Positions 1 to 64,000 of a stretch of 64,000 nt of DNA are shown here, in pieces (position 1 is the stretch's first letter; each line of letters opens with the position of its first letter). The DNA is taken from positions 139,321,172 to 139,385,171 of the forward strand of contig NC_058337.1 of assembly GCF_905475395.1 (NCBI RefSeq), written 5' to 3'. Origin of the DNA: Chrysoperla carnea. Lineage: Eukaryota; Arthropoda; Insecta; Neuroptera; Chrysopidae. The position numbers and the translations under genes are program-made. The notes below the pieces were generated by a model. It made no database searches, had not been told where the DNA came from, and saw only the letters and a list, made by a program, of their open reading frames with translations.

Positions 1-640
1 ATTATTGATTCTTATATTTAAATTATTCGATATATTATTGTATTTAGTATCCGTTTCAATATCAAATTCTTGAACTTCTCCTACTCTTCCATTTAAGTCT
101 CCAACAATTATAAGTTCTGCATCCACGTATTTATATTCCATATCCACAATTTCTTTTTTTAAACAATTAAAAAATTCTGAATTCGAGTACTTTGAATACT
201 TTGGGGGGTTATATATCGCGCATATAAGAAATTTTTTACTTTTAATTTATCGTATAAACCAAACGCACTCTTTTAAATTATTTTTTAAACATTTTATACT
301 TCCTTTCAATTTCTCTCTATTATACACTACAATCCCTCCAGATTTTCTTCCAATTTCTCCAACTTTATTCGGGTCTCTCACAAAAAAGTCATATCCATTA
401 ATATTAACTACAGCATCAGCTTCACACCATGTTTCAAGAAGTATAATTATCTTATACTTTGAGATAAATTCTACTATTTGTTTATTATGTTTTATTCTGT
501 TCATCCCTTCTATATTCGTAAGTATTAATTCGTTATCATTTTTCCGGGTTAAAGCTAAGTCCGTCTTCGTATTTATAATTGCTCCATTAGATAAAGCATT
601 AAATGGAGTTTTTTCTACAGAATCCTTGCTTAAGAAATGT
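1..640 (-). mobile_element. Non-LTR retrotransposon (LINE) endonuclease fragment
   Basis: The minus strand encodes part of an APE-type endonuclease of a eukaryotic LINE. An 85-residue stretch (504-247) carries the ILLETW motif and a GGIVVY block. After a stop near 245 the same frame continues with an AIYNPPK block and a GDLNGRVG motif (about 235-60), both typical of jockey/I/R1-like endonucleases. The reverse transcriptase domain is absent; the fragment runs off the window start. It abuts the truncated Rickettsia purC at about 640. No bacterium is known to carry such elements, so this is arthropod-type DNA next to bacterial DNA. The clade is not determined. Confidence 0.75.
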
Positions 641-1001
641 CAAATTATTGGCTTATCAAATACAAAGCCTTCATCCATACCAAATTCTTTTACAAACCTA
701 CCACACGCAACAGAAGATACAACTACTTGCAGAGGAAACATCTCAACATATTGAATTAACTGCTCTCTCATATTTAGCTTTTCAATAAAATGATTTTCAA
801 TGCCAATCATTTCAAGCTTATTCATTACAAAAGAAAGAAACAAAAGAAAGAGATATTATTATTAAGCACTCCTTTGCCTGATACATCAATAATTTCACCA
901 TTTTCTAAAGTAGCTCTATCAGAAAAAGCCATTACAAGCAAAAACTCTTCTTCAGAAGTATATAGGGTTTTACTTGAACCTTCATATAGTTTTTTTTTCA
1001 T
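641..1001 (-). pseudogene. purC: purC 5' fragment (SAICAR synthetase)
   Basis: Starting at ATG 1001-999 the minus strand reads MKKKLYEGSSK, the typical N-terminus of rickettsial phosphoribosylaminoimidazole-succinocarboxamide synthase (PurC, purine biosynthesis). It continues through MAFSDRATLE and GKGVLNNNIS. A small duplication-like indel near 828-850 shifts the frame; the other frame then carries MNKLEMIGIENHF, SSVACGRFVKEFG and DEGFVFDKPII. The gene stops being recognisable at about 641, where LINE sequence begins, so roughly the last half is missing. The product cannot be functional. Identification rests on the distinctive N-terminal and central PurC blocks. Confidence 0.8.
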
Positions 1002-1020
1002 ATATTATTTTTTTAAATTT

Positions 1021-1241
1021 ATTTAGCGTCATTCCGAGGAAAAACTACAAGTTTTGTACGTGTGCAATATAGTTAAAAAATGCTATAAATTAGCATTTTT
1101 TATTATTTTTCTGGCTCTAGTTCCGAAACCACGTTATGACATTTAAAGACTTCTGAATCCCCGCATATGCTAAGAATGACATTGTGGATATTTTTCGACC
1201 ATGCAACAAAGCCCCTGTGTACAATAATATATAAAAGAAGT
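1021..1241. repeat. Intergenic, Rickettsia palindromic-type repeat remnants
   Basis: No gene is seen. The segment holds pieces of the dispersed rickettsial repeats also present elsewhere in the window: a stem around GCTATAAATTAGCATTTTT, a CCCCGCATATGC block, and a GCAACAAAGCCCC end. The copies are degraded. Confidence 0.5.
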
Positions 1242-2494
1242 CTAAGGCTTTTTTAGCGACTCAATTGTTTTCGAAAAGTCCAAAATATATTCTTCTTGCT
1301 TTTCTAAATCTTTGATTTTGAGGTTGTTATTTGCTTGTTCTTCATCACCAATAAAAACAATAAATTTGGCATTTTCATTTAAAGCTCTTTGCATTCTTTT
1401 TGCAATTTTACCGCTTACTTCTATCAACGCAGATATGTTATGTAAGCGTAATTGATCGGCTATTTTTAAAGAATACGAAATATTATTTTCGCCTATTGGC
1501 AATACAAATATTGGAGTTACCGAATCTATATTATATTCCCGCATTAAAGCTATTCGCTCAATTCCTGCTGCAAAACCTATTGCTGGCACTTCATCGTTAT
1601 TGCCCATAATGCGACTAAGCCCATCATAACGCCCGCCGGCAAGAATAGTGGATTGGCTTCCTAGCTTTGTAGTCGTGAATTCAAAAGCAGTATGGCAGTA
1701 ATAATCAAGTCCTCTAACCAGACGTGTATTTATGGTATATTTCACGCCTAAAATATCAAGATATTTTAATAACTCTTCGAAATATTTTTTTGATTCCTCA
1801 GTATAATACTCCGATAAAACAGGGGCATTTGCTACTATCTTTTGATCAACTTCACTTTTAGAATCAAGAATCCGCATCGGGTTTTTAGTTAGCCTTATTT
1901 TGCTATCTTCTGATAATTCATCCTTAAAGTCATTTAGATATTCTACTAATTTTTGCTGATAAGTAGCACGTGACTGACTGCAACCAAGAAAGTTTAGCTC
2001 TAAAGTAGTATCGGCTAAAACCTCTAAACTTTCAAGTATATCTACTGCTAGTTTTAAGGTTTCAGCGTCAGAGATTGCTCCTTTAGCCCGTAAATATTCA
2101 TAATTTAGCTGATGAAATTGTCTTTGACGCCCTGCTCGCGGTCTATCATAACGAAAAACAGGACCAGTAGAAAATAATTTGAGAGGTAGTTTATGCTGCA
2201 AGCCGTTAGAAATAAAAGCTCTTACAATCCCTGCTGTAAATTCAGGACGAAGTGCTACTGACTCATCACTTTCTAAAAATCTAAAAAGCTGTAGATTTCT
2301 TTACTAATTACGTCAGAGCTTTCACCCATTGAGCGATTAAAGACTTTAGTATATTCGAGTATTGGCGTGCTCATTTGCTTATAGCCATATAATTCCCCAA
2401 CCTCTTTTGCTTTTTTGATTATATATACATGAACTTTATAATCATCCGGCTAAAGATCTTTCATTCCTCGAAGTGGTTGGAGTTTATCAGTCAT
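1242..2494 (-). pseudogene. hisS: Histidyl-tRNA synthetase, broken
   Basis: Class II histidyl-tRNA synthetase, which charges tRNA-His. The 319-codon block 2201-1242 holds motif 2 ([14 protein letters not shown]), the histidine-binding motif [15 protein letters not shown], motif 3 ([14 protein letters not shown]) and the anticodon-binding domain. The N-terminal part is present upstream, starting at ATG 2494 (MTDKLQPLRGMKDL), but has an in-frame TAG near 2448 and a frameshift near 2285. Without those changes the length would match the family (about 415 residues). The gene is essential in a free genome. The matching tRNA-His gene lies at 53905. Confidence 0.85.
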
Positions 2495-2514
2495 TATACT
2501 AGTTTTGTTTTTTT

Positions 2515-2636
2515 GGTTTTGATGTCATTGCGAGAAAAAATTAAAAATTTTGACGAAGCAATCTCAGGAATTTTCGTATTATTTCATGAGATTGCCACGT
2601 CGGTTATTAAAATAACCTCCTCGCAATGACGGACAT
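2515..2636. repeat. Rickettsia palindromic element
   Basis: Inverted-repeat intergenic element. It begins TGATGTCATTGCGAG and ends CTCGCAATGACGGACA, with GATTGCCACGTC inside. The same termini recur at 54029-54147. Confidence 0.7.
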
Positions 2637-2639
2637 TAA

Positions 2640-4034
2640 CTATATTTCTTTTTTCATAAAAAATGATCTCACAATATATAAAACAAATATCGTAACAAAC
2701 CAAATTATTAAAGCACGTCCTGCAGTATGTAAATTAAATTCACCATCAAATACTTGAATAAATAACAAATATACACATGCACATATAATAAAAGGAGCAA
2801 TAATATATACCAAAGGACATTTAAAAGGTCTTTGAGCATTCGGTAGTCTTGTTCTAAACAACAACACTATTGTTGCAACAGTTATGTAGTCAATAATTGC
2901 TCCCATCGAAGTTAATTGGGTCAATAATTCCGTTGAACAAAATCCTCCAAGAATAGCAGCTAAAGATGCAAATATTATAATTGAAATGTATGGGCTATCG
3001 TACTTAGGATGTACTTTTGCAAAGCTTTTTGGTAATAACCCATCACGTGCGATAGCGTAAAAAATACGTGAAGTACCATAAATATTCATCATTAACACCG
3101 TCATCATATCGCAAACTGCACCGGTTGCAACGATAGCTGAGCCGATTTTACTGTTGTTGATAGTTAAAGCATAAGCAAGCGGTTGATCATTATTTAACTG
3201 ATCAAAAGGTGCAATACCCGTAACAAGACCTGCCATCGCCACATATACTATAGTAGTTAAAACGAGCGAGCCGATAATACCGATCATTATATCACGCTTT
3301 GGGTTTTTACACTCTTCAGCAGCAGTTGCAATTGTTACAAATCCTGTAAATGCTAAGAATAAAATTGATGCACCGACTAAAACGTTACTAAAACCAAACG
3401 GCATAAAATTGCTCCAATTAGTTGCATCAAAATGTGGAGCAGCAGCAATTATAAATACGAATATCGCCGCCATTTTAACAAATACTAAAATAGCATTTAA
3501 TTTTTTACTGTCTTTAGTACCTAAAAATAGAATGAACCCAATAAATACCGAAATTAAAAATGCAGGTAAATTTACTATACCGCTATTTGTCGGCACTGTA
3601 GTTAAAGCTTTCGGCAACTCAATTCCACCAGCTGCGAGTATCCCTTGTACATAACCAGACCAACCGGCAGCAACTATTCCTGAAGCAACTCCTAACTCTA
3701 ATATTATAACGCTACCAATCATCCAAGCAAAAACTTCTCCAAATGCAACATAGGAATAAGTATAAATACTACCGGATGTCGGAAGCATTGCCGCAAGCTC
3801 AGTGTAAACAAAAGCTACAAAAATACAGGTAATACCTGCAATTGCGTATGATAACATTACAGCAGGACCTGCATATTTAGCGGTTATTATGCCGGTAACA
3901 ACGAACACGCCGGTACCAATCATAGCACCAAGTCCAAGTAGTATTAGGTCAAATGCTCCAAGAGTATTACTAAGACCGCTCGAGCTACCTATTTCCTTTA
4001 CTGATTCAAAACTTTTCTTTCTTAAAAAACTCAT
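2640..4034 (-). CDS. APC-family amino acid permease
   Basis: An intact 464-residue integral membrane protein of the amino acid-polyamine-organocation (APC) superfamily, probably importing host amino acids, as expected for an intracellular parasite. The N-terminal GLGAMIGTGVFVVTG block is the family signature in the first membrane helix. About twelve hydrophobic segments follow, with a charged AAEECKNPKRD loop after the sixth. It is closest in layout to the cationic amino acid transporter group (YfnA/YhdG-like). It is one of the few full-length genes here. Substrate is not determinable from sequence. It is convergent with nothing; hisS follows on the same strand after a palindromic repeat. Confidence 0.85.
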   Translation of the reverse strand: MSFLRKKSFESVKEIGSSSGLSNTLGAFDLILLGLGAMIGTGVFVVTGIITAKYAGPAVMLSYAIAGITCIFVAFVYTELAAMLPTSGSIYTYSYVAFGEVFAWMIGSVIILELGVASGIVAAGWSGYVQGILAAGGIELPKALTTVPTNSGIVNLPAFLISVFIGFILFLGTKDSKKLNAILVFVKMAAIFVFIIAAAPHFDATNWSNFMPFGFSNVLVGASILFLAFTGFVTIATAAEECKNPKRDIMIGIIGSLVLTTIVYVAMAGLVTGIAPFDQLNNDQPLAYALTINNSKIGSAIVATGAVCDMMTVLMMNIYGTSRIFYAIARDGLLPKSFAKVHPKYDSPYISIIIFASLAAILGGFCSTELLTQLTSMGAIIDYITVATIVLLFRTRLPNAQRPFKCPLVYIIAPFIICACVYLLFIQVFDGEFNLHTAGRALIIWFVTIFVLYIVRSFFMKKEI

Positions 4035-4082
4035 TAGTTTCTCCTGTTTTTAGTGAGCTTATTTTTTTATGAATTATGTGTT

Positions 4083-4165
4083 TAATGTCACTCCGCAACT
4101 TGATTGCGGAGTCTTGTGTCGCAGACTGCGTCCTAAGATCCCGTGGTCAAGCCACGGGATGACAC
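4083..4165. repeat. Rickettsia palindromic element overlapping mnmA 3' end
   Basis: Two nested hairpins are visible: CTCCGCAAC TTGAT TGCGGAG, and ATCCCGTGG TCAAG CCACGGGAT. The element extends into the last codons of mnmA, adding a tail ending SSRGLTTGS. Confidence 0.7.
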
Positions 4166-5255
4166 ATCCCTAATAATCCAGCCGCCGCCAAGTACTCTTG
4201 TGCCGTCATAAATAACGCATGCTTGTCCAGAGGCAACAGCCTTTTCTTCAGACAAAAACTTTACTTTCATTCTGTCACCCTCAAGCTTACTTATTTCAGC
4301 TAAATGAGGGGGTCTTGTTGAGCGGACTTTAACGCTTACTTCCAGCTTCTCGCCATCTTTTAGGCTACCGGCTAGCCAATTCACGTCTTTAATTACGAAT
4401 TCCTGCACGTTTAACGCAGATTCTGGACCTACATATACTATATTACTATTAGGATCAATCTTTATCACATATAAAGGCTCGTGGTAAGATATGCCAAGAC
4501 CACGTCGTTGTCCTATAGTATAGTTAATTATGCCGCTATGAGTTCCTAACTCAAAACCATTTATATGCAGAATCTTACCGCTTTCGCTACTATCCAGACG
4601 TATTTTATTTATTACGTTCTTATAATTTCCATCAGGTACAAAGCAAATATCTTGGCTGTCAGGTTTATCTGCCACCTTAAGCCCAAATTTACTAGCAAGT
4701 TTTCTTGTCTCATCTTTAGTAAGACCTCCAAGTGGGAAATCCAAATATTCAAGCTGTTCTTTAGTACTTGCAAATAAAAAATAACTTTGATCTTTTAAAG
4801 GGTCAAGTCCCATATGAAGTTCTGGACCATTATCACCATTTATTTTTCGTACGTAATGACCTGTAACAAGTTTATCAGCTCCAAGTTCTTTAGCAGTTTT
4901 GATTAAGTCCCTGAATTTTACGGATTTATTGCATTGTACGCATGGCAGAGGCGTCTCACCTCGCAGATAGCTATCAACAAAATTATCTATTACCGATTCT
5001 TTAAATTTACTTTCATAATCAAGCACATAATGAGGCATGCCAAGCTTGTTTGCTACCATTTTAGCATCATAAGTATCCTGACCTGCACAACAAGCATTTT
5101 TTTTTGCCCACAGCCATACCATGATCGTATAATTGCAGGGTAATACCTATTACATTATAGCCTTGTTCGCACAATATCCCAGCAACCACTGAACTATCAA
5201 CACCGCCAGACATCGCAACGACTAAAGTAGACTGTCTATCGTTTGAGTTAATCAT
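4133..5255 (-). pseudogene. mnmA: tRNA-specific 2-thiouridylase, frameshifted
   Basis: MnmA puts the 2-thio group on wobble U34 of tRNAs. The N-terminal piece (5255-5067) carries the pyrophosphatase loop [11 protein letters not shown]. The main piece (5122-4133) carries PCVQCN, the catalytic-cysteine block DICFVPDG and the C-terminal barrel. They are separated by a frameshift in a run of nine T (plus strand) at about 5097-5105: both frames encode the same [11 protein letters not shown] region, so one extra base explains it. A homopolymer error in sequencing is as possible as a real mutation. The C-terminus is extended by a palindromic-element tail. Confidence 0.85.
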
Positions 5256-5389
5256 AAGAACTTCTAAACAAGCAGCAAATTATACTAGATTTACGATAAA
5301 TTACAACCAATTATTTATGAAAAATTTAAATTTTAATGTTACTTTTTTTCTGCTATTATTATACATACTGAATAAATACTAATGTGCAG

Positions 5390-5515
5390 ATGTTTAAAAA
5401 ACACCTTAAAAGAATTAAAAGAAGTTATTTTGGTTTCTTAAAAGGAACAGTTAGAATAAATGATGATATAGTAAATTTTTCTTTCGAATCTAATTGGGAA
5501 ATAAGCAATGATTAG
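5390..5515 (+). CDS. Small ORF, possible antitoxin C-terminal remnant
   Basis: A 41-residue ORF (MFKKHLKRIKRSYFGFLKG...). The FGFLKGTVRINDDI block resembles the C-terminal tail of small rickettsial antitoxins of the DUF2281/Phd-like kind, in which a G-x-LKG turn precedes an acidic stretch. It lacks the DNA-binding N-terminus of such proteins, and no partner gene is visible. It may be only the end of a decayed gene. The flanking stretch 5256-5389 is empty. Confidence 0.35.
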   Translation: MFKKHLKRIKRSYFGFLKGTVRINDDIVNFSFESNWEISND

Positions 5516-5571
5516 CATAAAAACTAGAAAAACATTACACTAAACTTTAATTCAAATTAAAAGCTAATAAT

Positions 5572-6566
5572 ATGTCGTTGCAATATAAAAAATCCCTTAA
5601 AACTTTATGTAAAACGTTTGCTGCATTAATATTTATTTAGTTGGTGCTGGTTATTTTAGAATATGCTCGCCAAGGTTTTAAAAATGATTTATCGATGCAG
5701 AAAGTGGATTTATCAGTTCAAAACTCAATAAAAGAACCTATTTATTTAGTTTCTTATGCTGATGGTGCAGAACATATTTATCGTAACCAGAATGCGACAA
5801 GTCATTATGCGATTAATAAAGGTATAGACTTTATACTTAATTATAAGAAAAAACATATTGATCAAACATTTATTGAAAAACATCAAGAAATTTTTAATGA
5901 AAAAGCAGGAGCGGGTCTATGGTTATGGAAACCCTATATTATACTTGAAACAATGAAAAATGCTCCCGAGGGAGCTATTATAGTATATTTAGATTCAGCT
6001 TTTATTATTAAACAACATATTAGCAATCTGACTAATCTGTTAGGCAATAATGATGTATTACTGGTACATGATCGTGATCGTAAAAACGGCAGTTTTGTAA
6101 AAGGCGAAAGCTTTGCCTTGATGAATTGCCTTAATGAAGAATGTAGAAATGATGATCATATTTGGAGTGCGGTTATTGTAGTACGTAATACTAAGCTTGC
6201 TCGCTCCTTTATTGAAAAATGGCTAAAAAGTTGTGAGGATATTAGAGTCCTTTCAGGTAAAGATTATAATATTCATCCTAATTATGACGAATATAAATGG
6301 CATCACTCAGACCAGTCAGTGCTTAGCCTTGTATATCACCAAAATCCACAATCAGTTAAAGTAATAGAATATGAAGAGACTACGCCGCTTTTAAGTTTCA
6401 TCGTAAAAATTCGAATAGTTCGCCGTTAAAAGCTTGGTATAGCATATATGGTATAGATCCAATAATTAACTTTAATACTAATGGTAAAGCATTGCCGTCT
6501 ACAGCTCTTATAAATACTTCGCCAATAGTTAAATTACGTAAATGGATTATTGAGTATACTCGTTAA
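5572..6566 (+). pseudogene. Glycosyltransferase-like rickettsial protein, broken
   Basis: The reading frame starts at ATG 5572 with a hydrophobic N-terminal anchor (KTLCKTFAALIFI), meets an in-frame TAG at 5638-5640, then continues as a long ORF (5641-6429) and, after a frameshift near 6390, to a stop at 6566. Blocks such as GLWLWKPYII, AIIVYLDSAF and HHSDQSVLSL resemble glycosyltransferase-fold proteins found in surface polysaccharide clusters; the YLDSA position is where a DxD-like metal site would sit. The family assignment is tentative. The N-terminal anchor suggests a membrane-attached enzyme facing the envelope. Confidence 0.5.
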
Positions 6567-6585
6567 ACTTTGATGTCATTTCTGC

Positions 6586-6712
6586 ATAAGCATTGCTCGC
6601 GTGGATTATTTTCCCCTGTCATCCCGTGATTTATTCACGGGATCCAGCTAAAAAATACTAATAAAATTAGTATTTTATTCCCGCCTCCGCGGGAATGACA
6701 TCAGAATCATAC
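6586..6712. repeat. Rickettsia palindromic elements, two types in tandem
   Basis: Hairpin ATCCCGTGATTTATTCACGGGAT, then AATACTAATAAAATTAGTATT, then a TTCCCGCCTCCGCGGGAA hairpin. The last one runs into the antitoxin gene on the minus strand and supplies its final residues. Confidence 0.7.
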
Positions 6713-6882
6713 TTTCTCATAAGCTTTAATTCTTTATTTAGATCAATATTTTTATACTTATCTAATATATTTCGGGCTTTTTCTATATTTGAATGAAAAG
6801 TTGATACTATTAATTCTGAATCATTATACTTTATTGTCACCTCATCACCTGTTTTGAGTTTTAACTTTTTCCTAACTTTTAT

Positions 6883-7465
6883 GTAGTTAAGTGGGATAGG
6901 GTTAACACTCTCGCCTTTAGGCGAACACTTTAGTATAATCTATCTAATAGGTTACTAGAGGAAGAGATGGAATATAGGAGAGGGTCTCATAGCTTGTATG
7001 ATTTAAAGTATCATATAGTGTTTTGTACAAAGTACATGTATAGAGTTTTAACTGGGCAAATAGCAAGTAGAGCAAGGGAAGTAATTCGGGAAATATGTGC
7101 AGCTAATTACATAGATATAATTAGTGGCAGCATAAGTCCTGATAATGTTCATATATTAGTATCAGTTCCACCGAGTATCTCAATATCTAAGGTGTTACAA
7201 TAAATTAAAGGAAAGAGTAGTCGTAAATTGCTACAGGAATTTGAACTACTTCGTAAGCGATATTGGGGTCAACATCTTTGGACTAGAGGGTATTTTGTTG
7301 TTACAGTTGGTAATGTGAATTCAGAAGCAGTACAGAAGTATATAGAGCAACAAGAAGACTATCATAAAAAAGATGATTTTAGAATATCAGAGTTTTAGCG
7401 TTTACGCTTTTAATCTGCTTTGCAAGCGTAAACCAAACTACCGGCTTTAGACGGTAGTAATTGAT
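6883..7465 (+). mobile_element. IS200/IS605-type element, copy 1
   Basis: Element with left end GTAGTTAAGTGGG after TTAT, a small left hairpin (TCGCCTTTAGGCGA), one tnpA gene, a right hairpin (ACTACCGGCTTTAGACGGTAGT) and right end TAATTGAT. No terminal inverted repeats or target duplication are seen, as expected for this single-strand transposing family. It is inserted in the antitoxin gene. Confidence 0.9.
6967..7398 (+). pseudogene. tnpA: IS200 transposase TnpA, copy 1 (stop)
   Basis: Y1 (HUH) transposase. The frame has a TAA at 7201-7203 in place of the tyrosine of the VLQYIKGKS block, which is the likely nucleophile tyrosine region. The HUH-like HVHILVSVP block has a His-to-Asn change (DNVHI). 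Confidence 0.85.
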
Positions 7466-7595
7466 AGGAATTGCAAGTCTACCATTATTATCAATATAAC
7501 TTTTCTTTACTATCATAAAAATAATTTTTTTCTTAGATTTTACTGTTTTTAATAGAATTAATCAATTAATTAAAATCTTATGTTTTGATAATTCC

Positions 7596-8138
7596 TTATT
7601 TTTTCACATCTCGTACTTTAAAGAAGCTATAAGACAAGGTAAGTACTTTTACATCTCTCATTTCAGGATCGTTTTCGAAATCCTTATCTATATAAAACGT
7701 GACTGGCATTAAAACTTTCTCACCGGCTTTTAATAATTGTTCTTCGAAACAAAAACAATGAATCTTTACAAAATATTTTCCTGCTTTATTAGGAGTAACG
7801 TTATAAATTGAAGTTCCTATAATATCGTTATTACTTAAATTTTCTGTTTCATAAAAAACCAGAGTATTTTGCCCCGAAACAATCTGGACTCGCTGCTGTC
7901 TTGGAATAAAACGCCAAGGTAAATTTTTATCGACATTAGCATCAAACTCAATAATTATAGGTCTAGTTCCTTTGACTTTAGAGTAGATACTTACTGTTTC
8001 TCTATTAGTCGTGCCGCCATATCCCGTAACTTTACAAAATAAATTATAAAGTGGTACGGCAGCAAAGCTAAGTAGTACCATGCTAACTATTAGTCCTAGC
8101 AAGGAAAACGCTAAACTTTTATTAGATTTTTTAGACAT
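7596..8138 (-). CDS. ctaG: Cytochrome c oxidase assembly protein CtaG/Cox11
   Basis: An intact 180-residue protein that delivers copper to the CuB site of cytochrome c oxidase subunit 1. It has one N-terminal membrane helix (about residues 9-30), the [12 protein letters not shown] block just after it, and the copper-binding CFCFEEQ motif near residue 128. The rest is an immunoglobulin-like periplasmic domain. Length matches the family. It is divergent from rpoH with a 90-base AT-rich gap that probably holds both promoters. Confidence 0.9.
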
Positions 8139-8228
8139 TATTTGATTTTATTTAAAAATACTCTAGAAATAGTTTATTTTAGAACATATATATGATATTA
8201 TAAAGAAAATTAATTAGTGAGGTTAGTA

Positions 8229-8744
8229 ATGACTAGTAATATTAATGCATTAGCAATCTCTAGTGAATCTGGCTTTTATAGCTACTTACAGAAAATTAAC
8301 AAAATTCCTTCACTAACGCAAGAAGAAGAGTTTTTGCTGGCTAAATCTTACTTAGAGCAGAATGATCTGCAAGCGGCACATAAGCTAGTAACTAGCCATC
8401 TTAAGTTAGTTGCAAAAATTGCAACTGGTTATAGAACTTATGGTTTTACTGTTACCGAATTAGTATCGGAAGGTAATATAGGTTTAATGCAAGCAGTGAA
8501 AAAATTCAATCCTGAGCTTGGTTTTCGTTTGTCAACTTATGCTATATGGTGGATTAAAGCTGCTATCCAAGAATATATATTAAAATCTTGGTCATTAGTA
8601 AAGATGGGTACGACTGCTACACAGAAAAAATTATTTTTCAGCCTTAGTAAAATTAAAAATAAAATCACTAATTTATATTCAAGAGCTATTACAAGCGATG
8701 ATTTTGTCCAAATCGCTGATGAATTAGGCGTTTCAAGTAGATAA
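8229..8744 (+). pseudogene. rpoH: Heat-shock sigma factor, truncated by the palindrome
   Basis: RNA polymerase sigma-32. The start at ATG 8229 gives MTSNINALAISSESGF. Region 2 is visible (VSEGNIGLMQAVKKFNP, then STYAIWWIKAAIQEYIL, the core-binding and -10 recognition helices). The frame ends after GVSSR, about residue 171 of an expected 290 or so, exactly where the 1.9 kb palindrome begins. Region 4 (-35 recognition) is missing and does not reappear on the far side. The gene is essential or nearly so in rickettsiae. Confidence 0.9.
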
Positions 8745-9071
8745 GCTATGCCGGTCCGGGCCCACTTTTGCTCATTTTTACATGTTATTTCTTATGGGAA
8801 ATTCTAAGGTCCATTTTGCACCTTTTTGTTCCTTTTTATGCAATGCTGGCTGCCTAACCTTAACGCATACTTATTATTAATGTATGTATATTGTATTCAA
8901 TTACAACCCATCTGAACCACACTTGTTAACACACTTACATCATACTCTTTACTTACCATTATTTGTAATTTAGCATACGTAGCGTACGTTGGTATAATTG
9001 TCAACATAACTTCTTCATGTATTAACAGCGAATATTAATAATATTATATGGATTGCTTAAAAAAATTTTAC

Positions 9072-9144
9072 TTACTACTATAAGATTTGAACGCGGGCCC
9101 TCATGAGTGGAAGTCTACTATGCTAACCACTCAACCACAAGACC
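9072..9144 (-). tRNA. tRNA-Gly-like sequence, left arm
   Basis: Mirror copy of the unit at 10238-10310, read on the minus strand. A-box TGGTTGAGTGG and B-box GCGTTCAAATC are present; the acceptor arms do not pair well. Probably a pseudo-tRNA or a polymerase III promoter rather than a working tRNA. Confidence 0.4.
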
Positions 9145-9221
9145 TTGTTACAACATAGACAAAAAAAGTTAATAACATAAAAACGTTTTTACAAAATATA
9201 CTGAAAACCAGACTGGTTTCT

Positions 9222-10160
9222 AAACAGACCAGTATTAAACAGGTCAAACCAGTATTAAACAGACCAGTATTAAACAGGTCAAAACCAGTATTAAACAGAT
9301 ACAGACCAGTATTAAACAGGTCAAAACCAGTATTAAACAGATACAGACCAGTATTAAACAGGTTAAAACCAGTATTAAACAGATACAGACCAGTATTAAA
9401 CAGGTTAAAACCAGTATTAAACAGGTCAAAACCAGTATTAAACAGATACAGACCAGTATTAAACAGGTTAAAACCAGTATTAAACAGATACAGATCAGTA
9501 TTAAACAAGTCAAAACCAGTATTAAACAGATACAGACCAGTATAAAACAGATACAGACCAGTATTAAACAGGTTAAAACCAGTATTAAACAGATACAGAC
9601 CAGTATTAAACAGGTCAAAACCAGTATTAAACAGATACAGACCAGTATTAAACAGATCAAAACCAGTATTAAACAGATACAGACCAGTATTAAACAGGTC
9701 TGTATCTGTTTAATACTCGTTTTGATCTGTTTAATACTGGTTTTGATCTGTTTAATACTGGTTTTGACCTGTTTAATACTGGTCTGTATCTGTTTAATAC
9801 TGGTTTTAACCTGTTTAATACTGGTCTGTATCTGTTTTATACTGGTCTGTATCTGTTTAATACTGGTTTTGACTTGTTTAATACTGATCTGTATCTGTTT
9901 AATACTGGTTTTAACCTGTTTAATACTGGTCTGTATCTGTTTAATACTGGTTTTGACCTGTTTAATACTGGTTTTAACCTGTTTAATACTGGTCTGTATC
10001 TGTTTAATACTGGTTTTAACCTGTTTAATACTGGTCTGTATCTGTTTAATACTGGTTTTGACCTGTTTAATACTGGTCTGTATCTGTTTAATACTGGTTT
10101 TGACCTGTTTAATACTGGTCTGTTTAATACTGGTTTGACCTGTTTAATACTGGTCTGTTT
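9222..10160. repeat. Minisatellite, 21-22 bp units
   Basis: Tandem units built on GTTTAATACTGGT plus variable CTGTATCT or TTTGACCT. The array occupies the inner half of both palindrome arms and inverts at 9686-9696. It has no stop codons in some frames, which produces spurious ORFs rich in Leu, Ile, Cys or NTG repeats. Confidence 0.95.
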
Positions 10161-10237
10161 AGAAACCAGTCTGGTTTTCAGTATATTTTGTAAAAACGTT
10201 TTTATGTTATTAACTTTTTTTGTCTATGTTGTAACAA

Positions 10238-10310
10238 GGTCTTGTGGTTGAGTGGTTAGCATAGTAGACTTCCACTCATGAGGGCCCGCGTTCAAATCTT
10301 ATAGTAGTAA
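10238..10310 (+). tRNA. tRNA-Gly-like sequence, right arm
   Basis: TCTTGTGGTTGAGTGGTTAG resembles the D arm and A-box of eukaryotic tRNA-Gly, and GCGTTCAAATC is B-box-like. The presumed anticodon loop contains TTCCA (anticodon TCC). Acceptor pairing is poor, so function as a tRNA is doubtful. Confidence 0.4.
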
Positions 10311-10647
10311 GTAAAATTTTTTTAAGCAATCCATATAATATTATTAATATTCGCTGTTAATACATGAAGAAGTTATGTTGACAATTATACCAACGTACGC
10401 TACGTATGCTAAATTACAAATAATGGTAAGTAAAGAGTATGATGTAAGTGTGTTAACAAGTGTGGTTCAGATGGGTTGTAATTGAATACAATATACATAC
10501 ATTAATAATAAGTATGCGTTAAGGTTAGGCAGCCAGCATTGCATAAAAAGGAACAAAAAGGTGCAAAATGGACCTTAGAATTTCCCATAAGAAATAACAT
10601 GTAAAAATGAGCAAAAGTGGGCCCGGACCGGCATAGCTTATCTACTT

Positions 10648-10774
10648 ACATGACACTATGATATCAGCAATCACAAGAGAAAAGCACATAAAAGGCGGTT
10701 CAAGAAAAAGAAAGTTGGAACTTATTGAAGAAATAAATCAAGAATGGAGAGATTTATATGAAGAGATTATTTAA
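10648..10774 (+). pseudogene. GIY-YIG nuclease family C-terminal remnant
   Basis: The frame AITREKHIKGGSRKRKLEL...EWRDLYEEII ends at 10774. REKxIKGxxRxxKxxLI followed by NPxWxDLY is the usual C-terminus of small GIY-YIG (UvrC N-terminal-like) proteins of about 90 residues. The catalytic GIY-YIG half is missing, cut by the palindrome at 10647. Confidence 0.65.
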
Positions 10775-10832
10775 CTGGATTGCGTACGTACCATTACTGA
10801 CGTAATTTCCTCGCAATGACGGTGTAAGTATT

Positions 10833-11702
10833 ATGAACAAAATCTCAGCTTTTATCATTACTAAAAATGAAGCTGCAAGGATAGAACGGGCTATAAATAG
10901 CGTAAAAAACATTGCTAATGAGGTGATAGTTGTAGATAGCGAAAGTACTGATGAGACTGTAGTAATCGCTGAAAGCTTAGGAGCTAAGGTAGTAGTAAAG
11001 CCATGGCTTGGTTATGTAGGGCAGAAATCTTTTGCTGAAGATCTATGTTAAAACGATTGGATTCTTAATATTGATGCTGATGAAGAACTTTCTAAAGAGT
11101 TGCAAGACGAAATAGAATATATCTTTGCCTCTCAAAATCAAGATCGTTATTTGGCTTATCAGATAAAGCTTTTAATAATGCATCGTAATGATACACGCCC
11201 TAGAATTTTTGCCCCTTATAATAAATGCACTAGATTGTATAATAAAAAATTTGCTAGTTTTTCAAATACTATAAAGAGTACCACTCATGATTCGGTAGTA
11301 TTTAATAAGGATGTTGATTTTGCAAATAAAATCTATACATTAAATGAAGCTGCTTATCACTATTCAGGTACTTCGATTGAGCAGCTAGTAGCTAAAGCAA
11401 ATTTTTATTCCGGCGAGCAAGCAAAAGATTTAATCAAGCAAGGTAAAAAACTATCGAATATTCGAATAGCAACCGAAATGATATGGTGGTTTTTCAAAGC
11501 ATTTTTTATTAGAAGATATTTTGTATTTGGATGTGATGGGTTTGTAGATTCAATGATTTTTGCTTTTGCAAGATTCCTGAGGCTTGCGAAGTTGAGAGAG
11601 TCATCACTGCAATGTAATCCCGCAACTCGATCGCAGGATCTCAAGACACAGTTTGTTATACAAGATCCCGTGGACAAGCCACGGGATGACAATATTGTAT
11701 GA
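10833..11702 (+). pseudogene. Family 2 glycosyltransferase, one nonsense codon
   Basis: GT2 (GT-A fold) enzyme, probably in lipopolysaccharide core or surface glycan synthesis (WaaE/KdtX-like). The N-terminal part has SAFIITKNEAARIERAI and VIVVDSESTDET; after a TAA at 11049-11051 the same frame continues NDWILNIDADEELS, the DxD metal site. The TAA replaces what is normally a lysine codon (LCKNDW). Further down it has typical family spacing and a C-terminal amphipathic segment. The last 30 residues or so are translated palindromic element. Followed closely by the M16 protease gene. Confidence 0.8.
11610..11700. repeat. Rickettsia palindromic element inside the GT2 3' end
   Basis: Hairpin GATCCCGTGGACAAGCCACGGGAT preceded by ATCCCGCAACTCGATCGCAGGAT. 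It is translated as the tail of the GT2 reading frame, and a similar element ends mnmA. Confidence 0.7.
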
Positions 11703-11727
11703 CGATTTAGAAAATAAAAAAGTAATT

Positions 11728-12964
11728 ATGAAAGAAAATTTTAACGTTAGTAAATTAAAGAATGGTTTAACGATTTTAACATATAATATGCCTTATGTTA
11801 ATTCGGTAGAAATAAATTTGATAGCCAAAGTTGGTAGCCGTTATGAAAATCCGGAAGAAGAAGGAATATCACATTTCCTTGAACATATGGCTTTTAAAGG
11901 TACTAAAACCAGAACAGCAAAGCAAATAGCTGAAGAGTTTGATTCTATAGGCGGACATTTTAATGCTTATACCGGTCATGAAAAGACAGTATATTATTCA
12001 AGAGTGTTATTTAAAAATTGTAATAAAGCACTAGCAATAATTGCTGATATAGTACAAAATTCTGCTTTTGCTGAAAAAGAGATAGCAAAGGAGTATCAGG
12101 TAATTTTGCAAGAAATAGCACATGCTCAAGATAATCCTGATGATTTAGTATATGAAAAGTTTTATAATAGTGTGTTTAAAGATCAGCCGCTTGATAAACC
12201 GATACTTGGAACAAGCAAAACCTTTGAGACTTTTAATAAGGATCATTTCTTAAACTTTACAGGTAAACATTATAATGCTGAGAACTTTTATTTATCGATT
12301 GCAGGTAATGTTGACCATGAAGAAATAGTAAAAGAAGCAGAACTTTTATTTTCTTCTTTAACACAAGGAAAGAAAAGTAATTTTTCACCTGCAAAATATA
12401 TAGGCGGTCATAGCTTTATAAATAAAGATTTAGAACAAACTACTTTAATATTAGGATTTGAAGGAACATCTTACATTAATTTAGAAAGGCTTTACCAAAC
12501 TCAGCTACTTGCTATAATATTTGGCGGTGGGATGTCTTCAAGATTATTCCAACATATTCGTGAAAAATTAGGACTTGCATATGCTGTAGGGAGTTATAAT
12601 AGTCCCTATTTTGATAGCGGAGTATTTACTATTTATGCAAGTACACCTCATGATAAATTAGAGCTATTAGCCGCAGAGCTGAAGAATGAAATAAAGAGAA
12701 TGACAGAGCAAGTAAAACAAGAAGAGATCGAAAGAGCTAGAACACAAATCCACAGTAATTTACAAATGGCTCAGGAAAAAGTAGCTTATAAATCAGAAGA
12801 GATAGGCAAAAATTATGCTGTTTTCGGTAAATATCTCTCCTGAAGAGATTATGGAAATTATCATGAATATAAAAGCCGAGGATATTATACAAACAGCAGC
12901 TAGAATATTTAGTACTAACGCTACATCTGCTGTTATTGGTCCTAATAGCTTAAGCAGGTTTTAG
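11728..12964 (+). pseudogene. M16 zinc peptidase, frameshifted near the 3' end
   Basis: Mitochondrial-processing-peptidase-like (M16B, pitrilysin family) protease. Start at ATG 11728 ([14 protein letters not shown]). The inverted zinc motif HFLEH lies near residue 48, with downstream glutamates in [10 protein letters not shown] as the third ligand region. The substrate-binding [22 protein letters not shown] block is present. A frameshift at about 12835 moves the last 40 residues ([17 protein letters not shown]... to the stop at 12964) to another frame. The family is about 412 residues long. Role in rickettsiae is presumed peptide or precursor processing. Confidence 0.85.
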
Positions 12965-13122
12965 TGATTTTGTTACGTAAATACTAAATACGCCATTGCG
13001 AGTGGGCATTGCCTGCGTGGACCATTTTCCCCTGTCATCCGGTGATTTATGAACTAAAGCCAGTTAAAAATACTAATAAAATTAGTATTTTTTATTATTT
13101 TCTGGATCTAGTTCCCAAGCAA
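12965..13122. repeat. Palindromic repeat remnants
   Basis: No gene. It holds CCCCTGTCATCCGGTGATTTATGAAC and AATACTAATAAAATTAGTATTTTTT, degraded members of the repeat types at 6586 and 51570. Confidence 0.55.
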
Positions 13123-14629
13123 CTAGATGACACCGATCACGTCTGTTTCGCTATCTAGACTACTTGTTGCTTCATCAAGAATTAGGATAGGTGCGTTTTT
13201 TAAGATAGCCCTTGCTATAATAACTCTCTGACGCTGACCACCTGAGAGGTTATTGCCACGCTCGCCGCACATAGTATCGTACCCTTCTGGTAACTTACTA
13301 ATCACCTCATGTATATGAGCGGCTTTTGCTGCTTCAACTACCTCTTCAAACGACGCCTCTTTACGACCATATCTAATATTTTCTAAAATAGTACGATGGA
13401 AAAGTATTGGCTCTTGCGGGATAAGGCTAATAGCTTTTCTTAAAGAATCTTACGTTACATTTTTGATATTTTGACCATCAATTAAAACCATGCCATCTTC
13501 GATATCGTGTAATCTGGTAATTAAGCTAATAAAAGTTGTTTAACCTGATCCAGAAAACCCAACTAATCCCACTTTCTGCTTACTTGGAATTAATACTGAT
13601 TTATTACGGAATAAATTATTATTGTGATGGTAATTAAATGTAACATTTCTAAATTCAATGATGCCATCTTTTATATCTAAAGGAGAAGCGTTTTCTATAT
13701 CGGTTATAATATGTGGTCCCATTAGCGATAGACCTTGATTAAATGCTCCTACTTGTTCAAACATATCACCGATTTCTTGGGTTAAATCCCAAATATTATC
13801 TGACACATTTATGCATAATCGAGCAGGAAGTGCCAAGAGCATAACGCAGCTTGAACATAAAAAACTGCATAGTTTGCTCATCAGCTACGGCATTCTCTAC
13901 TCTTGTTTCCAAATGTTGACGCTCAAATTTATGAGAGGTGAACATTCTAACCGCATTGATATTGCTGATTGCATCAACAATACTACCAGCGACAAGCGAT
14001 TGGCTTCGTGCATAATTTAGCGAATATCTATTAATGTTACCTGAAAATAAAACGCTAAGCCCTAAGAAAACTGTAATCCATATAATAAATATGGTGGCAA
14101 AAATATAATGTACCGAATATAGAGCAACTAGTGCAAAAGCAATAATTGCGAGCTTACGGAGAATTTTCTCACCAAATATCGAAATTATCATTTCAAATGA
14201 TCTAGCAGTCTCAGTAATTCTATTGCTAATATGCCCTGCTAAATTGTCTTGAAAGAATTTATGGCTGTGATACTGGGTATAATTATAAAGCTCATTTAAT
14301 ATCTTTCCTTTATTAACCGGCATAGTTTTTAAATATAAATAATCGTATGAGCGGTAAGCGATATTAATTCCCTCCCACCAAAGGGCATAAAATACTGCCC
14401 AATAAATCATTGAAGATAAAAGATTATGTGCATTATCGTCACTAAACGACTCGATAATCTTTAAATTAAATCGATAATCTTTTGCAATAATATACTATCA
14501 ACTGCCGGAATCATACCAAATATGATGCAACTAGCAGTTAATAAGAGAATTTTAACTTTATCGAATTTTAAAAAATAAATACCTAAACTAAGCGTTGATT
14601 TGGATAAAGTAGGATATTTTATCACTATA
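13123..14629 (-). pseudogene. ABC exporter (MsbA-like), heavily broken
   Basis: Fused membrane-ATPase ABC exporter on the minus strand. The membrane domain spans about 14629-13800 (SHKFFQDNLAGHISNRI, the intracellular-loop helix). The ATPase part contains a Walker A region GFSGSG directly followed by TAA instead of lysine (near 13540), an [13 protein letters not shown]-loop, LSGGQRQRV and Walker [15 protein letters not shown]. At least one more stop (13450 region), a frameshift near 13870 and a break near 14460 are visible, and the C-terminus is lost in a repeat. Probable substrates are lipids or peptides. A second, better preserved relative is at 54203. Confidence 0.8.
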
Positions 14630-14776
14630 ATGTTACCTCATATTTTAAGAAAGCAGTGTATTTAACTTAATTTTTTTGTAAAAATATACCTAAAACTATT
14701 AAATATATTGAAAACTCTTGCTTCTTGTATTAAATTGTGTTACAAAAATCAGAAAATAAACTCAAAATCATTAGAA

Positions 14777-15049
14777 ATGCAAGGAAAAGAATTATCTTAT
14801 AATTTTTTAGAAGAACAAGAAGACATAAAAGATGATAATTCTCCCTTCTTCGATGTAAAATATATTTGCCAAGCAAGCCTGTTAATTACTGATTCTATCC
14901 GTAAAGGATATGATGTTACGCAATTGCCAAACGGTGATGTTAATGTTACAGAAGTAAGAATTGTAAATGTTCATTATAATTGGAACTCCAAAAAAGGAAA
15001 ATTTGTTAAAACTAATCAGATAGAATTTGATAATATCAAAGGCGGATAA
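14777..15049 (+). CDS. Conserved Rickettsia hypothetical (DUF2671-like)
   Basis: A 90-residue ORF from ATG 14777 (MQGKELSYNFLEEQ); a TTG start at 14708 would give 113 residues but adds an atypical lysine-rich head. The core reads SPFFDVKYICQASLLITDSIRKGYD then a VHYNWNSKKGKFVK tail. From memory this matches the rickettsial DUF2671 family; function unknown. No signal peptide or membrane helix. It sits 43 bases upstream of cydA on the same strand. Confidence 0.6.
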   Translation: MQGKELSYNFLEEQEDIKDDNSPFFDVKYICQASLLITDSIRKGYDVTQLPNGDVNVTEVRIVNVHYNWNSKKGKFVKTNQIEFDNIKGG

Positions 15050-15092
15050 TTAAATCAAATACAGAAATTTATTAGTTATGGTTTTGTAATAT

Positions 15093-16419
15093 ATGGAATT
15101 TGATCAAGTATTATTATCAAGAATTCAGTTTGCTTTTACCATAAGCTTTCATATCATATTTCCGGCATTTACTATAGGTCTTGCAAGCTTTTTGGCAGTC
15201 ATTGAAGGCTTACGGTTAAAAACAGGAAAAACTGTTTATCAGGAAATATATAAATTCTGGGTAAAGATTTTTGCAGTTACTTTCGGTATGGGCGTAGTTT
15301 CTGGCGTTGTAATCAATTCGGTACTAATTGGTCAAATTTTTCTGATAAGGTCGGCAACATACTTGGTCCGTTACTCGGCTTTGAAGTTTTTACCGCTTTC
15401 TTTTTAGAGTCTTCCTTTCTTGGTATCATATTATTTGGCTTTAATAAAGTCAGCAAAAAAGTACATTTTATTTCCACTTATAATAGTTGCTATTGGCACT
15501 GTTATCTCGGCTTTTTGGATACTTTCAGCCATTAGCTGGATGCATACCCCTACCAGCTTTGAAATTAGGGATGATGGGCTTGTTTATCCTTTAAATTGGC
15601 TTGAGATTATCTTCAATCCTTCTTTCCCATATCGTTTTCTTCACATGCTTACGGCAGCTTATCTAACCACTTCGTTTGTTATTGGCGGCGTAGGGAGCTT
15701 TTATTTGCTAAATAATCGCTATAAAGAACATGCTAAAATTATGCTTTTTATGGCAGTATTAATGGCACTATTTGTTGCTCCTGTTCAAGTATTTATTGGT
15801 GATCAGCATGGCTTAAATACTCTTAAATATCAGCCTGTTAAAGTTTCGGCTATGGAAGGAATTTGGGACACAGAAAAAGGGGCAGCTTTAAATATTATTG
15901 GCTTTCCGGATAAAGAAGAGGAAAAAACAAAATATGCTGTGCAAATACCATATGCTAGTAGCTTAATCTTAACTCATAGCTTAGATGGTGAAATAAAAGG
16001 ACTAAAAGAATGGTCAAAAGATGAACGCCCAACCGGTTGCTACAGTATTTTATAGTTTCCGTATCATGGTCGGGATTGGTTTTTTAATGGTATTTACTGG
16101 CATCGCCGGATTATATCTTTATTTAAAGAAAAGATTATATAATGCTAAATGGTTTCAATATTGGTATATGTTAATGTCACCATCAGGCTTTGTTGCAGTT
16201 TTAGCCGGCTGGTTCGTTACTGAAGTAGGCAGACAACCTTATATTGTCTATAATATTTTAAGAGCTTCCGATATGGCATCACCGGTGCTAGGAAAATATG
16301 TATTTATTTCTTTGATGGCTTTTATAGTAATATATATGATTGTTTTCGGGGCAGGAATGTATTACATATTACGCCTAATCAAACAAGGAATAAAAGCCAT
16401 GGATAATTCAAAAACATAA
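15093..16419 (+). pseudogene. cydA: Cytochrome bd oxidase subunit I, frameshifted
   Basis: CydA, quinol-oxidising subunit of the high-affinity terminal oxidase. Three overlapping-frame pieces are seen: 15093-15407 (SFHIIFPAFTIGLAS with the heme histidine), 15420-16055 (the membrane core and Q-loop start, with DQHGLNTLKYQP) and 16021-16419 (EVGRQPYIVYN, the conserved GRQP signature). At least two frameshifts lie between 15310 and 15420 and one at 16030-16040. The expected partner cydB does not follow; instead mobile elements begin. Confidence 0.85.
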
Positions 16420-16445
16420 GGAAAACTTGGCTTAAATAATCCTTT

Positions 16446-16559
16446 CTAAATTTCTGTTTTTAGCTTTTTTATTTGTTCTTTTGTTAAATCAGTAAATTCC
16501 ATAATCTCACCCACGGGTTTTCTTTTAATAAGCATTTTCTTTGGTCGGGTAGAAACCAT
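16446..16559 (-). CDS. Short unknown ORF
   Basis: A 37-residue frame (MVSTRPKKMLIKRKPVGEIMEF...) between cydA and a group II intron remnant. The start is at ATG 16559. It resembles no family I can name; the upstream boundary coincides with mobile DNA, so it may be the C-terminal end of a longer lost gene. Confidence 0.25.
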   Translation of the reverse strand: MVSTRPKKMLIKRKPVGEIMEFTDLTKEQIKKLKTEI

Positions 16560-16579
16560 AACACTTACTCTATATTTAA

Positions 16580-17126
16580 AATGCTATGGTAACCCCGACA
16601 GAACCGTGCTTGCGATTTTCCCGCACACGGCTCTTCAATAAAGCATTTACTATCAAAACTAGAATTAATACATCTTTGCTCTTTTAGCTATTTGATTGGG
16701 TTTAACCTGCATCACTATAATAACCTCAGCGTGCTATCTTGAACGGTACTCAACCAAACGTTCTATTGCTGACCGCTTCCCCATGTACATAGCTTTCCTA
16801 TGCTCCGAGTACTATCAGTCAGTCCGACTTCTTCTGTATCATTTGTCAGTTCTTGCCTATTTTGACTTGTTCCAACATACTCTTACAAGAACACAGAAGA
16901 TCTCCCAAGTTTACATAAACTCCATCTCATACCATGCCACGGACTTCGACCCCGATAGAGTGAGTGGTGACTTACCATTGCATCACCCTTCATGCTGCCT
17001 TCCGCACTATGGAGAACGTCGAGCTCTATGATCTTGTATATTTCGGGGCTCAACACCTTCACTTGCGTTGTAGCCTAATATGTCGCTTCTATTGGCTATG
17101 CAAGGACAGATATGATTGCCGAGGGG
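16580..17126 (-). mobile_element. Group II intron remnant (ribozyme part)
   Basis: On the minus strand 16633-16601 reads GAGCCGTGTGCGGGAAAATC then GCAAGCACGGTTC. This matches the domain V hairpin pattern of group II introns (GAGCCG...CGGTTC stem with internal bulge). The following CTGTCGGGGTTACC would be the domain VI region. Upstream (17126-16634) is unusually GC-balanced, structured sequence consistent with domain I-IV pieces. No reverse transcriptase/maturase frame is present. It is cut at 17126 by the IS21-type element. Confidence 0.6.
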
Positions 17127-17185
17127 TGACAGTTTTCTTTGCCGGTAATAAAATAGACATCTAAACAAATTAATTAGTTACAAAG

Positions 17186-18832
17186 ATGTCTGGAAAAAGA
17201 ATAACACACCAACAAGTAAAGGTATATATGACATTAAGAAAAGCAGGTTTAAACCAAGTTATTGCATCAGCTAAAGCAGGATTTTCAGAACGTACTGCTA
17301 GAAATATAGAAAGAAGAGGGCTACCACAAAAACAATATAAAAAAGTTTCTAAACGTATTAAGGATCCTTTAGACAAAGTGTGGGAACCAATTATAGTGCC
17401 TTTATTAGAACAAATACCACATTTAACATCATTAACATTATTAGAATATCTGCAGGATCATCATCCTGGAGAATATCCGGATAGTATATTAAGAACTATG
17501 CAAAGACGTGTTAGTAAGTGGAAAGCACTACATGGTCCGGAGAAAGAAATTGTTTTCGTCAGTTACATGAACCGGGACATCAATGTTTATCAGATTTCAC
17601 TGTCTTAAAAGGTATTAATATTACAATTAAAGGTCAGGTATTTCAGCATATTTTATATCACTTTCGCTTAGCTTATAGCAATTGGTCTTTTATGAAAATT
17701 ATTCAAGGTGGAGAGAGCTTTACTGCTTTATCTCAATCACTACAGGATGCTTTATGGAAGTTGGGTGGCTGCCCACGTGAGCATAGAACAGATAGTTTAT
17801 CAGCAGCTTTTAAAAATCTCTATTCAAATAGTGCAGAAGATATAACTGAAAGTTATGAAGCAATATGTATCCATTATGGTATGATTGCTACCAGAAATAA
17901 TCGAGGTAAAGGACATGAAAATGGCAGTGTTTAAGCAGCACATGGGCATCTAAAAAGATGGTTAGCACAAGCTCTTTTACTCCGTGGTTCATATGATTTT
18001 AAATCAGTTGAAGAATGTCAAGATATTATAGATGTGATAGTTCAAAAACACAATAACCGTCATGAAGCACAACTTAATATTGAGCGACCTTATTTACAAT
18101 TACTACCTCAAAAAAGAACGATTGATTTTACTGAGATCACTGCAAGGGTAACAACGTCTAGTACTATATGGGACTGTTGCGAGATGAAAAATTTTTGATA
18201 AAATTATAAAATATATACCCCGAAACCCTGATACTTTCGTTCTAAAATTTTAAACAAAAATTCATCCCACAACAGTCCCTATATCGGTACAAAAAGTTAT
18301 GTATACTGTACCATCACGTTTGATTGGTCATCAACTGAAGATTCATATTTATGATAGTTATCTTGCATGTTATTTAGGTGCTGATCATGTTTTAAATCTA
18401 GCGAAAGTAAGAGTTGATAAAAATAAAAAATTGCAAAGATCTAGATGTATTAATTATCGCCATTTAGAAAATTCTTTGATAAAGAAGCCTGGCGCATTTC
18501 GTGGTTCTATTCTACGGGATGATATTTTACCAAATGAGACATATAAAAACATTTGGAATTTGATTAATCAGCATTGTAAGCAAAAGCATGCGAATAAATT
18601 AATGGTAGGTATTTTAAAGTTAGCTGCTGATTATGATTGTGAACTGGCACTGGGAGAATTTGTGCTGTCATCTTTTGCTAAAGGTCAGATACCTTCTTTG
18701 AGTTTATTGCAGATACGCTTTCAATATTGTAGTAATAATTTATTATTACCATCTATAGGAGTAACACAACATTCGCTACAAACATATGATCATCTTTTAT
18801 CTGTGTTTGCTGTACGAGGTTGTTATGCATGA
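17186..18832 (+). pseudogene. istA: IstA transposase, broken and MITE-interrupted
   Basis: IS21-type DDE transposase. The N-terminal helix-turn-helix (ITHQQVKVYMTLRKAGLNQ, SERTARNIERRG) starts at ATG 17186. A frameshift near 17560, a TAA at 17932-17934 and the 110-bp MITE at 18170 break it. Further blocks include WSFMKIIQGGESF, REHRTDSLSAAFKNL and the C-terminal YHRHLENSLI-like region (CINYRHLENSLIKKPGAFRG). It overlaps istB by 8 bases, the usual coupling in this family. Confidence 0.85.
18170..18279. repeat. 110-bp MITE in istA
   Basis: Ends GGGACTGTTGCGAGATGAA and TTCATCCCACAACAGTCCC form inverted repeats; the five bases TATAT flank it on both sides (18165-18169, 18280-18284). Excising it with one TATAT restores the istA frame (STISVQKV), so it is a clean insertion. 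Confidence 0.85.
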
Positions 18833-19586
18833 TTCTGCAACTTTACCAATTCTTCTAAAAGAATTAGGATTATTGACTATACTTGAGACATGGGAAAATT
18901 TTGTAGAGAAGGCAAAAATTGAAGGATGGAGTTATAATAAACTGATTTCTATTCTTTTAGAACAGGAGGTAGTGACACGTCATAGGAAAAAAGTACAAGC
19001 TTATCTTAGGAAAGCACACTTACCACCTGGTAAATCTTTAACCACTTTTGATTTTAGCCAAGTGCAGCCACTTAATAAAGCTAAGGTAGAGGAATTAGCT
19101 TTTAATACTGCCTGGATAAAGAGATCAGAAAATCTTTTAATCTTCGGTCCGTCTGGAGTTGGCAAAAGTCACTTAGCGGCTGCAATAGGATATGCTTTAG
19201 TGGAGCACCATGTTAAGGTATTATTTATATCTACTACTAAATTAGTACAGCTTTTACAAGCTGCACGTAAAGAGTATAGATTACCAAATGAACTGACCAA
19301 ATTAGATAAGTATAATGTTATTATCCTTGATGATATTGGCTATGTACGTAAAAATGAAGGAGAAACACATGTATTGTTTGAGTTAATTGCTCAACGATAT
19401 GAATCTGGTAGTATGATTGTAACTGCTAACCAACCTTTTAGTGAATGGGACAGTATTTTTACTACTAATTCTATGACTGTAGCAGCGATTGATAGGCTCA
19501 TCCATCATGCTACGATTTTAGAAATTCAATCAGATAGTTATAGAAGAAAAAGTGCATTACTAAAACAGGTGGAGGAGAATAAATAG
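18825..19586 (+). CDS. istB: IstB helper ATPase of IS21
   Basis: AAA+ ATPase that assists IstA. Start at ATG 18825 (MHDSATLPILLKEL) chosen because it overlaps the istA stop; an upstream start at 18786 lies inside istA. Walker A FGPSGVGKSHLAAAIG is near residue 108 and Walker B VIILDDIGYV near 168, followed by sensor VTANQPFSEW. About 253 residues, the family's usual length, with no break. It is the only intact gene of this element. Confidence 0.9.
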   Translation: MHDSATLPILLKELGLLTILETWENFVEKAKIEGWSYNKLISILLEQEVVTRHRKKVQAYLRKAHLPPGKSLTTFDFSQVQPLNKAKVEELAFNTAWIKRSENLLIFGPSGVGKSHLAAAIGYALVEHHVKVLFISTTKLVQLLQAARKEYRLPNELTKLDKYNVIILDDIGYVRKNEGETHVLFELIAQRYESGSMIVTANQPFSEWDSIFTTNSMTVAAIDRLIHHATILEIQSDSYRRKSALLKQVEENK

Positions 19587-19587
19587 T

Positions 19588-20335
19588 ATGATAACTAATG
19601 GTGTTAATGATAATAATTTTACAGTAATCCATACCACTACCAATGAGCCAATGATGCCTGTTAGATTATATTATAAGGTTCACAATGAAGATTTGCTAGT
19701 CAGAGCTTTAAAAAAACTAAAATGTATAGGATTTGAGAATAAAAGGAATTTTGTATTATTATATTATAAAGAAGCCATTGGATTTAGAGGTATATTATCA
19801 AGATGTACCAGAAGAGTTTTATCCTGTAATCTTAGCAACTGGATGTATTAAGCAAGGCTCTATATTACACTTAGACTTAAAATCGTTACAGAGAGCAGTA
19901 TGTATAATCAATTTTTTAGGAAAGCACATACCCCAAACCATTATGGAAATAACTAGTTTTGCTCATTCTAATAAATTCACTGTAATCCAGAATAGACAAG
20001 AGATACAAGCACTATTAGATCAGAATTTTGATCACATTTTTCTTGATAGTAAAATCCATAATGTTAATCATGTGATAAATCTCAACGATGAAGTAGGAAC
20101 AAGAAGATTATCCAGCTCTTCAGATCAAGCAATGGTGAATGAATCATTAGAAATGTTCATGCCATATGTTGAAGAAGATATAGCTAATTATCCTGAATTT
20201 GAAAGGATATCAATACATTATAATAGGCAAAAACATGACAATTTAATTGTATGGTTATCAATAAGAGCAGTGATAAAGGAATTAGTTGCTACAGCACATT
20301 ACGAAGGCAATAATAATTATTCTTCTAAATTATGA
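19588..20335 (+). pseudogene. IS21 passenger gene, unknown function, frameshifted
   Basis: Third gene inside the IS21 ends. The first frame (19588-19851) starts MITNGVNDNNFTVIH and contains PVRLYYKVHNEDLLVRAL; after a frameshift near 19770 the second frame (to 20335) continues LEVYYQDVPEEFYPVILAT, HLDLKSLQRAVCIINF and LSIRAVIKELVATAHYEG. The two parts read as one protein of about 245 residues. I do not recognise the family. Position directly after istB, two bases away, suggests cotranscription with the transposition genes. Confidence 0.6.
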
Positions 20336-20462
20336 TTTAAATCCTAATAAGAATTAGGGATGACAACATTCAAACAATTTAAAACTGAAGTAATACAATA
20401 GATAACAAGGAGAATGAGATGAGCAATACACTACCACCATAACCGGCAAAGAAAACTGTCGT

Positions 20463-20830
20463 TGCATAAGCTGGTCTTTGTAATGGCAATCTTATTGCTC
20501 CTATGATATTTGAAGGTAATTGTAATACAGATGTCTTTAAAACTTATATTAGGGATGTATTAATTACAGAATTACAACCTGGGCAAACCGTCATTATGGA
20601 TAACATTAATTTTCATAAAAATTCTAAAGTTAAGGAGTTAATCGAATCCGTTGGTTGTAGCATACTGTTTTTACCAACTTACTCGCCTGATTTGAATCCT
20701 ATAGAGCATTACTGGTTTAAGATAAAAAATGAAATTAGGAAAGTTGTAGGAGATTTTAAAACATTCTATGATGCTGTTTTTAATACTATTAAATTGTCAG
20801 TACCTTAATGATTATTGCTATACTTCTAGG
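20463..20830 (+). pseudogene. IS630-family transposase C-terminal fragment
   Basis: The frame from about 20467 (AGLCNGNLIAPMIFEG) to 20808 carries the second catalytic Asp (TVIMDNINFHKNSKV) and the DDE glutamate block (FLPTYSPDLNPIEHYWFKIK), typical of IS630/Tc1-type orfB. The 5' part is lost at the IS21 end. The trailing TTGTCAGTACCTTAA (about 20796-20810) matches the inverted-repeat end of the IS630 orfA piece near 57830. Confidence 0.85.
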
Positions 20831-20891
20831 CTTTATGAAGATTTCTAATATGAATTGTTTAAGATGAGAAAATAGTTAGTTTTATTAATGT

Positions 20892-21016
20892 ATACCTTTA
20901 ATACTTCAAAAGTTGGCAAGCCAAATTTCGGGATTCGTCTTTGCTCACGTAGTTTATCTACGTTCCGCAGACTCACCGCTTATTTGACTTACCAACTTTT
21001 GAAGTATTTGCGGTAT
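20892..21016. repeat. Palindromic repeat
   Basis: Outer arms ATACCTTTAATACTTCAAAAG... and its near-complement ending CTTTTGAAGTATTTGCGGTAT form a 125-bp inverted repeat, with an inner ACGTAGTTTATCTACGT stem. Type common in Rickettsia intergenic DNA. Confidence 0.75.
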
Positions 21017-21295
21017 ATGTGTTTCTTTTTCAAAAAGCTTTAGATAATAATGAACATCTAAGGTGAAAAGCAGATTTCACCTTAGATAAAGTTATTTATG
21101 GTTTAATTGATTTATAATTCCAAATAAAAATATAAGAAAGTTATAAACTATTTAAAGCATATTTTATAAAATTTCAGACAAGATAAATTTCAAGATAAGT
21201 CTACACAGCGTAAATTCACTTGTATCAAACTTTATAAAATATGCCGTACCATACCGGTTAATGGTTCTGTGTACAAAGTTTAAATTACTCAAATT

Positions 21296-21510
21296 AACCA
21301 CCGAAGAGCATCACGTTGGTGGCCGGGGAGTTAGAAGAACCGTCACAGAACAGTTATAACAGCCTTAAGGTTTAAAACCTTGTACATAGCTACTATCTCC
21401 CCAACCATGACAAAGTTGAGGAGCATTTTTAAATGGATGATGCTAACCCATCTGTGATCAAGGGCTTCTATACCCTAGGATAGCATTACTGCTATCCTTG
21501 CAAAGGATTT
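21296..21510. ncRNA. Possible structured RNA
   Basis: A GC-richer block in an AT-rich gap (21017-21600) without a convincing gene. Hairpins visible: CCACCGAAGAGCATCACGTTGGTGG, CCTTAAGG and AAGGTTTAAAACCTT, and a perfect GGATAGCA-TTAC-TGCTATCC. It does not match RNase P, tmRNA, SRP or 6S signatures that I know. A decayed gene end is also possible. Confidence 0.3.
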
Positions 21511-21600
21511 TAGCTAACTTTTCTAAAATGTCAACTATATTTTCTATTATTAATAGAAAATATAGTTTCGATAAATGAAGAGTTAATAGACGAGGTTTAA

Positions 21601-22032
21601 TTACTCGTCTTTTACTACTAAGATTGATATACTAGAATGACGGACGATTTTAGAGGCATTAGGACCAAGCATATAATCTCTTAGCTACGGTCTAACTGCT
21701 GAGATTATTATTAAATCAGCTTTGATATCATTGGAACGCTTAATTATTTCATCATAAACAGCACCACTACCTATGTAATAATCAGCTTCAATTTCATCTG
21801 GTACATTCATCTGGTTGTTTTATAAGCTCTCTTACTTGAGTTTGATATTTTGCTTTTTTTTCTGCAATCCAATTTTTAGGTAAATAATCTTCGACCATTT
21901 TCATACCAAAATCAGAAATCACATATATAAAATGTAGCTTTGCTTGAGAAGCTGTTGCAAACATTAAAGCAGAAGAGCTTTCACAGACTTTTTATCTTCT
22001 AAGTCTATAGGTATAAGTATATTATTAAACAT
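21601..22032 (-). pseudogene. Universal stress protein (UspA), broken
   Basis: Begins at ATG 22032 with MFNNILIPIDLED, the first strand of the UspA alpha/beta fold. Further parts are FATASQAKLHFIYVISD, VPDEIEADYYIGSGAVYDEII and the nucleotide-binding-like C-terminus MLGPNASKIVRHSSISILVV ending at 21601. Frameshifts near 21985 and 21815 and a TAG near 21682 interrupt it. Intact homologues have about 140-150 residues. It is 30 bases downstream of the TAXI gene on the same strand. Confidence 0.7.
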
Positions 22033-22062
22033 AGTATTTCTATATAATACTCTAATAAATAG

Positions 22063-23034
22063 TTATTCTCTATTTCTTACCGAGTCATGTTTTGGTAAAA
22101 CAAAGTTTTGAGTATCGGAAAAATAGTTAATGTTGATATTGTTCAATAAATAATTAGAAAGTTTAAAATTTGCAACATTTCTATGAAAAGCACCAATAAA
22201 TTTATCTAACATATTAGAATCTACATCATTTCTAGTTACTAAAATTGCTGATACTTTTACAGTTGTTTGATCATCTGTAATACCTTGATATAAGCCTTTA
22301 TGAAGCTCCGCTTTGCGAAAAGCTCTATTTTGTTGTATTAACTCTGCTATTTTATCGTTTTTAATTGAAACAAAATCAATTTCACATCTATTGGCAATTA
22401 AATTCACTAAAGGGTTTGGATGCCCAACCATCATGATTATAGCATCTATTTCTTTTTGGCAGAATTTATCGATAGAATCTTCGTAATTAATATCAGTATT
22501 TATTGGTTCTTTAGCAAATTTATATAGAGAAGACATTGCATCATAAGTAATATTGCTGCTGGAATATTCTGGACCACTAGTTATTCTCTTTCCATCAATA
22601 TCAGCAAAAAACTTTATCTTATCCTCATCTTTTACAATAACTGTAAAAAATTCATCATGCAAATTCAGTAGCTGACGTAGATTTTGCATTTTTCCTTTAT
22701 CGCTATAATAACCTATTCCATCATATGCTTCTACTGCAATATTTGCTTGCACTAAAGCTAAATCGATTTTACCTTGTTGCAATAATTTTAAATTTTCAAT
22801 ACTACCATTTGTTGCAACAACTTCGCATACTATATTTTCGTTATTTTTTTCATCTCCTATAATTGTTTTGCATAAATCAAGACCTATAGAATAATAACCT
22901 TGCAAAATAGAGCCAGTACCAATCTTAAAAACTTTTTGCTTTTGATCAGCATAAATATCACTACATGTAAGAATTATACTAAAAATAAAGCTATATAATA
23001 CTAATTTAAGGTTATTCATAAAATTAATTCGCAT
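22063..23034 (-). CDS. TAXI-type periplasmic solute-binding protein
   Basis: About 323 residues from [10 protein letters not shown] (a start at 23019 is equally good and begins right at the signal peptide [19 protein letters not shown]). [19 protein letters not shown] and the [23 protein letters not shown] block are typical of TAXI-family binding proteins of TRAP transporters. The ligand is unknown (glutamate/glutamine is usual for characterised members); no membrane partner is in the window. Intact. It overlaps or abuts the DUF2125-like gene. Confidence 0.8.
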
Positions 23035-24107
23035 GATTTTCAGGCTGCTGTTCTTCTTTACTATCACCAAGTTTTAACTCAAGTAAATTAATAGAGCCGA
23101 TATTTATTCCTTTTTCAGAAAATTCAACATCAAACTTAGCTTTTTCTATATTATTATAATCAGTATTTGAGCCAGCTGATTCTTTTTGATTAGCAATTAC
23201 AGCTGCTTCGCAATAACTGTTTATTAACTGCTTTAGCAATAACTGTTTTAATAAACTTTTTAGAAAACATAATATTATTAGGTAATAACTTATCAATAAT
23301 AGAGTGATAATTTTCAAGCTCAAACGATAACTTACCTTGTGGTAATTTGTTAGCAAAAAATTGTAAAGCACCATTTAGATTGATTTTAGAGTTATGATCA
23401 CAACTAAAAACAAATTTTTCTATATTAAAATTTTGTAAAATAGCAGAATTTTCACCATCTGGGGTAAATTTTAATAAAGCAGCAATATCTAAAGTAGCAT
23501 TTTTAAAATTAGCTATATTCTTTTCAGAATCATAATTCATATTTAAAATCAATGAAATATCTTCGCTATCTGCTAGATTTTTCTTAGAAATAAAGAAAGC
23601 TAAATCATTAATTTTAAAAATCTCTTCATCATCTTTGAATATTAATAATGATTTATTATTAAGCTGAATCGATTTTATTACTTCTTTTAGATCATCATCT
23701 TTCGATATTTTATATAAAGGTTCATTAAATTTCCCTATTCCTTTTATATCCTCTTTACTACGCATATCATAGGTGAATGTTTTATCGCCATAATTATCTA
23801 CTTCTTTAATAAATGGTCCAAAATTTAAAGTAGCTTTTTTAGTACTAAACTTAATATTTAAAACAATATTTTCACTTGAAAGCTCTTTAGAATTTACATG
23901 ATCTATTAATTTTACTTTTGGATCTGTTATAGTAATTTTCCAGTGAAACGGATATCCTGAAAATTTAACTGTATTATAGGATATTTTAAGATTATCCGAT
24001 TCAGAATTTTTAATTAAATTTATTAAATTGTTTTTCAAAGTATAAGCAGCAGCAAACCATACTATAGTAAAGGCTAAGAAAACAAAAATAAGTATTTTAC
24101 GTATCAC
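23024..24107 (-). pseudogene. DUF2125-like rickettsial envelope protein, frameshifted
   Basis: The N-terminal membrane anchor [22 protein letters not shown] is followed by [18 protein letters not shown], characteristic of DUF2125 proteins (function unknown, presumed periplasmic). The main frame covers 24107-23190; a frameshift near 23215-23230 moves the end to a second frame ending at 23024 ([18 protein letters not shown]). Total about 355 residues. Neighbours fdx and the TAXI gene are on the same strand, suggesting an operon. Confidence 0.65.
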
Positions 24108-24119
24108 GTTTTTAATCCA

Positions 24120-24455
24120 TCATTTTATGTTACGAGTAGCAGAAGGGAGACGTACTTTTATACCGTCTAATTTTTCAGTTAAAATAATCGGACACCCTAA
24201 TCTAGAAGTATCCGTAAGACCAAAGGCTAAGTCAAGCATATCTTCTTCTTCTTCCTTAGGTTTTTCTAATTTGTTGTAAAATTCTTCCTCTAAAATAACA
24301 TGACAAGTAGCACAGGCAAGAGATCCTTCACAAGCACCCTCAAGATCTATGCTATTACTATGAGCAACTTCTAAAATAGAAAGCCCTAGTGGTGCCTCTA
24401 TTATTTTCTCTTCCCCATTATTTATAACAAATGTAACTTTTATTGTTTTTGACAT
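24120..24455 (-). CDS. fdx: Adrenodoxin-type 2Fe-2S ferredoxin
   Basis: An intact 111-residue ferredoxin of the isc system, the electron donor for Fe-S cluster assembly. Cluster ligands are in the [10 protein letters not shown] block (residues about 39-48), with the fourth Cys in LGCPIIL. The TRLGCPI context and length are standard. It follows hscA after a 140-base gap that holds a degraded repeat. Confidence 0.9.
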
Positions 24456-24593
24456 TATCCTCTTTCTTCCTTAGATTTTTTATATAACTTATCTTATAAA
24501 GAGGAATTTGCAGGAAACATGGAACGCAGCATACATAAACGTACGTAAGGATGCGAGTAACGGATTGACGTACAAATTACCTTTAGAAGTAAG

Positions 24594-26374
24594 TTATTTA
24601 ATTTGATTGATATTTTTACCTTTCAATAAATCACTAATTACTACATTAATCTTCGTATATAAAGATTTTTTTGTTTTAGATTTAAAATCTTTAACAACAT
24701 TATTAATTAAAGCACGATCTCGTGCATCTATTGCATGCTTTATGTTATTTAATGAACTACTGATTATATGCTTTTCGTTTTCTGATAGCAAATCTACTAA
24801 TTCTTTAATAGCATGTTCTATATTAAAAATCAAAGATTCAGCTTCAATAACTGTTTCTTGCAATAATCTTGTAGCATGATCCAGTTTAGCATTTTTATAA
24901 GCATAACCTTATCAACTTCACTTGTATCAATCCCGTAATCTGGCTTCACTTCTATGATATGCGAGGTATTATTTATTTTTTCATAAGCAGAAACAGATAA
25001 TATACCATCAGCATCAATAGAAAAAGTAACTTCTAATCTAATACTCCCTGCTTTCATAGGAGGAAGTCCCTTTAGCTCAAACCTAGCCAAAGTGCGGCAA
25101 TCTGCTACCATTTCACGTTCACCTTGTAATATATGAAATTGTATGCCAGTTTGATTATCAGCATAAGTTGTGAACTCTTTTATTACAGAAATAGGGATCG
25201 GAGTATTTCGCATGATAATTTTTTCAACGATGCCGCCATACAATTCCATACCTAAAGATAAAGGTACTACATCAATCAATAATGAATCGATGTTCGGTGT
25301 TGTTAGATTCTCTGCTTGCAGTGCAGCCCCGTATACAATAGCTTTATCAGGATGAATATCTGAAAGAATATTTACTTTAAAAGCTTTATATAATTCATCC
25401 TTGGTTAACGGAATACGAGTTACACCACCTACTAAAATAATGCCATCTATGTTCGGATTTCCTGCTATTTCCAAACATTCTTTGGCTATATTGATTGTAC
25501 GACCTATTATAGGGGTAATTAACTGTTCAAATGTTTGTTTATCAAGCGATATATTATTGAACTCAAAATTATCTTGGTTCGATAATGCTTCTTTTGCCTT
25601 TTTAGCAAACTGTAGAGTATCAGTGTTATCAGGTAAGTTAAATTTATTACAAAAATAATCAGCAATGATTTTATCTATATCATCGCCGCCAAGCATATTA
25701 TCGCCACTTGTTGCTATAACCTGAAAAATCCCCTCTGTAATATTTAGAATTGATACGTCAAAAGTACCACCACCTAAATCATATACAAAATAACAACCTG
25801 TTTGGTTTTTATTTAATCCGTAAGCATAAGTTGCTGCAGTAAGCTCTGCAATCAGCCTTAGAACCTCTAAACCTGCAAGCTTTGCTGCAAGCATCACCTG
25901 ACCTCTTGCCGCATCATTAAAATGAGCTGGAACAGTAATAACAGCTTGAGTTACTTCAGTTGTAAGCTCTTTTTCTGCCTGTTGTTTTAGATATATAAAA
26001 ACTTCTGCTGCAATTTCAGCAATCCGCATTTGCTTATTGGCAAAATTTAACTTAACTTCTTGGCTTTGCAAATCTATGTAATCTTTAACTAACGAAAAAA
26101 GAGCAGGAGTATTTAGAATTTCATTTAATGTTTTGCCGAATAACCTTTTAATTGAACGTAAACCTTTATTACTACCTACTATAATATTGTTATTCGTAAA
26201 TTTTATAGTAGTTGGGATTAATTCTTTATTATCTTCAGTTTGTATAATTTTAACTTTTTTACCAGCTGAAATAGCTATTAGCGAGTTAGTAGTGCCAAAA
26301 TCTATACCCACAGCTATTTTAGCTTCTTGTTTAGATTCTGCTTGCCCTGGTTCTCTAATTTCTATTATTTGCAT
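24594..26374 (-). pseudogene. hscA: Hsp70-type chaperone HscA, frameshifted
   Basis: Specialised Hsp70 that, with HscB, releases the Fe-S cluster from IscU. The ATPase domain has GIDFGTTNSL (residue about 24), YDLGGGTFDVSI and GGVTRIP; the substrate domain has NTPIPISV and QGEREMVADCRTLARFEL. A frameshift near 24890 moves the helical lid into the frame 24863-24594 (SLIFNIEHAIKEL...). Combined length about 593 residues is near the family's usual. Start overlaps hscB by 10 bases, the normal operon coupling. Confidence 0.9.
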
Positions 26375-26844
26375 AATTTCATTTTTTCCTGAAGCTTACT
26401 CAGCAATGTATGAGTATATTTAAGTTTACTAATTTTGATAGTCGTATCTGATAAATCTTGCTTTTTGAAAGACTCAGCTAAAAAATTTACTTCTGCTTTC
26501 TCCATTAATTCATATTTACTTTTTATTTCTTCTAAACTTTTATATGAGCTAGTATTTTCTATAAGCTCCATTTCATCCCAGAATATACTTAACTCAAGCA
26601 GCCATATATTCATACAAAAGCCATATAAAAGCAGCATATATTCAGCACGCTTTAAACTATCTTAGGGCGTAGAATAAGCTTTATTTAGGTTTGATGCTAT
26701 AGTAAGATTTTGCTCTTTTTCTTGCAAATTTTTGGCTGTATCAGGATGATATTTTATCTGCATAGCAAAATATTGCTTTTCTAATATCTTCAAATCAATA
26801 TTATAAATTAGCTCTAACCCTAGCAATTCAAAATAATTTTGCAC
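26365..26844 (-). pseudogene. hscB: J-protein HscB with a nonsense codon
   Basis: Co-chaperone of HscA. The J domain begins [11 protein letters not shown] and contains the HPD tripeptide in [13 protein letters not shown] at 26662-26664 follows AYSTP, where the family has a lysine; the frame then continues [12 protein letters not shown] and the C-terminal IscU-binding helices to 26365. About 159 codons, close to normal. Divergent from rnhB. Confidence 0.9.
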
Positions 26845-26901
26845 TTTATTTGTAACTCATAAACTGCTTTATCATATATCAGAAATAAAAAAAATACAAT
26901 T

Positions 26902-27492
26902 ATGGAAATAGATATGTTACATTTTGAAAAAAAATACCCAAATTTCATTTTAGCTGGCATAGAAGAAGCTGGCAGAGGACCATTAGCCGGACCAGTAGTA
27001 GCTGCCGCTGTTATAGTAGATCAAGACAATATTATAGCTGGTGCTAAGGATTCTAAAAAGCTCTCTAAAAAGAAGAGAGAATTACTATATGAACAGATAA
27101 CTGCTAATTACATTTGGGCAACCGGTATTATCTCACATACTGAGATTGATAAGATTAATATATTAGAAGCAACAAAAAAAGCTTGTATTATTGCTGCAGA
27201 AAACCTTAGCACTAAGCCGGAAATAGTTTTAGTTGATGGTAACATGCAATTCAGCGATAAAAGATTTATCAGCATCATAGACGGTGATAATTTATCACTA
27301 TCAATTGCTGCGTCTTCTATTATAGCAAAAGTTACTAGAGACCGATTAATGCTAGAATTCAGTAATGAATTCCCGCAATATTTATGGCACAAAAATTCAG
27401 GTTATGGCACAAAAGAGCATGCTCAGGCTATAAAAAAATATGGCTTATCCCCTTATCATCTCCTAAGTTTTACTAAAGCCTTATATAAATAA
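26902..27492 (+). CDS. rnhB: Ribonuclease HII with altered active-site residue
   Basis: Removes RNA from RNA-DNA hybrids. A full-length 196-residue frame. The family motif DEAGRGPLAGPV here reads EEAGRGPLAGPV: the first catalytic aspartate is glutamate (GAA). Remaining blocks LVDGN, SIIAKVTRDR and WHKNSGYGT are normal. The change would be expected to weaken or abolish metal-dependent catalysis; it is a conserved position throughout RNases HII. A start at 26914 (MLHFEKK) is also possible. Confidence 0.9.
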   Translation: MEIDMLHFEKKYPNFILAGIEEAGRGPLAGPVVAAAVIVDQDNIIAGAKDSKKLSKKKRELLYEQITANYIWATGIISHTEIDKINILEATKKACIIAAENLSTKPEIVLVDGNMQFSDKRFISIIDGDNLSLSIAASSIIAKVTRDRLMLEFSNEFPQYLWHKNSGYGTKEHAQAIKKYGLSPYHLLSFTKALYK

Positions 27493-27592
27493 AAGTTTTT
27501 TTATATTATTGATATTAAACTTTAAATTTAAATAAATATAGACATCATATACAAATTAGGATAAAATACGCTGCAAAAAATTACTAGATTTT

Positions 27593-28150
27593 GTGGTCAA
27601 AAAATTAAAGCATGATTCCTTAGTAAAAATAATAATGACCGATAAAATAGCGGCACAAGAATTTTTAGAATATTATTTACCTAAGGATTTTAAAAAACTG
27701 ATAGATTTATCAAAAATAACTCTAGAACAAGAAAGCTATATTGAAGAGTCTCTAAGTAAAAAATACAGTGATATAGTTTATGGAATTGAAACGAAAGAAT
27801 ATGGCAAGGGATTTGTCTATATATTAATTGAAGCACAATCAACTGTGGATTATTGGACTGCTCTAAGATTATGGAAATATACTTTGCTCTTATCTGAACG
27901 GCATAAAGAAAAAAGGAATAAATTGCCGTTAGTATATAACTTAGTTATTTATAATGGTAAGCAAGTTTATAACGCTCCTCGGAATTTATGGGATTTTACT
28001 AATAGCGTAATGGCAAAAAAACTAATGATGGAAGATTATCAGCTAGTAGACTTACAAGCCATGTCAGATAATGAAATCGTTAAGAAAAAGCACATCGGAA
28101 TGTTAGAATATATACTTAAACATATATATGAAGGGGTTGTTGAAAGATGA
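27593..28150 (+). pseudogene. Rpn-family PD-(D/E)XK nuclease, 3' end altered
   Basis: Recombination-promoting nuclease/putative transposase family (formerly transposase_31). HDSLVKIIMTDKIAAQEFLEYYLP is the N-terminal signature; SDIVYGIETKEYGKGFVYILIEAQS contains the D and E-x-Q nuclease residues. Starts at GTG 27593. The frame stops at 28150, shorter than the usual 280-300 residues, just upstream of the Polinton insertion at 28173; the missing part is not found beyond the element. Confidence 0.75.
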
Positions 28151-28172
28151 CGAGTAAAAGGTTATAATGAGA

Positions 28173-28785
28173 AGTAGGTTAGTAAAGCCGATTCCAAATC
28201 ACTTTTCCATAAGATTTAACATGGAGAAAAATTGTGATTTACTTCCGGTGTAGTATAGAAATAATATGAATATGTTTGTGGATTTAAGATGGAGAAAAAT
28301 TTTGATTTACTTCCGGTGTAGTATAGAAATAATATGAATATGTTTGTGGTTAGAAGCTGATAAGGAATAGAGCTGGCCCGGAAGTGAAAAATCTTGAAGA
28401 TGGCATACAAAAACGCATGTATGGCATCGTAAAATGCAGAGAATTGAAATTGAAAAACATGAAAAAAAAGAATGTAAAGTTAGTGGTTAAAAAATAGACA
28501 GATAGGATATTGTGGTAGATTTGTGAAACCGCAAAAAGTGGATGGATGATGATAGGAAGGAAGACGTATTGTGGTTAATTAGTGAAAACCGGATTTTTGG
28601 CGGTAAAAAGACAATAACAGGAAAGAAGATAGTATGTGTGTGTGTGGTGAGGAAAAAGGGGAATATTTTTTGTTGTGATGAAAAAATAAAAAAAAAAATG
28701 AGCGGGAAAAAAGAATGACGTGCGCGGACGCCCGAGGCGGGGGTATGCGGTCGACGGTCGACGGTCGACGGCTGGCGGTTAGCGA
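28173..28785 (+). repeat. Left terminal inverted repeat of the Polinton-like element
   Basis: 613 bp; inverted copy at 39435-40043. Includes a twofold tandem of a 60-70 bp unit around TTTACTTCCGGTGTAGTATA and, at the inner edge, a triple GTCGACG motif followed by a GCGGTTAGCGA end. Confidence 0.9.
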
Positions 28786-28852
28786 TAAGATATTTTTTGT
28801 TGTATAAATAGATGGTTCTAGAATTGCAAAGAGGCAGATGCGAAAATAAAAA

Positions 28853-29257
28853 ATGGAGAGTGAGAATTCTGAAAATAGATCAAGATATATTGTGTTCTTG
28901 CCGTGGTATTTAACATCATGCTTTAGTAGTGTGTTTGATAGTCCAAAAGATTTTAAAGAGTTTTACATTACTTCACATTGGATTGTTAATTGTGGTGTAT
29001 TACAACTTCGGAGAAAAGAAATTATTGATATACTTGAAAGAGTATTTCGTTTGGTAGAGGAATTGATTGATATAATACCAGATGGTGATACATTAAATGG
29101 ATGGTGGGAATTGGAGAAAAAAATTTTTGAATTAAATTTAGTTGGTGATGAGTATTTTGATGGTGAATTATCGACAGAATTAGTTGATTTTTTACAAGAG
29201 TGGAAAGAAGATGCAGAGGTTTTTAACCATAGTGGGGAAGATTTTAATTTTATCTAA
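28853..29257 (+). other. Polinton part: unknown acidic protein
   Basis: 134-codon frame just inside the left repeat. Acidic C-terminal half (TELVDFLQEWKEDAEVF). No recognised domain. Confidence 0.5.
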
Positions 29258-29289
29258 AAATAAGTAGAATAAAGAATAATTTTATAAAT

Positions 29290-29709
29290 ATGGTGGTAAT
29301 ATCAATAAATAAAGCATTGTCATCATTTTCTGATGGTGATGAAAGTATAAAAATAATTGAAAGACCCCAAATTAAGTATCCAGAGTATGTAACATTAGAA
29401 TCACGTTTAAGAACATATAAAAGTTGGAATTATCCTATAAAAGTAGAAGAACTAGCTGCAGCAGGATTTTTTTATGTGGGACTTGAAGATAGAACTAAAT
29501 GCTTTTACTGCGGCTTAGGCTTATATTGTTGGGCTGTAAATGATATAGCATGGGAACAACATGCTCGATGGTATAGTCCATGTGCTTATGTTCGTATAAA
29601 TAAAGGAGATGAATTTATACAAGATGTTTGTAGCAGAATGAAAGCATTGTTGAATAGAGAGGATGCAATAAAATTATTACAATATTATATGGAAAAGGAT
29701 AAAAATTAG
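29290..29709 (+). other. Polinton part: BIR-domain protein
   Basis: The 139-codon frame carries a complete baculoviral IAP repeat zinc site: C-x2-C-x16-H-x6-C within KCFYCGLG...WEQHARWYSPC, after the AAAGFFYVGLEDRT-like strand (AAAGFFYVG). BIR proteins inhibit caspases or regulate immune signalling. This is known as an accessory gene in insect DNA viruses and related elements. Confidence 0.8.
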
Positions 29710-29718
29710 GTACAAAAA

Positions 29719-30398
29719 ATGATGAATGATATAGAGTTGAGCAGATTGATGATAAAGAATATGCGACAAGTTGTAAATATTTTAAAAAATCATCCAAATA
29801 ACATTGAAAAATGGTTGAAACATTGTCAATTAAATGTACGTTATTTACAAAAGTGTATCAAAAACAGTAATTGCTTAGGATCAAAAAAACATTTGGAATC
29901 ATGTAGATTTTATACCATGACACTGACAGTTTGATTTATGAATTTAAAACTGATGATATTTATGATGTAATGAAGCGATATATTAACAATTTTGATACAA
30001 GCAATTATAATATCAATAATGATTACAACATGCCATTATGTAATAAACGCATTCCAGGATTAATGAAAGATGAGTTTGGTGGTGAAATAATTAGAGAGTT
30101 TATTGGATTAAGAGCCAAAATGTATACAATCAAGACTCAAAATGAATATATAGTGAAAAAAGTAAAGGGAATTAAAAAAAGTGTTGTTAAAAATAAAATA
30201 ACTTTCGAAGATTATTATAACTGTTTAAACTCATCTATAAATTTAGACATAACTCAAAACCTTATAAGATCTTTTAAGCATATACTTTACAGTGTTACAG
30301 AACATAAAGTGGCTTTATGTGGAAAAGATGATAAACGGTGTTTAATAGATAATTCTAGTGATACTTATGCATGGGGACATTTTAGGTTAAAGGAATAA
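29719..30398 (+). other. Polinton part: family B DNA polymerase, C-terminal region
   Basis: Contains the DTDS motif C region near 29925 and downstream blocks IPGLMKDEFGGEI, GLRAKMYTIKT, KGIKKSVVKNKIT and EHKVALCGKDDKRCL, typical of the end of the protein-primed polymerase of Polintons. The exonuclease and most of the polymerase domain are absent. Fossil. Confidence 0.75.
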
Positions 30399-30480
30399 AA
30401 ATTAATATTACTAAATATATTTTGTTTTAAATTTATTGTAAATATAACAATAATAATAATAATAATAACAATAAATTTTC

Positions 30481-31270
30481 TTAAATAATTTCATTTTTAT
30501 TTATCCATGAATTATGGTCCTTCGAAAATCCGAGCCATTTCACGAACACCTTATCTTGCTTCCTTTTCAAAACTCTCTCCACCAAGTAAATGTTTGGATT
30601 CTTCACTTTTTGTAATTCTAATTCATAAAATCCACCAAGAATGTCTACACCTTTATAGTCAGAAAGAAGGTAAGTTACAGGATTCGTATTTTGAATTTTT
30701 CTAATTTTAAATATTTCGCTAGTCCATGATGGTAAGTAGCCTTTCGTAAATAATGATTTAAATTTTGAAATACGAACAAAATCATTAATTTTATATTTTG
30801 GATTAGCAGCAATTTTTATATTATTATAAACAGTTGACAAGAACATTTTTTCATTTTTATCATTGACTTCACTAGGTTTTATTTTAATCTTACGATGTTT
30901 TCGATTATTGTATTCGGTTAATAATTTTGGTATAAGTTTTATCCATTTATATGAACCATTCAAACTAAATTGTTTCCACATTTGTTCTTTGATTGTTCGA
31001 TTAAATCGTTCAATAATTGATGCTTTCAAAATACTGAATGTTGAATAATGATTAATATTGAATTTTTCCATAAGATGATTAAATTTTGAATTAAAAAATT
31101 CTTTTCCATCATCAGTTTGTAAATTTTTTGGTATGCGACCATGTTCAAAAATTTTAGTTATCGCTTTACAAACCTCTTCAGCCGTTTTATTTTTAATTGG
31201 TACAGCCCACGCATATTTTGAAAATGTATCAATAATTGTAAGTAAATATTTGATACATATCCATTGATGA
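30481..31270 (-). other. Polinton part: integrase C-terminal region with chromodomain
   Basis: Minus strand. Part of an rve-type core region (about 31270-31072), then ERFNRTIKEQMWKQF, the usual post-core linker, and a chromodomain (YLVERVLKRKQDKVFVKWLGF) at the C-terminus. Related to the integrase piece at 34291-34644 but oppositely oriented. Fossil. Confidence 0.75.
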
Positions 31271-31286
31271 TATTTTCATCGTTTTG

Positions 31287-32355
31287 AATCAATACATATT
31301 TTCTTTATTTTCCAAAATTTTTTGCTAAATTTGCATATTAATTTATAAATCAAAATTAATCTTTGACATACTGATTAAAATTTTCCTCTTTAATTAAGGA
31401 GTTATCAATAATAAAATAACAAAATTTGCTAATTATTTTTTTATTTTATTTTATTACATATAAAAAATACAATTATAATAACAATAAATTTGGACAGTAA
31501 TACATCATTTCCTTAAATAATAAATATACAAAATCACCCCATGTTTCTCCAATAGTTTCTATCGAATATTGAAGTTCATCAAGTGTACATGGTTTTTTAT
31601 TAATCATACGACATGTAAAAACATTAAGTTTAAAAATAATTGATTTTATATCTATTTTTACATAATATTCTACTATGATTGATATAATATCACTTATTCC
31701 ATACAATTCCATGATGGTTTCCAGTTTTAAAATTATTTTATCATTTAGTATCAGAATTTTTTGTTATTTACTTTACACAGTTTTAACAATATTTCATTAA
31801 CATTAAAATATACAATATCATCACTACATACATGATTGTTTAATAAATATACCATAATATAAGGTTTGAGCTCTATGAATAAAAACCATTCTCTTGGTGA
31901 CATAAATATTTTATACTTTCGAGATGAAATCACAATTTTTGTTTCCAATGTTGTTGCTGAAGCTTCCATTCCAACAGAAATTTTTCTTACAGGATTTAAG
32001 TGATGTATTCTTTCCAATATCATATTGTTGGATTCCAATTATTGTATTTTCTTTACTTTTTTGTTACTACTCTAATTACCACTTTGATATTTAAAAAAAA
32101 TGTCTAAACAAATTCCAAATCCCACGAATTATAAGCATTTTTCCCTTTTACAATCATAAAAATATCATTGCCGGACGTTTTAATTTCGTCAATATCAGAC
32201 GGCTTTAGCTTTTGATATCTGTTTGGTAAAAACAACAACACATTCTCCAATTCCACAACCCATTTTTGCCCATGTTTTGTTTTAAAGGACTGAATATCAT
32301 ATACCAAGTGCGGCTTATTCAACTCTATATCTTCATACTTTCCAAATTCTTTATA
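31287..32355 (-). repeat. Direct duplication inside the Polinton, copy A
   Basis: 1,069 bp nearly identical to 38101-39168 in the same orientation. Each copy holds three minus-strand frames of unknown function (79, 95 and about 90 codons; for example MELYGISDIISIIVEYY and MESNNMILERIHHLNPV starts). Confidence 0.9.
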
Positions 32356-32707
32356 TACACTAAAATTCCTAAACATTTAATTAGAGATAACTGCAATTTA
32401 TTAGTATTATTCAAACAGGATGATTTAAATTTAAAACACATTTTTTCCAATCACGTGACCCCTGATTTATCATTTGAGACTTTTAAAGACATGTGCGCAG
32501 AATGTTGGAAAGAAAAATATGGTTTTGTAGTTATTGATAAAGATAGTGACATTAATATGGGTCGCTATCGAAAAGGATTTGATAATTTTATTATAATATA
32601 ATTAAAGTGCATGTCTTCAATCGAACAGCATTCAGTTATAAACTGTTGAACACAACAGACCTATTAAACAACTGAAACTTTAAAAATATGTTATAATCAC
32701 AAGGGAC

Positions 32708-32800
32708 TTGTTCATCAACATAACAGGCTTGTTCATTAACATAACAGACTTGTTCATTAACATAACAGACTTGTTTATCAACATAACAGATCTTATTAAA
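32708..32800 (+). repeat. Short tandem repeat, 23-bp unit
   Basis: Four imperfect units of TTGTTCATTAACATAACAGAC precede the DUF8207-like frame. Confidence 0.8.
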
Positions 32801-32812
32801 AACGTGTTCAGA

Positions 32813-33808
32813 ATGGATGAAGAGCTAACGAAAAATATTATTAAATCTGCAAAGGCTATACGTAAAAAATACAAGCAAATAAAAACAGGTCAAATTGAAT
32901 CTGACATTGTGTTGGAAAAAAATTTGAAGCCTTTAACTGAACCTTTGAAAGAAATTGTTGCTGAAATTAAACAAAAACTAATAAAAAGTGAAATGTTAAC
33001 GCCTAAATTAGAAACAAACAAAAGTGAAACACCAGAAACATTTATTAAGGAAAGTCCATTATTTTTACCATCTGATGAAGAAGAAGTTTTCACCACAACA
33101 CCTACACGTCCTGAATCAGCGCAAATTTCAGCGAGACGATTATTATCTGAACCAAAAGGACGTGAAGAAATTGAAAATTTTTTTTCACATGGATTTCACT
33201 TTGGAGATTTAGCTGGCGAATATCTTAAACGCACACTAACTGCTGCTAATACTATTGATAATACATATGGTCCCCACTTTGACAATGATAAATGGTACAT
33301 AGGTAACTCTGAGTTCAAAATTAATGGAAATGATTTTGAAATTAACGATACAAAGTATAATGGTACACGTGGTTTGTATGAGTTATTATTTATGAAAATA
33401 CCAGATAATGATTTGTATACAGAGAATGATTTAAATAAATATGGATATATTTTGCGAACTACTAATGCCCATAAACGTCAATATGACATTAACAAACAGA
33501 TAAATGCTAACAAAAGTTATAAATATACTCACATTATTAGTAAATTATTTCCAACCATGCATCAAAAACGTGTACAATCTACCTCTATTACTAAACCATT
33601 GATGAGCAGGAAAAGAATTAAAACCACTGAAGGTATGGGCTTAATGCAAGTAACTGATAACATCAATCACACTTATTGGGATAATCCAAATGAGCTAGTA
33701 AATAGGCTTCGATTACTCATTGCATCACAAGAAGCGGGCAATACAAGTCATAATAATGAAATTATATCAATAATTGAAGAGATGAAAGAGGCCAAAATTA
33801 TATTATAA
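32813..33808 (+). other. Polinton part: DUF8207-like protein
   Basis: About 331 codons from MDEELTKNIIKSAKAI. The N-terminal half is low-complexity and charged; the C-terminal half has the block GPHFDNDKWYIGNS, YNGTRGLYELLFMKIP and TNAHKRQYD, seen in many insect Polintons (the DUF8207 domain, from memory). Function unknown, perhaps virion-associated. Confidence 0.6.
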
Positions 33809-33845
33809 ATACCCAATACATGAAAGGAATGTAATAATTATAATT

Positions 33846-34280
33846 ATGAGTGTTGATAAGTTTGGTCGATCAAATAAGCGTACCTTGCAGGATCTGCATG
33901 GTTTTCATTTAACTGCAAACGGAGATTATGATTTAAAAAACAAAAGAATTACAAATTTAAACAATCCTCAGCATGATAATGATGCTATAAATAAACTGTA
34001 TTTGGAAACTGCATTAAAAACACTTGAATTGAATAGTGACACAGTACTTGAGATAGATAAAATTAGTAAAAGTATAGATGAAATTTCTAAAGTGATCTTA
34101 AAATTAAATCCAAATTTAAGCAATAATGTAGAAAAGTGTTTGAAAGACGTTACATTAATAAAAAATAAAATTAGTGATCTAACCGTTAAAATAAATAATT
34201 CATCAAATCTAACAGATAAATTTCAAAAATATATTGATTTTATTTTCGTTCATCTAAAGATTGATAAAACTAAAATCTAA
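33846..34280 (+). other. Polinton part: small fibre-like coiled-coil protein
   Basis: 144 codons; GDYDLKNKRITNLNNPQHDNDAINK resembles tail-fibre shaft repeats, and the rest is predicted coiled coil from its heptad-like leucines and isoleucines. Attachment or structural role is inferred only. Confidence 0.45.
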
Positions 34281-34290
34281 AAAATCAATT

Positions 34291-34644
34291 ATGAGTAAAC
34301 AACAAATTTTAAACGAATTACATAAACCAGCGCGTAGAAATTTTAAACGAAGGTGGGTAGTTATAAAAGGATTAGATGACTTATGGCAAGCCGATCTTGT
34401 TGAAATGGGTCGACATGCACAAGAAAATAAAGGATATAAATATTTATTAACTGTTATCGATACATTTTCAAAATATGCATGGGCGGTGCCAATAAAAAAT
34501 AAAACAGCAGATGAAGTTTGTACTGCAATGATGACAATTTTTAAAGATGGCCGTCTGCCAACCAATTTACAAACAGACGATGGGACGGAATTTTTTAATA
34601 CAAAATTTCGAAAGTTAATGAATAAATATAACATGGTGTCCTGA
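34291..34644 (+). other. Polinton part: integrase N-terminal and core region
   Basis: The frame has LWQADLVEMG (first catalytic Asp), YLLTVIDTFSKYAWAVPIKNK and LQTDDGTEFFN (second Asp), the rve integrase core. It ends next to the capsid-like part. Fossil. Confidence 0.8.
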
Positions 34645-34684
34645 AAATAATATAGATATTTCTACAGGAAACTTTAATTTTTGT

Positions 34685-35452
34685 GTGCCATTAAAAATGC
34701 TACTGGGATTTGCAGAGGATTATAAAAAAATTATTGTCAAAGCAAAACATGAATTAATATTAATTCGTGCTCGTAATGATAATGATGCAATTATTTCAGC
34801 AACTGATTCTGTAAACTTCAATATTACTAAACTACAATGGAGAGTTGCACATATACAAATTCAAGATGAGCATAAATTAGCATTGCATAAATTCATTAAT
34901 AGTGGTCGATCGATTCAAATGAGTTTTAGAAGTTGGAACATGTATGAGTATCCAGTTTTACCTACTACTACACATCATATTTGGACTGTTAAAACATCAT
35001 CACAATTAGAAAAACCAAGATATGTTATCTTTGCTTTTCAAAATAATCGTAGAAATGATAAAACTAAAAATGCGAGTGAATTTGATCATGGAAATTTGTC
35101 AGATATAAAAGTATATTTAAACTCAGAATCATTCCCTTATGATGATTTGAATATTGATTTCAACAAAAACAAATTTGCATTACTGTATGATATGTATGCT
35201 AGATTCCAACAATCATATTATGCAACTCAAAATCAACCATTATTAACACCTAAAGAGTTTAAGAATAAAGCACCTATTATTGTACTGGATTGTTCTTTTC
35301 AAGTTGAAGACATAAAGACAGGACCTGTTGATCTCAAAATAGAGTTCAAAACCGCATCGAATATTTCATCAAATACCACAGCATATTGTTTAATTTTACA
35401 TGATCGAATAATTGATTATAATCCATTGACTAATGAAGTAAAAAAGCTTTAA
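34685..35452 (+). other. Polinton part: capsid-like protein region
   Basis: A 255-codon frame with PRYVIFAFQNNRR, LSDIKVYLNSESFPYDDLNIDF and FALLYDMYARFQ, matching the C-terminal jelly-roll half of Polinton/NCLDV-type major capsid proteins. The N-terminal half is not seen. Fossil. Confidence 0.65.
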
Positions 35453-36059
35453 TTAACTTTGTATAATAAATAATTTATCAATAAAAGTAATAAAACATAT
35501 CAAATTGTATTTTTTATTTAATATGTCTTAAAACATATCTTCCAAAAATGTAACATAAATTGAAGTATCTTGTTTGAATGTGTTTAAGGAAAAAATGTAG
35601 GTAAACGCTAATGGTTTGCTTCTGGATGATTGATGATGATTGCTAACTATTGCTTAGAAAAATAAAAACTTCGAGTTGGATTCGAACCAACAACCTTCTT
35701 TTCAACAGTTGTTTTCTTATTTAGTAAATAACTGTTGAAAAGTGCTTCAACCATTTAAGCTACCGAAGCTTTAAATTATTAAATTAAATTTAAAGTATAC
35801 ATGAAAATTTGATTCGAATTAGTAGTTTAATTGCTACGAAATGCTGTTAATAATTTACAAATTGTTACATATTTTGCATATATTTTTTTAAATATTGATT
35901 AAGTTATGATGACAACATTTATATCTATCAAACCACAAAAAATAATTTTTTTCCTTATATATATGATGTGTATATAAAGCAATTGATTTTACTACATTTC
36001 ATCACATTTTTTACAAATTTTTTGAAAGTGTTAAATATTTTAAACAGTGTAACGCAAAA
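35453..36059. other. Non-coding stretch inside the Polinton
   Basis: AT-rich, no frame worth reporting. It contains the tRNA-like unit listed at 35668-35769. Confidence 0.6.
35668..35769 (-). tRNA. tRNA-like sequence with an intron-like hairpin
   Basis: Minus strand: 7-bp acceptor (GCTTCGG with TCGAAGT), D arm GCTT...AAGC, and a perfect T arm GTTGGTTCGAATCCAAC. The anticodon arm is replaced by a 13-bp perfect hairpin (CTTTTCAACAGTT with AACTGTTGAAAAG) enclosing 19 bases, like an intron-containing nuclear tRNA. A CAA (Leu) anticodon is possible but the U33 position does not fit cleanly. Confidence 0.5.
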
Positions 36060-36449
36060 ATGGATAGTTTACAGGTATTTTTAAAAAATAAAAAAACAAA
36101 CGATATTTTATTTAAAAATAATATACCATTGATTCCATCATTATATACTATGCAACCATGTAAAAATAATAAAAAATTTATACAAAAATTAATTGAAGAG
36201 ACAATTGAAGAGACAATTGAAGAGTGCATAGGTCATAATGGTAATTTATTGCAATATTTACAACAAATTTTTCCATTGGCTGCAATGGAAAAAATAGATG
36301 ATATTGTACCATTGTTGATGCAGACAAAAAGATTTGAGATGTTTGATGTACAGACATACAAAATGGTATTCAAAAAATACTGCTCATTTTCCACATGGGA
36401 AATAAGTAGTGATTCGAATAATAGTGAAGATGATGATGGATTCAATTAA
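36060..36449 (+). other. Polinton part: unknown 129-residue protein
   Basis: Contains a threefold ETIEETIEEC-type acidic repeat and a helical C-terminal half ending in an acidic tail. No recognised domain; a death-fold-like helical domain is conceivable but unsupported. Confidence 0.4.
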
Positions 36450-36507
36450 AGGTAACAATCATACAACAAAATAATAATAATCATAAAAATTTTATTTTTT
36501 AATAATA

Positions 36508-37233
36508 TTGCAGATAATACAAATGTTTAAGTGTCCAGTATGCTATGATTATTTTACTGGACCAATATATGGATGTGATGAAAATGATCATGCAGTTTGT
36601 AGTACATGCGTTCCACAACTACAACAAAATATGTGTCCAATTTGTCGTTGTAGAATCACATCAACAAAAAGAAACTTGACGATGGAACGTATGTATGATA
36701 TACAAATCGTTTGTCCAAACGATATCTGTAAACAAACCATAAAAATTAGAGACCTACATAATCATATTTGTTTAAGTATTGATGATAGGGAAGCTGTTGT
36801 AATGAGGTATTGTTGTGTGGACGAATGTTATTGGGAGTTCACCAACATACCTGCATTCATACAGCATTTACAAAAAATACATAATAATTGTAATATTATA
36901 CATACTGCTACAAATAATCTTAACATAATTGTAAATGTAAATGTTACTACCTTGGAACATGATTATTTGATGTTATTAAATATTTTATCAAATTATTTTG
37001 TTTTAAAATGTGAGGAATTCGCAGATTCTTATGAATTTCTAATTATTCCAGTAAATATTAAAAGTAATTACTGCTTTAAATTGGAATTTCATGTGGAAGA
37101 ACAATCGATTATTCATAATTTTTGTGTAAGACCTGGTCATACACGAAAAATATCAATACCGAAATGTATGTTATATAGTTATATAGGAAACAATCATTTA
37201 GTGTTTAATATATGTTTATGGGAAAAATTATAA
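36508..37233 (+). other. Polinton part: SIAH-like RING protein
   Basis: 241 codons. RING finger CPVCYDYFTGPIYGC...CSTC...CPICRCRI followed by a SIAH-type zinc-finger stretch (CPNDICKQTIKIRDLHNHIC) and a C-terminal beta-rich region. Suggests an E3 ubiquitin ligase acquired from a eukaryote. Confidence 0.7.
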
Positions 37234-37282
37234 AAAAAATGTTACTTACTTCATAGTTCTTATTTAATAAAATTATGTGTTT

Positions 37283-37990
37283 TTATTTAACAATGTTGTA
37301 TTCATCTAAAATATCCAACTCATTATTAATCAATAATTTCCAATAGTTAATTCTATCCAATATTTCCCATTTTATCTCCCCAACAAATACATATCCATTG
37401 TTGATATTTTCATCGTTTTGAATCCATACAGAACCATTCTCATAATTAATTGATATGAAATTATAATTATCAGCATAATTAATATCACATAGTTTCTCTA
37501 TTTCATTATTTAATATAAACAATAAATCGGAGTTAAGTTTTATAAAATTTTGAATATGCTGATTTAAATATTGTTGCAAATTAATGGTATCACGTTTACG
37601 TCGTTCTATGATTTCAACATTTTCGGTACTTACGTAATCATTTTCTACACTGTCTTTTGACTTTAACATTTTAACCAATTTATTAAGCGAATTTAATTGA
37701 TCATTTACATTTTTATTTGTATATGAAGTGAAAAAGTCTGAATTAATTTTTTTTAAATTATTTGAATCACTATCGTTGTCTGTATCATTTTTCAAATTGT
37801 AATAATTATTGTAAATCTTTTTTACCGTACCATAATTTGAAAGAGCTTGAATCTCTGAATTGAAGATATTTTGTTGCTGAGGACTTACGTTATCCAACAA
37901 CGCGTTAACAGTTATGTTACTAGTATTTAAAAAAAAAAAATAAAATAGAGGAAAACCCATTTTAAAATAGTTAATTGTTATGTTAACCAT
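37283..37990 (-). other. Polinton part: secreted or envelope-like protein
   Basis: Minus-strand 235-codon frame with an N-terminal hydrophobic signal (KMGFPLFYFFFLNTSNITVNA) and an internal basic ERRKRD site that looks like a furin-type cleavage motif. Hydrophilic helical remainder. Role unknown. Confidence 0.4.
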
Positions 37991-38100
37991 TTTTGATTTA
38001 ATATTTATTATTTGTAAACGTTTAATTATTTTTCCCAGTATTTAAATAGGATGAAAATATTTATTAAATTAACCTTTGGTATGCTTTAGTTGCAAATTTT

Positions 38101-39168
38101 AATCAATACATATTTTCTTTATTTTCCAAAATTTTTTGCTAAATTTGCATATTAATTTATAAATCAAATTAATCTTTGACATACTGATTAAAATTTTCCT
38201 CTTTAATTAAGGAGTTATCAATAATAAAATAACAAAATTTGCTAATTATTTTTTTATTTTATTTTATTACATATGAAAAATACAATTATAATAACAATAA
38301 ATTTGGACAGTAATACATCATTTCCTTAAATAATAAATATACAAAATCACCCCATGTTTCTCCAATAGTTTCTATCGAATATTGAAGTTCATCAAGTGTA
38401 CATGGTTTTTTATTAATCATACGACATGTAAAAACATTAAGTTTAAAAATAATTGATTTTATATCTATTTTTACATAATATTCTACTATGATTGATATAA
38501 TATCACTTATTCCATACAATTCCATGATGGTTTCCAGTTTTAAAATTATTTTATCATTTAGTATCAGAATTTTTTGTTATTTACTTTACACAGTTTTAAC
38601 AATATTTCATTAACATTAAAATATACAATATCATCACTACATACATGATTGTTTAATAAATATACCATAATATAAGGTTTGAGCTCTATGAATAAAAACC
38701 ATTCTCTTGGTGACATAAATATTTTATACTTTCGAGATGAAATCACAATTTTTGTTTCCAATGTTGTTGCTGAAGCTTCCATTCCAACAGAAATTTTTCT
38801 TACAGGATTTAAGTGATGTATTCTTTCCAATATCATATTGTTGGATTCCAATTATTGTATTTTCTTTACTTTTTTGTTACTACTCTAATTACCACTTTGA
38901 TATTTAAAAAAAATGTCTAAACAAATTCCAAATCCCACGAATTATAAGCATTTTTCCCTTTTACAATCATAAAAATATCATTGCCGGACGTTTTAATTTC
39001 GTCAATATCAGACGGCTTTAGCTTTTGATATCTGTTTGGTAAAAACAACAACACATTCTCCAATTCCACAACCCATTTTTGCCCATGTTTTGTTTTAAAG
39101 GACTGAATATCATATACCAAGTGCGGCTTATTCAACTCTATATCTTCATACTTTCCAAATTCTTTATA
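38101..39168 (-). repeat. Direct duplication inside the Polinton, copy B
   Basis: Nearly identical to 31287-32355. In this copy the outer frame (39216-38917) has its own start, MIKVFTMADVINAC, so this looks like the original and copy A the derivative. Confidence 0.85.
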
Positions 39169-39434
39169 AATGTCACAAGCGTTAATAACATCAGCCATTG
39201 TAAATACTTTAATCAAAAATAAAAAATTCTAATTCAAAAACAAATTTCAACACAATAATAATAAAAAAACATTTCTGAACCAACTATTTATACCAAAAAA
39301 AAAAAACACACATGCTCATCATATCACTAACCATCAACCATCATCCACAAAATCCCTGCCCATCCTGCAGTGTGCGCACAAAAAAGTCTTTCTTTGTCTT
39401 TGTGGTTTTATACAAATTATTCAATATGTGCTTT

Positions 39435-40043
39435 TCGCTAACCGCCAGCCGTCGACCGTCGACCGTCGACCGCATACCCCCGCCTCGGGCGTCCGCGCAC
39501 GTCATTCTTTTTTCCAGTTTGATTTTTTTTTATTTTTCATCACAACAAAAAATATTCCCCTTTTTCCTCACCACACACACATACTATCTTCTTTCCTGTT
39601 ATTGTCTTTTTACCGCCAAAAATGCGGTTTTCACTAATTAACCACAATACGTCTTCCTTCCTATCATCATCCATCCACTTTTTGCGGTTTCACAAATCTA
39701 CCACAATATCCTATCTGTCTATTTTTTAACCACTAACTTTACATTCTTTTTTTTCATGTTTTTCAATTTCAATTCTCTGCTTTTTACGATGCCATACATG
39801 CGTTTTTGTATGCCATCTTCAAGATTTTTCACTTCCGGGCCAGCTCTATTCCTTATCAGCTTCTAACCACAAACATATTCATATTATTTCTATACTACAC
39901 CGGAAGTTAATCACAATTTTTCTCCATGTTATATCCACAAACATATTCATATTATTTCTATACTACACCGGAAGTAAATCACAATTTTTCTCCATGTTAA
40001 ATCTTATGGAAAAGTGATTTGGAATCGGCTTTACTAACCTACT
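39435..40043 (-). repeat. Right terminal inverted repeat of the Polinton-like element
   Basis: 609 bp, inverted copy of 28173-28785; ends CCTACT at 40043, followed by the target duplication ATGAGA. Confidence 0.9.
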
Positions 40044-40055
40044 ATGAGATAAAAA

Positions 40056-40584
40056 ATAAATAAGTAAGGAATGTCAGAGCATCAAATAACAATGGTCAGT
40101 TTAGATGAATTAGTTAGCCCCGATCACCAATATCGTAAATTTAAAAGTTTATTTAAGTTTAAAACAGTTGAAAGAGAGTTATTAGCGATAGAATCTGAGG
40201 CTAATTATAAAGGTTACGAGATATTGCGGTTATTTAAATGTTTACTTTTACAATTGATGTAAGACTTATCTGACCTGGAATTAGAACGTTATTTAGCTGA
40301 TAGTAATGCTGGTAAATGGTTTTGTGATTTTGCTCTTACAGAGAAGACGCCAGATTATAGTGTGTTTAGTAAAATACGTAAAAAAATAGGCACTATCTTA
40401 CTATCTAAAATATTTGCAAAACTCAGAGAGCAATTACGATTCCAAGGTTATATGAGTGAAGTATTTACATTTGTAGATGCCTCTCATTTAATCTCAAAAG
40501 CTAGCCTTTGGGAAGAACGTGATGAATTGAGGAAACAAAAATATGACAGGCTAAATAACGAGACTTTGGCTAAAGTTGCGAATG
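40056..40584 (+). pseudogene. IS5-family transposase, copy 1, 3' lost
   Basis: ATG 40071 (MSEHQITMVSLDELV) opens a DDE transposase with an in-frame TAA at 40260-40262 (LLLQLM then DLSDLELERYLADS), continuing through KTPDYSVFSKIRKKIG to the catalytic TFVDASHLI and to KVAND at 40584. There IS200 copy 2 begins and the rest never resumes. The second copy at 58506 has the same stop. Upstream AATAAGTAAGG is shared by both copies and marks the element end. Confidence 0.8.
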
Positions 40585-41169
40585 ATCAATTACTACCGTC
40601 TAAAGCCGGTAGTTTGGTTTACGCTTGCAAAGCAGATTAAAAGCGTAAACGCTAAAACTCTGATATTCTTAATTTTCATCTTTTTTATGATATTCTTCTT
40701 GTTGCTCTATATACTTCTGTACTGCTTCTGAATTCACATTACCAACTGTAACAACAAAATACCCTCTAGCCCAAAGATGTTGACCCCAATATCGCTTACG
40801 AAGTAGTTCAAATTCCTGTAGCAATTTACGACTACTCTTTCCTTTAATATATTGTAACACCTTAGATATTGAGATACTCGGTGGAACTGATACTAATATA
40901 TGTACATGATCAGGACTTATGCTGCCACTAATTATATCTATGTAATTAGCTGCACATATTTCCTGAATTACTTCCCTTGCTCTACTTGCTATTTGCCCAG
41001 TTAAAACTCTATACCTGTACTTTGTACAAAACACTATATGATACTTTAAATCATAAAAGCTATGAGACCCTCTCCTATATTCCATCTCTTCCTCTAGTAA
41101 CCTATTAGATAGATTATACTAAAGTGTTCGCCTAAAGGCGAGGGTGTTAACCCTATCCCACTTAACTAC
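40585..41169 (-). mobile_element. IS200/IS605-type element, copy 2
   Basis: Both ends are present, but the left end is preceded by ACGG rather than TTAT, and flanking sequences do not match each other: IS5 on one side and valS on the other. This copy therefore sits at a deletion or recombination joint. Confidence 0.9.
40669..41085 (-). CDS. tnpA: IS200 transposase TnpA, copy 2, altered C-terminus
   Basis: 138 residues; HUH block DHVHILVSVP and the VLQYIKGKS tyrosine region are intact. The last residues are changed (HKKDEN instead of HKKDDFRISEF) by a small indel. Possibly still functional. Confidence 0.85.
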   Translation of the reverse strand: MEYRRGSHSFYDLKYHIVFCTKYRYRVLTGQIASRAREVIQEICAANYIDIISGSISPDHVHILVSVPPSISISKVLQYIKGKSSRKLLQEFELLRKRYWGQHLWARGYFVVTVGNVNSEAVQKYIEQQEEYHKKDEN

Positions 41170-42837
41170 CCGTTAGTGCAGCAAGATAAAGGCACAGGGC
41201 TTGTTATGTGCTGCACTTTCGGTGATCAAACAGATATTATTTGGTGGAAAACGCATAATCTGCCTTTGAATACTATTATTACCAAAAAAGGTACGATAGA
41301 TTTCCCTCATGAGATCGGAATAGACGGCTTAAAAATAAAAGAAGCAAGAAGCAAGATAATAGATATTTTAAAAGAGCAAGAATTGCTTGTTAAGCAAGAA
41401 GAGATTACCCAAACTGTTAAATGTGCTGAGCGTTCAGGTGCACCTCTTGAAGTACTAACTGTGCCACAATGGTTTGTTAAAACTATATCGCATAAAGATG
41501 AGCTATTAAAAAGAGCAAACGAACTAAATTGGCATCCTAAAAATATGAAGATTCGTTTAGACAACTGGATTAATGCCATATCTTGGGACAGGTGTATAAG
41601 CAGGCAGCGTTATTTTGGCGTGCCATTTCCTGTTTGGTATTCTAAAAGAATCGGCGAAGAGGGTAAAATTTTATATGCCGCTATCTCGCAGTTACCTGTT
41701 GATCCTTTAAAGGATTTGCCTATTGGCTATAGCAAAGATGAAGTAGAGCCTGACTTAGACGTTATGGATACTTGGGCAACTAGCTCTGTTTCGCCGCAAC
41801 TTTCAACATGGGGTATTTCTGATGAGTTTGCCGTGAATAAGGATAGGCATAATAACTTATTCCCAATGGATTTAAGACCTCAAGCACATGAGATTATTAG
41901 AACTTGGGCATTCTATACTATCTTAAAAGCTCATCTACATCAAAATACTCTACCATGGAAAAATATTATGGTAAGTGGTTGGTGTTTGGCTGAAGATCGT
42001 AGTAAAATGTCTAAATCCAAAGGAAATGTATTAGTACTGGAAAAATTGCTAGAGCAATACGGTTCTGATGTTATACGTTATTGGTCTGCTAATTCGAAAT
42101 TAGGAGCTGACACTGCCTATTCAGATGCCGTAATGAAAAATGGTAAAAGGCTTGTTAATAAGCTGTGGAATGCTGCTAAATTTGTCTCGCAACATTTTGA
42201 TAAATTATCTGATGAAGACAAAAAAGCAAATCTTATATATGTGAAAGAAAAAATTGCTCATGAATTCGATCAGTGGATAATTAATAAATTAGTAGAGCTA
42301 GTAAACAATGCAACAAACGAGTTGCAAAATTATGAATATGCTAACGCTATGCATTTAACGGAAAAATTTTTCTGGTCAGTATTTTGTGATAATTATTTAG
42401 AAATCAGTAAAACACGTGCTTATGATGAAGAAAATAAAAACCCTAGCGGACAATATAGTAGCATATTAACGCTTTATCACGTCATGCAAACCCTACTTAA
42501 ACTATTTGCACCATTTATGCCACATATTACCGAGGAGTTGTATCAAATATTATATAGTGAAAATTTTATTCACATTAAAGGTAAGTGGATTAATTATGGT
42601 AATTTAAACTATAAAATAGATGCAACACAGCCAGAAGGTTTGCTTGAGATTTTAGATCATGTTAGAAAATTTAAAGCTGAAAAGAATCTATCCATAAAAG
42701 CAGAAGTACAATTGCTTGAAGTTAGCGGCATTGAATTATCCGAAGAATTGACATCAGATTTAAAAAATGTTACATCAGCAAAAGAAGTAAAATTTAAACC
42801 AACAAATGATGAAATTAAAGTCAGTATTCTCACCTAA
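41170..42837 (+). pseudogene. valS: Valyl-tRNA synthetase, N-terminal third missing
   Basis: About 555 of an expected 810 or so residues. The open frame begins right at the IS200 copy 2 end ([20 protein letters not shown], part of the editing domain) and runs intact through [28 protein letters not shown], the KMSKSKGN motif and the anticodon-binding domain to 42837. The HIGH motif and first catalytic half are absent, so it could not charge tRNA-Val. It overlaps the following licD-like gene by 32 bases. Confidence 0.9.
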
Positions 42838-43551
42838 AAATATTTTAGGCTCTATTCTTTTGCTTTTTGCTAGTATATTTTTTTATACTCACGTGCTTGA
42901 GCATGATTGGCGTTATAAAGTGCCAACCGATGAAGAAGTAAAAAAATATAGAATTAGTGAGAATACGGCTCTCTCACTCTATCAAATAATGAAAGATACT
43001 CATGAGTTGTTAACTAAGCACAATATTAATTATTGGATAGACGGAGGCACCTTGCTTGGAGCAGTTCGTCATCAAGGTATAATACCTTATGATGATGATC
43101 TTGATATTGGCATAATGCAGGAAGATGAGATAAGGCTACAACAAATATTTCCTGAGTTTCAAAAACTAGGCTATTCTATTTCTCATGATCTAGCTTATGC
43201 AATATGCCAAAATGGCTGTATTGATATTTATACTTTTCAAAAAGACCAAAATAAATTTATTCATTCTAACTTAAAAACACGCACTCAATATCCTAATGAT
43301 TTCTTTTATGATCATGAATTATTGCCTTTAAAAAAATATAAATTTGGTGATATAGAAGTTTATGGTCCTTATAACCCAAAGGAAAATCTAGATAGATAAT
43401 ATCCTGAATGGGATAAATATGCGGTAATACATCATCCACACAATTTTCATTTGCTTTTTCTAGCAAATATCGAGAAAAAAACTAAATTCATATTAACGCC
43501 AGAATTATTAAAACCGGCTACAGTCACCAAGCCATTGGAAAATCGTCACTA
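42806..43551 (+). pseudogene. LicD-family phosphotransferase, nonsense codon
   Basis: Membrane-anchored (helix [16 protein letters not shown]) LicD/fukutin-type nucleotidyltransferase-fold enzyme, likely adding a phosphorylated group to a surface glycan. The signature [20 protein letters not shown] then [10 protein letters not shown] holds the catalytic aspartates. A TAA at 43397-43399 interrupts before [16 protein letters not shown]; the frame continues to 43551. Families of this type run about 230-250 residues. Start chosen at ATG 42806. Confidence 0.8.
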
Positions 43552-43796
43552 GATGATATCTACAAACTAGAATTATTAGAAATAGTAGAGAACCTACTAC
43601 AGATATAAAAGTATTATTAGCTTAAAAATTTTACACAAGAATAATTGCATTAAAAATTGCTATAGCTCATAATAGTTAATTTAAATTAACTATTATGAAA
43701 AATTATGAGCAGCAAGCTTGAAATAATATTAAACTATTATAATAATATATCAGCTTTTTCAACATGCTTATGGAAAAGTACTAATGCACTTGCAAG
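43552..43796. other. Intergenic, nothing recognised
   Basis: AT-rich; contains an inverted repeat CATAATAGTTAATTTAAATTAACTATTATG (43670-43699), possibly a terminator-like or regulatory hairpin. Confidence 0.4.
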
Positions 43797-44371
43797 GTTT
43801 GATAGTTCCTTTGGAGGTACAAACCTCCATCTTCCAGATGGAGAAGCTTTAGCTTGCCATGTGCACGATGATGCGTTAGCATCATAAGCACTATGACACA
43901 TTACAGCAGGAAATCACATACAGTTTACTATCATCGCTATCACATAGAGTGGATTACAAAGTATCGATATAAGGTATTAACTTACGATATAAAAAAGAGG
44001 GTTCGAGAAATTATTGCACAGGTAGCAACAGAATTAGGTATTAAAATAGAAAATGGAGTAGTATCAAGCGATCATATACACATTTTTGCTAATATTCCAC
44101 CTCATATAAAAATCTGTGAATTTGTACAAAAAGCGAAAGTCAGATCTTCAAAGAAGATGCAAGAGGAATTTCCAATATTAAAACAAAAAATACTTGGGTA
44201 GACATTTGTGGGCACGGGGTTACTTTAGTGCTACTAGTGGTAATGTGACTGATGATATAATTAATGAATATATTAATAAGCATACTGATGCCCATGAATC
44301 AGACATGATTTCTAACATAAGACTCGAATAAGCTTTAGCTTGATATGCGACTTCTAGTCGCTATAATCAAA
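43797..44371 (+). mobile_element. Second type of IS200/IS605 element
   Basis: Distinct from the eight-copy family. Left hairpins GGAGGTACAAACCTCC and CCATCTTCCAGATGG; tnpA; right hairpin GCGACTTCTAGTCGC near 44348-44362. Boundaries approximate. Confidence 0.7.
43893..44331 (+). pseudogene. tnpA: TnpA of the second IS200 type, frameshifted
   Basis: Y1 transposase: HYSRKSHTVYYHRYHIEWITKY start, HUH block SDHIHIFANIPP, and C-terminal GRHLWARGYFSATSGNV. One frameshift in an A-run near 44185-44192 separates the 102-codon frame from its last 45 residues. An otherwise near-complete gene; a homopolymer error is possible. Confidence 0.8.
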
Positions 44372-44538
44372 CTTTTATCTCTCAGATGAAAGTGGTTGAT
44401 TTCCCAGTTAAGCCACTTAAAAAAGTTTTCACAAACGAGAACGGTACACATGGTACGTTATACTTGATTACTAATGATTTAAGCATAGACAATCCACGTT
44501 TCTACGAACTCTATCAAAAACGGTGGAGAATCGAAGAA

Positions 44539-45861
44539 GGCTCTGTCCAAATAAGTGTGTAAATTTCTCAAAGGTTATATAAAGAACATTATAACTTAAG
44601 GAGAAATTAATATGACTCAAAAACAAAATGAAGCAACGAATCGAGCCATAGATTTATTGATCAATAATGATACAGATATATCAACTTTATTTAAAGAAGA
44701 TGGTTTATTAAAACAGTTAACTAAGCGTCTTGTAGAGAAGGCATTGCAGTCAGAGATGAATCATTTAGGATATAGCAAATATAGTCAGAGTGATATTGAG
44801 AATTCGCGTAATGGTTATAATGTAAAGAACCTCATGACAAAGAATGGTGCTGTTGAGATTGAAGTACCAAGGGATAGGAATAGTAGTTTTGAACCAGCAT
44901 TAATAGCAAAGCGTCAAAGAAGGTTTGATGGATTTGATGACAAAGTGCTATCATTATACGCTAAAGGCATGAGCTTATCAGATATAAAGATTCAACTGCA
45001 AGAATTGTATGGAGCTGATATTAGTGAGAGCTTAATTAGTCAAATTACTGATGATATAATTGAGGATGATAAGCTATGGCAGAGTCGTCCACTGGACTCA
45101 GTATATGCTATAGTGTTTTTTGATTGTTTAATAGTAAAAGTACGTCAGGATAAACGTATTATCAATAAATCAGTATATGTTGCATTAGGTATTGATTTGC
45201 AAGGACAGAAAGATATTTTAGGATTATGGATCAGTGAAAATGAAGGTGCTAAATTTTGGCTTAGTAATTTTACTGAGATGAAAAACAGGGGTATGCAAGA
45301 TATGTTAATTGCCTGCAGCGATAACTTGACTGGTATGTCTGAAGCTATAGGAGCATTTTTTCCAAAGACTGAGCATCAATTATGTATTGTACATCAAATC
45401 AGAAATAGTTTAAGATATGTATCTTATAAGGACCGTAAAGAACTTGCAGGTGATTTAAAACCTATTTATACTGCTAGTACTGAAGAAGAAGCACATCTTG
45501 CTTTGGAAAGTTTTGAAGCAAAATGGAATAAACAATATCCTCAAATTGCTAAGTCCTGGTATGCCAATTGGGATAATTTAATAATTTTCTTAGGCTATCC
45601 TGAAGAAATAAGGAAAATAATTTATACAACTAATGCTGTGGAATCTGTCAATAGTCAGTTACGTAAGGTGACTAAAAATAAGAGAGTTTTCCCAAATGAT
45701 AATGCTGTTTTTAAAAGCTTATATTTGGCAATTGAATATATGACTAGAAAATGGTCTATGCCTGTCCCAAATTGGAACGCGGCTATGGCTCATTTTTTAA
45801 TTAAATTTGAAGGAAGAATCTAGGGCTTTGAAAAAATTTACACAGTTAATTGGAAAGACTC
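44539..45861 (+). mobile_element. IS256-family element, complete
   Basis: 1,323 bp with imperfect inverted ends (GGCTCTGTCCAAATAAGTG and the complement of GAGTCTTTCCAATTAACTG) and an 8-bp target duplication TCGAAGAA at 44531-44538 and 45862-45869. Confidence 0.9.
44612..45823 (+). CDS. IS256-family transposase
   Basis: An intact 403-residue mutator-type DDE transposase. Catalytic D in YAIVFFDCLIVKVRQD, second D in MLIACSDNLTGM, the C-x2-H block QLCIVHQIRNS, and the glutamate in YTTNAVESVNSQLRK. Full family length. A 251-residue second copy lies inverted at 46027-46782, differing by only two residues over the shared part. Confidence 0.92.
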   Translation: MTQKQNEATNRAIDLLINNDTDISTLFKEDGLLKQLTKRLVEKALQSEMNHLGYSKYSQSDIENSRNGYNVKNLMTKNGAVEIEVPRDRNSSFEPALIAKRQRRFDGFDDKVLSLYAKGMSLSDIKIQLQELYGADISESLISQITDDIIEDDKLWQSRPLDSVYAIVFFDCLIVKVRQDKRIINKSVYVALGIDLQGQKDILGLWISENEGAKFWLSNFTEMKNRGMQDMLIACSDNLTGMSEAIGAFFPKTEHQLCIVHQIRNSLRYVSYKDRKELAGDLKPIYTASTEEEAHLALESFEAKWNKQYPQIAKSWYANWDNLIIFLGYPEEIRKIIYTTNAVESVNSQLRKVTKNKRVFPNDNAVFKSLYLAIEYMTRKWSMPVPNWNAAMAHFLIKFEGRI

Positions 45862-45988
45862 TCGAAGAATACCATAAATCAATTAAACAGAACGCTAGTT
45901 TGGCTAAATACCCAACTAAGGTTATTCGTTCACAATGTAACCATATTTTGTCGGTACTGATAGCTTATTCTAAATTAGAAAAACTTAA

Positions 45989-46755
45989 GAGTCTTTCCAA
46001 TTACCTGTGTAAATTTTTTCAAAGCCCTAGATTCTCCCTTCAAATTTAATTAAAAAATGAGCCATAGCCGCGTTCCAATTTGGGACAGGCATAGACCATT
46101 TTCTAGTCATATATTCAATTGCCAAATATAAGCTTTTAAAAACAGCATTATCATTTGGGAAAACTCTCTTATTTTTAGTCACCTTACGTAACTGACTATT
46201 GACAGATTCCACAGCATTAGTTGTATAAATTATTTTCCTTATTTCTTCAGGATAGCCTAAGAAAATTATTAAATTATCCCAATTGGCATACCAGGACTTA
46301 GCAACTTGAGGATATTGTTTATTCCATTTTGCTTCAAAACTTTCCAAAGCAAGATGTGCTTCTTCTTCAGTACTTGCACTATAAATAGGTTTTAAATCAC
46401 CTGCAAGTTCTTTACGGTCCTTATAAGATACATATCTTAAACTATTTCTGATTTGATGTACAATACATAATTGATGCTCAGTCTTTGGAAAAAATGCTCC
46501 TATAGCTTCAGACATACCAGTCAAGTTATCGCTGCAGGCAATTAACATATCTTGCATACCCCTGTTTTTCATCTCAGTAAAATTACTAAGCCAAAATTTA
46601 GCACCTTCATTTTCACTGATCCATAATCCCAAAATATCTTTCTGTCCTTGTAAATCAATACCTAATGCAACATATACTGATTTATTGATAATACGTTTAT
46701 CTTGACGTACTTTTACTATTAAACAATCAAAAAACACTATAGCATATACTGAGGT
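45989..46755 (-). mobile_element. IS256 element, second copy, truncated
   Basis: Inverted relative to the first copy and 127 bp away. Contains the right end and the C-terminal 250 residues or so of the transposase (46027-46755), from SVYAIVFFDCL on. The 5' half is replaced at 46756 by an IS21 fragment. Confidence 0.88.
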
Positions 46756-47127
46756 TGTCATTGTCAAATAAAAAGGGACCACTATATGTAAAAATTTTTA
46801 TGGCATATTTCCTCCAGATTTATAGTTATTAATACGATAGCTTTTACCTGTTATGTTTAGTATATGTGCATGATGTACTACTCGATCAATAATTGCATGA
46901 GTTAATAACTCATCAGCAAATATTTCATTCTATCTTTCAAAATCCTTGTTTGTGGTGATAATGGTAGCTTTATTTTCATATCCTTTAGCAATAATATTAA
47001 AAAAATCATCTACTGAATGTTTGGGTAATTGCTTAAAACCTAACTCATCAAGAATTAATAAGTCAAATGATAAGAGTAATTTAACCTTTTTGTGATAGCT
47101 ATTATCTGCTCTTGCAATATGTAAATT
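46756..47127 (-). pseudogene. istB: IS21-type istB 3' fragment, copy A
   Basis: Minus strand: KVKLLLSFDLLILDELGF (Walker B), NKATIITTNKDFER, a stop near 46930 where copy B has W, then FADELLTHAIIDRVVHHAH and GKSYRINNYKSGG. This is a different IS21 from the one at 17127. It ends with TTGTCATTGTCAAATAAAAA on the IS256 side and is cut by IS200 copy 3 at 47127. Confidence 0.8.
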
Positions 47128-47710
47128 ATCAATTACTACCGTCTAAAGCCGGTAGTTTGGTTTACGCTTGCAAAGCAGATTAAAAGCGTAAACGCTAAAA
47201 CTCTGATATTCTAAAATCATCTCTTTTATGATATTCTTCTTGTTGCTCTATATACTTCTGTACTGCTTCTGAATTCACATTACCAACTGTAACAACAAAA
47301 TACCCTCTAGCCCAAAGATGTTGACCCCAATATCGCTTACGAAGTAGTTCAAATTCCTGTAGCAATTTACGACTACTCTTTCCTTTAATATATTGTAACA
47401 CCTTAGATATTGAGATACTCGGTGGAACTGATACTAATATATGAACATGATCAGGACTTATGCTGCCACTAATTATATCTATGTAATTAGCTGCACATAT
47501 TTCCTGAATTAATTCCCTAGCTCTACTTGCTATTTGCCCAGTTAAAACTCTATACCTGTACTTTGTACAAAACACTATATGATACTTTAAATCATACAGG
47601 CTATGAGACCCTCTCCTATATTCCATCTCTTCCTCTAGTAACCTATTAGATAGATTATACTAAAGTGTTCGCCTAAAGGCGAGGGTGTTAACCCTATCCC
47701 ACTTAACTAC
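47128..47710 (-). mobile_element. IS200/IS605-type element, copy 3
   Basis: Complete ends; TTAT precedes the left end. The best preserved copy. Confidence 0.92.
47195..47626 (-). CDS. tnpA: IS200 transposase TnpA, intact
   Basis: The 143-residue Y1 transposase that would drive the whole family. Starts MEYRRGSHSLYDLKYHIVFC; HUH motif in SPDHVHILVSVPP (about residue 62); nucleophile tyrosine in KVLQYIKGKSSRK; ends FRISEF. It is the only copy in the window with an unbroken standard-length frame. Confidence 0.93.
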   Translation of the reverse strand: MEYRRGSHSLYDLKYHIVFCTKYRYRVLTGQIASRARELIQEICAANYIDIISGSISPDHVHILVSVPPSISISKVLQYIKGKSSRKLLQEFELLRKRYWGQHLWARGYFVVTVGNVNSEAVQKYIEQQEEYHKRDDFRISEF

Positions 47711-47740
47711 ATAAAAAAATACTTTCTTATGCGATAAATT

Positions 47741-48690
47741 TTATTTTTCATTTAATAAAGGTAAAAGTTTTTCTTTTAATTTCTCTTTTATTATAGGGTA
47801 ATTATTTAAAGAATTGGGTACAATTGAGTTATTATATATTTCACAATATTTTTCGTCATTTTGATCAACAGAAATAATATAGTTATATAGATCTTCTTCT
47901 GAAGTAAAATCTTTAGCAAATATTACTGCCTTAGGGTTTACGTCTTTAACATAGCTTTTATCTGCATAAGAAATAGGGACCGCTCCAGCTAGATAAGCTT
48001 GGAAAGGTTTTTCAGTAACATAGCCTTCATACGTCTTATTTTCATAAGCAATTACAAATTTGCATTCAGATAACCACTCTCTAGTTTTTTCTGTAGGTAC
48101 TACTCTAGCTTCGTTATTTAAGTATTTATCTCCGCTTCTTATTCTTTTATCTGATGATAGCTTGTGAAAAAATTTATCTCTTGCAACGCAACCATCAAAT
48201 TTTTCAGTATCATCTATATGTGCACTAACAAGAAAACAAGCAAATGCGGCTTATTCGGGTTGCATTTAGGTCTTTTATAATTTGTGCTTATCTCATTAGT
48301 AAAATACATATAATATAGAGGTATTCTTATATAATGCGGATGATCTATATAATCAAAACCTATAGCTATATCATAATTATCAGGGTTAGGTCTAATAGAT
48401 TCACCAGTAAAAAATATTTTTATACTATTCTTGTTACTAATTTTTTTCTGACCGAAAACACTCTCAATTATAAGATCATAATTTTTATGATATATAACAA
48501 TTTTTCTTCCACTTTCTTTTATTACTTCTTTTATCATTGGCAGTTCATCTATTGTAAATCCTGACCACATATTGATGAAACTAACCCTTAGAATATTTTC
48601 ATTTTTTCTGGACTTTAAATTTTCTATACCATATATGCAGACAAATACTAATAATATTGATATGCAAATTATAAAAATTTTTCTTAACAT
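47741..48690 (-). pseudogene. GT10 fucosyltransferase-like, frameshifted
   Basis: Starts at ATG 48690 with a membrane anchor (MLRKIFIICISILLVFVCIYG). A frameshift near 48235 divides it. The second part carries EWLSECKFVIAYENK and YEGYVTEKPFQAYLAGAVPI, the alpha-1,3-fucosyltransferase motif, then VIFAKDFTSEEDL. About 316 codons. It would decorate surface glycans from GDP-fucose; gene product topology is type II membrane. It lies four kilobases downstream of the licD-like gene. Confidence 0.8.
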
Positions 48691-48703
48691 TTGAGTTATT
48701 AAT

Positions 48704-49990
48704 TTATTCTTCTATTTGCTGTGGTTGAGAATTTTCTGCTTTTACTTCAATAATTTCAGATTTGGAAGAAACAATTTGGTAACGTTCAAGACTTGCAGGT
48801 AGCGTTTTATTTCCTGAATCAATACCGAGTTTTTGTATATTCTTAACTCTTGACATAAAATTACGATTAAAAGAAGCCGCAAACTTATCATAATTAGTAA
48901 CCATATTATGTAGATTATTGCCAATTTTTTGAGAATAATCTGCTATAGTACCAATAGAGCTTAATAACTTTCTTACTTCTTCAATAATTACTTTATAATT
49001 TTCTGAGCGTCTATGATCAGTAATTTGAAATTTTGCGAATGAAAGCATATTCATAAGCCCACTAGGTCCTACTGGGAAAATACTACAGCCCCAAGCTTTT
49101 TGTAGAAAATTAGGATCAGCTGCAATAACTTTTTCAACGGCTTGTTCAGTGGGTAAAAACATCAAAGTAATGACATTGTTATAATTCTGCTCTTTTTTAT
49201 TTAAGTCAGCTAAAATATTTTCAGCATAATCTTTATTAGCTAACGATTTTAAATGATAATTCATAGTTTTGCTAAGATTCCCACTATTATCCTGCTCATC
49301 AACTAAAAATTTGGAAGCTTTTGAATCAATCACCATCAAATTACCGGAAGGCAGAAAAATAAGTGCATCAGGTCTTAATTTAGTACTATCTGCGGTAGTT
49401 AAACCATATTGCATGATGAAATCTAAATTAGAACGTAATCCTGATGATTTTAAGATATTTTCGAGAGTAATCTCAGCAAGTAGCCCTGCCCCAATAGGCG
49501 AAAGTAACGACTGTTTGATTAAGTCCACTGTGCTTTTAGACTGCTCAATATCTTTATTAAGTGTCCCTACCATAGTAATTAAACGCTCAAACTCACTATT
49601 AAACTTTCCAGAAGCAGTAACAATATTTTTCTCAGCTAACTCTCTTGCTGCTGTGTTTTCCATTTTATGGATCTCGATAAGTTGCTTGGATAAATCCTTG
49701 CCAAAATCAAATAAAGCAGCTTTAGCCGAAGAAAAGGACTCATTACGTATTTTTTCAGAATCCTTAATAGATTGTTCTTGATACTCTACTCTGCACTTTA
49801 GTTGCTCGATTTTTTGTAAGTAAACTATTTTTTCTTGATTAAGTAGCTGATTATTATTAGTAATTTCCAAATTTTGATCTGTTAAGAATTGTAGCTCTGT
49901 TTTTAAAGTTCTAACTTTTATATAAAACCAAATTATTAAAACTAATAAAATAAGTGCTGAAGTTATGATAGCAGGTATTAAATAAGGCAT
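48704..49990 (-). CDS. rmuC: DNA recombination protein RmuC
   Basis: An intact 428-residue protein. N-terminal membrane helix (LIPAIITSALILLVLIIWFY), a long coiled coil (residues about 30-120), then the conserved core ITLENILKSSGLR, KLRPDALIFLPSGNLMVIDSKAS and VTLMFLPTEQAVEKVI. RmuC is nuclease-fold related and limits recombination at inverted repeats. It sits 13 bases upstream of the GT10 gene. Confidence 0.9.
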   Translation of the reverse strand: MPYLIPAIITSALILLVLIIWFYIKVRTLKTELQFLTDQNLEITNNNQLLNQEKIVYLQKIEQLKCRVEYQEQSIKDSEKIRNESFSSAKAALFDFGKDLSKQLIEIHKMENTAARELAEKNIVTASGKFNSEFERLITMVGTLNKDIEQSKSTVDLIKQSLLSPIGAGLLAEITLENILKSSGLRSNLDFIMQYGLTTADSTKLRPDALIFLPSGNLMVIDSKASKFLVDEQDNSGNLSKTMNYHLKSLANKDYAENILADLNKKEQNYNNVITLMFLPTEQAVEKVIAADPNFLQKAWGCSIFPVGPSGLMNMLSFAKFQITDHRRSENYKVIIEEVRKLLSSIGTIADYSQKIGNNLHNMVTNYDKFAASFNRNFMSRVKNIQKLGIDSGNKTLPASLERYQIVSSKSEIIEVKAENSQPQQIEE

Positions 49991-49999
49991 AAAATGAGG

Positions 50000-50180
50000 T
50001 TAGTGGTTCACTTATGTCATTCCCGCATAAGCAAGAATCCAGAAAAAAACCATAAATACAGTAAAATTTTAGAGCTAAAAGCTCGATTTTATCTCGCTTT
50101 ATGCTGGATCCCCGCCTATGCGGGGATGACATTGGGGACATTTTTCGCGTCATACAACAACCTAGGTACAAGTACAGATA
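50000..50180. repeat. Rickettsia palindromic elements
   Basis: Includes GTCATTCCCGCATAAGC, the TAAAATTTTAGAGCTAAAAGCTC region and ATCCCCGCCTATGCGGGGAT; lies just past the clpX stop. Confidence 0.7.
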
Positions 50181-51462
50181 CTACGCCGGTATGTCTTCAA
50201 CAGCTGCTTGCTTTTTACTTGTTTTTGCTGTTGGGGTAATAATAGAAGTAATTATTGGCTCTATTAGCCCCTTAACTACATCTTCTGTAATAGTAACACG
50301 CTGTTTCTTCAGCTCAGCATCTTTATACATACTATCAAGTAAAAGATGCTCAATTATTGAACGAAGACCTCTTGCTCCAGTTTTTTTAGCTAAAGCTTTT
50401 TCAGCGATAGCTTCTAATGCAGAATCCTCAACTATTAACTCAGCTTCCTCAAGCTCAAATTGTTTTTTAAACTGTTTTACTATAGCATTTTTTGTCTTAG
50501 TTAAAATTGTAACTAAAGCTTCTTTATCTAAATCATCTAAGGTTGTAACGATTGGTAATCTTCCGATAAATTCAGGAATTAATCCAAATTTTGTTAAATC
50601 CTCAATCTCTAAAGATTTAAGAATCTCTCTGTTAATTTTTTCTTTGTCAATATTTACATTTGCTGCAAAACCTATAGAACTATTATTTGTTCTAGAAGTT
50701 ATGATGCTATCAATTCCCATAAAAGCACCACCGCAAATAAACAAAATATTTGAGGTATCGAGCTGCACAAAATCTTGCTGTGGATGTTTTCGACCACCTT
50801 GCGGAGGAACAGAAGCAACCGTTCCTTCCATAATTTTAAGTAGTGCTTGTTGTACGCCCTCCCCTGATACATCTCTAGTAATTGAAGGGTTTTCGGACTT
50901 TCTAGCAATCTTATCAACCTCATCAATATATATTATACCTTTTTGTGCTTTAGCCACATTAAACTCGGCAGCCTGAAGTAATCTAAGTAAAATATTTTCA
51001 ACATCCTCACCAACATAACCAGCTTCCGTTAAAGAGGTAGCATCAGCCATAGTAAAAGGTACGTCTAAAATTTTAGCAAGTGTTTGAGCAAGTTTTACCT
51101 GAACCGGTAGGACCAATTAACAAAATATTAGATTTATTAAGCTCAACATCATTATTGCCTGACTGGACATATTCAAGCCTTTTATAATGATTATATACCG
51201 CTACTGCTAGAATTTTTTTAGCTTGCTCTTGACCAACTACATAATCATTCAAAACTGAACATATTTTTTGTGGAGTCGGAATGGTGGAAGTAATCTGCTT
51301 TAATGCAATTTTACTCTCTTCTTCCATTATATCCACGCATAAATTTATACATTCATCGCAAATAAATACCGCAGGACCTGCTATTAATTTTTTCACTTCA
51401 TGCTGCTTTTTGCTACAGAATGAACAAATTAATTCTTTTTTATTAGCTTCTACTACCATCAA
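50181..51462 (-). pseudogene. clpX: ClpX unfoldase, frameshifted after Walker A
   Basis: AAA+ unfoldase of the ClpXP protease. The N-terminal C4 zinc domain (CSFC...CDECINLC) and Walker [11 protein letters not shown] are in the frame 51462-51073; after KT a frameshift near 51090-51100 moves the rest to 51116-50181: [17 protein letters not shown], Walker [14 protein letters not shown], arginine-finger and sensor regions, and [11 protein letters not shown]. Total about 425 residues, as usual. ClpX is broadly essential in alphaproteobacteria. Confidence 0.9.
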
Positions 51463-51794
51463 TTTTTCTTCTTTTTATATGTTTATATACTTATTGTCTA
51501 TCGTGGTGACGTACTTGCGTGGCTTAGCTCTGTCATGCCATAGAGGCTTTGTTGCCTAGATCAATTTTTCCTCTGTCATCCTGCGAGCTTGTAGCGGGAT
51601 CCAGCTAAAAATACTAAAATTATTAGTATTAAAAGTTGCTTTTCTGGATACCGTGGTCAAGCAACTAGATGACACCGAGGGCGTTTTTTGATCCACACAA
51701 CAATGCCTTGCGAGGAACATAGCTTTGATGCAATCTTAAGGACATTTTCATAAGATTGCCACGCCACTTTCAGTGGCTTGCAATGACGTTTTTG
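51463..51794. repeat. Intergenic palindromic repeats
   Basis: No gene. CCTCTGTCATCCTGCGAGC, AATACTAAAATTATTAGTATT and AGATTGCCACGCC...CAATGACG blocks show two or three repeat families side by side. Confidence 0.6.
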
Positions 51795-52346
51795 TTACAA
51801 AACCCTACCATACATATAGTAATCTTTATGCTCATTTGCAACTATTTCGTATTTTTTAAGTATTCCCTCACGTGCAAACCCGCATCTTTCAAGTAAATTA
51901 ATTGAGCGTAAATTATCTGTAATTACTGTTGCTTGAACTCTGACAATTTCAATATGATCGGTAATTTTCAGAATATTTTTTATAGACTTTAACATTATAC
52001 CTTGCCCCCAAAAGCTATAATCCAAATCATAGCTGATTTTGGCCTTGTGATGCTCTAAATTTATTATATTAAAACCAGCAGTGCCAATAAGTTTATTATC
52101 GCTTTTAAGTGAAATACCCCAATAAAAACTTCTGTGATTCTTATATAAACTAGACCAATAACGAATTTCTTCCTTAGCTTCCTCTAAAGTTTTTGGTCTG
52201 TTACTTTCTGTTATATAAATAGCCATTTCAGGCTTATTCATATAACTAAAATAATCTTCAGCATCCACGCCCGTTAGCTCTCTTAATATTATATCATCTA
52301 AATCAAGCGTAGGAAAGGGGGAGTATAAATATTTTCTATCAATCAT
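51795..52346 (-). CDS. RimJ-type GNAT acetyltransferase
   Basis: An intact 183-residue N-acetyltransferase of the RimJ/RimL group, which acetylates ribosomal or other protein N-termini or small molecules. [23 protein letters not shown] is the central strand pair; [18 protein letters not shown] is the conserved acetyl-CoA/C-terminal motif. It overlaps the queC stop by 4 bases, so the two genes are probably translationally coupled. Confidence 0.85.
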
Positions 52347-53026
52347 AAATATTTTGCAGGGTCTTGCACATTATTCTTTTTAAAAGCATCAAGCCTTATC
52401 GTGCAAGCAAGGCAAGTGCCGCAAGATAGATCATCTTCGCTACGATCATAACATGATATGGTATTTTTATAATCTACTCCAAGCCTAAGCCCTGTTTTAA
52501 TTATCTGATCTTTAGTCATATTAATTAAAGGAGTATGAATAGTAACTCCGCCTATGTTGGTTGCTAGATTTGCCATTGCTTCAAAAGATTTGATATATTC
52601 AGGGCGGCAATCAGGATAATTTGCTGAATCGCTAGTATGTACGCCTATGAAAATATCCTTAGCACCTATTATTTCGGCAAACCCTAATGCGTAACTTAAA
52701 AAAATTGTATTACGGGCAGGTACATCGATAACTGGCACATCTTCAGGTAGCTCTTTCGTATCGTGATAATGAGGAACTTTTATATCATCATCAGTAAGAG
52801 CAGAACCACCGAAAGCTCTTAAGTCTATATTGACAATTTTATGTTGCTTGACATTATACTTTTTTAGCAGCTCCGTAACTTTCCGTAGTTCAGCATTGTT
52901 ACGCTGCCCATAATTAAAACTTATAGCATGAATTTCATAACCTTGCTCTCTCATTATTGCAAGAACAGTAGCAGAATCCGCCCCACCACTAACTAAAATA
53001 ACCGCTTTTTTCATTTCTATATTCAT
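52343..53026 (-). CDS. queC: 7-cyano-7-deazaguanine synthase
   Basis: Makes preQ0 for queuosine tRNA modification. A full 227-residue frame. PP-loop [14 protein letters not shown] near residue 13 (most homologues have SGGLDS); [22 protein letters not shown] in the middle; C-terminal zinc cysteines in [22 protein letters not shown] start at 53014 ([11 protein letters not shown]) is also plausible. Other queuosine genes are not in the window. Confidence 0.9.
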
Positions 53027-53082
53027 TTCTTTATTAAGAGTAATTATAATACAATTATATAAAATATATACAGAAATTTTTA

Positions 53083-53257
53083 TGACTACAAAAATATTTA
53101 TTAAAGAAAAACTATTAATAGTAAAGATTTGAGTGCTTTAAGCAAAGATATAGACAACACTAAAAAAGGTACAAAATTAATACAACGATTATCAGGTAAA
53201 AGTACCTCAAATATGTCTACCGATGAAATAATGAAATTAACACGAGGTAAGGTATAA
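53083..53257 (+). pseudogene. VapB-type antitoxin remnant
   Basis: Two frames: [15 protein letters not shown], then [20 protein letters not shown] and MSTDEIMKLTRGKV at the end. The terminal STDEIMxLTRG is a common VapB antitoxin signature. A frameshift or stop near 53130 separates them. No toxin partner follows; IS200 copy 4 starts 32 bases later. Confidence 0.5.
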
Positions 53258-53289
53258 ATATTCTTGACTAAATAGTGATAATAATTTAT

Positions 53290-53876
53290 GTAGTTAAGTG
53301 GGATAGGGTTAACACCCTCGCCTTTAGGCGAACACTTTAGTATAATCTATCTAATAGGTTACTAGAGGAAGAGATGGAATATAGGAGAGGGTCTCATAGC
53401 CTGTATGATTTAAAGTATCATATAGTGTTTTGTACAAAGTACAGGTATAGAGTTTTAACTGGGCAAATAGCAAGTAGAGCAAGGGAAGTAATTCAGGAAA
53501 TATGTGCAGCTAATAACATAGACATAATTAGTGGCAGCATAAGTCCTGATGCAGCATGTTCATATATTAGTATCAGTTCCACCGAGTATCTCAATATCTA
53601 AGGTGTTACAATATATTAAAGGAAAGAGTAGTCGTAAATTGCTACAGGAATTTGAACTACTTCGTAAGCGATATTGTGGTCAACATCTTTGGGCTAGAGG
53701 GTATTTTGTTGTTACAGTTGGTAATGTGAATTCAGAAGCAGTACAGAAGTATATAGAGCAACAAGAAGAATATCATAAAAAAGATGATTTTAGAATATCA
53801 GAGTTTTAGCGTTTACGCTTTTAATCTGCTTTGCAAGCGTAAACCAAACTACCGGCTTTAGACGGTAGTAATTGAT
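53290..53876 (+). mobile_element. IS200/IS605-type element, copy 4
   Basis: Complete ends, TTAT target on the left. tnpA occupies 53374-53809. Confidence 0.92.
53374..53809 (+). pseudogene. tnpA: IS200 transposase TnpA, copy 4, frameshifted
   Basis: Four extra bases (GCAG-like) in the HUH block near 53550 shift the frame between SISPD and HVHILVSVP; the second frame (from 53549) contains the tyrosine region and normal end. Confidence 0.88.
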
Positions 53877-53904
53877 AAGTCACGCTGTTACTTTGATAAC
53901 TTAT

Positions 53905-53982
53905 GGCGGGTGTAGCTCAGTTGGTTAGAGCATCAGGTTGTGGTTCTGAGGGTCGCGGGTTCGATTCCCGTCACTCGCCCCA
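53905..53982 (+). tRNA. tRNA-His (GTG)
   Basis: Anticodon loop TTGTGGT in a CAGG...TCTG-type stem gives anticodon GTG. The acceptor stem is 8 bp (GGCGGGTG with CACTCGCC), including the extra G-1 to C73 pair that marks tRNA-His, and the CCA is encoded (53980-53982). D loop GCTCAGTTGGTTAGAGC and T arm CGGGTTCGATTCCCG are standard. It appears intact. Confidence 0.95.
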
Positions 53983-54028
53983 TTTTTTATTACATATCAT
54001 TCCCGCTTAAGGCGTGGATCGGGAGTCG

Positions 54029-54147
54029 TCATTGCGAGCGAATAAAATGAGCGTGGCAATCCAGAAAAATAATAAAAAATGCTATAAGTTAGCATTTTTT
54101 AACTAGATTGCTTCGTCAATTACTTCGTAATTTCCTCGCAATGACGG
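54029..54147. repeat. Rickettsia palindromic element
   Basis: Begins GTCATTGCGAGCGAAT and ends CCTCGCAATGACGG, with an inner TGCTATAAGTTAGCA hairpin. Typical full-length copy of the type also seen at 2515 and 61095. Confidence 0.8.
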
Positions 54148-54202
54148 AAAAACTAATCAACGCGGAGCAAGCCTTAAGTAGGAATGACATAATTCTTTTC
54201 AT

Positions 54203-55930
54203 ATGAACACCAAACTTTTATATAGACTGGCTAAAAACTTAAGATTCTATAAAAAAGATTTGATCATTGTTATAATCTCTCTTCTTAGCGTATCGCTTGC
54301 ATTATTGCTAATCGGTAATGTTTTCAGAAATTTAGTTGATCAAGGTTTGGTTTTAGATCATGCAGCGGCAGTTGATAAATCCATATTATATATCTGCCTG
54401 CTTACTATTATCTTAAGCATTGCTAGTTTTTTTCGTTCGTATTTTATTAATAGTGTTGCTGAGAAAGTCTCGAGTCAAATAAGAAAAGAAGCCTATAGCA
54501 AACTAATTAACTATGAAATTACTGAATTTGAAGAGCTAAAAATCGGCGATATAATCTCACGTCTTACGAGTGATATAGATCAAATATCTAAGCTCATTGT
54601 TAATTTCCTATCTTTTTTTATTCGCAATTCGGTGATGTTAGTCGGTAGCATTATTTTGATGTTTTTTGAAAGCTTTAAACTAGCATCGATAGTAATTATC
54701 ACTATTCCTTTGCTACTAATTCCTATAATCAAATTTGGTAAGCATGTTAAAGCTTTATCCCAAAAAACCTTAGAATCTGAATCACTTTTAGCATCTGATA
54801 TTAACGAAAGTTTTAGTAATATCAAAACTATTAATGCTTTTGGAGGTCAGGCAGCTAAAATTACTGAGTTAAATAATCTGCTGCAAGATTATTTGACCTA
54901 TTCGGCAGCTCGTTTAAAAATTCGTGCTTTTTTCTTCGCATTCTCAATGGCTTTTATATTTCTTGGAGTTACGCTAGTTATTTGGATTGGGGCTTTGGAT
55001 ATAGTAAAAGGTAATTTATCCTCCGGTAAAATTATATCATTTATTTATTATGCAATTATTGCCGGCTTTAGTAGTGGCGGTATTTTTGAGTTATTAAGCG
55101 AGATGCACTTGCCCCTTGCTGCTTTAGAGCGAATAGTTACCATCATTGATAAGTCACCTATAGTTAATCATAATAATTATTCAGATTTAAAGCCCGTTAA
55201 TTCTATATCGTTAGAGTATAAAACAGTAAATTTTTCCTACCCATCAAGACTTAATTTCAAAATCATCAATAATATATCTTTTAAAATAGATTCTACCAAG
55301 TTTATTGGTATTGTTGGTAGATCAGGCTCAGGTAAAAGTACTTTGATGCAGCTGCTATTACGCTTTTATGTCCAAGAAAGCGGCATAATTTTGGTAAATA
55401 GCCAAGATATTGCTCTTTTAAATCCTAATGAAATCCGTAAATTAATCGCTTATGTTCCGCAAGAAGCTAGTATTTTTTCTGGTACTATTAAATCAAATAT
55501 TATGTTTGGTAATGATTCTAGCGAAGAGGAAATAACCAAAATAATAAAAATTACCGGTATAGCTGATTTTGCTGATAAAATTCCTGATGGGCTTGATGCC
55601 AAAATCGGCGAAAAAGGTGTTAGGCTATCAGGCGGACAGAAGCAAAGAATAGCCTTAGCAAGGGCATTACTACGCAAGCCGTAAATTCTGCTTCTTGACG
55701 AGGCGATGAGTGCTTTAGATAGCGAAAGCGAGCAGAAACTATTAAGCTCTATTAGGGATATAATGAACGGAAAAATTGTTATATCAATCGCCCACCGCAT
55801 CAGCAGCATAGAATCCGCAGACAATATTTTGATAATAGATAAAGGAGCGGTAGTAGCCGAAGGAACGCACGCTCATCTACTAAAAACCTCTGACCTCTAC
55901 CGCACTATTTATAAGGAAGTGGAATTATGA
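54203..55930 (+). pseudogene. msbA: MsbA-like ABC exporter, one nonsense codon
   Basis: A 575-codon lipid A/lipid exporter family protein. Six-helix membrane domain (residues about 1-310), Walker A GRSGSGKST near residue 373, LSGGQKQRIALARALL, then a TAA at 55681-55683 where Walker B leads in (KP then ILLLDEAMSALDSES), and the H-loop SIAHRISS. The TAA replaces what is normally lysine. The rest of the frame is open to 55930. Assignment to MsbA rather than another lipid exporter is by general similarity. Confidence 0.85.
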
Positions 55931-55968
55931 CTAATCACCCTCGCATTGGTGTCGGGATTATCCTGAAA
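55927..55968 (+). pseudogene. Nudix hydrolase N-terminal stub
   Basis: ATG overlaps the msbA stop (ATGA). MTNHPRIGVGIIL is the first strand of a Nudix domain as in rickettsial MutT-like proteins. The sequence loses similarity after about 14 codons, before an IS30 fragment. Confidence 0.5.
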
Positions 55969-55993
55969 ATTCAAGGACTAAGTAGAACAAAAC

Positions 55994-56376
55994 CTATAAA
56001 TTTTCTGACCAAATTTCATTGGGTGTTTTATACCCAAAAATCTTTCTTGGCATGTTATTTAGAATCTCAGCAACATTGTCAATACATCTTTGTGTGACGG
56101 TAGTAATATCTGTATTTTTAGGTAAAATTCTATGAATCATAGAATTCATTTTTTCTACTAATGCTTTTTGTCTAGGACGATATGGATCACAAAAGAAAGT
56201 TTGGAACCCGGATATTCTATATGCAATATGTCCTACAAACTCTTTACCATTATCCATAGTCATAGTTCTTCTCACATTATTTGGAAAAGTTTTTATCTTT
56301 TTAAAAAAACCAGTAGTAACTGTTGTAGCTCTTTTGGAGTTATTCAGCACTAAACTAATCTTTTGACTTTTTTTAT
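55994..56376 (-). pseudogene. IS30-family transposase C-terminal fragment
   Basis: The frame RATTVTTGFFKKIKTF...RRTMTMDNGKEFVGH (second Asp block), FCDPYRPRQKALVEKMN (glutamate block), LNNMPRKIFGYKTPNEIW is the end of an IS30 transposase. In most IS30 proteins the last block reads NxRPRKxLGYxTP. The N-terminal two thirds are missing. Confidence 0.85.
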
Positions 56377-56750
56377 TGTCATTGTCAAATAAAAAACGAC
56401 CACTAAATTACGTAAAAAAGGGACCACTTTATTTAAAATTTTTTATGTCATTTTACCTCCAGATTAATAGTTATTAATACGATAACTTTTACCTGTGATG
56501 TTTAGTATGTATATGTGCATGATGTACTACTCGATCAATAATTGCATGAGTTAATAACTCATCAGCAAATATTTCATTCCATCTTTCAAAATCCTTGTTT
56601 GTGGTGATAATGGTAGATTTATTTTCATATCGTTTAGCAATAATATTAAAAAAATCATCTACTGAATGTTTGGGTAATTGCTTAAAACCTAACTCATCAA
56701 GAATTAATAAGTCAAATGATAAGAGTAATTTAACCTTTTTGTGATAGATA
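56377..56750 (-). pseudogene. istB: IS21-type istB 3' fragment, copy B
   Basis: Same gene as at 46756-47127: KVKLLLSFDLLILDELGF, NKSTIITTNKDFERWNEIFADELL. It has its own frameshift near 56510 and an extra GTATAT. The upstream half is missing, replaced by an IS3 end. Confidence 0.78.
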
Positions 56751-56752
56751 TT

Positions 56753-56821
56753 TGATGTGGCTATAGTTTTCCGGACAGTTAATAATAGACAATATTAACA
56801 AGAAGGATAAACATGAAATAT
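56753..56821 (+). mobile_element. IS3-family left-end fragment
   Basis: Starts TGATGTGGCTATAGTTTTCC and reaches an ATGAAATAT start codon. It is an inverted copy of the end at 57963-58029. IS200 copy 5 cuts it at 56821. Confidence 0.7.
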
Positions 56822-57403
56822 ATCAATTACTACCGTCTAAAGCCGGTAGTTTGGTTTACGCTTGCAAAGCAGATTAAAAGCGTAAACGCTAAAACTCTGA
56901 TATTCTAAACTCATCTTTTTTATGATATTCTTCTTGTTGCTCTATATACTTCTGTACTGCTTCTGAATTCACATTACCAACTGTAACAAGAAAATACCCT
57001 CTAGCCCAAAGATGTTGACCCCAATATCGCTTACGAAGTAGTTCAAATTCCTGTAGCAATTTACGACTACTCTTTAATTTAATATATTGTAACACCTTAG
57101 ATATTGAGATACTCGGTGGAACTGATACTAATATATGAACATGATCAGGACTTATGCTGCCACTAATTATGTCTATGTAATTAGCTGCACATATTTCCTG
57201 AATTACTTCCCTTGCTCTACTTGCTATTTGCCCAGTTAAAACTCTATACCTGCACTTGTACAAAGCACTATATGATACTTTAAATCATACAGGCTATGAG
57301 ACCCTCTCCTATATTCCATCTCTTCCTCTAGTAACCTATTAGATAGATTATACTAAAGTGTTCGCCTAAAGGCGAGGGTGTTAACCCTATCCCACTTAAC
57401 TAC
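56822..57403 (-). mobile_element. IS200/IS605-type element, copy 5
   Basis: Complete ends, TTAT next to the left end. It lies between an IS3 end and an IS630 fragment. Confidence 0.92.
56889..57319 (-). pseudogene. tnpA: IS200 transposase TnpA, copy 5, frameshifted
   Basis: One base is lost near codon 22 (FCTKYRYRV region, about 57255), separating the first 20 residues; the remainder including HUH and Tyr is open. Two unique substitutions (KLKSS, FLVTV). Confidence 0.87.
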
Positions 57404-57840
57404 ATAAATTCATTTCTTAATTCAATATTTCTTTTCGGATGATAATATGTTTTTTTTATAGCTATAACCAAGCTTTCTGATTTGTCTTAAAATAGTTACA
57501 GATGAAATATTGCCCCATTGCTTTGCTAAATCCTTTGATGTTTTATTCATATTAGCTTTGAAAAATTCTTTAAAAGATTCTGAATCTTTGATCTTATGAC
57601 TATGACCTCTCTGATAATCAGTCGCTGCCTCTAAAGTACCTTGCTTATCCTTTAATTTTTTCCATTGATATATAGTATCACGACTTACATTAAATAATTT
57701 ACTTACCTTACTTATTCGTATCCCTGCTTCTACAGCTTTTATAACTCTTAGTCTTAGTTCTATTGCATATGCTCGTGCCATATCTCTTTATATATTTATT
57801 AATAATTGCTTAGTATAACATGATACTTTCATTTTGTCAG
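57404..57840 (-). pseudogene. IS630-family orfA (helix-turn-helix) fragment
   Basis: The minus frame 57781-57422 starts MARAYAIELRLRVIKAVEAG, a paired helix-turn-helix (KLFNVSRDTIYQWKK) followed by SVTILRQIRKLGYSYKK; 119 residues. TTAAGGTACTGACAAAATG near 57835 is the IS end, matching the end of the IS630 orfB fragment at 20796. It is inserted in IS3 on one side and cut by IS200 copy 5 on the other. Confidence 0.8.
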
Positions 57841-58029
57841 TACCTTAATTGTTCTTGCTATACCTAATTCTCTAGCTGTTTGGGCAAAAGGTTGCTTTGT
57901 CTCAATTGCTAATTTAATAGCTGATTCTTTAAATTCAGCTGGGTATATCTTTGGCTTTATATCTTTCATGCTTATCCTTCTTGTTAATATTGTCTATTAT
58001 TAACTGTCCGGAAAACTATAGCCACATCA
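57841..58029 (-). pseudogene. IS3-family orfA N-terminal fragment
   Basis: Starts at ATG 57969 (MKDIKPKIYPAEFKESAIK, ETKQPFAQTARELGI), the helix-turn-helix of IS3-type OrfA; lost after 40 residues at the IS630 junction. Its terminal sequence equals the piece at 56753. Confidence 0.75.
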
Positions 58030-58500
58030 TAACCGCTTGGCAGTATAGAGCACTTGATAGTATATATCCTATAATATACTTAGATTGTATTCATGTTAAG
58101 GCAAGAGATAATCATATAATAATAAATAAAGCAGTTTATCTAGCTATAGGAGTGAATATAGAAGGCAAGAAAGAACTATTAGGCATTTGGATAGGCAAGA
58201 ATGAAGGGTCTAAATTTTGGATGCAGGTAATAACAGAACTGAAGAATCGAGGAGTTGAACAAATATATATTGCATGTGTTGATGGTCTTAAGGGTTTTCC
58301 GGAGGCGATAAATAGCATTTTTCCAAAAACCATAGTGCAATTATGGGAGCATTGAGAGATAAGAAATTAAGTAGAGAATTATAAGAAAGATATTTTTTAG
58401 AAGCAATTGAGTTTAAATTTAAGATAAATATTGGTCAGTATATAAAAAATTAGTAGAAATTAAAGTAGATTTTGTTCCTATCTACAGGAGTTATCGAATA
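58030..58500 (+). pseudogene. IS256-like transposase fragment, different lineage
   Basis: ALDSIYPIIYLDCIHVKARD (catalytic Asp), NEGSKFWMQVITELKNRG, IYIACVDGLKGFPEAI (second Asp) show a mutator-type transposase unlike the copy at 44612. The frame ends at 58355; downstream sequence is scrambled and contains several stops. Confidence 0.75.
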
Positions 58501-58505
58501 TTATA

Positions 58506-59466
58506 TTAGCTAGCCGTTAAAACGGTTAATCGTTTCAAATTAAAACATATAGCATTCATAAATTCAGAGAATTGATTTTGTGCAATACCAATATATCTGA
58601 CACGTTTATTATCTTGTGAGAATACTCTTTCAAAAGGTGCTCTAATTTTCGTATAATATTTATTAAGATCAAAATTCTTATCTTTCATGTTATTTTTCTT
58701 TACAGCACAAAGATGCACTCCTTTCCTAGTTGCTGCATCTTTGGCAGGCTTTGTACAATATGCTTTATCTACATATGTAGCACCGGAGCGTGGTATAACA
58801 TGTTTAAAACCTTTGCCATCAGTAACATTTGCAGGGGTAACTGCAACCTTATTAATCATCCCTGATTGGATATCAATGCTAACATGTTGTTTATAACCAT
58901 ACCAAAACTTACTACCTCCTTTACAACCAATTTTAGCTTGTTTATCATTCGCAACTTTAGCCAAAGTCTCATTATTTAGCCTGTCATATTTTTGTTTCCT
59001 CAATTCATCACGTTCTTCCCAAAGGCTAGCTTTTGAGATTAAATGAGAGGCATCTACAAATGTAAATACTTCACTCATATAACCTTGGAATCGTAATTGC
59101 TCACTGTGTTTTGCAAATATTTTAGATAGTAAGTTAGTGCCTATTTTTTTACGTATTTTACTAAACACACTATAATCTGGCGTCTTCTCTGTAAGAGCAA
59201 AATCACAAAACCATTTACTAGCATTACTATCAGCTAAATAACGTTCTAATTCCAGGTCAGATAAGTCTTACATCAATTGTAAAAGTAAACATTTAAATAA
59301 CCGCAATATCCCGTAACCTTTATAATTAGCCTCAGATTCTATCGCTAATAACTCTCTTTCAACTGTTTTAAATTAAATAAACTTTTCAATTGACGATATT
59401 GATGATCGGGGCTAACTAATTCATCTAAACTGACCATTGTTATTTGATGCTCTGACATTCCTTACT
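58506..59466 (-). pseudogene. IS5-family transposase, copy 2
   Basis: Minus strand, starts at ATG 59459 (MSEHQITMVSLDELV). Has the same in-frame TAA as copy 1 (LLLQLM then DLSDLEL) and an additional frameshift near 59370. The frame 59168-58506 is open and holds TFVDASHLISK, SKFWYGYKQHVSIDIQ, TYVDKAYCTKP (second Asp) and RAPFERVFSQ (glutamate block). This copy has the full C-terminus missing in copy 1. It is followed by IS200 copy 6. Confidence 0.85.
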
Positions 59467-59473
59467 TATTTAT

Positions 59474-60056
59474 GTAGTTAAGTGGGATAGGGTTAACACC
59501 CTCGCCTTTAGGCGAACACTTTAGTATAATCTATCTAATAGGTTACTAGAGGAAGAGATGGAATAGAGGAGAGGGTCTCATAGCCTGTATGATTTAAAGT
59601 ATCATATAGTGTTTTGTACAAAGTACAGGTATAGAGTTTTAACTGGGCAAATAGCAAATAGAGCTAGGGAAGTAATTCAGGAAATATGTGCAGCTAATTA
59701 CATAGATGTAATTAGTGGCAGCATAAGTCCTGATCATGTTCATATATTAGTATCAGTTCCACCGAGTATCTCAATATCTAAGGTGTTACAATATATTAAA
59801 GGAAAGAGTAGTCGTAAATTGCTACAGGAATTTGAACTACTTCGTAAGCGATATTGGGGTCAACATCTTTGTGCTAGAGGGTATTTTGTTGTTACAGTTG
59901 GTAATGTGAATTCAGAAGCAGTACAGAAGTATATAGAGCAACAAGAAGAATATCATAAAAAAGATGATTTTAGAATATCAGAGTTTTAGCGTTTACGCTT
60001 TTAATCTGCTTTGCAAGCGTAAACCAAACTACCGGCTTTAGACGGTAGTAATTGAT
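59474..60056 (+). mobile_element. IS200/IS605-type element, copy 6
   Basis: Complete ends, TTAT target. It separates the IS5 copy from a hydrolase gene and removed the latter's 5' part. Confidence 0.92.
59558..59989 (+). pseudogene. tnpA: IS200 transposase TnpA, copy 6, nonsense at codon 3
   Basis: ATG GAA TAG at the start (tyrosine codon changed); otherwise 143 codons with HUH and tyrosine intact. An internal GTG start could give a 126-residue protein lacking the N-terminal strand. Confidence 0.88.
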
Positions 60057-60395
60057 ACAAATATTCCATATTTATTTTGTGAGCATGAAATTTCAGCAGG
60101 AACACGTTTATTGGAAATTTCTTCATATAGTGTAAAAACTAAAATATGGGATGATCAAAAGTTTCATAACTCGTATATATATAGCTGGATACCTAGTAAA
60201 TTACCCACATTAATTATTGGAAGCCATGATGATAGGTTACTTCCTATTGAACTATTTCTGGAAGAAAAAGAATGGTCTCGTCATATAAAAATAGTCGAAT
60301 TATGTAATACGGGACACTTTACTTGGCTAAGCTGCTTTGATCAAATTAATGAAGAATTGTCAGGACTAGCAAAAGAACTAATTGAACAACACTAA
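60057..60395 (+). pseudogene. Alpha/beta hydrolase C-terminal part
   Basis: About 110 residues: SGTRLLEI-like start, LPTLIIGSHDDRLLPIELF (catalytic Asp strand) and IVELCNTGHFTWLSC (catalytic His). This is the lid-to-C-terminus part of an alpha/beta hydrolase such as prolyl aminopeptidase. The N-terminal half with the nucleophile is missing at the IS200 copy 6 boundary. Confidence 0.65.
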
Positions 60396-60499
60396 AAGCT
60401 CTACTGCTTCGGTATATTGACTCATTTATATTTTTTAGAAAATAATATCAGTAAGCATATTTTTCTCTTTAAATATATTTTAAATAATATATTGTAGGT

Positions 60500-61093
60500 A
60501 TCAATTACTACCGTCTAAAGCCGGTAGTTTGGTTTACGCTTGCAAAGCAGATTAAAAGCGTAAACGCTAAAACTCTGATATTCTAAAATCATCTTTTTTA
60601 TGATATTCTTCTTGTTGCTCTATATATATATCTGCAACTTCTGTACTGCTTCTGAATTCACATTACCAACTGTAACAACAAAATACCCTCTAGCCCAAAG
60701 ATGTTGACCCCAATATCGCTTACGAAGTAGTTCAAATTCCTGTAGCAATTTACGACTACTCTTTCCTTTAATATATTGTAACACCTTAGATATTGAGATA
60801 CTCGGTGGAACTGATACTAATATATGAACATGATTAGGACTTATGCTGCCACTAATTATATCTATGTAATTAGCTGCACATATTTCCTGAATTACTTCCC
60901 TTGCTCTACTTGCTATTTGCCCAGTTAAAACTCTATACCTGTACTTTGTACAAAACACTATATGATACTTTAAATCGTACAGGCTATGAGACCCTCTCCT
61001 ATATTCCATCTCTTCCTCTAGTAACTTTTTAGATAGATTATACTAAAGTGTTCGCCTAAAGGCGAGGGTGTTATCCCTATCCCACTGAACTAC
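60500..61093 (-). mobile_element. IS200/IS605-type element, copy 7
   Basis: Complete ends with TTAT; about 10 bases longer than the others because of a TATATATCTGCAAC-like insert near 60625. Confidence 0.92.
60567..61009 (-). pseudogene. tnpA: IS200 transposase TnpA, copy 7, altered 3' end
   Basis: Open from ATG 61009 to 60620 (129 residues, ending QKLQIYI); the insert near 60625 causes an early end just after NSEAVQK. HUH has Asp-to-Asn (PNHVHI). Confidence 0.85.
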
Positions 61094-61170
61094 ATAAAAA
61101 ATGTTAATTTATAGCATTTTTTTACTAGATTGCTTCGTCGCTTTGCTCCTCGCCATTACAGAAAAATAAG
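61094..61170. repeat. Palindromic element remnant
   Basis: Half copy of the 54029 type: ATGTTAATTTATAGCATTTTTTTA, then AGATTGCTTCGTCGCTTTGC. Confidence 0.6.
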
Positions 61171-61325
61171 GCTATTTAATATTATGTAGGTTGGTAATAA
61201 ATAAGATAAATAAATGTGGGGATGAGAAAAGTTTTTTGAAAAGCAAACAATTAGTTAAAGATAGTGACAGTAAATATTTGGACTGAAGTAATTACTATTA
61301 AAGTAATGTACTTAAATTTAGTCTT

Positions 61326-61602
61326 TAAGGAGGTAATCCCCTACGGCTACCTTGTTACGACTTCACCCCAGTCGCTAATTTTACCGTGGTTGGCTGCCTC
61401 TTGCGTTAGCTCACCACTTTCAGGTAAAACCAACTCCCATGGCGTGACGGGCAGTGTGTACAAGGCCCGAGAACGTATTCACCGCGGCATGCTGATCCGA
61501 GATTACTAGCGATTCCAACTTCATGCTCTGGAGTTGCAGAGAACAATCCGAACTGAGAATGAGGCAAATAAGAATGAGGGTTGCGCTCGTTGCGGGACTT
61601 AT

Positions 61603-61640
<38 letters not shown>

Positions 61641-61800
61641 ACACCTGTGTGTGGTCCAGCTGAACTGAAGGAAAGCATCTCTGCGATCTGCGACCACCAT
61701 GTCAAGGGTTGGTAAGGTTTTTCGCATAACATCGAATTAAACCGCATGCTCCACCGCTTGTGCGAGCCCCCGTCAATTCCTTTGAGTTTTAATCTTGCGA

Positions 61801-61840
<40 letters not shown>

Positions 61841-61862
61841 AACCGAGAGAAAATCTCCCAAT

Positions 61863-61904
<42 letters not shown>

Positions 61905-62160
61905 TATCCTGTTTGCTCCCCACGCTTTCGTGCATCAGCGTCAGTTGTAGCCCAGATGACCGCCTTCGCCACCGGTGTTCCTCCTAATATCTAAGAATTT
62001 TACCTCTACACTAGGAATTCCATCATCCCCTACTACACTCTAGATTAGTAGTTTTGAAAGCAATTCCGAGGTTAAGCCCCGGGCTTTCACTTCCAACTAA
62101 CTAAACCGCCTACGCACTCTTTACGCCCAGTAATTCCGAACAACGCTAGCCCCCTCCGTC

Positions 62161-62196
<36 letters not shown>

Positions 62197-62273
62197 TTTC
62201 TGCAAGTAACGTCATTATCTTCCTTGCTAAAAGAGCTTTACAACCCTAGGGCCTTCATCACTCACTCGATATT

Positions 62274-62325
<52 letters not shown>

Positions 62326-62326
62326 G

Positions 62327-62383
<57 letters not shown>

Positions 62384-62650
62384 AGATCGCAGGCTTGGTG
62401 AGCTATTACCTCACCAACTACCTAATCTGACGCGGGCTCATCCATCAGCGATAAATCTTTCCTCCGTAGAGAATATACGGTATTAGCTTTTATTTCTAAA
62501 AGTTATTCCGTACTGATGGGCAGATTCCCGCGTGTTACTCACCCGTCTGCCACTAACTAATTGGAGCAAGCCCTAATTAGTCCGTTTGACTTGCATGTGT
62601 TAAGCATACCGATAGCGTTCGTTCTGAGCCAGGATCAAACTCTCAAGTTT
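61326..62650 (-). rRNA. rrs: 16S ribosomal RNA gene with large internal deletion
   Basis: Minus strand. The 3' end with the anti-Shine-Dalgarno ACCTCCTTA is at 61326; the 5' end (AGTTTGATCCTGGCTCAG) is near 62650. Length is about 1,325 instead of 1,500. The gap is at about 61556-61566: AACCCTCATTCTTATTTGCC is joined almost directly to TCAGTTCGGATTG, so the segment corresponding roughly to E. coli 1125-1290 is missing. The universally conserved ATTAGATACCC at 61899-61909 reads ATAAGATACCC. The rest matches rickettsial 16S. Rickettsia normally has one 16S gene, unlinked from 23S. Confidence 0.93.
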
Positions 62651-63057
62651 GATCTTGTCAGTTTTACTTTAAAAAATTGACAGATTTAATTATCACTTTT
62701 GTGATATGTATATGTTTACTGTCACTATCTATATTTAATTATTTACTTTTAAAAACAGCTGCGATTTTTTTCATTTGTCGCTCTCGATAGGTGTAGTTAT
62801 AAGCAATATAATCGGACCTGTCAACTACAATTTTGAAATTATTTTTATTTTTATTTTATAACTTATTACTACCCAGTATAAATATTTTATTTCAAAAGCC
62901 TTAAGAGCTGATTCTTAAAGGTTTTTTATATTTAATTACGTATTAAAATTTATTTTAAAAATTATAATTATTTTGCTTTAATTATAACAAAACTCAAAAA
63001 TTCACAGATATAATTATCTTTCATTTACTTTATTGCCACGTTTTACTGTTGATTCTT
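62651..63057. other. 16S upstream region
   Basis: No gene. AT-rich; the 16S promoter would be here (reading toward lower coordinates) but I cannot assign it confidently. Confidence 0.5.
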
Positions 63058-63568
63058 TTAATCTCTCCACATGACTTTTTTATCTGTCATTTTTTTCTTT
63101 TCTTGCCTTTGGACAACACGCTCATCAAGTTTTTTTTGATAATAATTTTTTGATGAAGATATACCTAAAGCACCTGACATTTTTCCAATAAGCTTATATA
63201 TTTTATCTTTAAACGGCAGTTTAAAATCTTTCATAGCTTCTTGACGATCTTGAGAAGCTTTGCTTTCTAAGTACTGATCTACTTTATTATGAGCAGCTAA
63301 TTTATTTTCTTTAAAGCACTTTGCTAATTGTGTTTGAACCTTTTTTAGTTCTTCTACCTGATTAGGATTTTGTAAATTTGCGTTATCTATAATATCTATT
63401 AAAGGTTTAATAGAATTTTGTTGCATCTATTTTGCTTCTTGTGCTTTTTTTATTTCAGACTCAAAACCTACTGCCATGCGTCGCTTTAGCTCCGATACAG
63501 GTGGTGCTTCTTGTACTTTCTTTGCTTCTTTTTGTGCTTTTGTTTTGGATTCAAAGTCTTTAGACATA
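63058..63568 (-). pseudogene. Conserved Rickettsia hypothetical, one nonsense codon
   Basis: From ATG 63568 (MSKDFESKTKAQKEAKK) the frame meets a TAG at 63427-63429 after KKAQEAK, then continues MQQNSIKPLIDIID to 63058. About 169 codons, lysine- and glutamine-rich, mostly helical with coiled-coil character, no signal peptide. I do not recognise a function; a domain with KDFKLPFKDKIYKLIGKMSGALG recalls small rickettsial repeat proteins. It sits between 16S and IS200 copy 8. Confidence 0.55.
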
Positions 63569-63612
63569 TACTAACTTATTTATGTTAAAAAATTATACAA
63601 TACTTAATAAGT

Positions 63613-64000
63613 ATCAATTACTACCGTCTAAAGCCGGTAGTTTGGTTTACGCTTGCAAAGCAGATTAAAAGCGTAAACGCTAAAACTCTGATATTCTAAA
63701 ATCATCTTTTTTATGATATTCTTCTTGTTGCTCTATATACTTCTGTACTGCTTCTGAATTCACATTACCAACTGTAACAACAAAATACCATCTAGCCCAA
63801 AGATGTTGACCCCAATATCGCTTACGAAGTAGTTCAAATTCCTGTAGCAATTTACGACTACTCTTTCCTTTAATATATTGTAACACCCTAGATATTGAGA
63901 TACTCGGTGGAACTGATACTAATATATGAACATGATCAGGACTTATGCTGCCACTAATTATATCTATGTAATTAGCTGCACATATTTCCTGAATTACTTC
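63613..64000 (-). mobile_element. tnpA: IS200/IS605-type element, copy 8 (runs off window)
   Basis: Right end and C-terminal two thirds of tnpA (63680-64000, open) are inside the window. HUH block and tyrosine region intact; differences R for K before VLQY and R for G in LWARWYF. Confidence 0.9.

Follow-up and report, generated by a model that had tools for sequence, protein, structure and literature searches.

The window, a stretch of 64,000 nucleotides from the green lacewing Chrysoperla carnea, almost certainly belongs to a segment of Rickettsia chromosome now located in the insect's chromosome 1 and decaying there without selection, probably after germ-line transfer from a bellii-group bacterium. 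It comprises bases 139,321,172-139,385,171 of the 139,979,878-base scaffold C1 (chromosome 1) of assembly inChrCarn1.1 (559 Mb, 337 contigs), which was built from PacBio HiFi and Hi-C data and has a contig N50 of 67.8 Mb. There is no N in the window or in the 100 kb that follow it. On this 140-Mb scaffold the Rickettsia sequence is continuous with host-like DNA bearing a copia element, and the downstream border of the Rickettsia zone lies near 139.40-139.41 Mb; in the assembled sequence, host DNA on a host nuclear scaffold is thus joined to Rickettsia DNA. The sequence is interrupted by a gap of 200 N at 56 kb upstream of the window, and the placement of the more distant part of the zone depends on scaffolding. 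The initial annotation, made from the letters alone, had proposed a Rickettsia segment integrated and decaying in a nuclear genome, and the chromosome-scale insect scaffold, the clean-ended host repeats inside the bacterial DNA and the loss of selection support this proposal. No report of the insertion was found in the literature searched, which took in few subscription papers, and the C. carnea genome note has no word starting with rickettsia, symbiont or bacteri.

Over about 33.7 kb, the window aligns collinearly with a single stretch of the Rickettsia genome G014 at 97% identity (962 differences in 33,662 aligned bases); two further Rickettsia genomes, G013 and G004, are also close. Window and flanks together follow the G014 order from 600,781 to 523,646, a span of 77 kb with gaps, at block identities of 89-99%. 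Absent from this ordered part are 15 kb of G014 (551,234-536,022) and smaller stretches. The extent of the zone was estimated from the IS200-type element of the window, which has at least 42 matches in its own genome, itself included, all at C1 138,279,412-139,385,371 (40 of 75 candidates scored). These copies mark 138.28-139.39 Mb and indicate that the insert, together with its host transposons, covers at least 1.1 Mb, in line with the earlier description of the insert as long; the figure is set by the positions of the copies. We also considered transfer of a whole genome, with G014 as stand-in for the donor, and found it unsupported: G014 150,000-169,999 and 509,000-523,645 had no match in the assembly at E<=1e-40 (40 candidates scored for each), so a G014-like genome is not shown to be present in full, and an empty answer of this kind proves nothing alone. 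Between 28 and 100 kb upstream of the window there was no match to G014 509-652 kb, though IS copies are present there. A plasmid collection searched with 2640-6429 gave no match. No Chrysoperla name occurred among the 120 listed of 7,588 permease relatives, most of them nameless, and at least 80 loci are related to the M16 peptidase gene, one of them titled Rickettsia among the matches listed.

Changes specific to the window comprise 61 non-synonymous or stop changes and 50 synonymous ones, compared with 62:178 in three relatives (Fisher p=1.8e-7). The 16S gene carries 17 window-specific changes versus 2, 4 and 0 in the relatives (p=8.6e-7 relative to synonymous changes), and its 165-base deletion has no counterpart in any of the three. 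The same three relatives also lack the indels that break the reading frames of hisS, mnmA, clpX and the fucosyltransferase-like gene in the window. Relaxed selection and frame-breaking mutations are thus found together and, judged from these substitutions and indels, the window has lost the purifying selection that is kept in the three Rickettsia genomes. Breaks had been noted before in hisS, mnmA, clpX and 16S, where they prove to be indels absent from the relatives, and in rpoH and valS, which are truncated relative to G014, the sole relative compared for these two. Insect mutation rates are about 3e-9 per site per generation; at this rate, the 0.8-1.1% per site by which the insert has decayed in the nucleus would correspond to an age of one to a few million years, as a very rough estimate.

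Several genes are unbroken. The permease, rmuC, queC (over its Pfam domain), istB and tRNA-His, all called intact initially, are so. A putative fdx gene, so named in the initial annotation, is also full length and 98% identical to G014. The survival of some genes (permease, rmuC, ctaG, queC) is what a young insert should show, but a living genome would show it as well.

Table 1. Features of the window, with positions counted from its first base.
Feature	Position	Strand	Evidence or remark
Host non-LTR-retrotransposon-like piece, putative endonuclease-like frame with one internal stop	1..640	-	reading frames; endonuclease type judged by eye
Rickettsia gene (236 aa in G014), residues 1-115 only, frameshifted	643..1001	-	remainder 18.5 kb upstream
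hisS	1245..2494	-	broken by window-specific 5-base insertion
Amino acid permease, intact	2640..4034	-	PF13520 2.5e-49; 98% nt to G014
mnmA	4136..5255	-	broken by window-specific 1-base insertion
Glycosyltransferase-like gene	5572..6563	+	frameshifted vs G014
IS200-type insertion sequence, marker of Rickettsia-derived zone	6878..7466	.	Y1_Tnp found in another copy
ctaG/cox11, intact	7599..8138	-	PF04442 2.5e-57; 180/180 aa
rpoH	8214..8735	+	residues 1-174 of 299 only
Palindrome: two ~0.95-kb terminal inverted repeats of host element, head to head	8736..10646	.	
M16 peptidase	11653..12961	+	frameshift close to 3' end
ABC transporter	13141..14625	-	frameshifted; 589-aa frame partly missing
cydA	15093..16446	+	frameshifts vs G014
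NMT1-like protein, intact	22066..23070	-	comparison with G014
HSP70 gene (hscA-like, putative name)	24597..26374	-	frameshifted
RNase HII, full length	26902..27489	+	PF01351; 196/196 aa
Rickettsia YhgA-like transposase	27593..28132	+	residues 1-181 of 305; PF04754
Target-site duplication ATGAGA, left copy	28167..28172	+	
Polinton/Maverick, 11.9 kb, internally rearranged	28173..40043	.	own-genome repeat matches
Major capsid (double jelly roll) frame, N-terminal part absent	34622..35452	+	PF21738 4.8e-106
Target-site duplication ATGAGA, right copy	40044..40049	+	
valS	41168..42834	+	residues 258-812 only
Mutator-type bacterial transposase copies, inverted pair	45097..46753	.	766-nt arms
Fucosyltransferase-like gene	47744..48702	-	window-specific 1-base deletion
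rmuC, intact	48707..49990	-	comparison with G014
clpX	50184..51462	-	broken by window-specific 5-base deletion
queC, intact over Pfam domain	52343..53026	-	PF06508 7.8e-75
tRNA-His	53906..53982	+	
ABC transporter	54203..55927	+	in-frame stop at codon 494/575
16S rRNA	61326..62650	-	165 bases missing; 17 window-specific substitutions in 1,325 compared columns

Host transposons lie inside the bacterial DNA. The initial annotation had named a LINE, a palindrome in rpoH and a Polinton with 6-bp duplications, and all three have matching repeats at other places in the genome of the lacewing. The LINE piece has 13 own-genome matches including itself, and the best two (99% on scaffold C3, 98% on C6) both stop at base 640. 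An 18.5-kb stretch, of which this piece is the right edge, interrupts one Rickettsia gene, whose other half lies at window coordinates -18,650 to -17,890; two frames from the rest of this stretch had no Pfam match.

Polintons/Mavericks are recognized by terminal inverted repeats, a 6-bp target duplication, an rve integrase and a double-jelly-roll capsid. The element at 28173-40043 has long terminal inverted repeats (617 nt, 97%), ATGAGA on both sides, an rve integrase and a double-jelly-roll capsid 89% identical to C. carnea LOC123301420, a protein encoded on a 76.4-Mb contig. The flank at 28120-28172 matches eight places in the Rickettsia zone of C1, every match ending exactly at 28172. Compared with typical members of the group, the lacewing copy is rearranged, with a 1.07-kb duplication and an integrase fragment adjoining a capsid frame that lacks a start, and a protein-primed DNA polymerase B gave no hit in the scanned pieces (17 of 50 stop-to-stop pieces of at least 60 aa). 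A chromodomain match fell below the Pfam cut-off.

The arms of the rpoH palindrome are 954 nt long and 99% identical, and the Rickettsia sequence at the joint lacks 1,255 bases that G014 has. Elsewhere the arm occurs in inverted pairs ~5-14 kb apart on C1, C3, C4 and C5, and the match begins at window position 8735-8737 in nine of ten pair members and at 8726 in the other (40 of 53 candidates scored). By these shared ends, the palindrome belongs to a terminal-repeat family; its size and the AGTAG start in common would make the relic Polinton-like. There is no target-site duplication at the palindrome, where the flanks differ and the 1,255 target bases are missing. A 2-bp TA duplication had seemed possible from the letters alone; since own-genome copies place the first base of the element at ~8736 and the target bases are lost, we claim no duplication.

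Two explanations would place the sequence outside the insect nucleus. Contigs of a living, co-infecting Rickettsia could have been joined wrongly into chromosome 1, a concern raised by the frequency of Rickettsia in C. carnea (PMC7762206) and by the 200-N gap upstream. We consider such an artefact very improbable, as essential genes are broken, selection is lost, clean-ended host repeats lie within gapless sequence and, among six small-subunit rRNA matches in the assembly, the only Rickettsia-like one is the broken window copy (5 of 2,049 candidates scored). Less credible still is uptake of a host Polinton and LINE, in the cytoplasm, by the chromosome of a degenerate Rickettsia that is itself alive. 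Polintons encode integrase and capsid and could in principle meet bacterial DNA, but with 16S, valS, hisS and clpX broken such a bacterium would not be viable unless intact copies existed elsewhere, three host repeat families lie inside, and the scaffold runs on into the host-like DNA carrying the copia element.

Within the nuclear reading, several separate Rickettsia insertions, or one later shuffled, might fill 138.28-139.39 Mb. The G014 stretches lacking a match and the region 28-100 kb upstream, with IS copies but no match to G014 509-652 kb, point in this direction, and bacterial IS copies could drive rearrangement. The single G014 order around the window and the confinement of the scored IS matches to one zone argue against it, and we regard this variant as possible but the weaker one. 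The transfer probably began with symbiont DNA that was released in a germ cell and ligated into the chromosome end region by break repair. Entry in one piece is suggested by the gene order kept around the window. Thereafter the DNA was ordinary insect DNA, in which point mutations and small indels broke genes and a host LINE, Polinton and terminal-repeat relic inserted or rearranged. The source was likely an inherited symbiont; assignment to the bellii group rests on the published symbiont of C. carnea, described as a Rickettsia of the bellii clade whose vertical transmission is high (PMC7762206).

Most known cases of very large DNA transfer from a symbiont to an animal involve Wolbachia, and so did the comparable transfers found in our literature search. 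On balance we lean towards the view that what reached the end region of chromosome 1 was a megabase-scale part of a Rickettsia chromosome, beyond scattered pieces, and that this DNA then served as a target for Polintons and further elements of the host. It would then be the first such non-Wolbachia case to our knowledge, in a host species that still carries living Rickettsia. If so, very large symbiont-to-host transfer is no speciality of Wolbachia, and the presence of so large a Rickettsia insert in a public reference chromosome would indicate that transfer depends on germ-line life and not on a Wolbachia peculiarity. The availability of a close Rickettsia genome (97%) makes it possible to date the decay and to trace what became of each gene. 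In practice, nuclear copies could be amplified when lacewings are screened for Rickettsia by PCR, and bacterial genes may turn up during annotation of lacewing chromosome 1.

The lacewing insert is a Rickettsia counterpart of large Wolbachia nuclear insertions. Like the insertion on chromosome 4 of Drosophila ananassae, it is large symbiont DNA in an insect chromosome, whereas the Drosophila donor was Wolbachia and its insertion is reported in multiple copies (PMC4299567). The f element of Armadillidium vulgare (~3 Mb, >3000 genes) is likewise a megabase-scale symbiont-derived region in an arthropod chromosome, but it is described as Wolbachia-derived and a female determiner, whereas the lacewing zone has a Rickettsia donor and is known here from sequence alone (PMC5541319). 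Wolbachia sequences reported in the genomes of Dictyocaulus viviparus and Glossina morsitans are also symbiont DNA left in an animal genome; unlike these, the lacewing DNA comes from Rickettsia, occupies one chromosomal zone and has Polintons inside (PMC4046930, PMC3998919).

The own-genome search placed the window at positions 139,321,172–139,385,171 of contig C1 in the searched Chrysoperla carnea assembly (559,487,470 bases, 337 contigs). C1 is 139,979,878 bases long, and the published genome note gives 139.98 Mb and 29.1% GC for chromosome 1 and 337 scaffolds with a longest of 139,979,878 bases (PMC10116181). The window is therefore on lacewing chromosome 1, ~0.6 Mb from the chromosome end. 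The published assembly, built from 40-fold PacBio long reads (HiFi) with Hi-C scaffolding, reaches a contig N50 of 67.8 Mb and totals 560,248,701 bases, which exceeds the searched assembly by 0.76 Mb (PMC10116181).

The bacterial part of the window is collinear with a Rickettsia chromosome. Fifteen blocks (~33.7 kb in total) follow one order against G014, a single-contig Rickettsia genome of 1,512,138 bases, with positions in G014 falling from 591,121 to 529,472. The 33,662 aligned bases show 962 differences, and the alignment has 36 indels. When the flanks are included, the order extends from 600,781 to 523,646 with block identities of 89–99% and a few secondary matches outside it. Among 23 genus members, the permease DNA is closest to G014 (98%), followed by the Rickettsia genomes G013 (97%) and G004 (96%). 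The published C. carnea symbiont belongs to the R. bellii clade (PMC7762206).

The three host insertions proposed in the initial annotation were all borne out. The proposed LINE is a repeat with 13 matches in the lacewing genome, itself included, and is the terminal part of 18.5 kb of sequence interrupting a single 236-aa Rickettsia gene. The Polinton has terminal repeats that are 97% identical and an ATGAGA duplication matching the proposed 6-bp duplications. Relatives of its ends lie on contigs C3, C5, C6, and C215, and its left flank has eight matches in the Rickettsia-derived zone of C1, every one stopping at the insertion point. Among the matches listed, its capsid is closest to a C. carnea protein located on a 76.4-Mb contig, with 89% identity. 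The capsid frame lacks its N-terminal part and adjoins an integrase fragment in which 171 bases repeat a portion of the other integrase in inverted orientation (80%). A direct duplication (1,073 bases, 99.7%) is present as well, and this Polinton copy is thus rearranged. Two further frames in it encode a BIR domain (PF00653, 6.3e-19) and a Sina-type RING finger (PF21362, 6.1e-10). In the rpoH palindrome, two terminal repeats belonging to a different host family abut in opposite orientation; elsewhere in the genome this repeat occurs, among the matches listed, as inverted pairs ~5–14 kb apart. Each arm has a tRNA-like stretch (A/B-box resemblance, by eye). In the upstream flank, additional integrase (rve, L087) and retrotransposon (RVT_1, L089 and L092) frames are interspersed with Rickettsia-type insertion sequences.

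Coordinates of features in the window and its upstream flank (negative values are upstream of the window)
Feature	Position	Strand
200-N gap	-56,461	
Split 236-aa gene, remainder	-18,650 to -17,890	
LINE-like end	1–640	
Split 236-aa gene, one half	643–1001	
IS200-type element	6878–7466	
rpoH palindrome	8736–10646	
tRNA-like stretch and mirror	9060–9170; 10230–10320	
Group II intron pieces	16544–17119	-
Polinton left flank	28120–28172	
Polinton	28173–40043	
BIR-domain and RING-finger frames	29290–29709; 36508–37233	
1.07-kb direct duplication	31283–32355; 38097–39168	
16S rRNA	61326–62650	-

We then counted changes private to one of four sequences (the window, G014, G013, and G004) in seven reading frames with 2,659 codons; frames ran from stop to stop, with a few upstream codons included and gapped codons set aside. 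The window had 60 non-synonymous changes, 1 stop, and 50 synonymous changes, compared with non-synonymous to synonymous counts of 27:43 for G014, 22:59 for G013, and 10 plus 3 stops to 76 for G004. Non-synonymous or stop changes thus stood at 61:50 in the window versus 62:178 in the pooled relatives (Fisher p = 1.8e-7), and at 60:50 versus 49:102 without G004 and the window's stop (p = 3.9e-4). The claimed breaks in hisS, mnmA, and clpX proved to be frame-breaking indels found in the window only and in none of the three relatives, as was one in a fucosyltransferase-like gene, and the claimed 16S break is a loss of 165 bases that are present in R. tamurae and the three relatives. The comparison with G014 alone adds breaks in cydA and in the genes for an M16 peptidase, one ABC transporter, an HSP70 protein, and a glycosyltransferase-like protein, as well as an in-frame stop in a second ABC transporter. 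Over 1,325 compared 16S columns (174 gapped columns set aside), the window had 17 private substitutions versus 2, 4, and 0 in the relatives, giving 16S to synonymous changes of 17:50 versus 6:178 (p = 8.6e-7). A small-subunit rRNA search of the assembly (bacterial model; best 5 of 2,049 candidates scored) gave weaker matches, four scoring 316–357 bits over ~1.1 kb and a fifth scoring 35 bits, at C3:14.4, C3:79.96–79.98 Mb, and C6:1.93 Mb; these are probably the insect's own rRNA.

The 0.6-kb IS200-type element recurs in the window, with seven copies besides that at 6878–7466 (one of them truncated at the window's edge), and has at least 42 own-genome matches, itself included (best 40 of 75 candidates scored). 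All listed matches fall within C1 138,279,412–139,385,371. G014 509,000–523,645 had no match in the lacewing assembly at E ≤ 1e-40 while the rest of the same query matched, and G014 150,000–169,999, a query without an inner control, had none at the same threshold (40 candidates scored in each). From this span and these unmatched stretches, we claim a zone at least 1.1 Mb long in which Rickettsia DNA and host transposons occur, rather than a complete genome, in agreement with the long insert first proposed. Past the downstream end of the window, matches to G014 stop at C1:139,400,158 and long reading frames cease near 139.408 Mb, beyond which GC drops to ~27%; a copia-type polyprotein follows after another 22 kb or so. 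IS200 copies were not seen among the G014 matches (best 40 candidates scored per genome). We infer that they spread, in an IS200 expansion of the donor, while the donor was still a bacterium. The group II intron pieces were matched by two Rfam models, and part of this sequence recurs as a 94% copy at upstream-flank bases 20,329–20,752.

When the changes in the window were simply divided between a bacterial and a neutral component, the neutral divergence came to 0.78–0.85% in coding DNA and the excess in 16S to 1.1%. With an insect mutation rate of ~3e-9 per site and generation, the insert would be about 2.6–3.8 million generations old, roughly one to two million years if two or three generations are assumed per year. 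No observation points to a function for the inserted DNA. It is best read as an accident of symbiosis in the germ line, in which Rickettsia DNA would have been ligated into a chromosome, likely in the course of double-strand-break repair, and would afterwards have drifted.

Nuclear transfer from bacterium to animal is well known, mainly for Wolbachia. Among the literature matches listed, none of the titles described an insertion of Rickettsia DNA in Chrysoperla, and a survey of Torix Rickettsia raises nuclear insertions only as a possibility, as a warning (PMC7992394). Among known bacterium-to-animal transfers, this insertion stands out by its donor, Rickettsia, and by its size.
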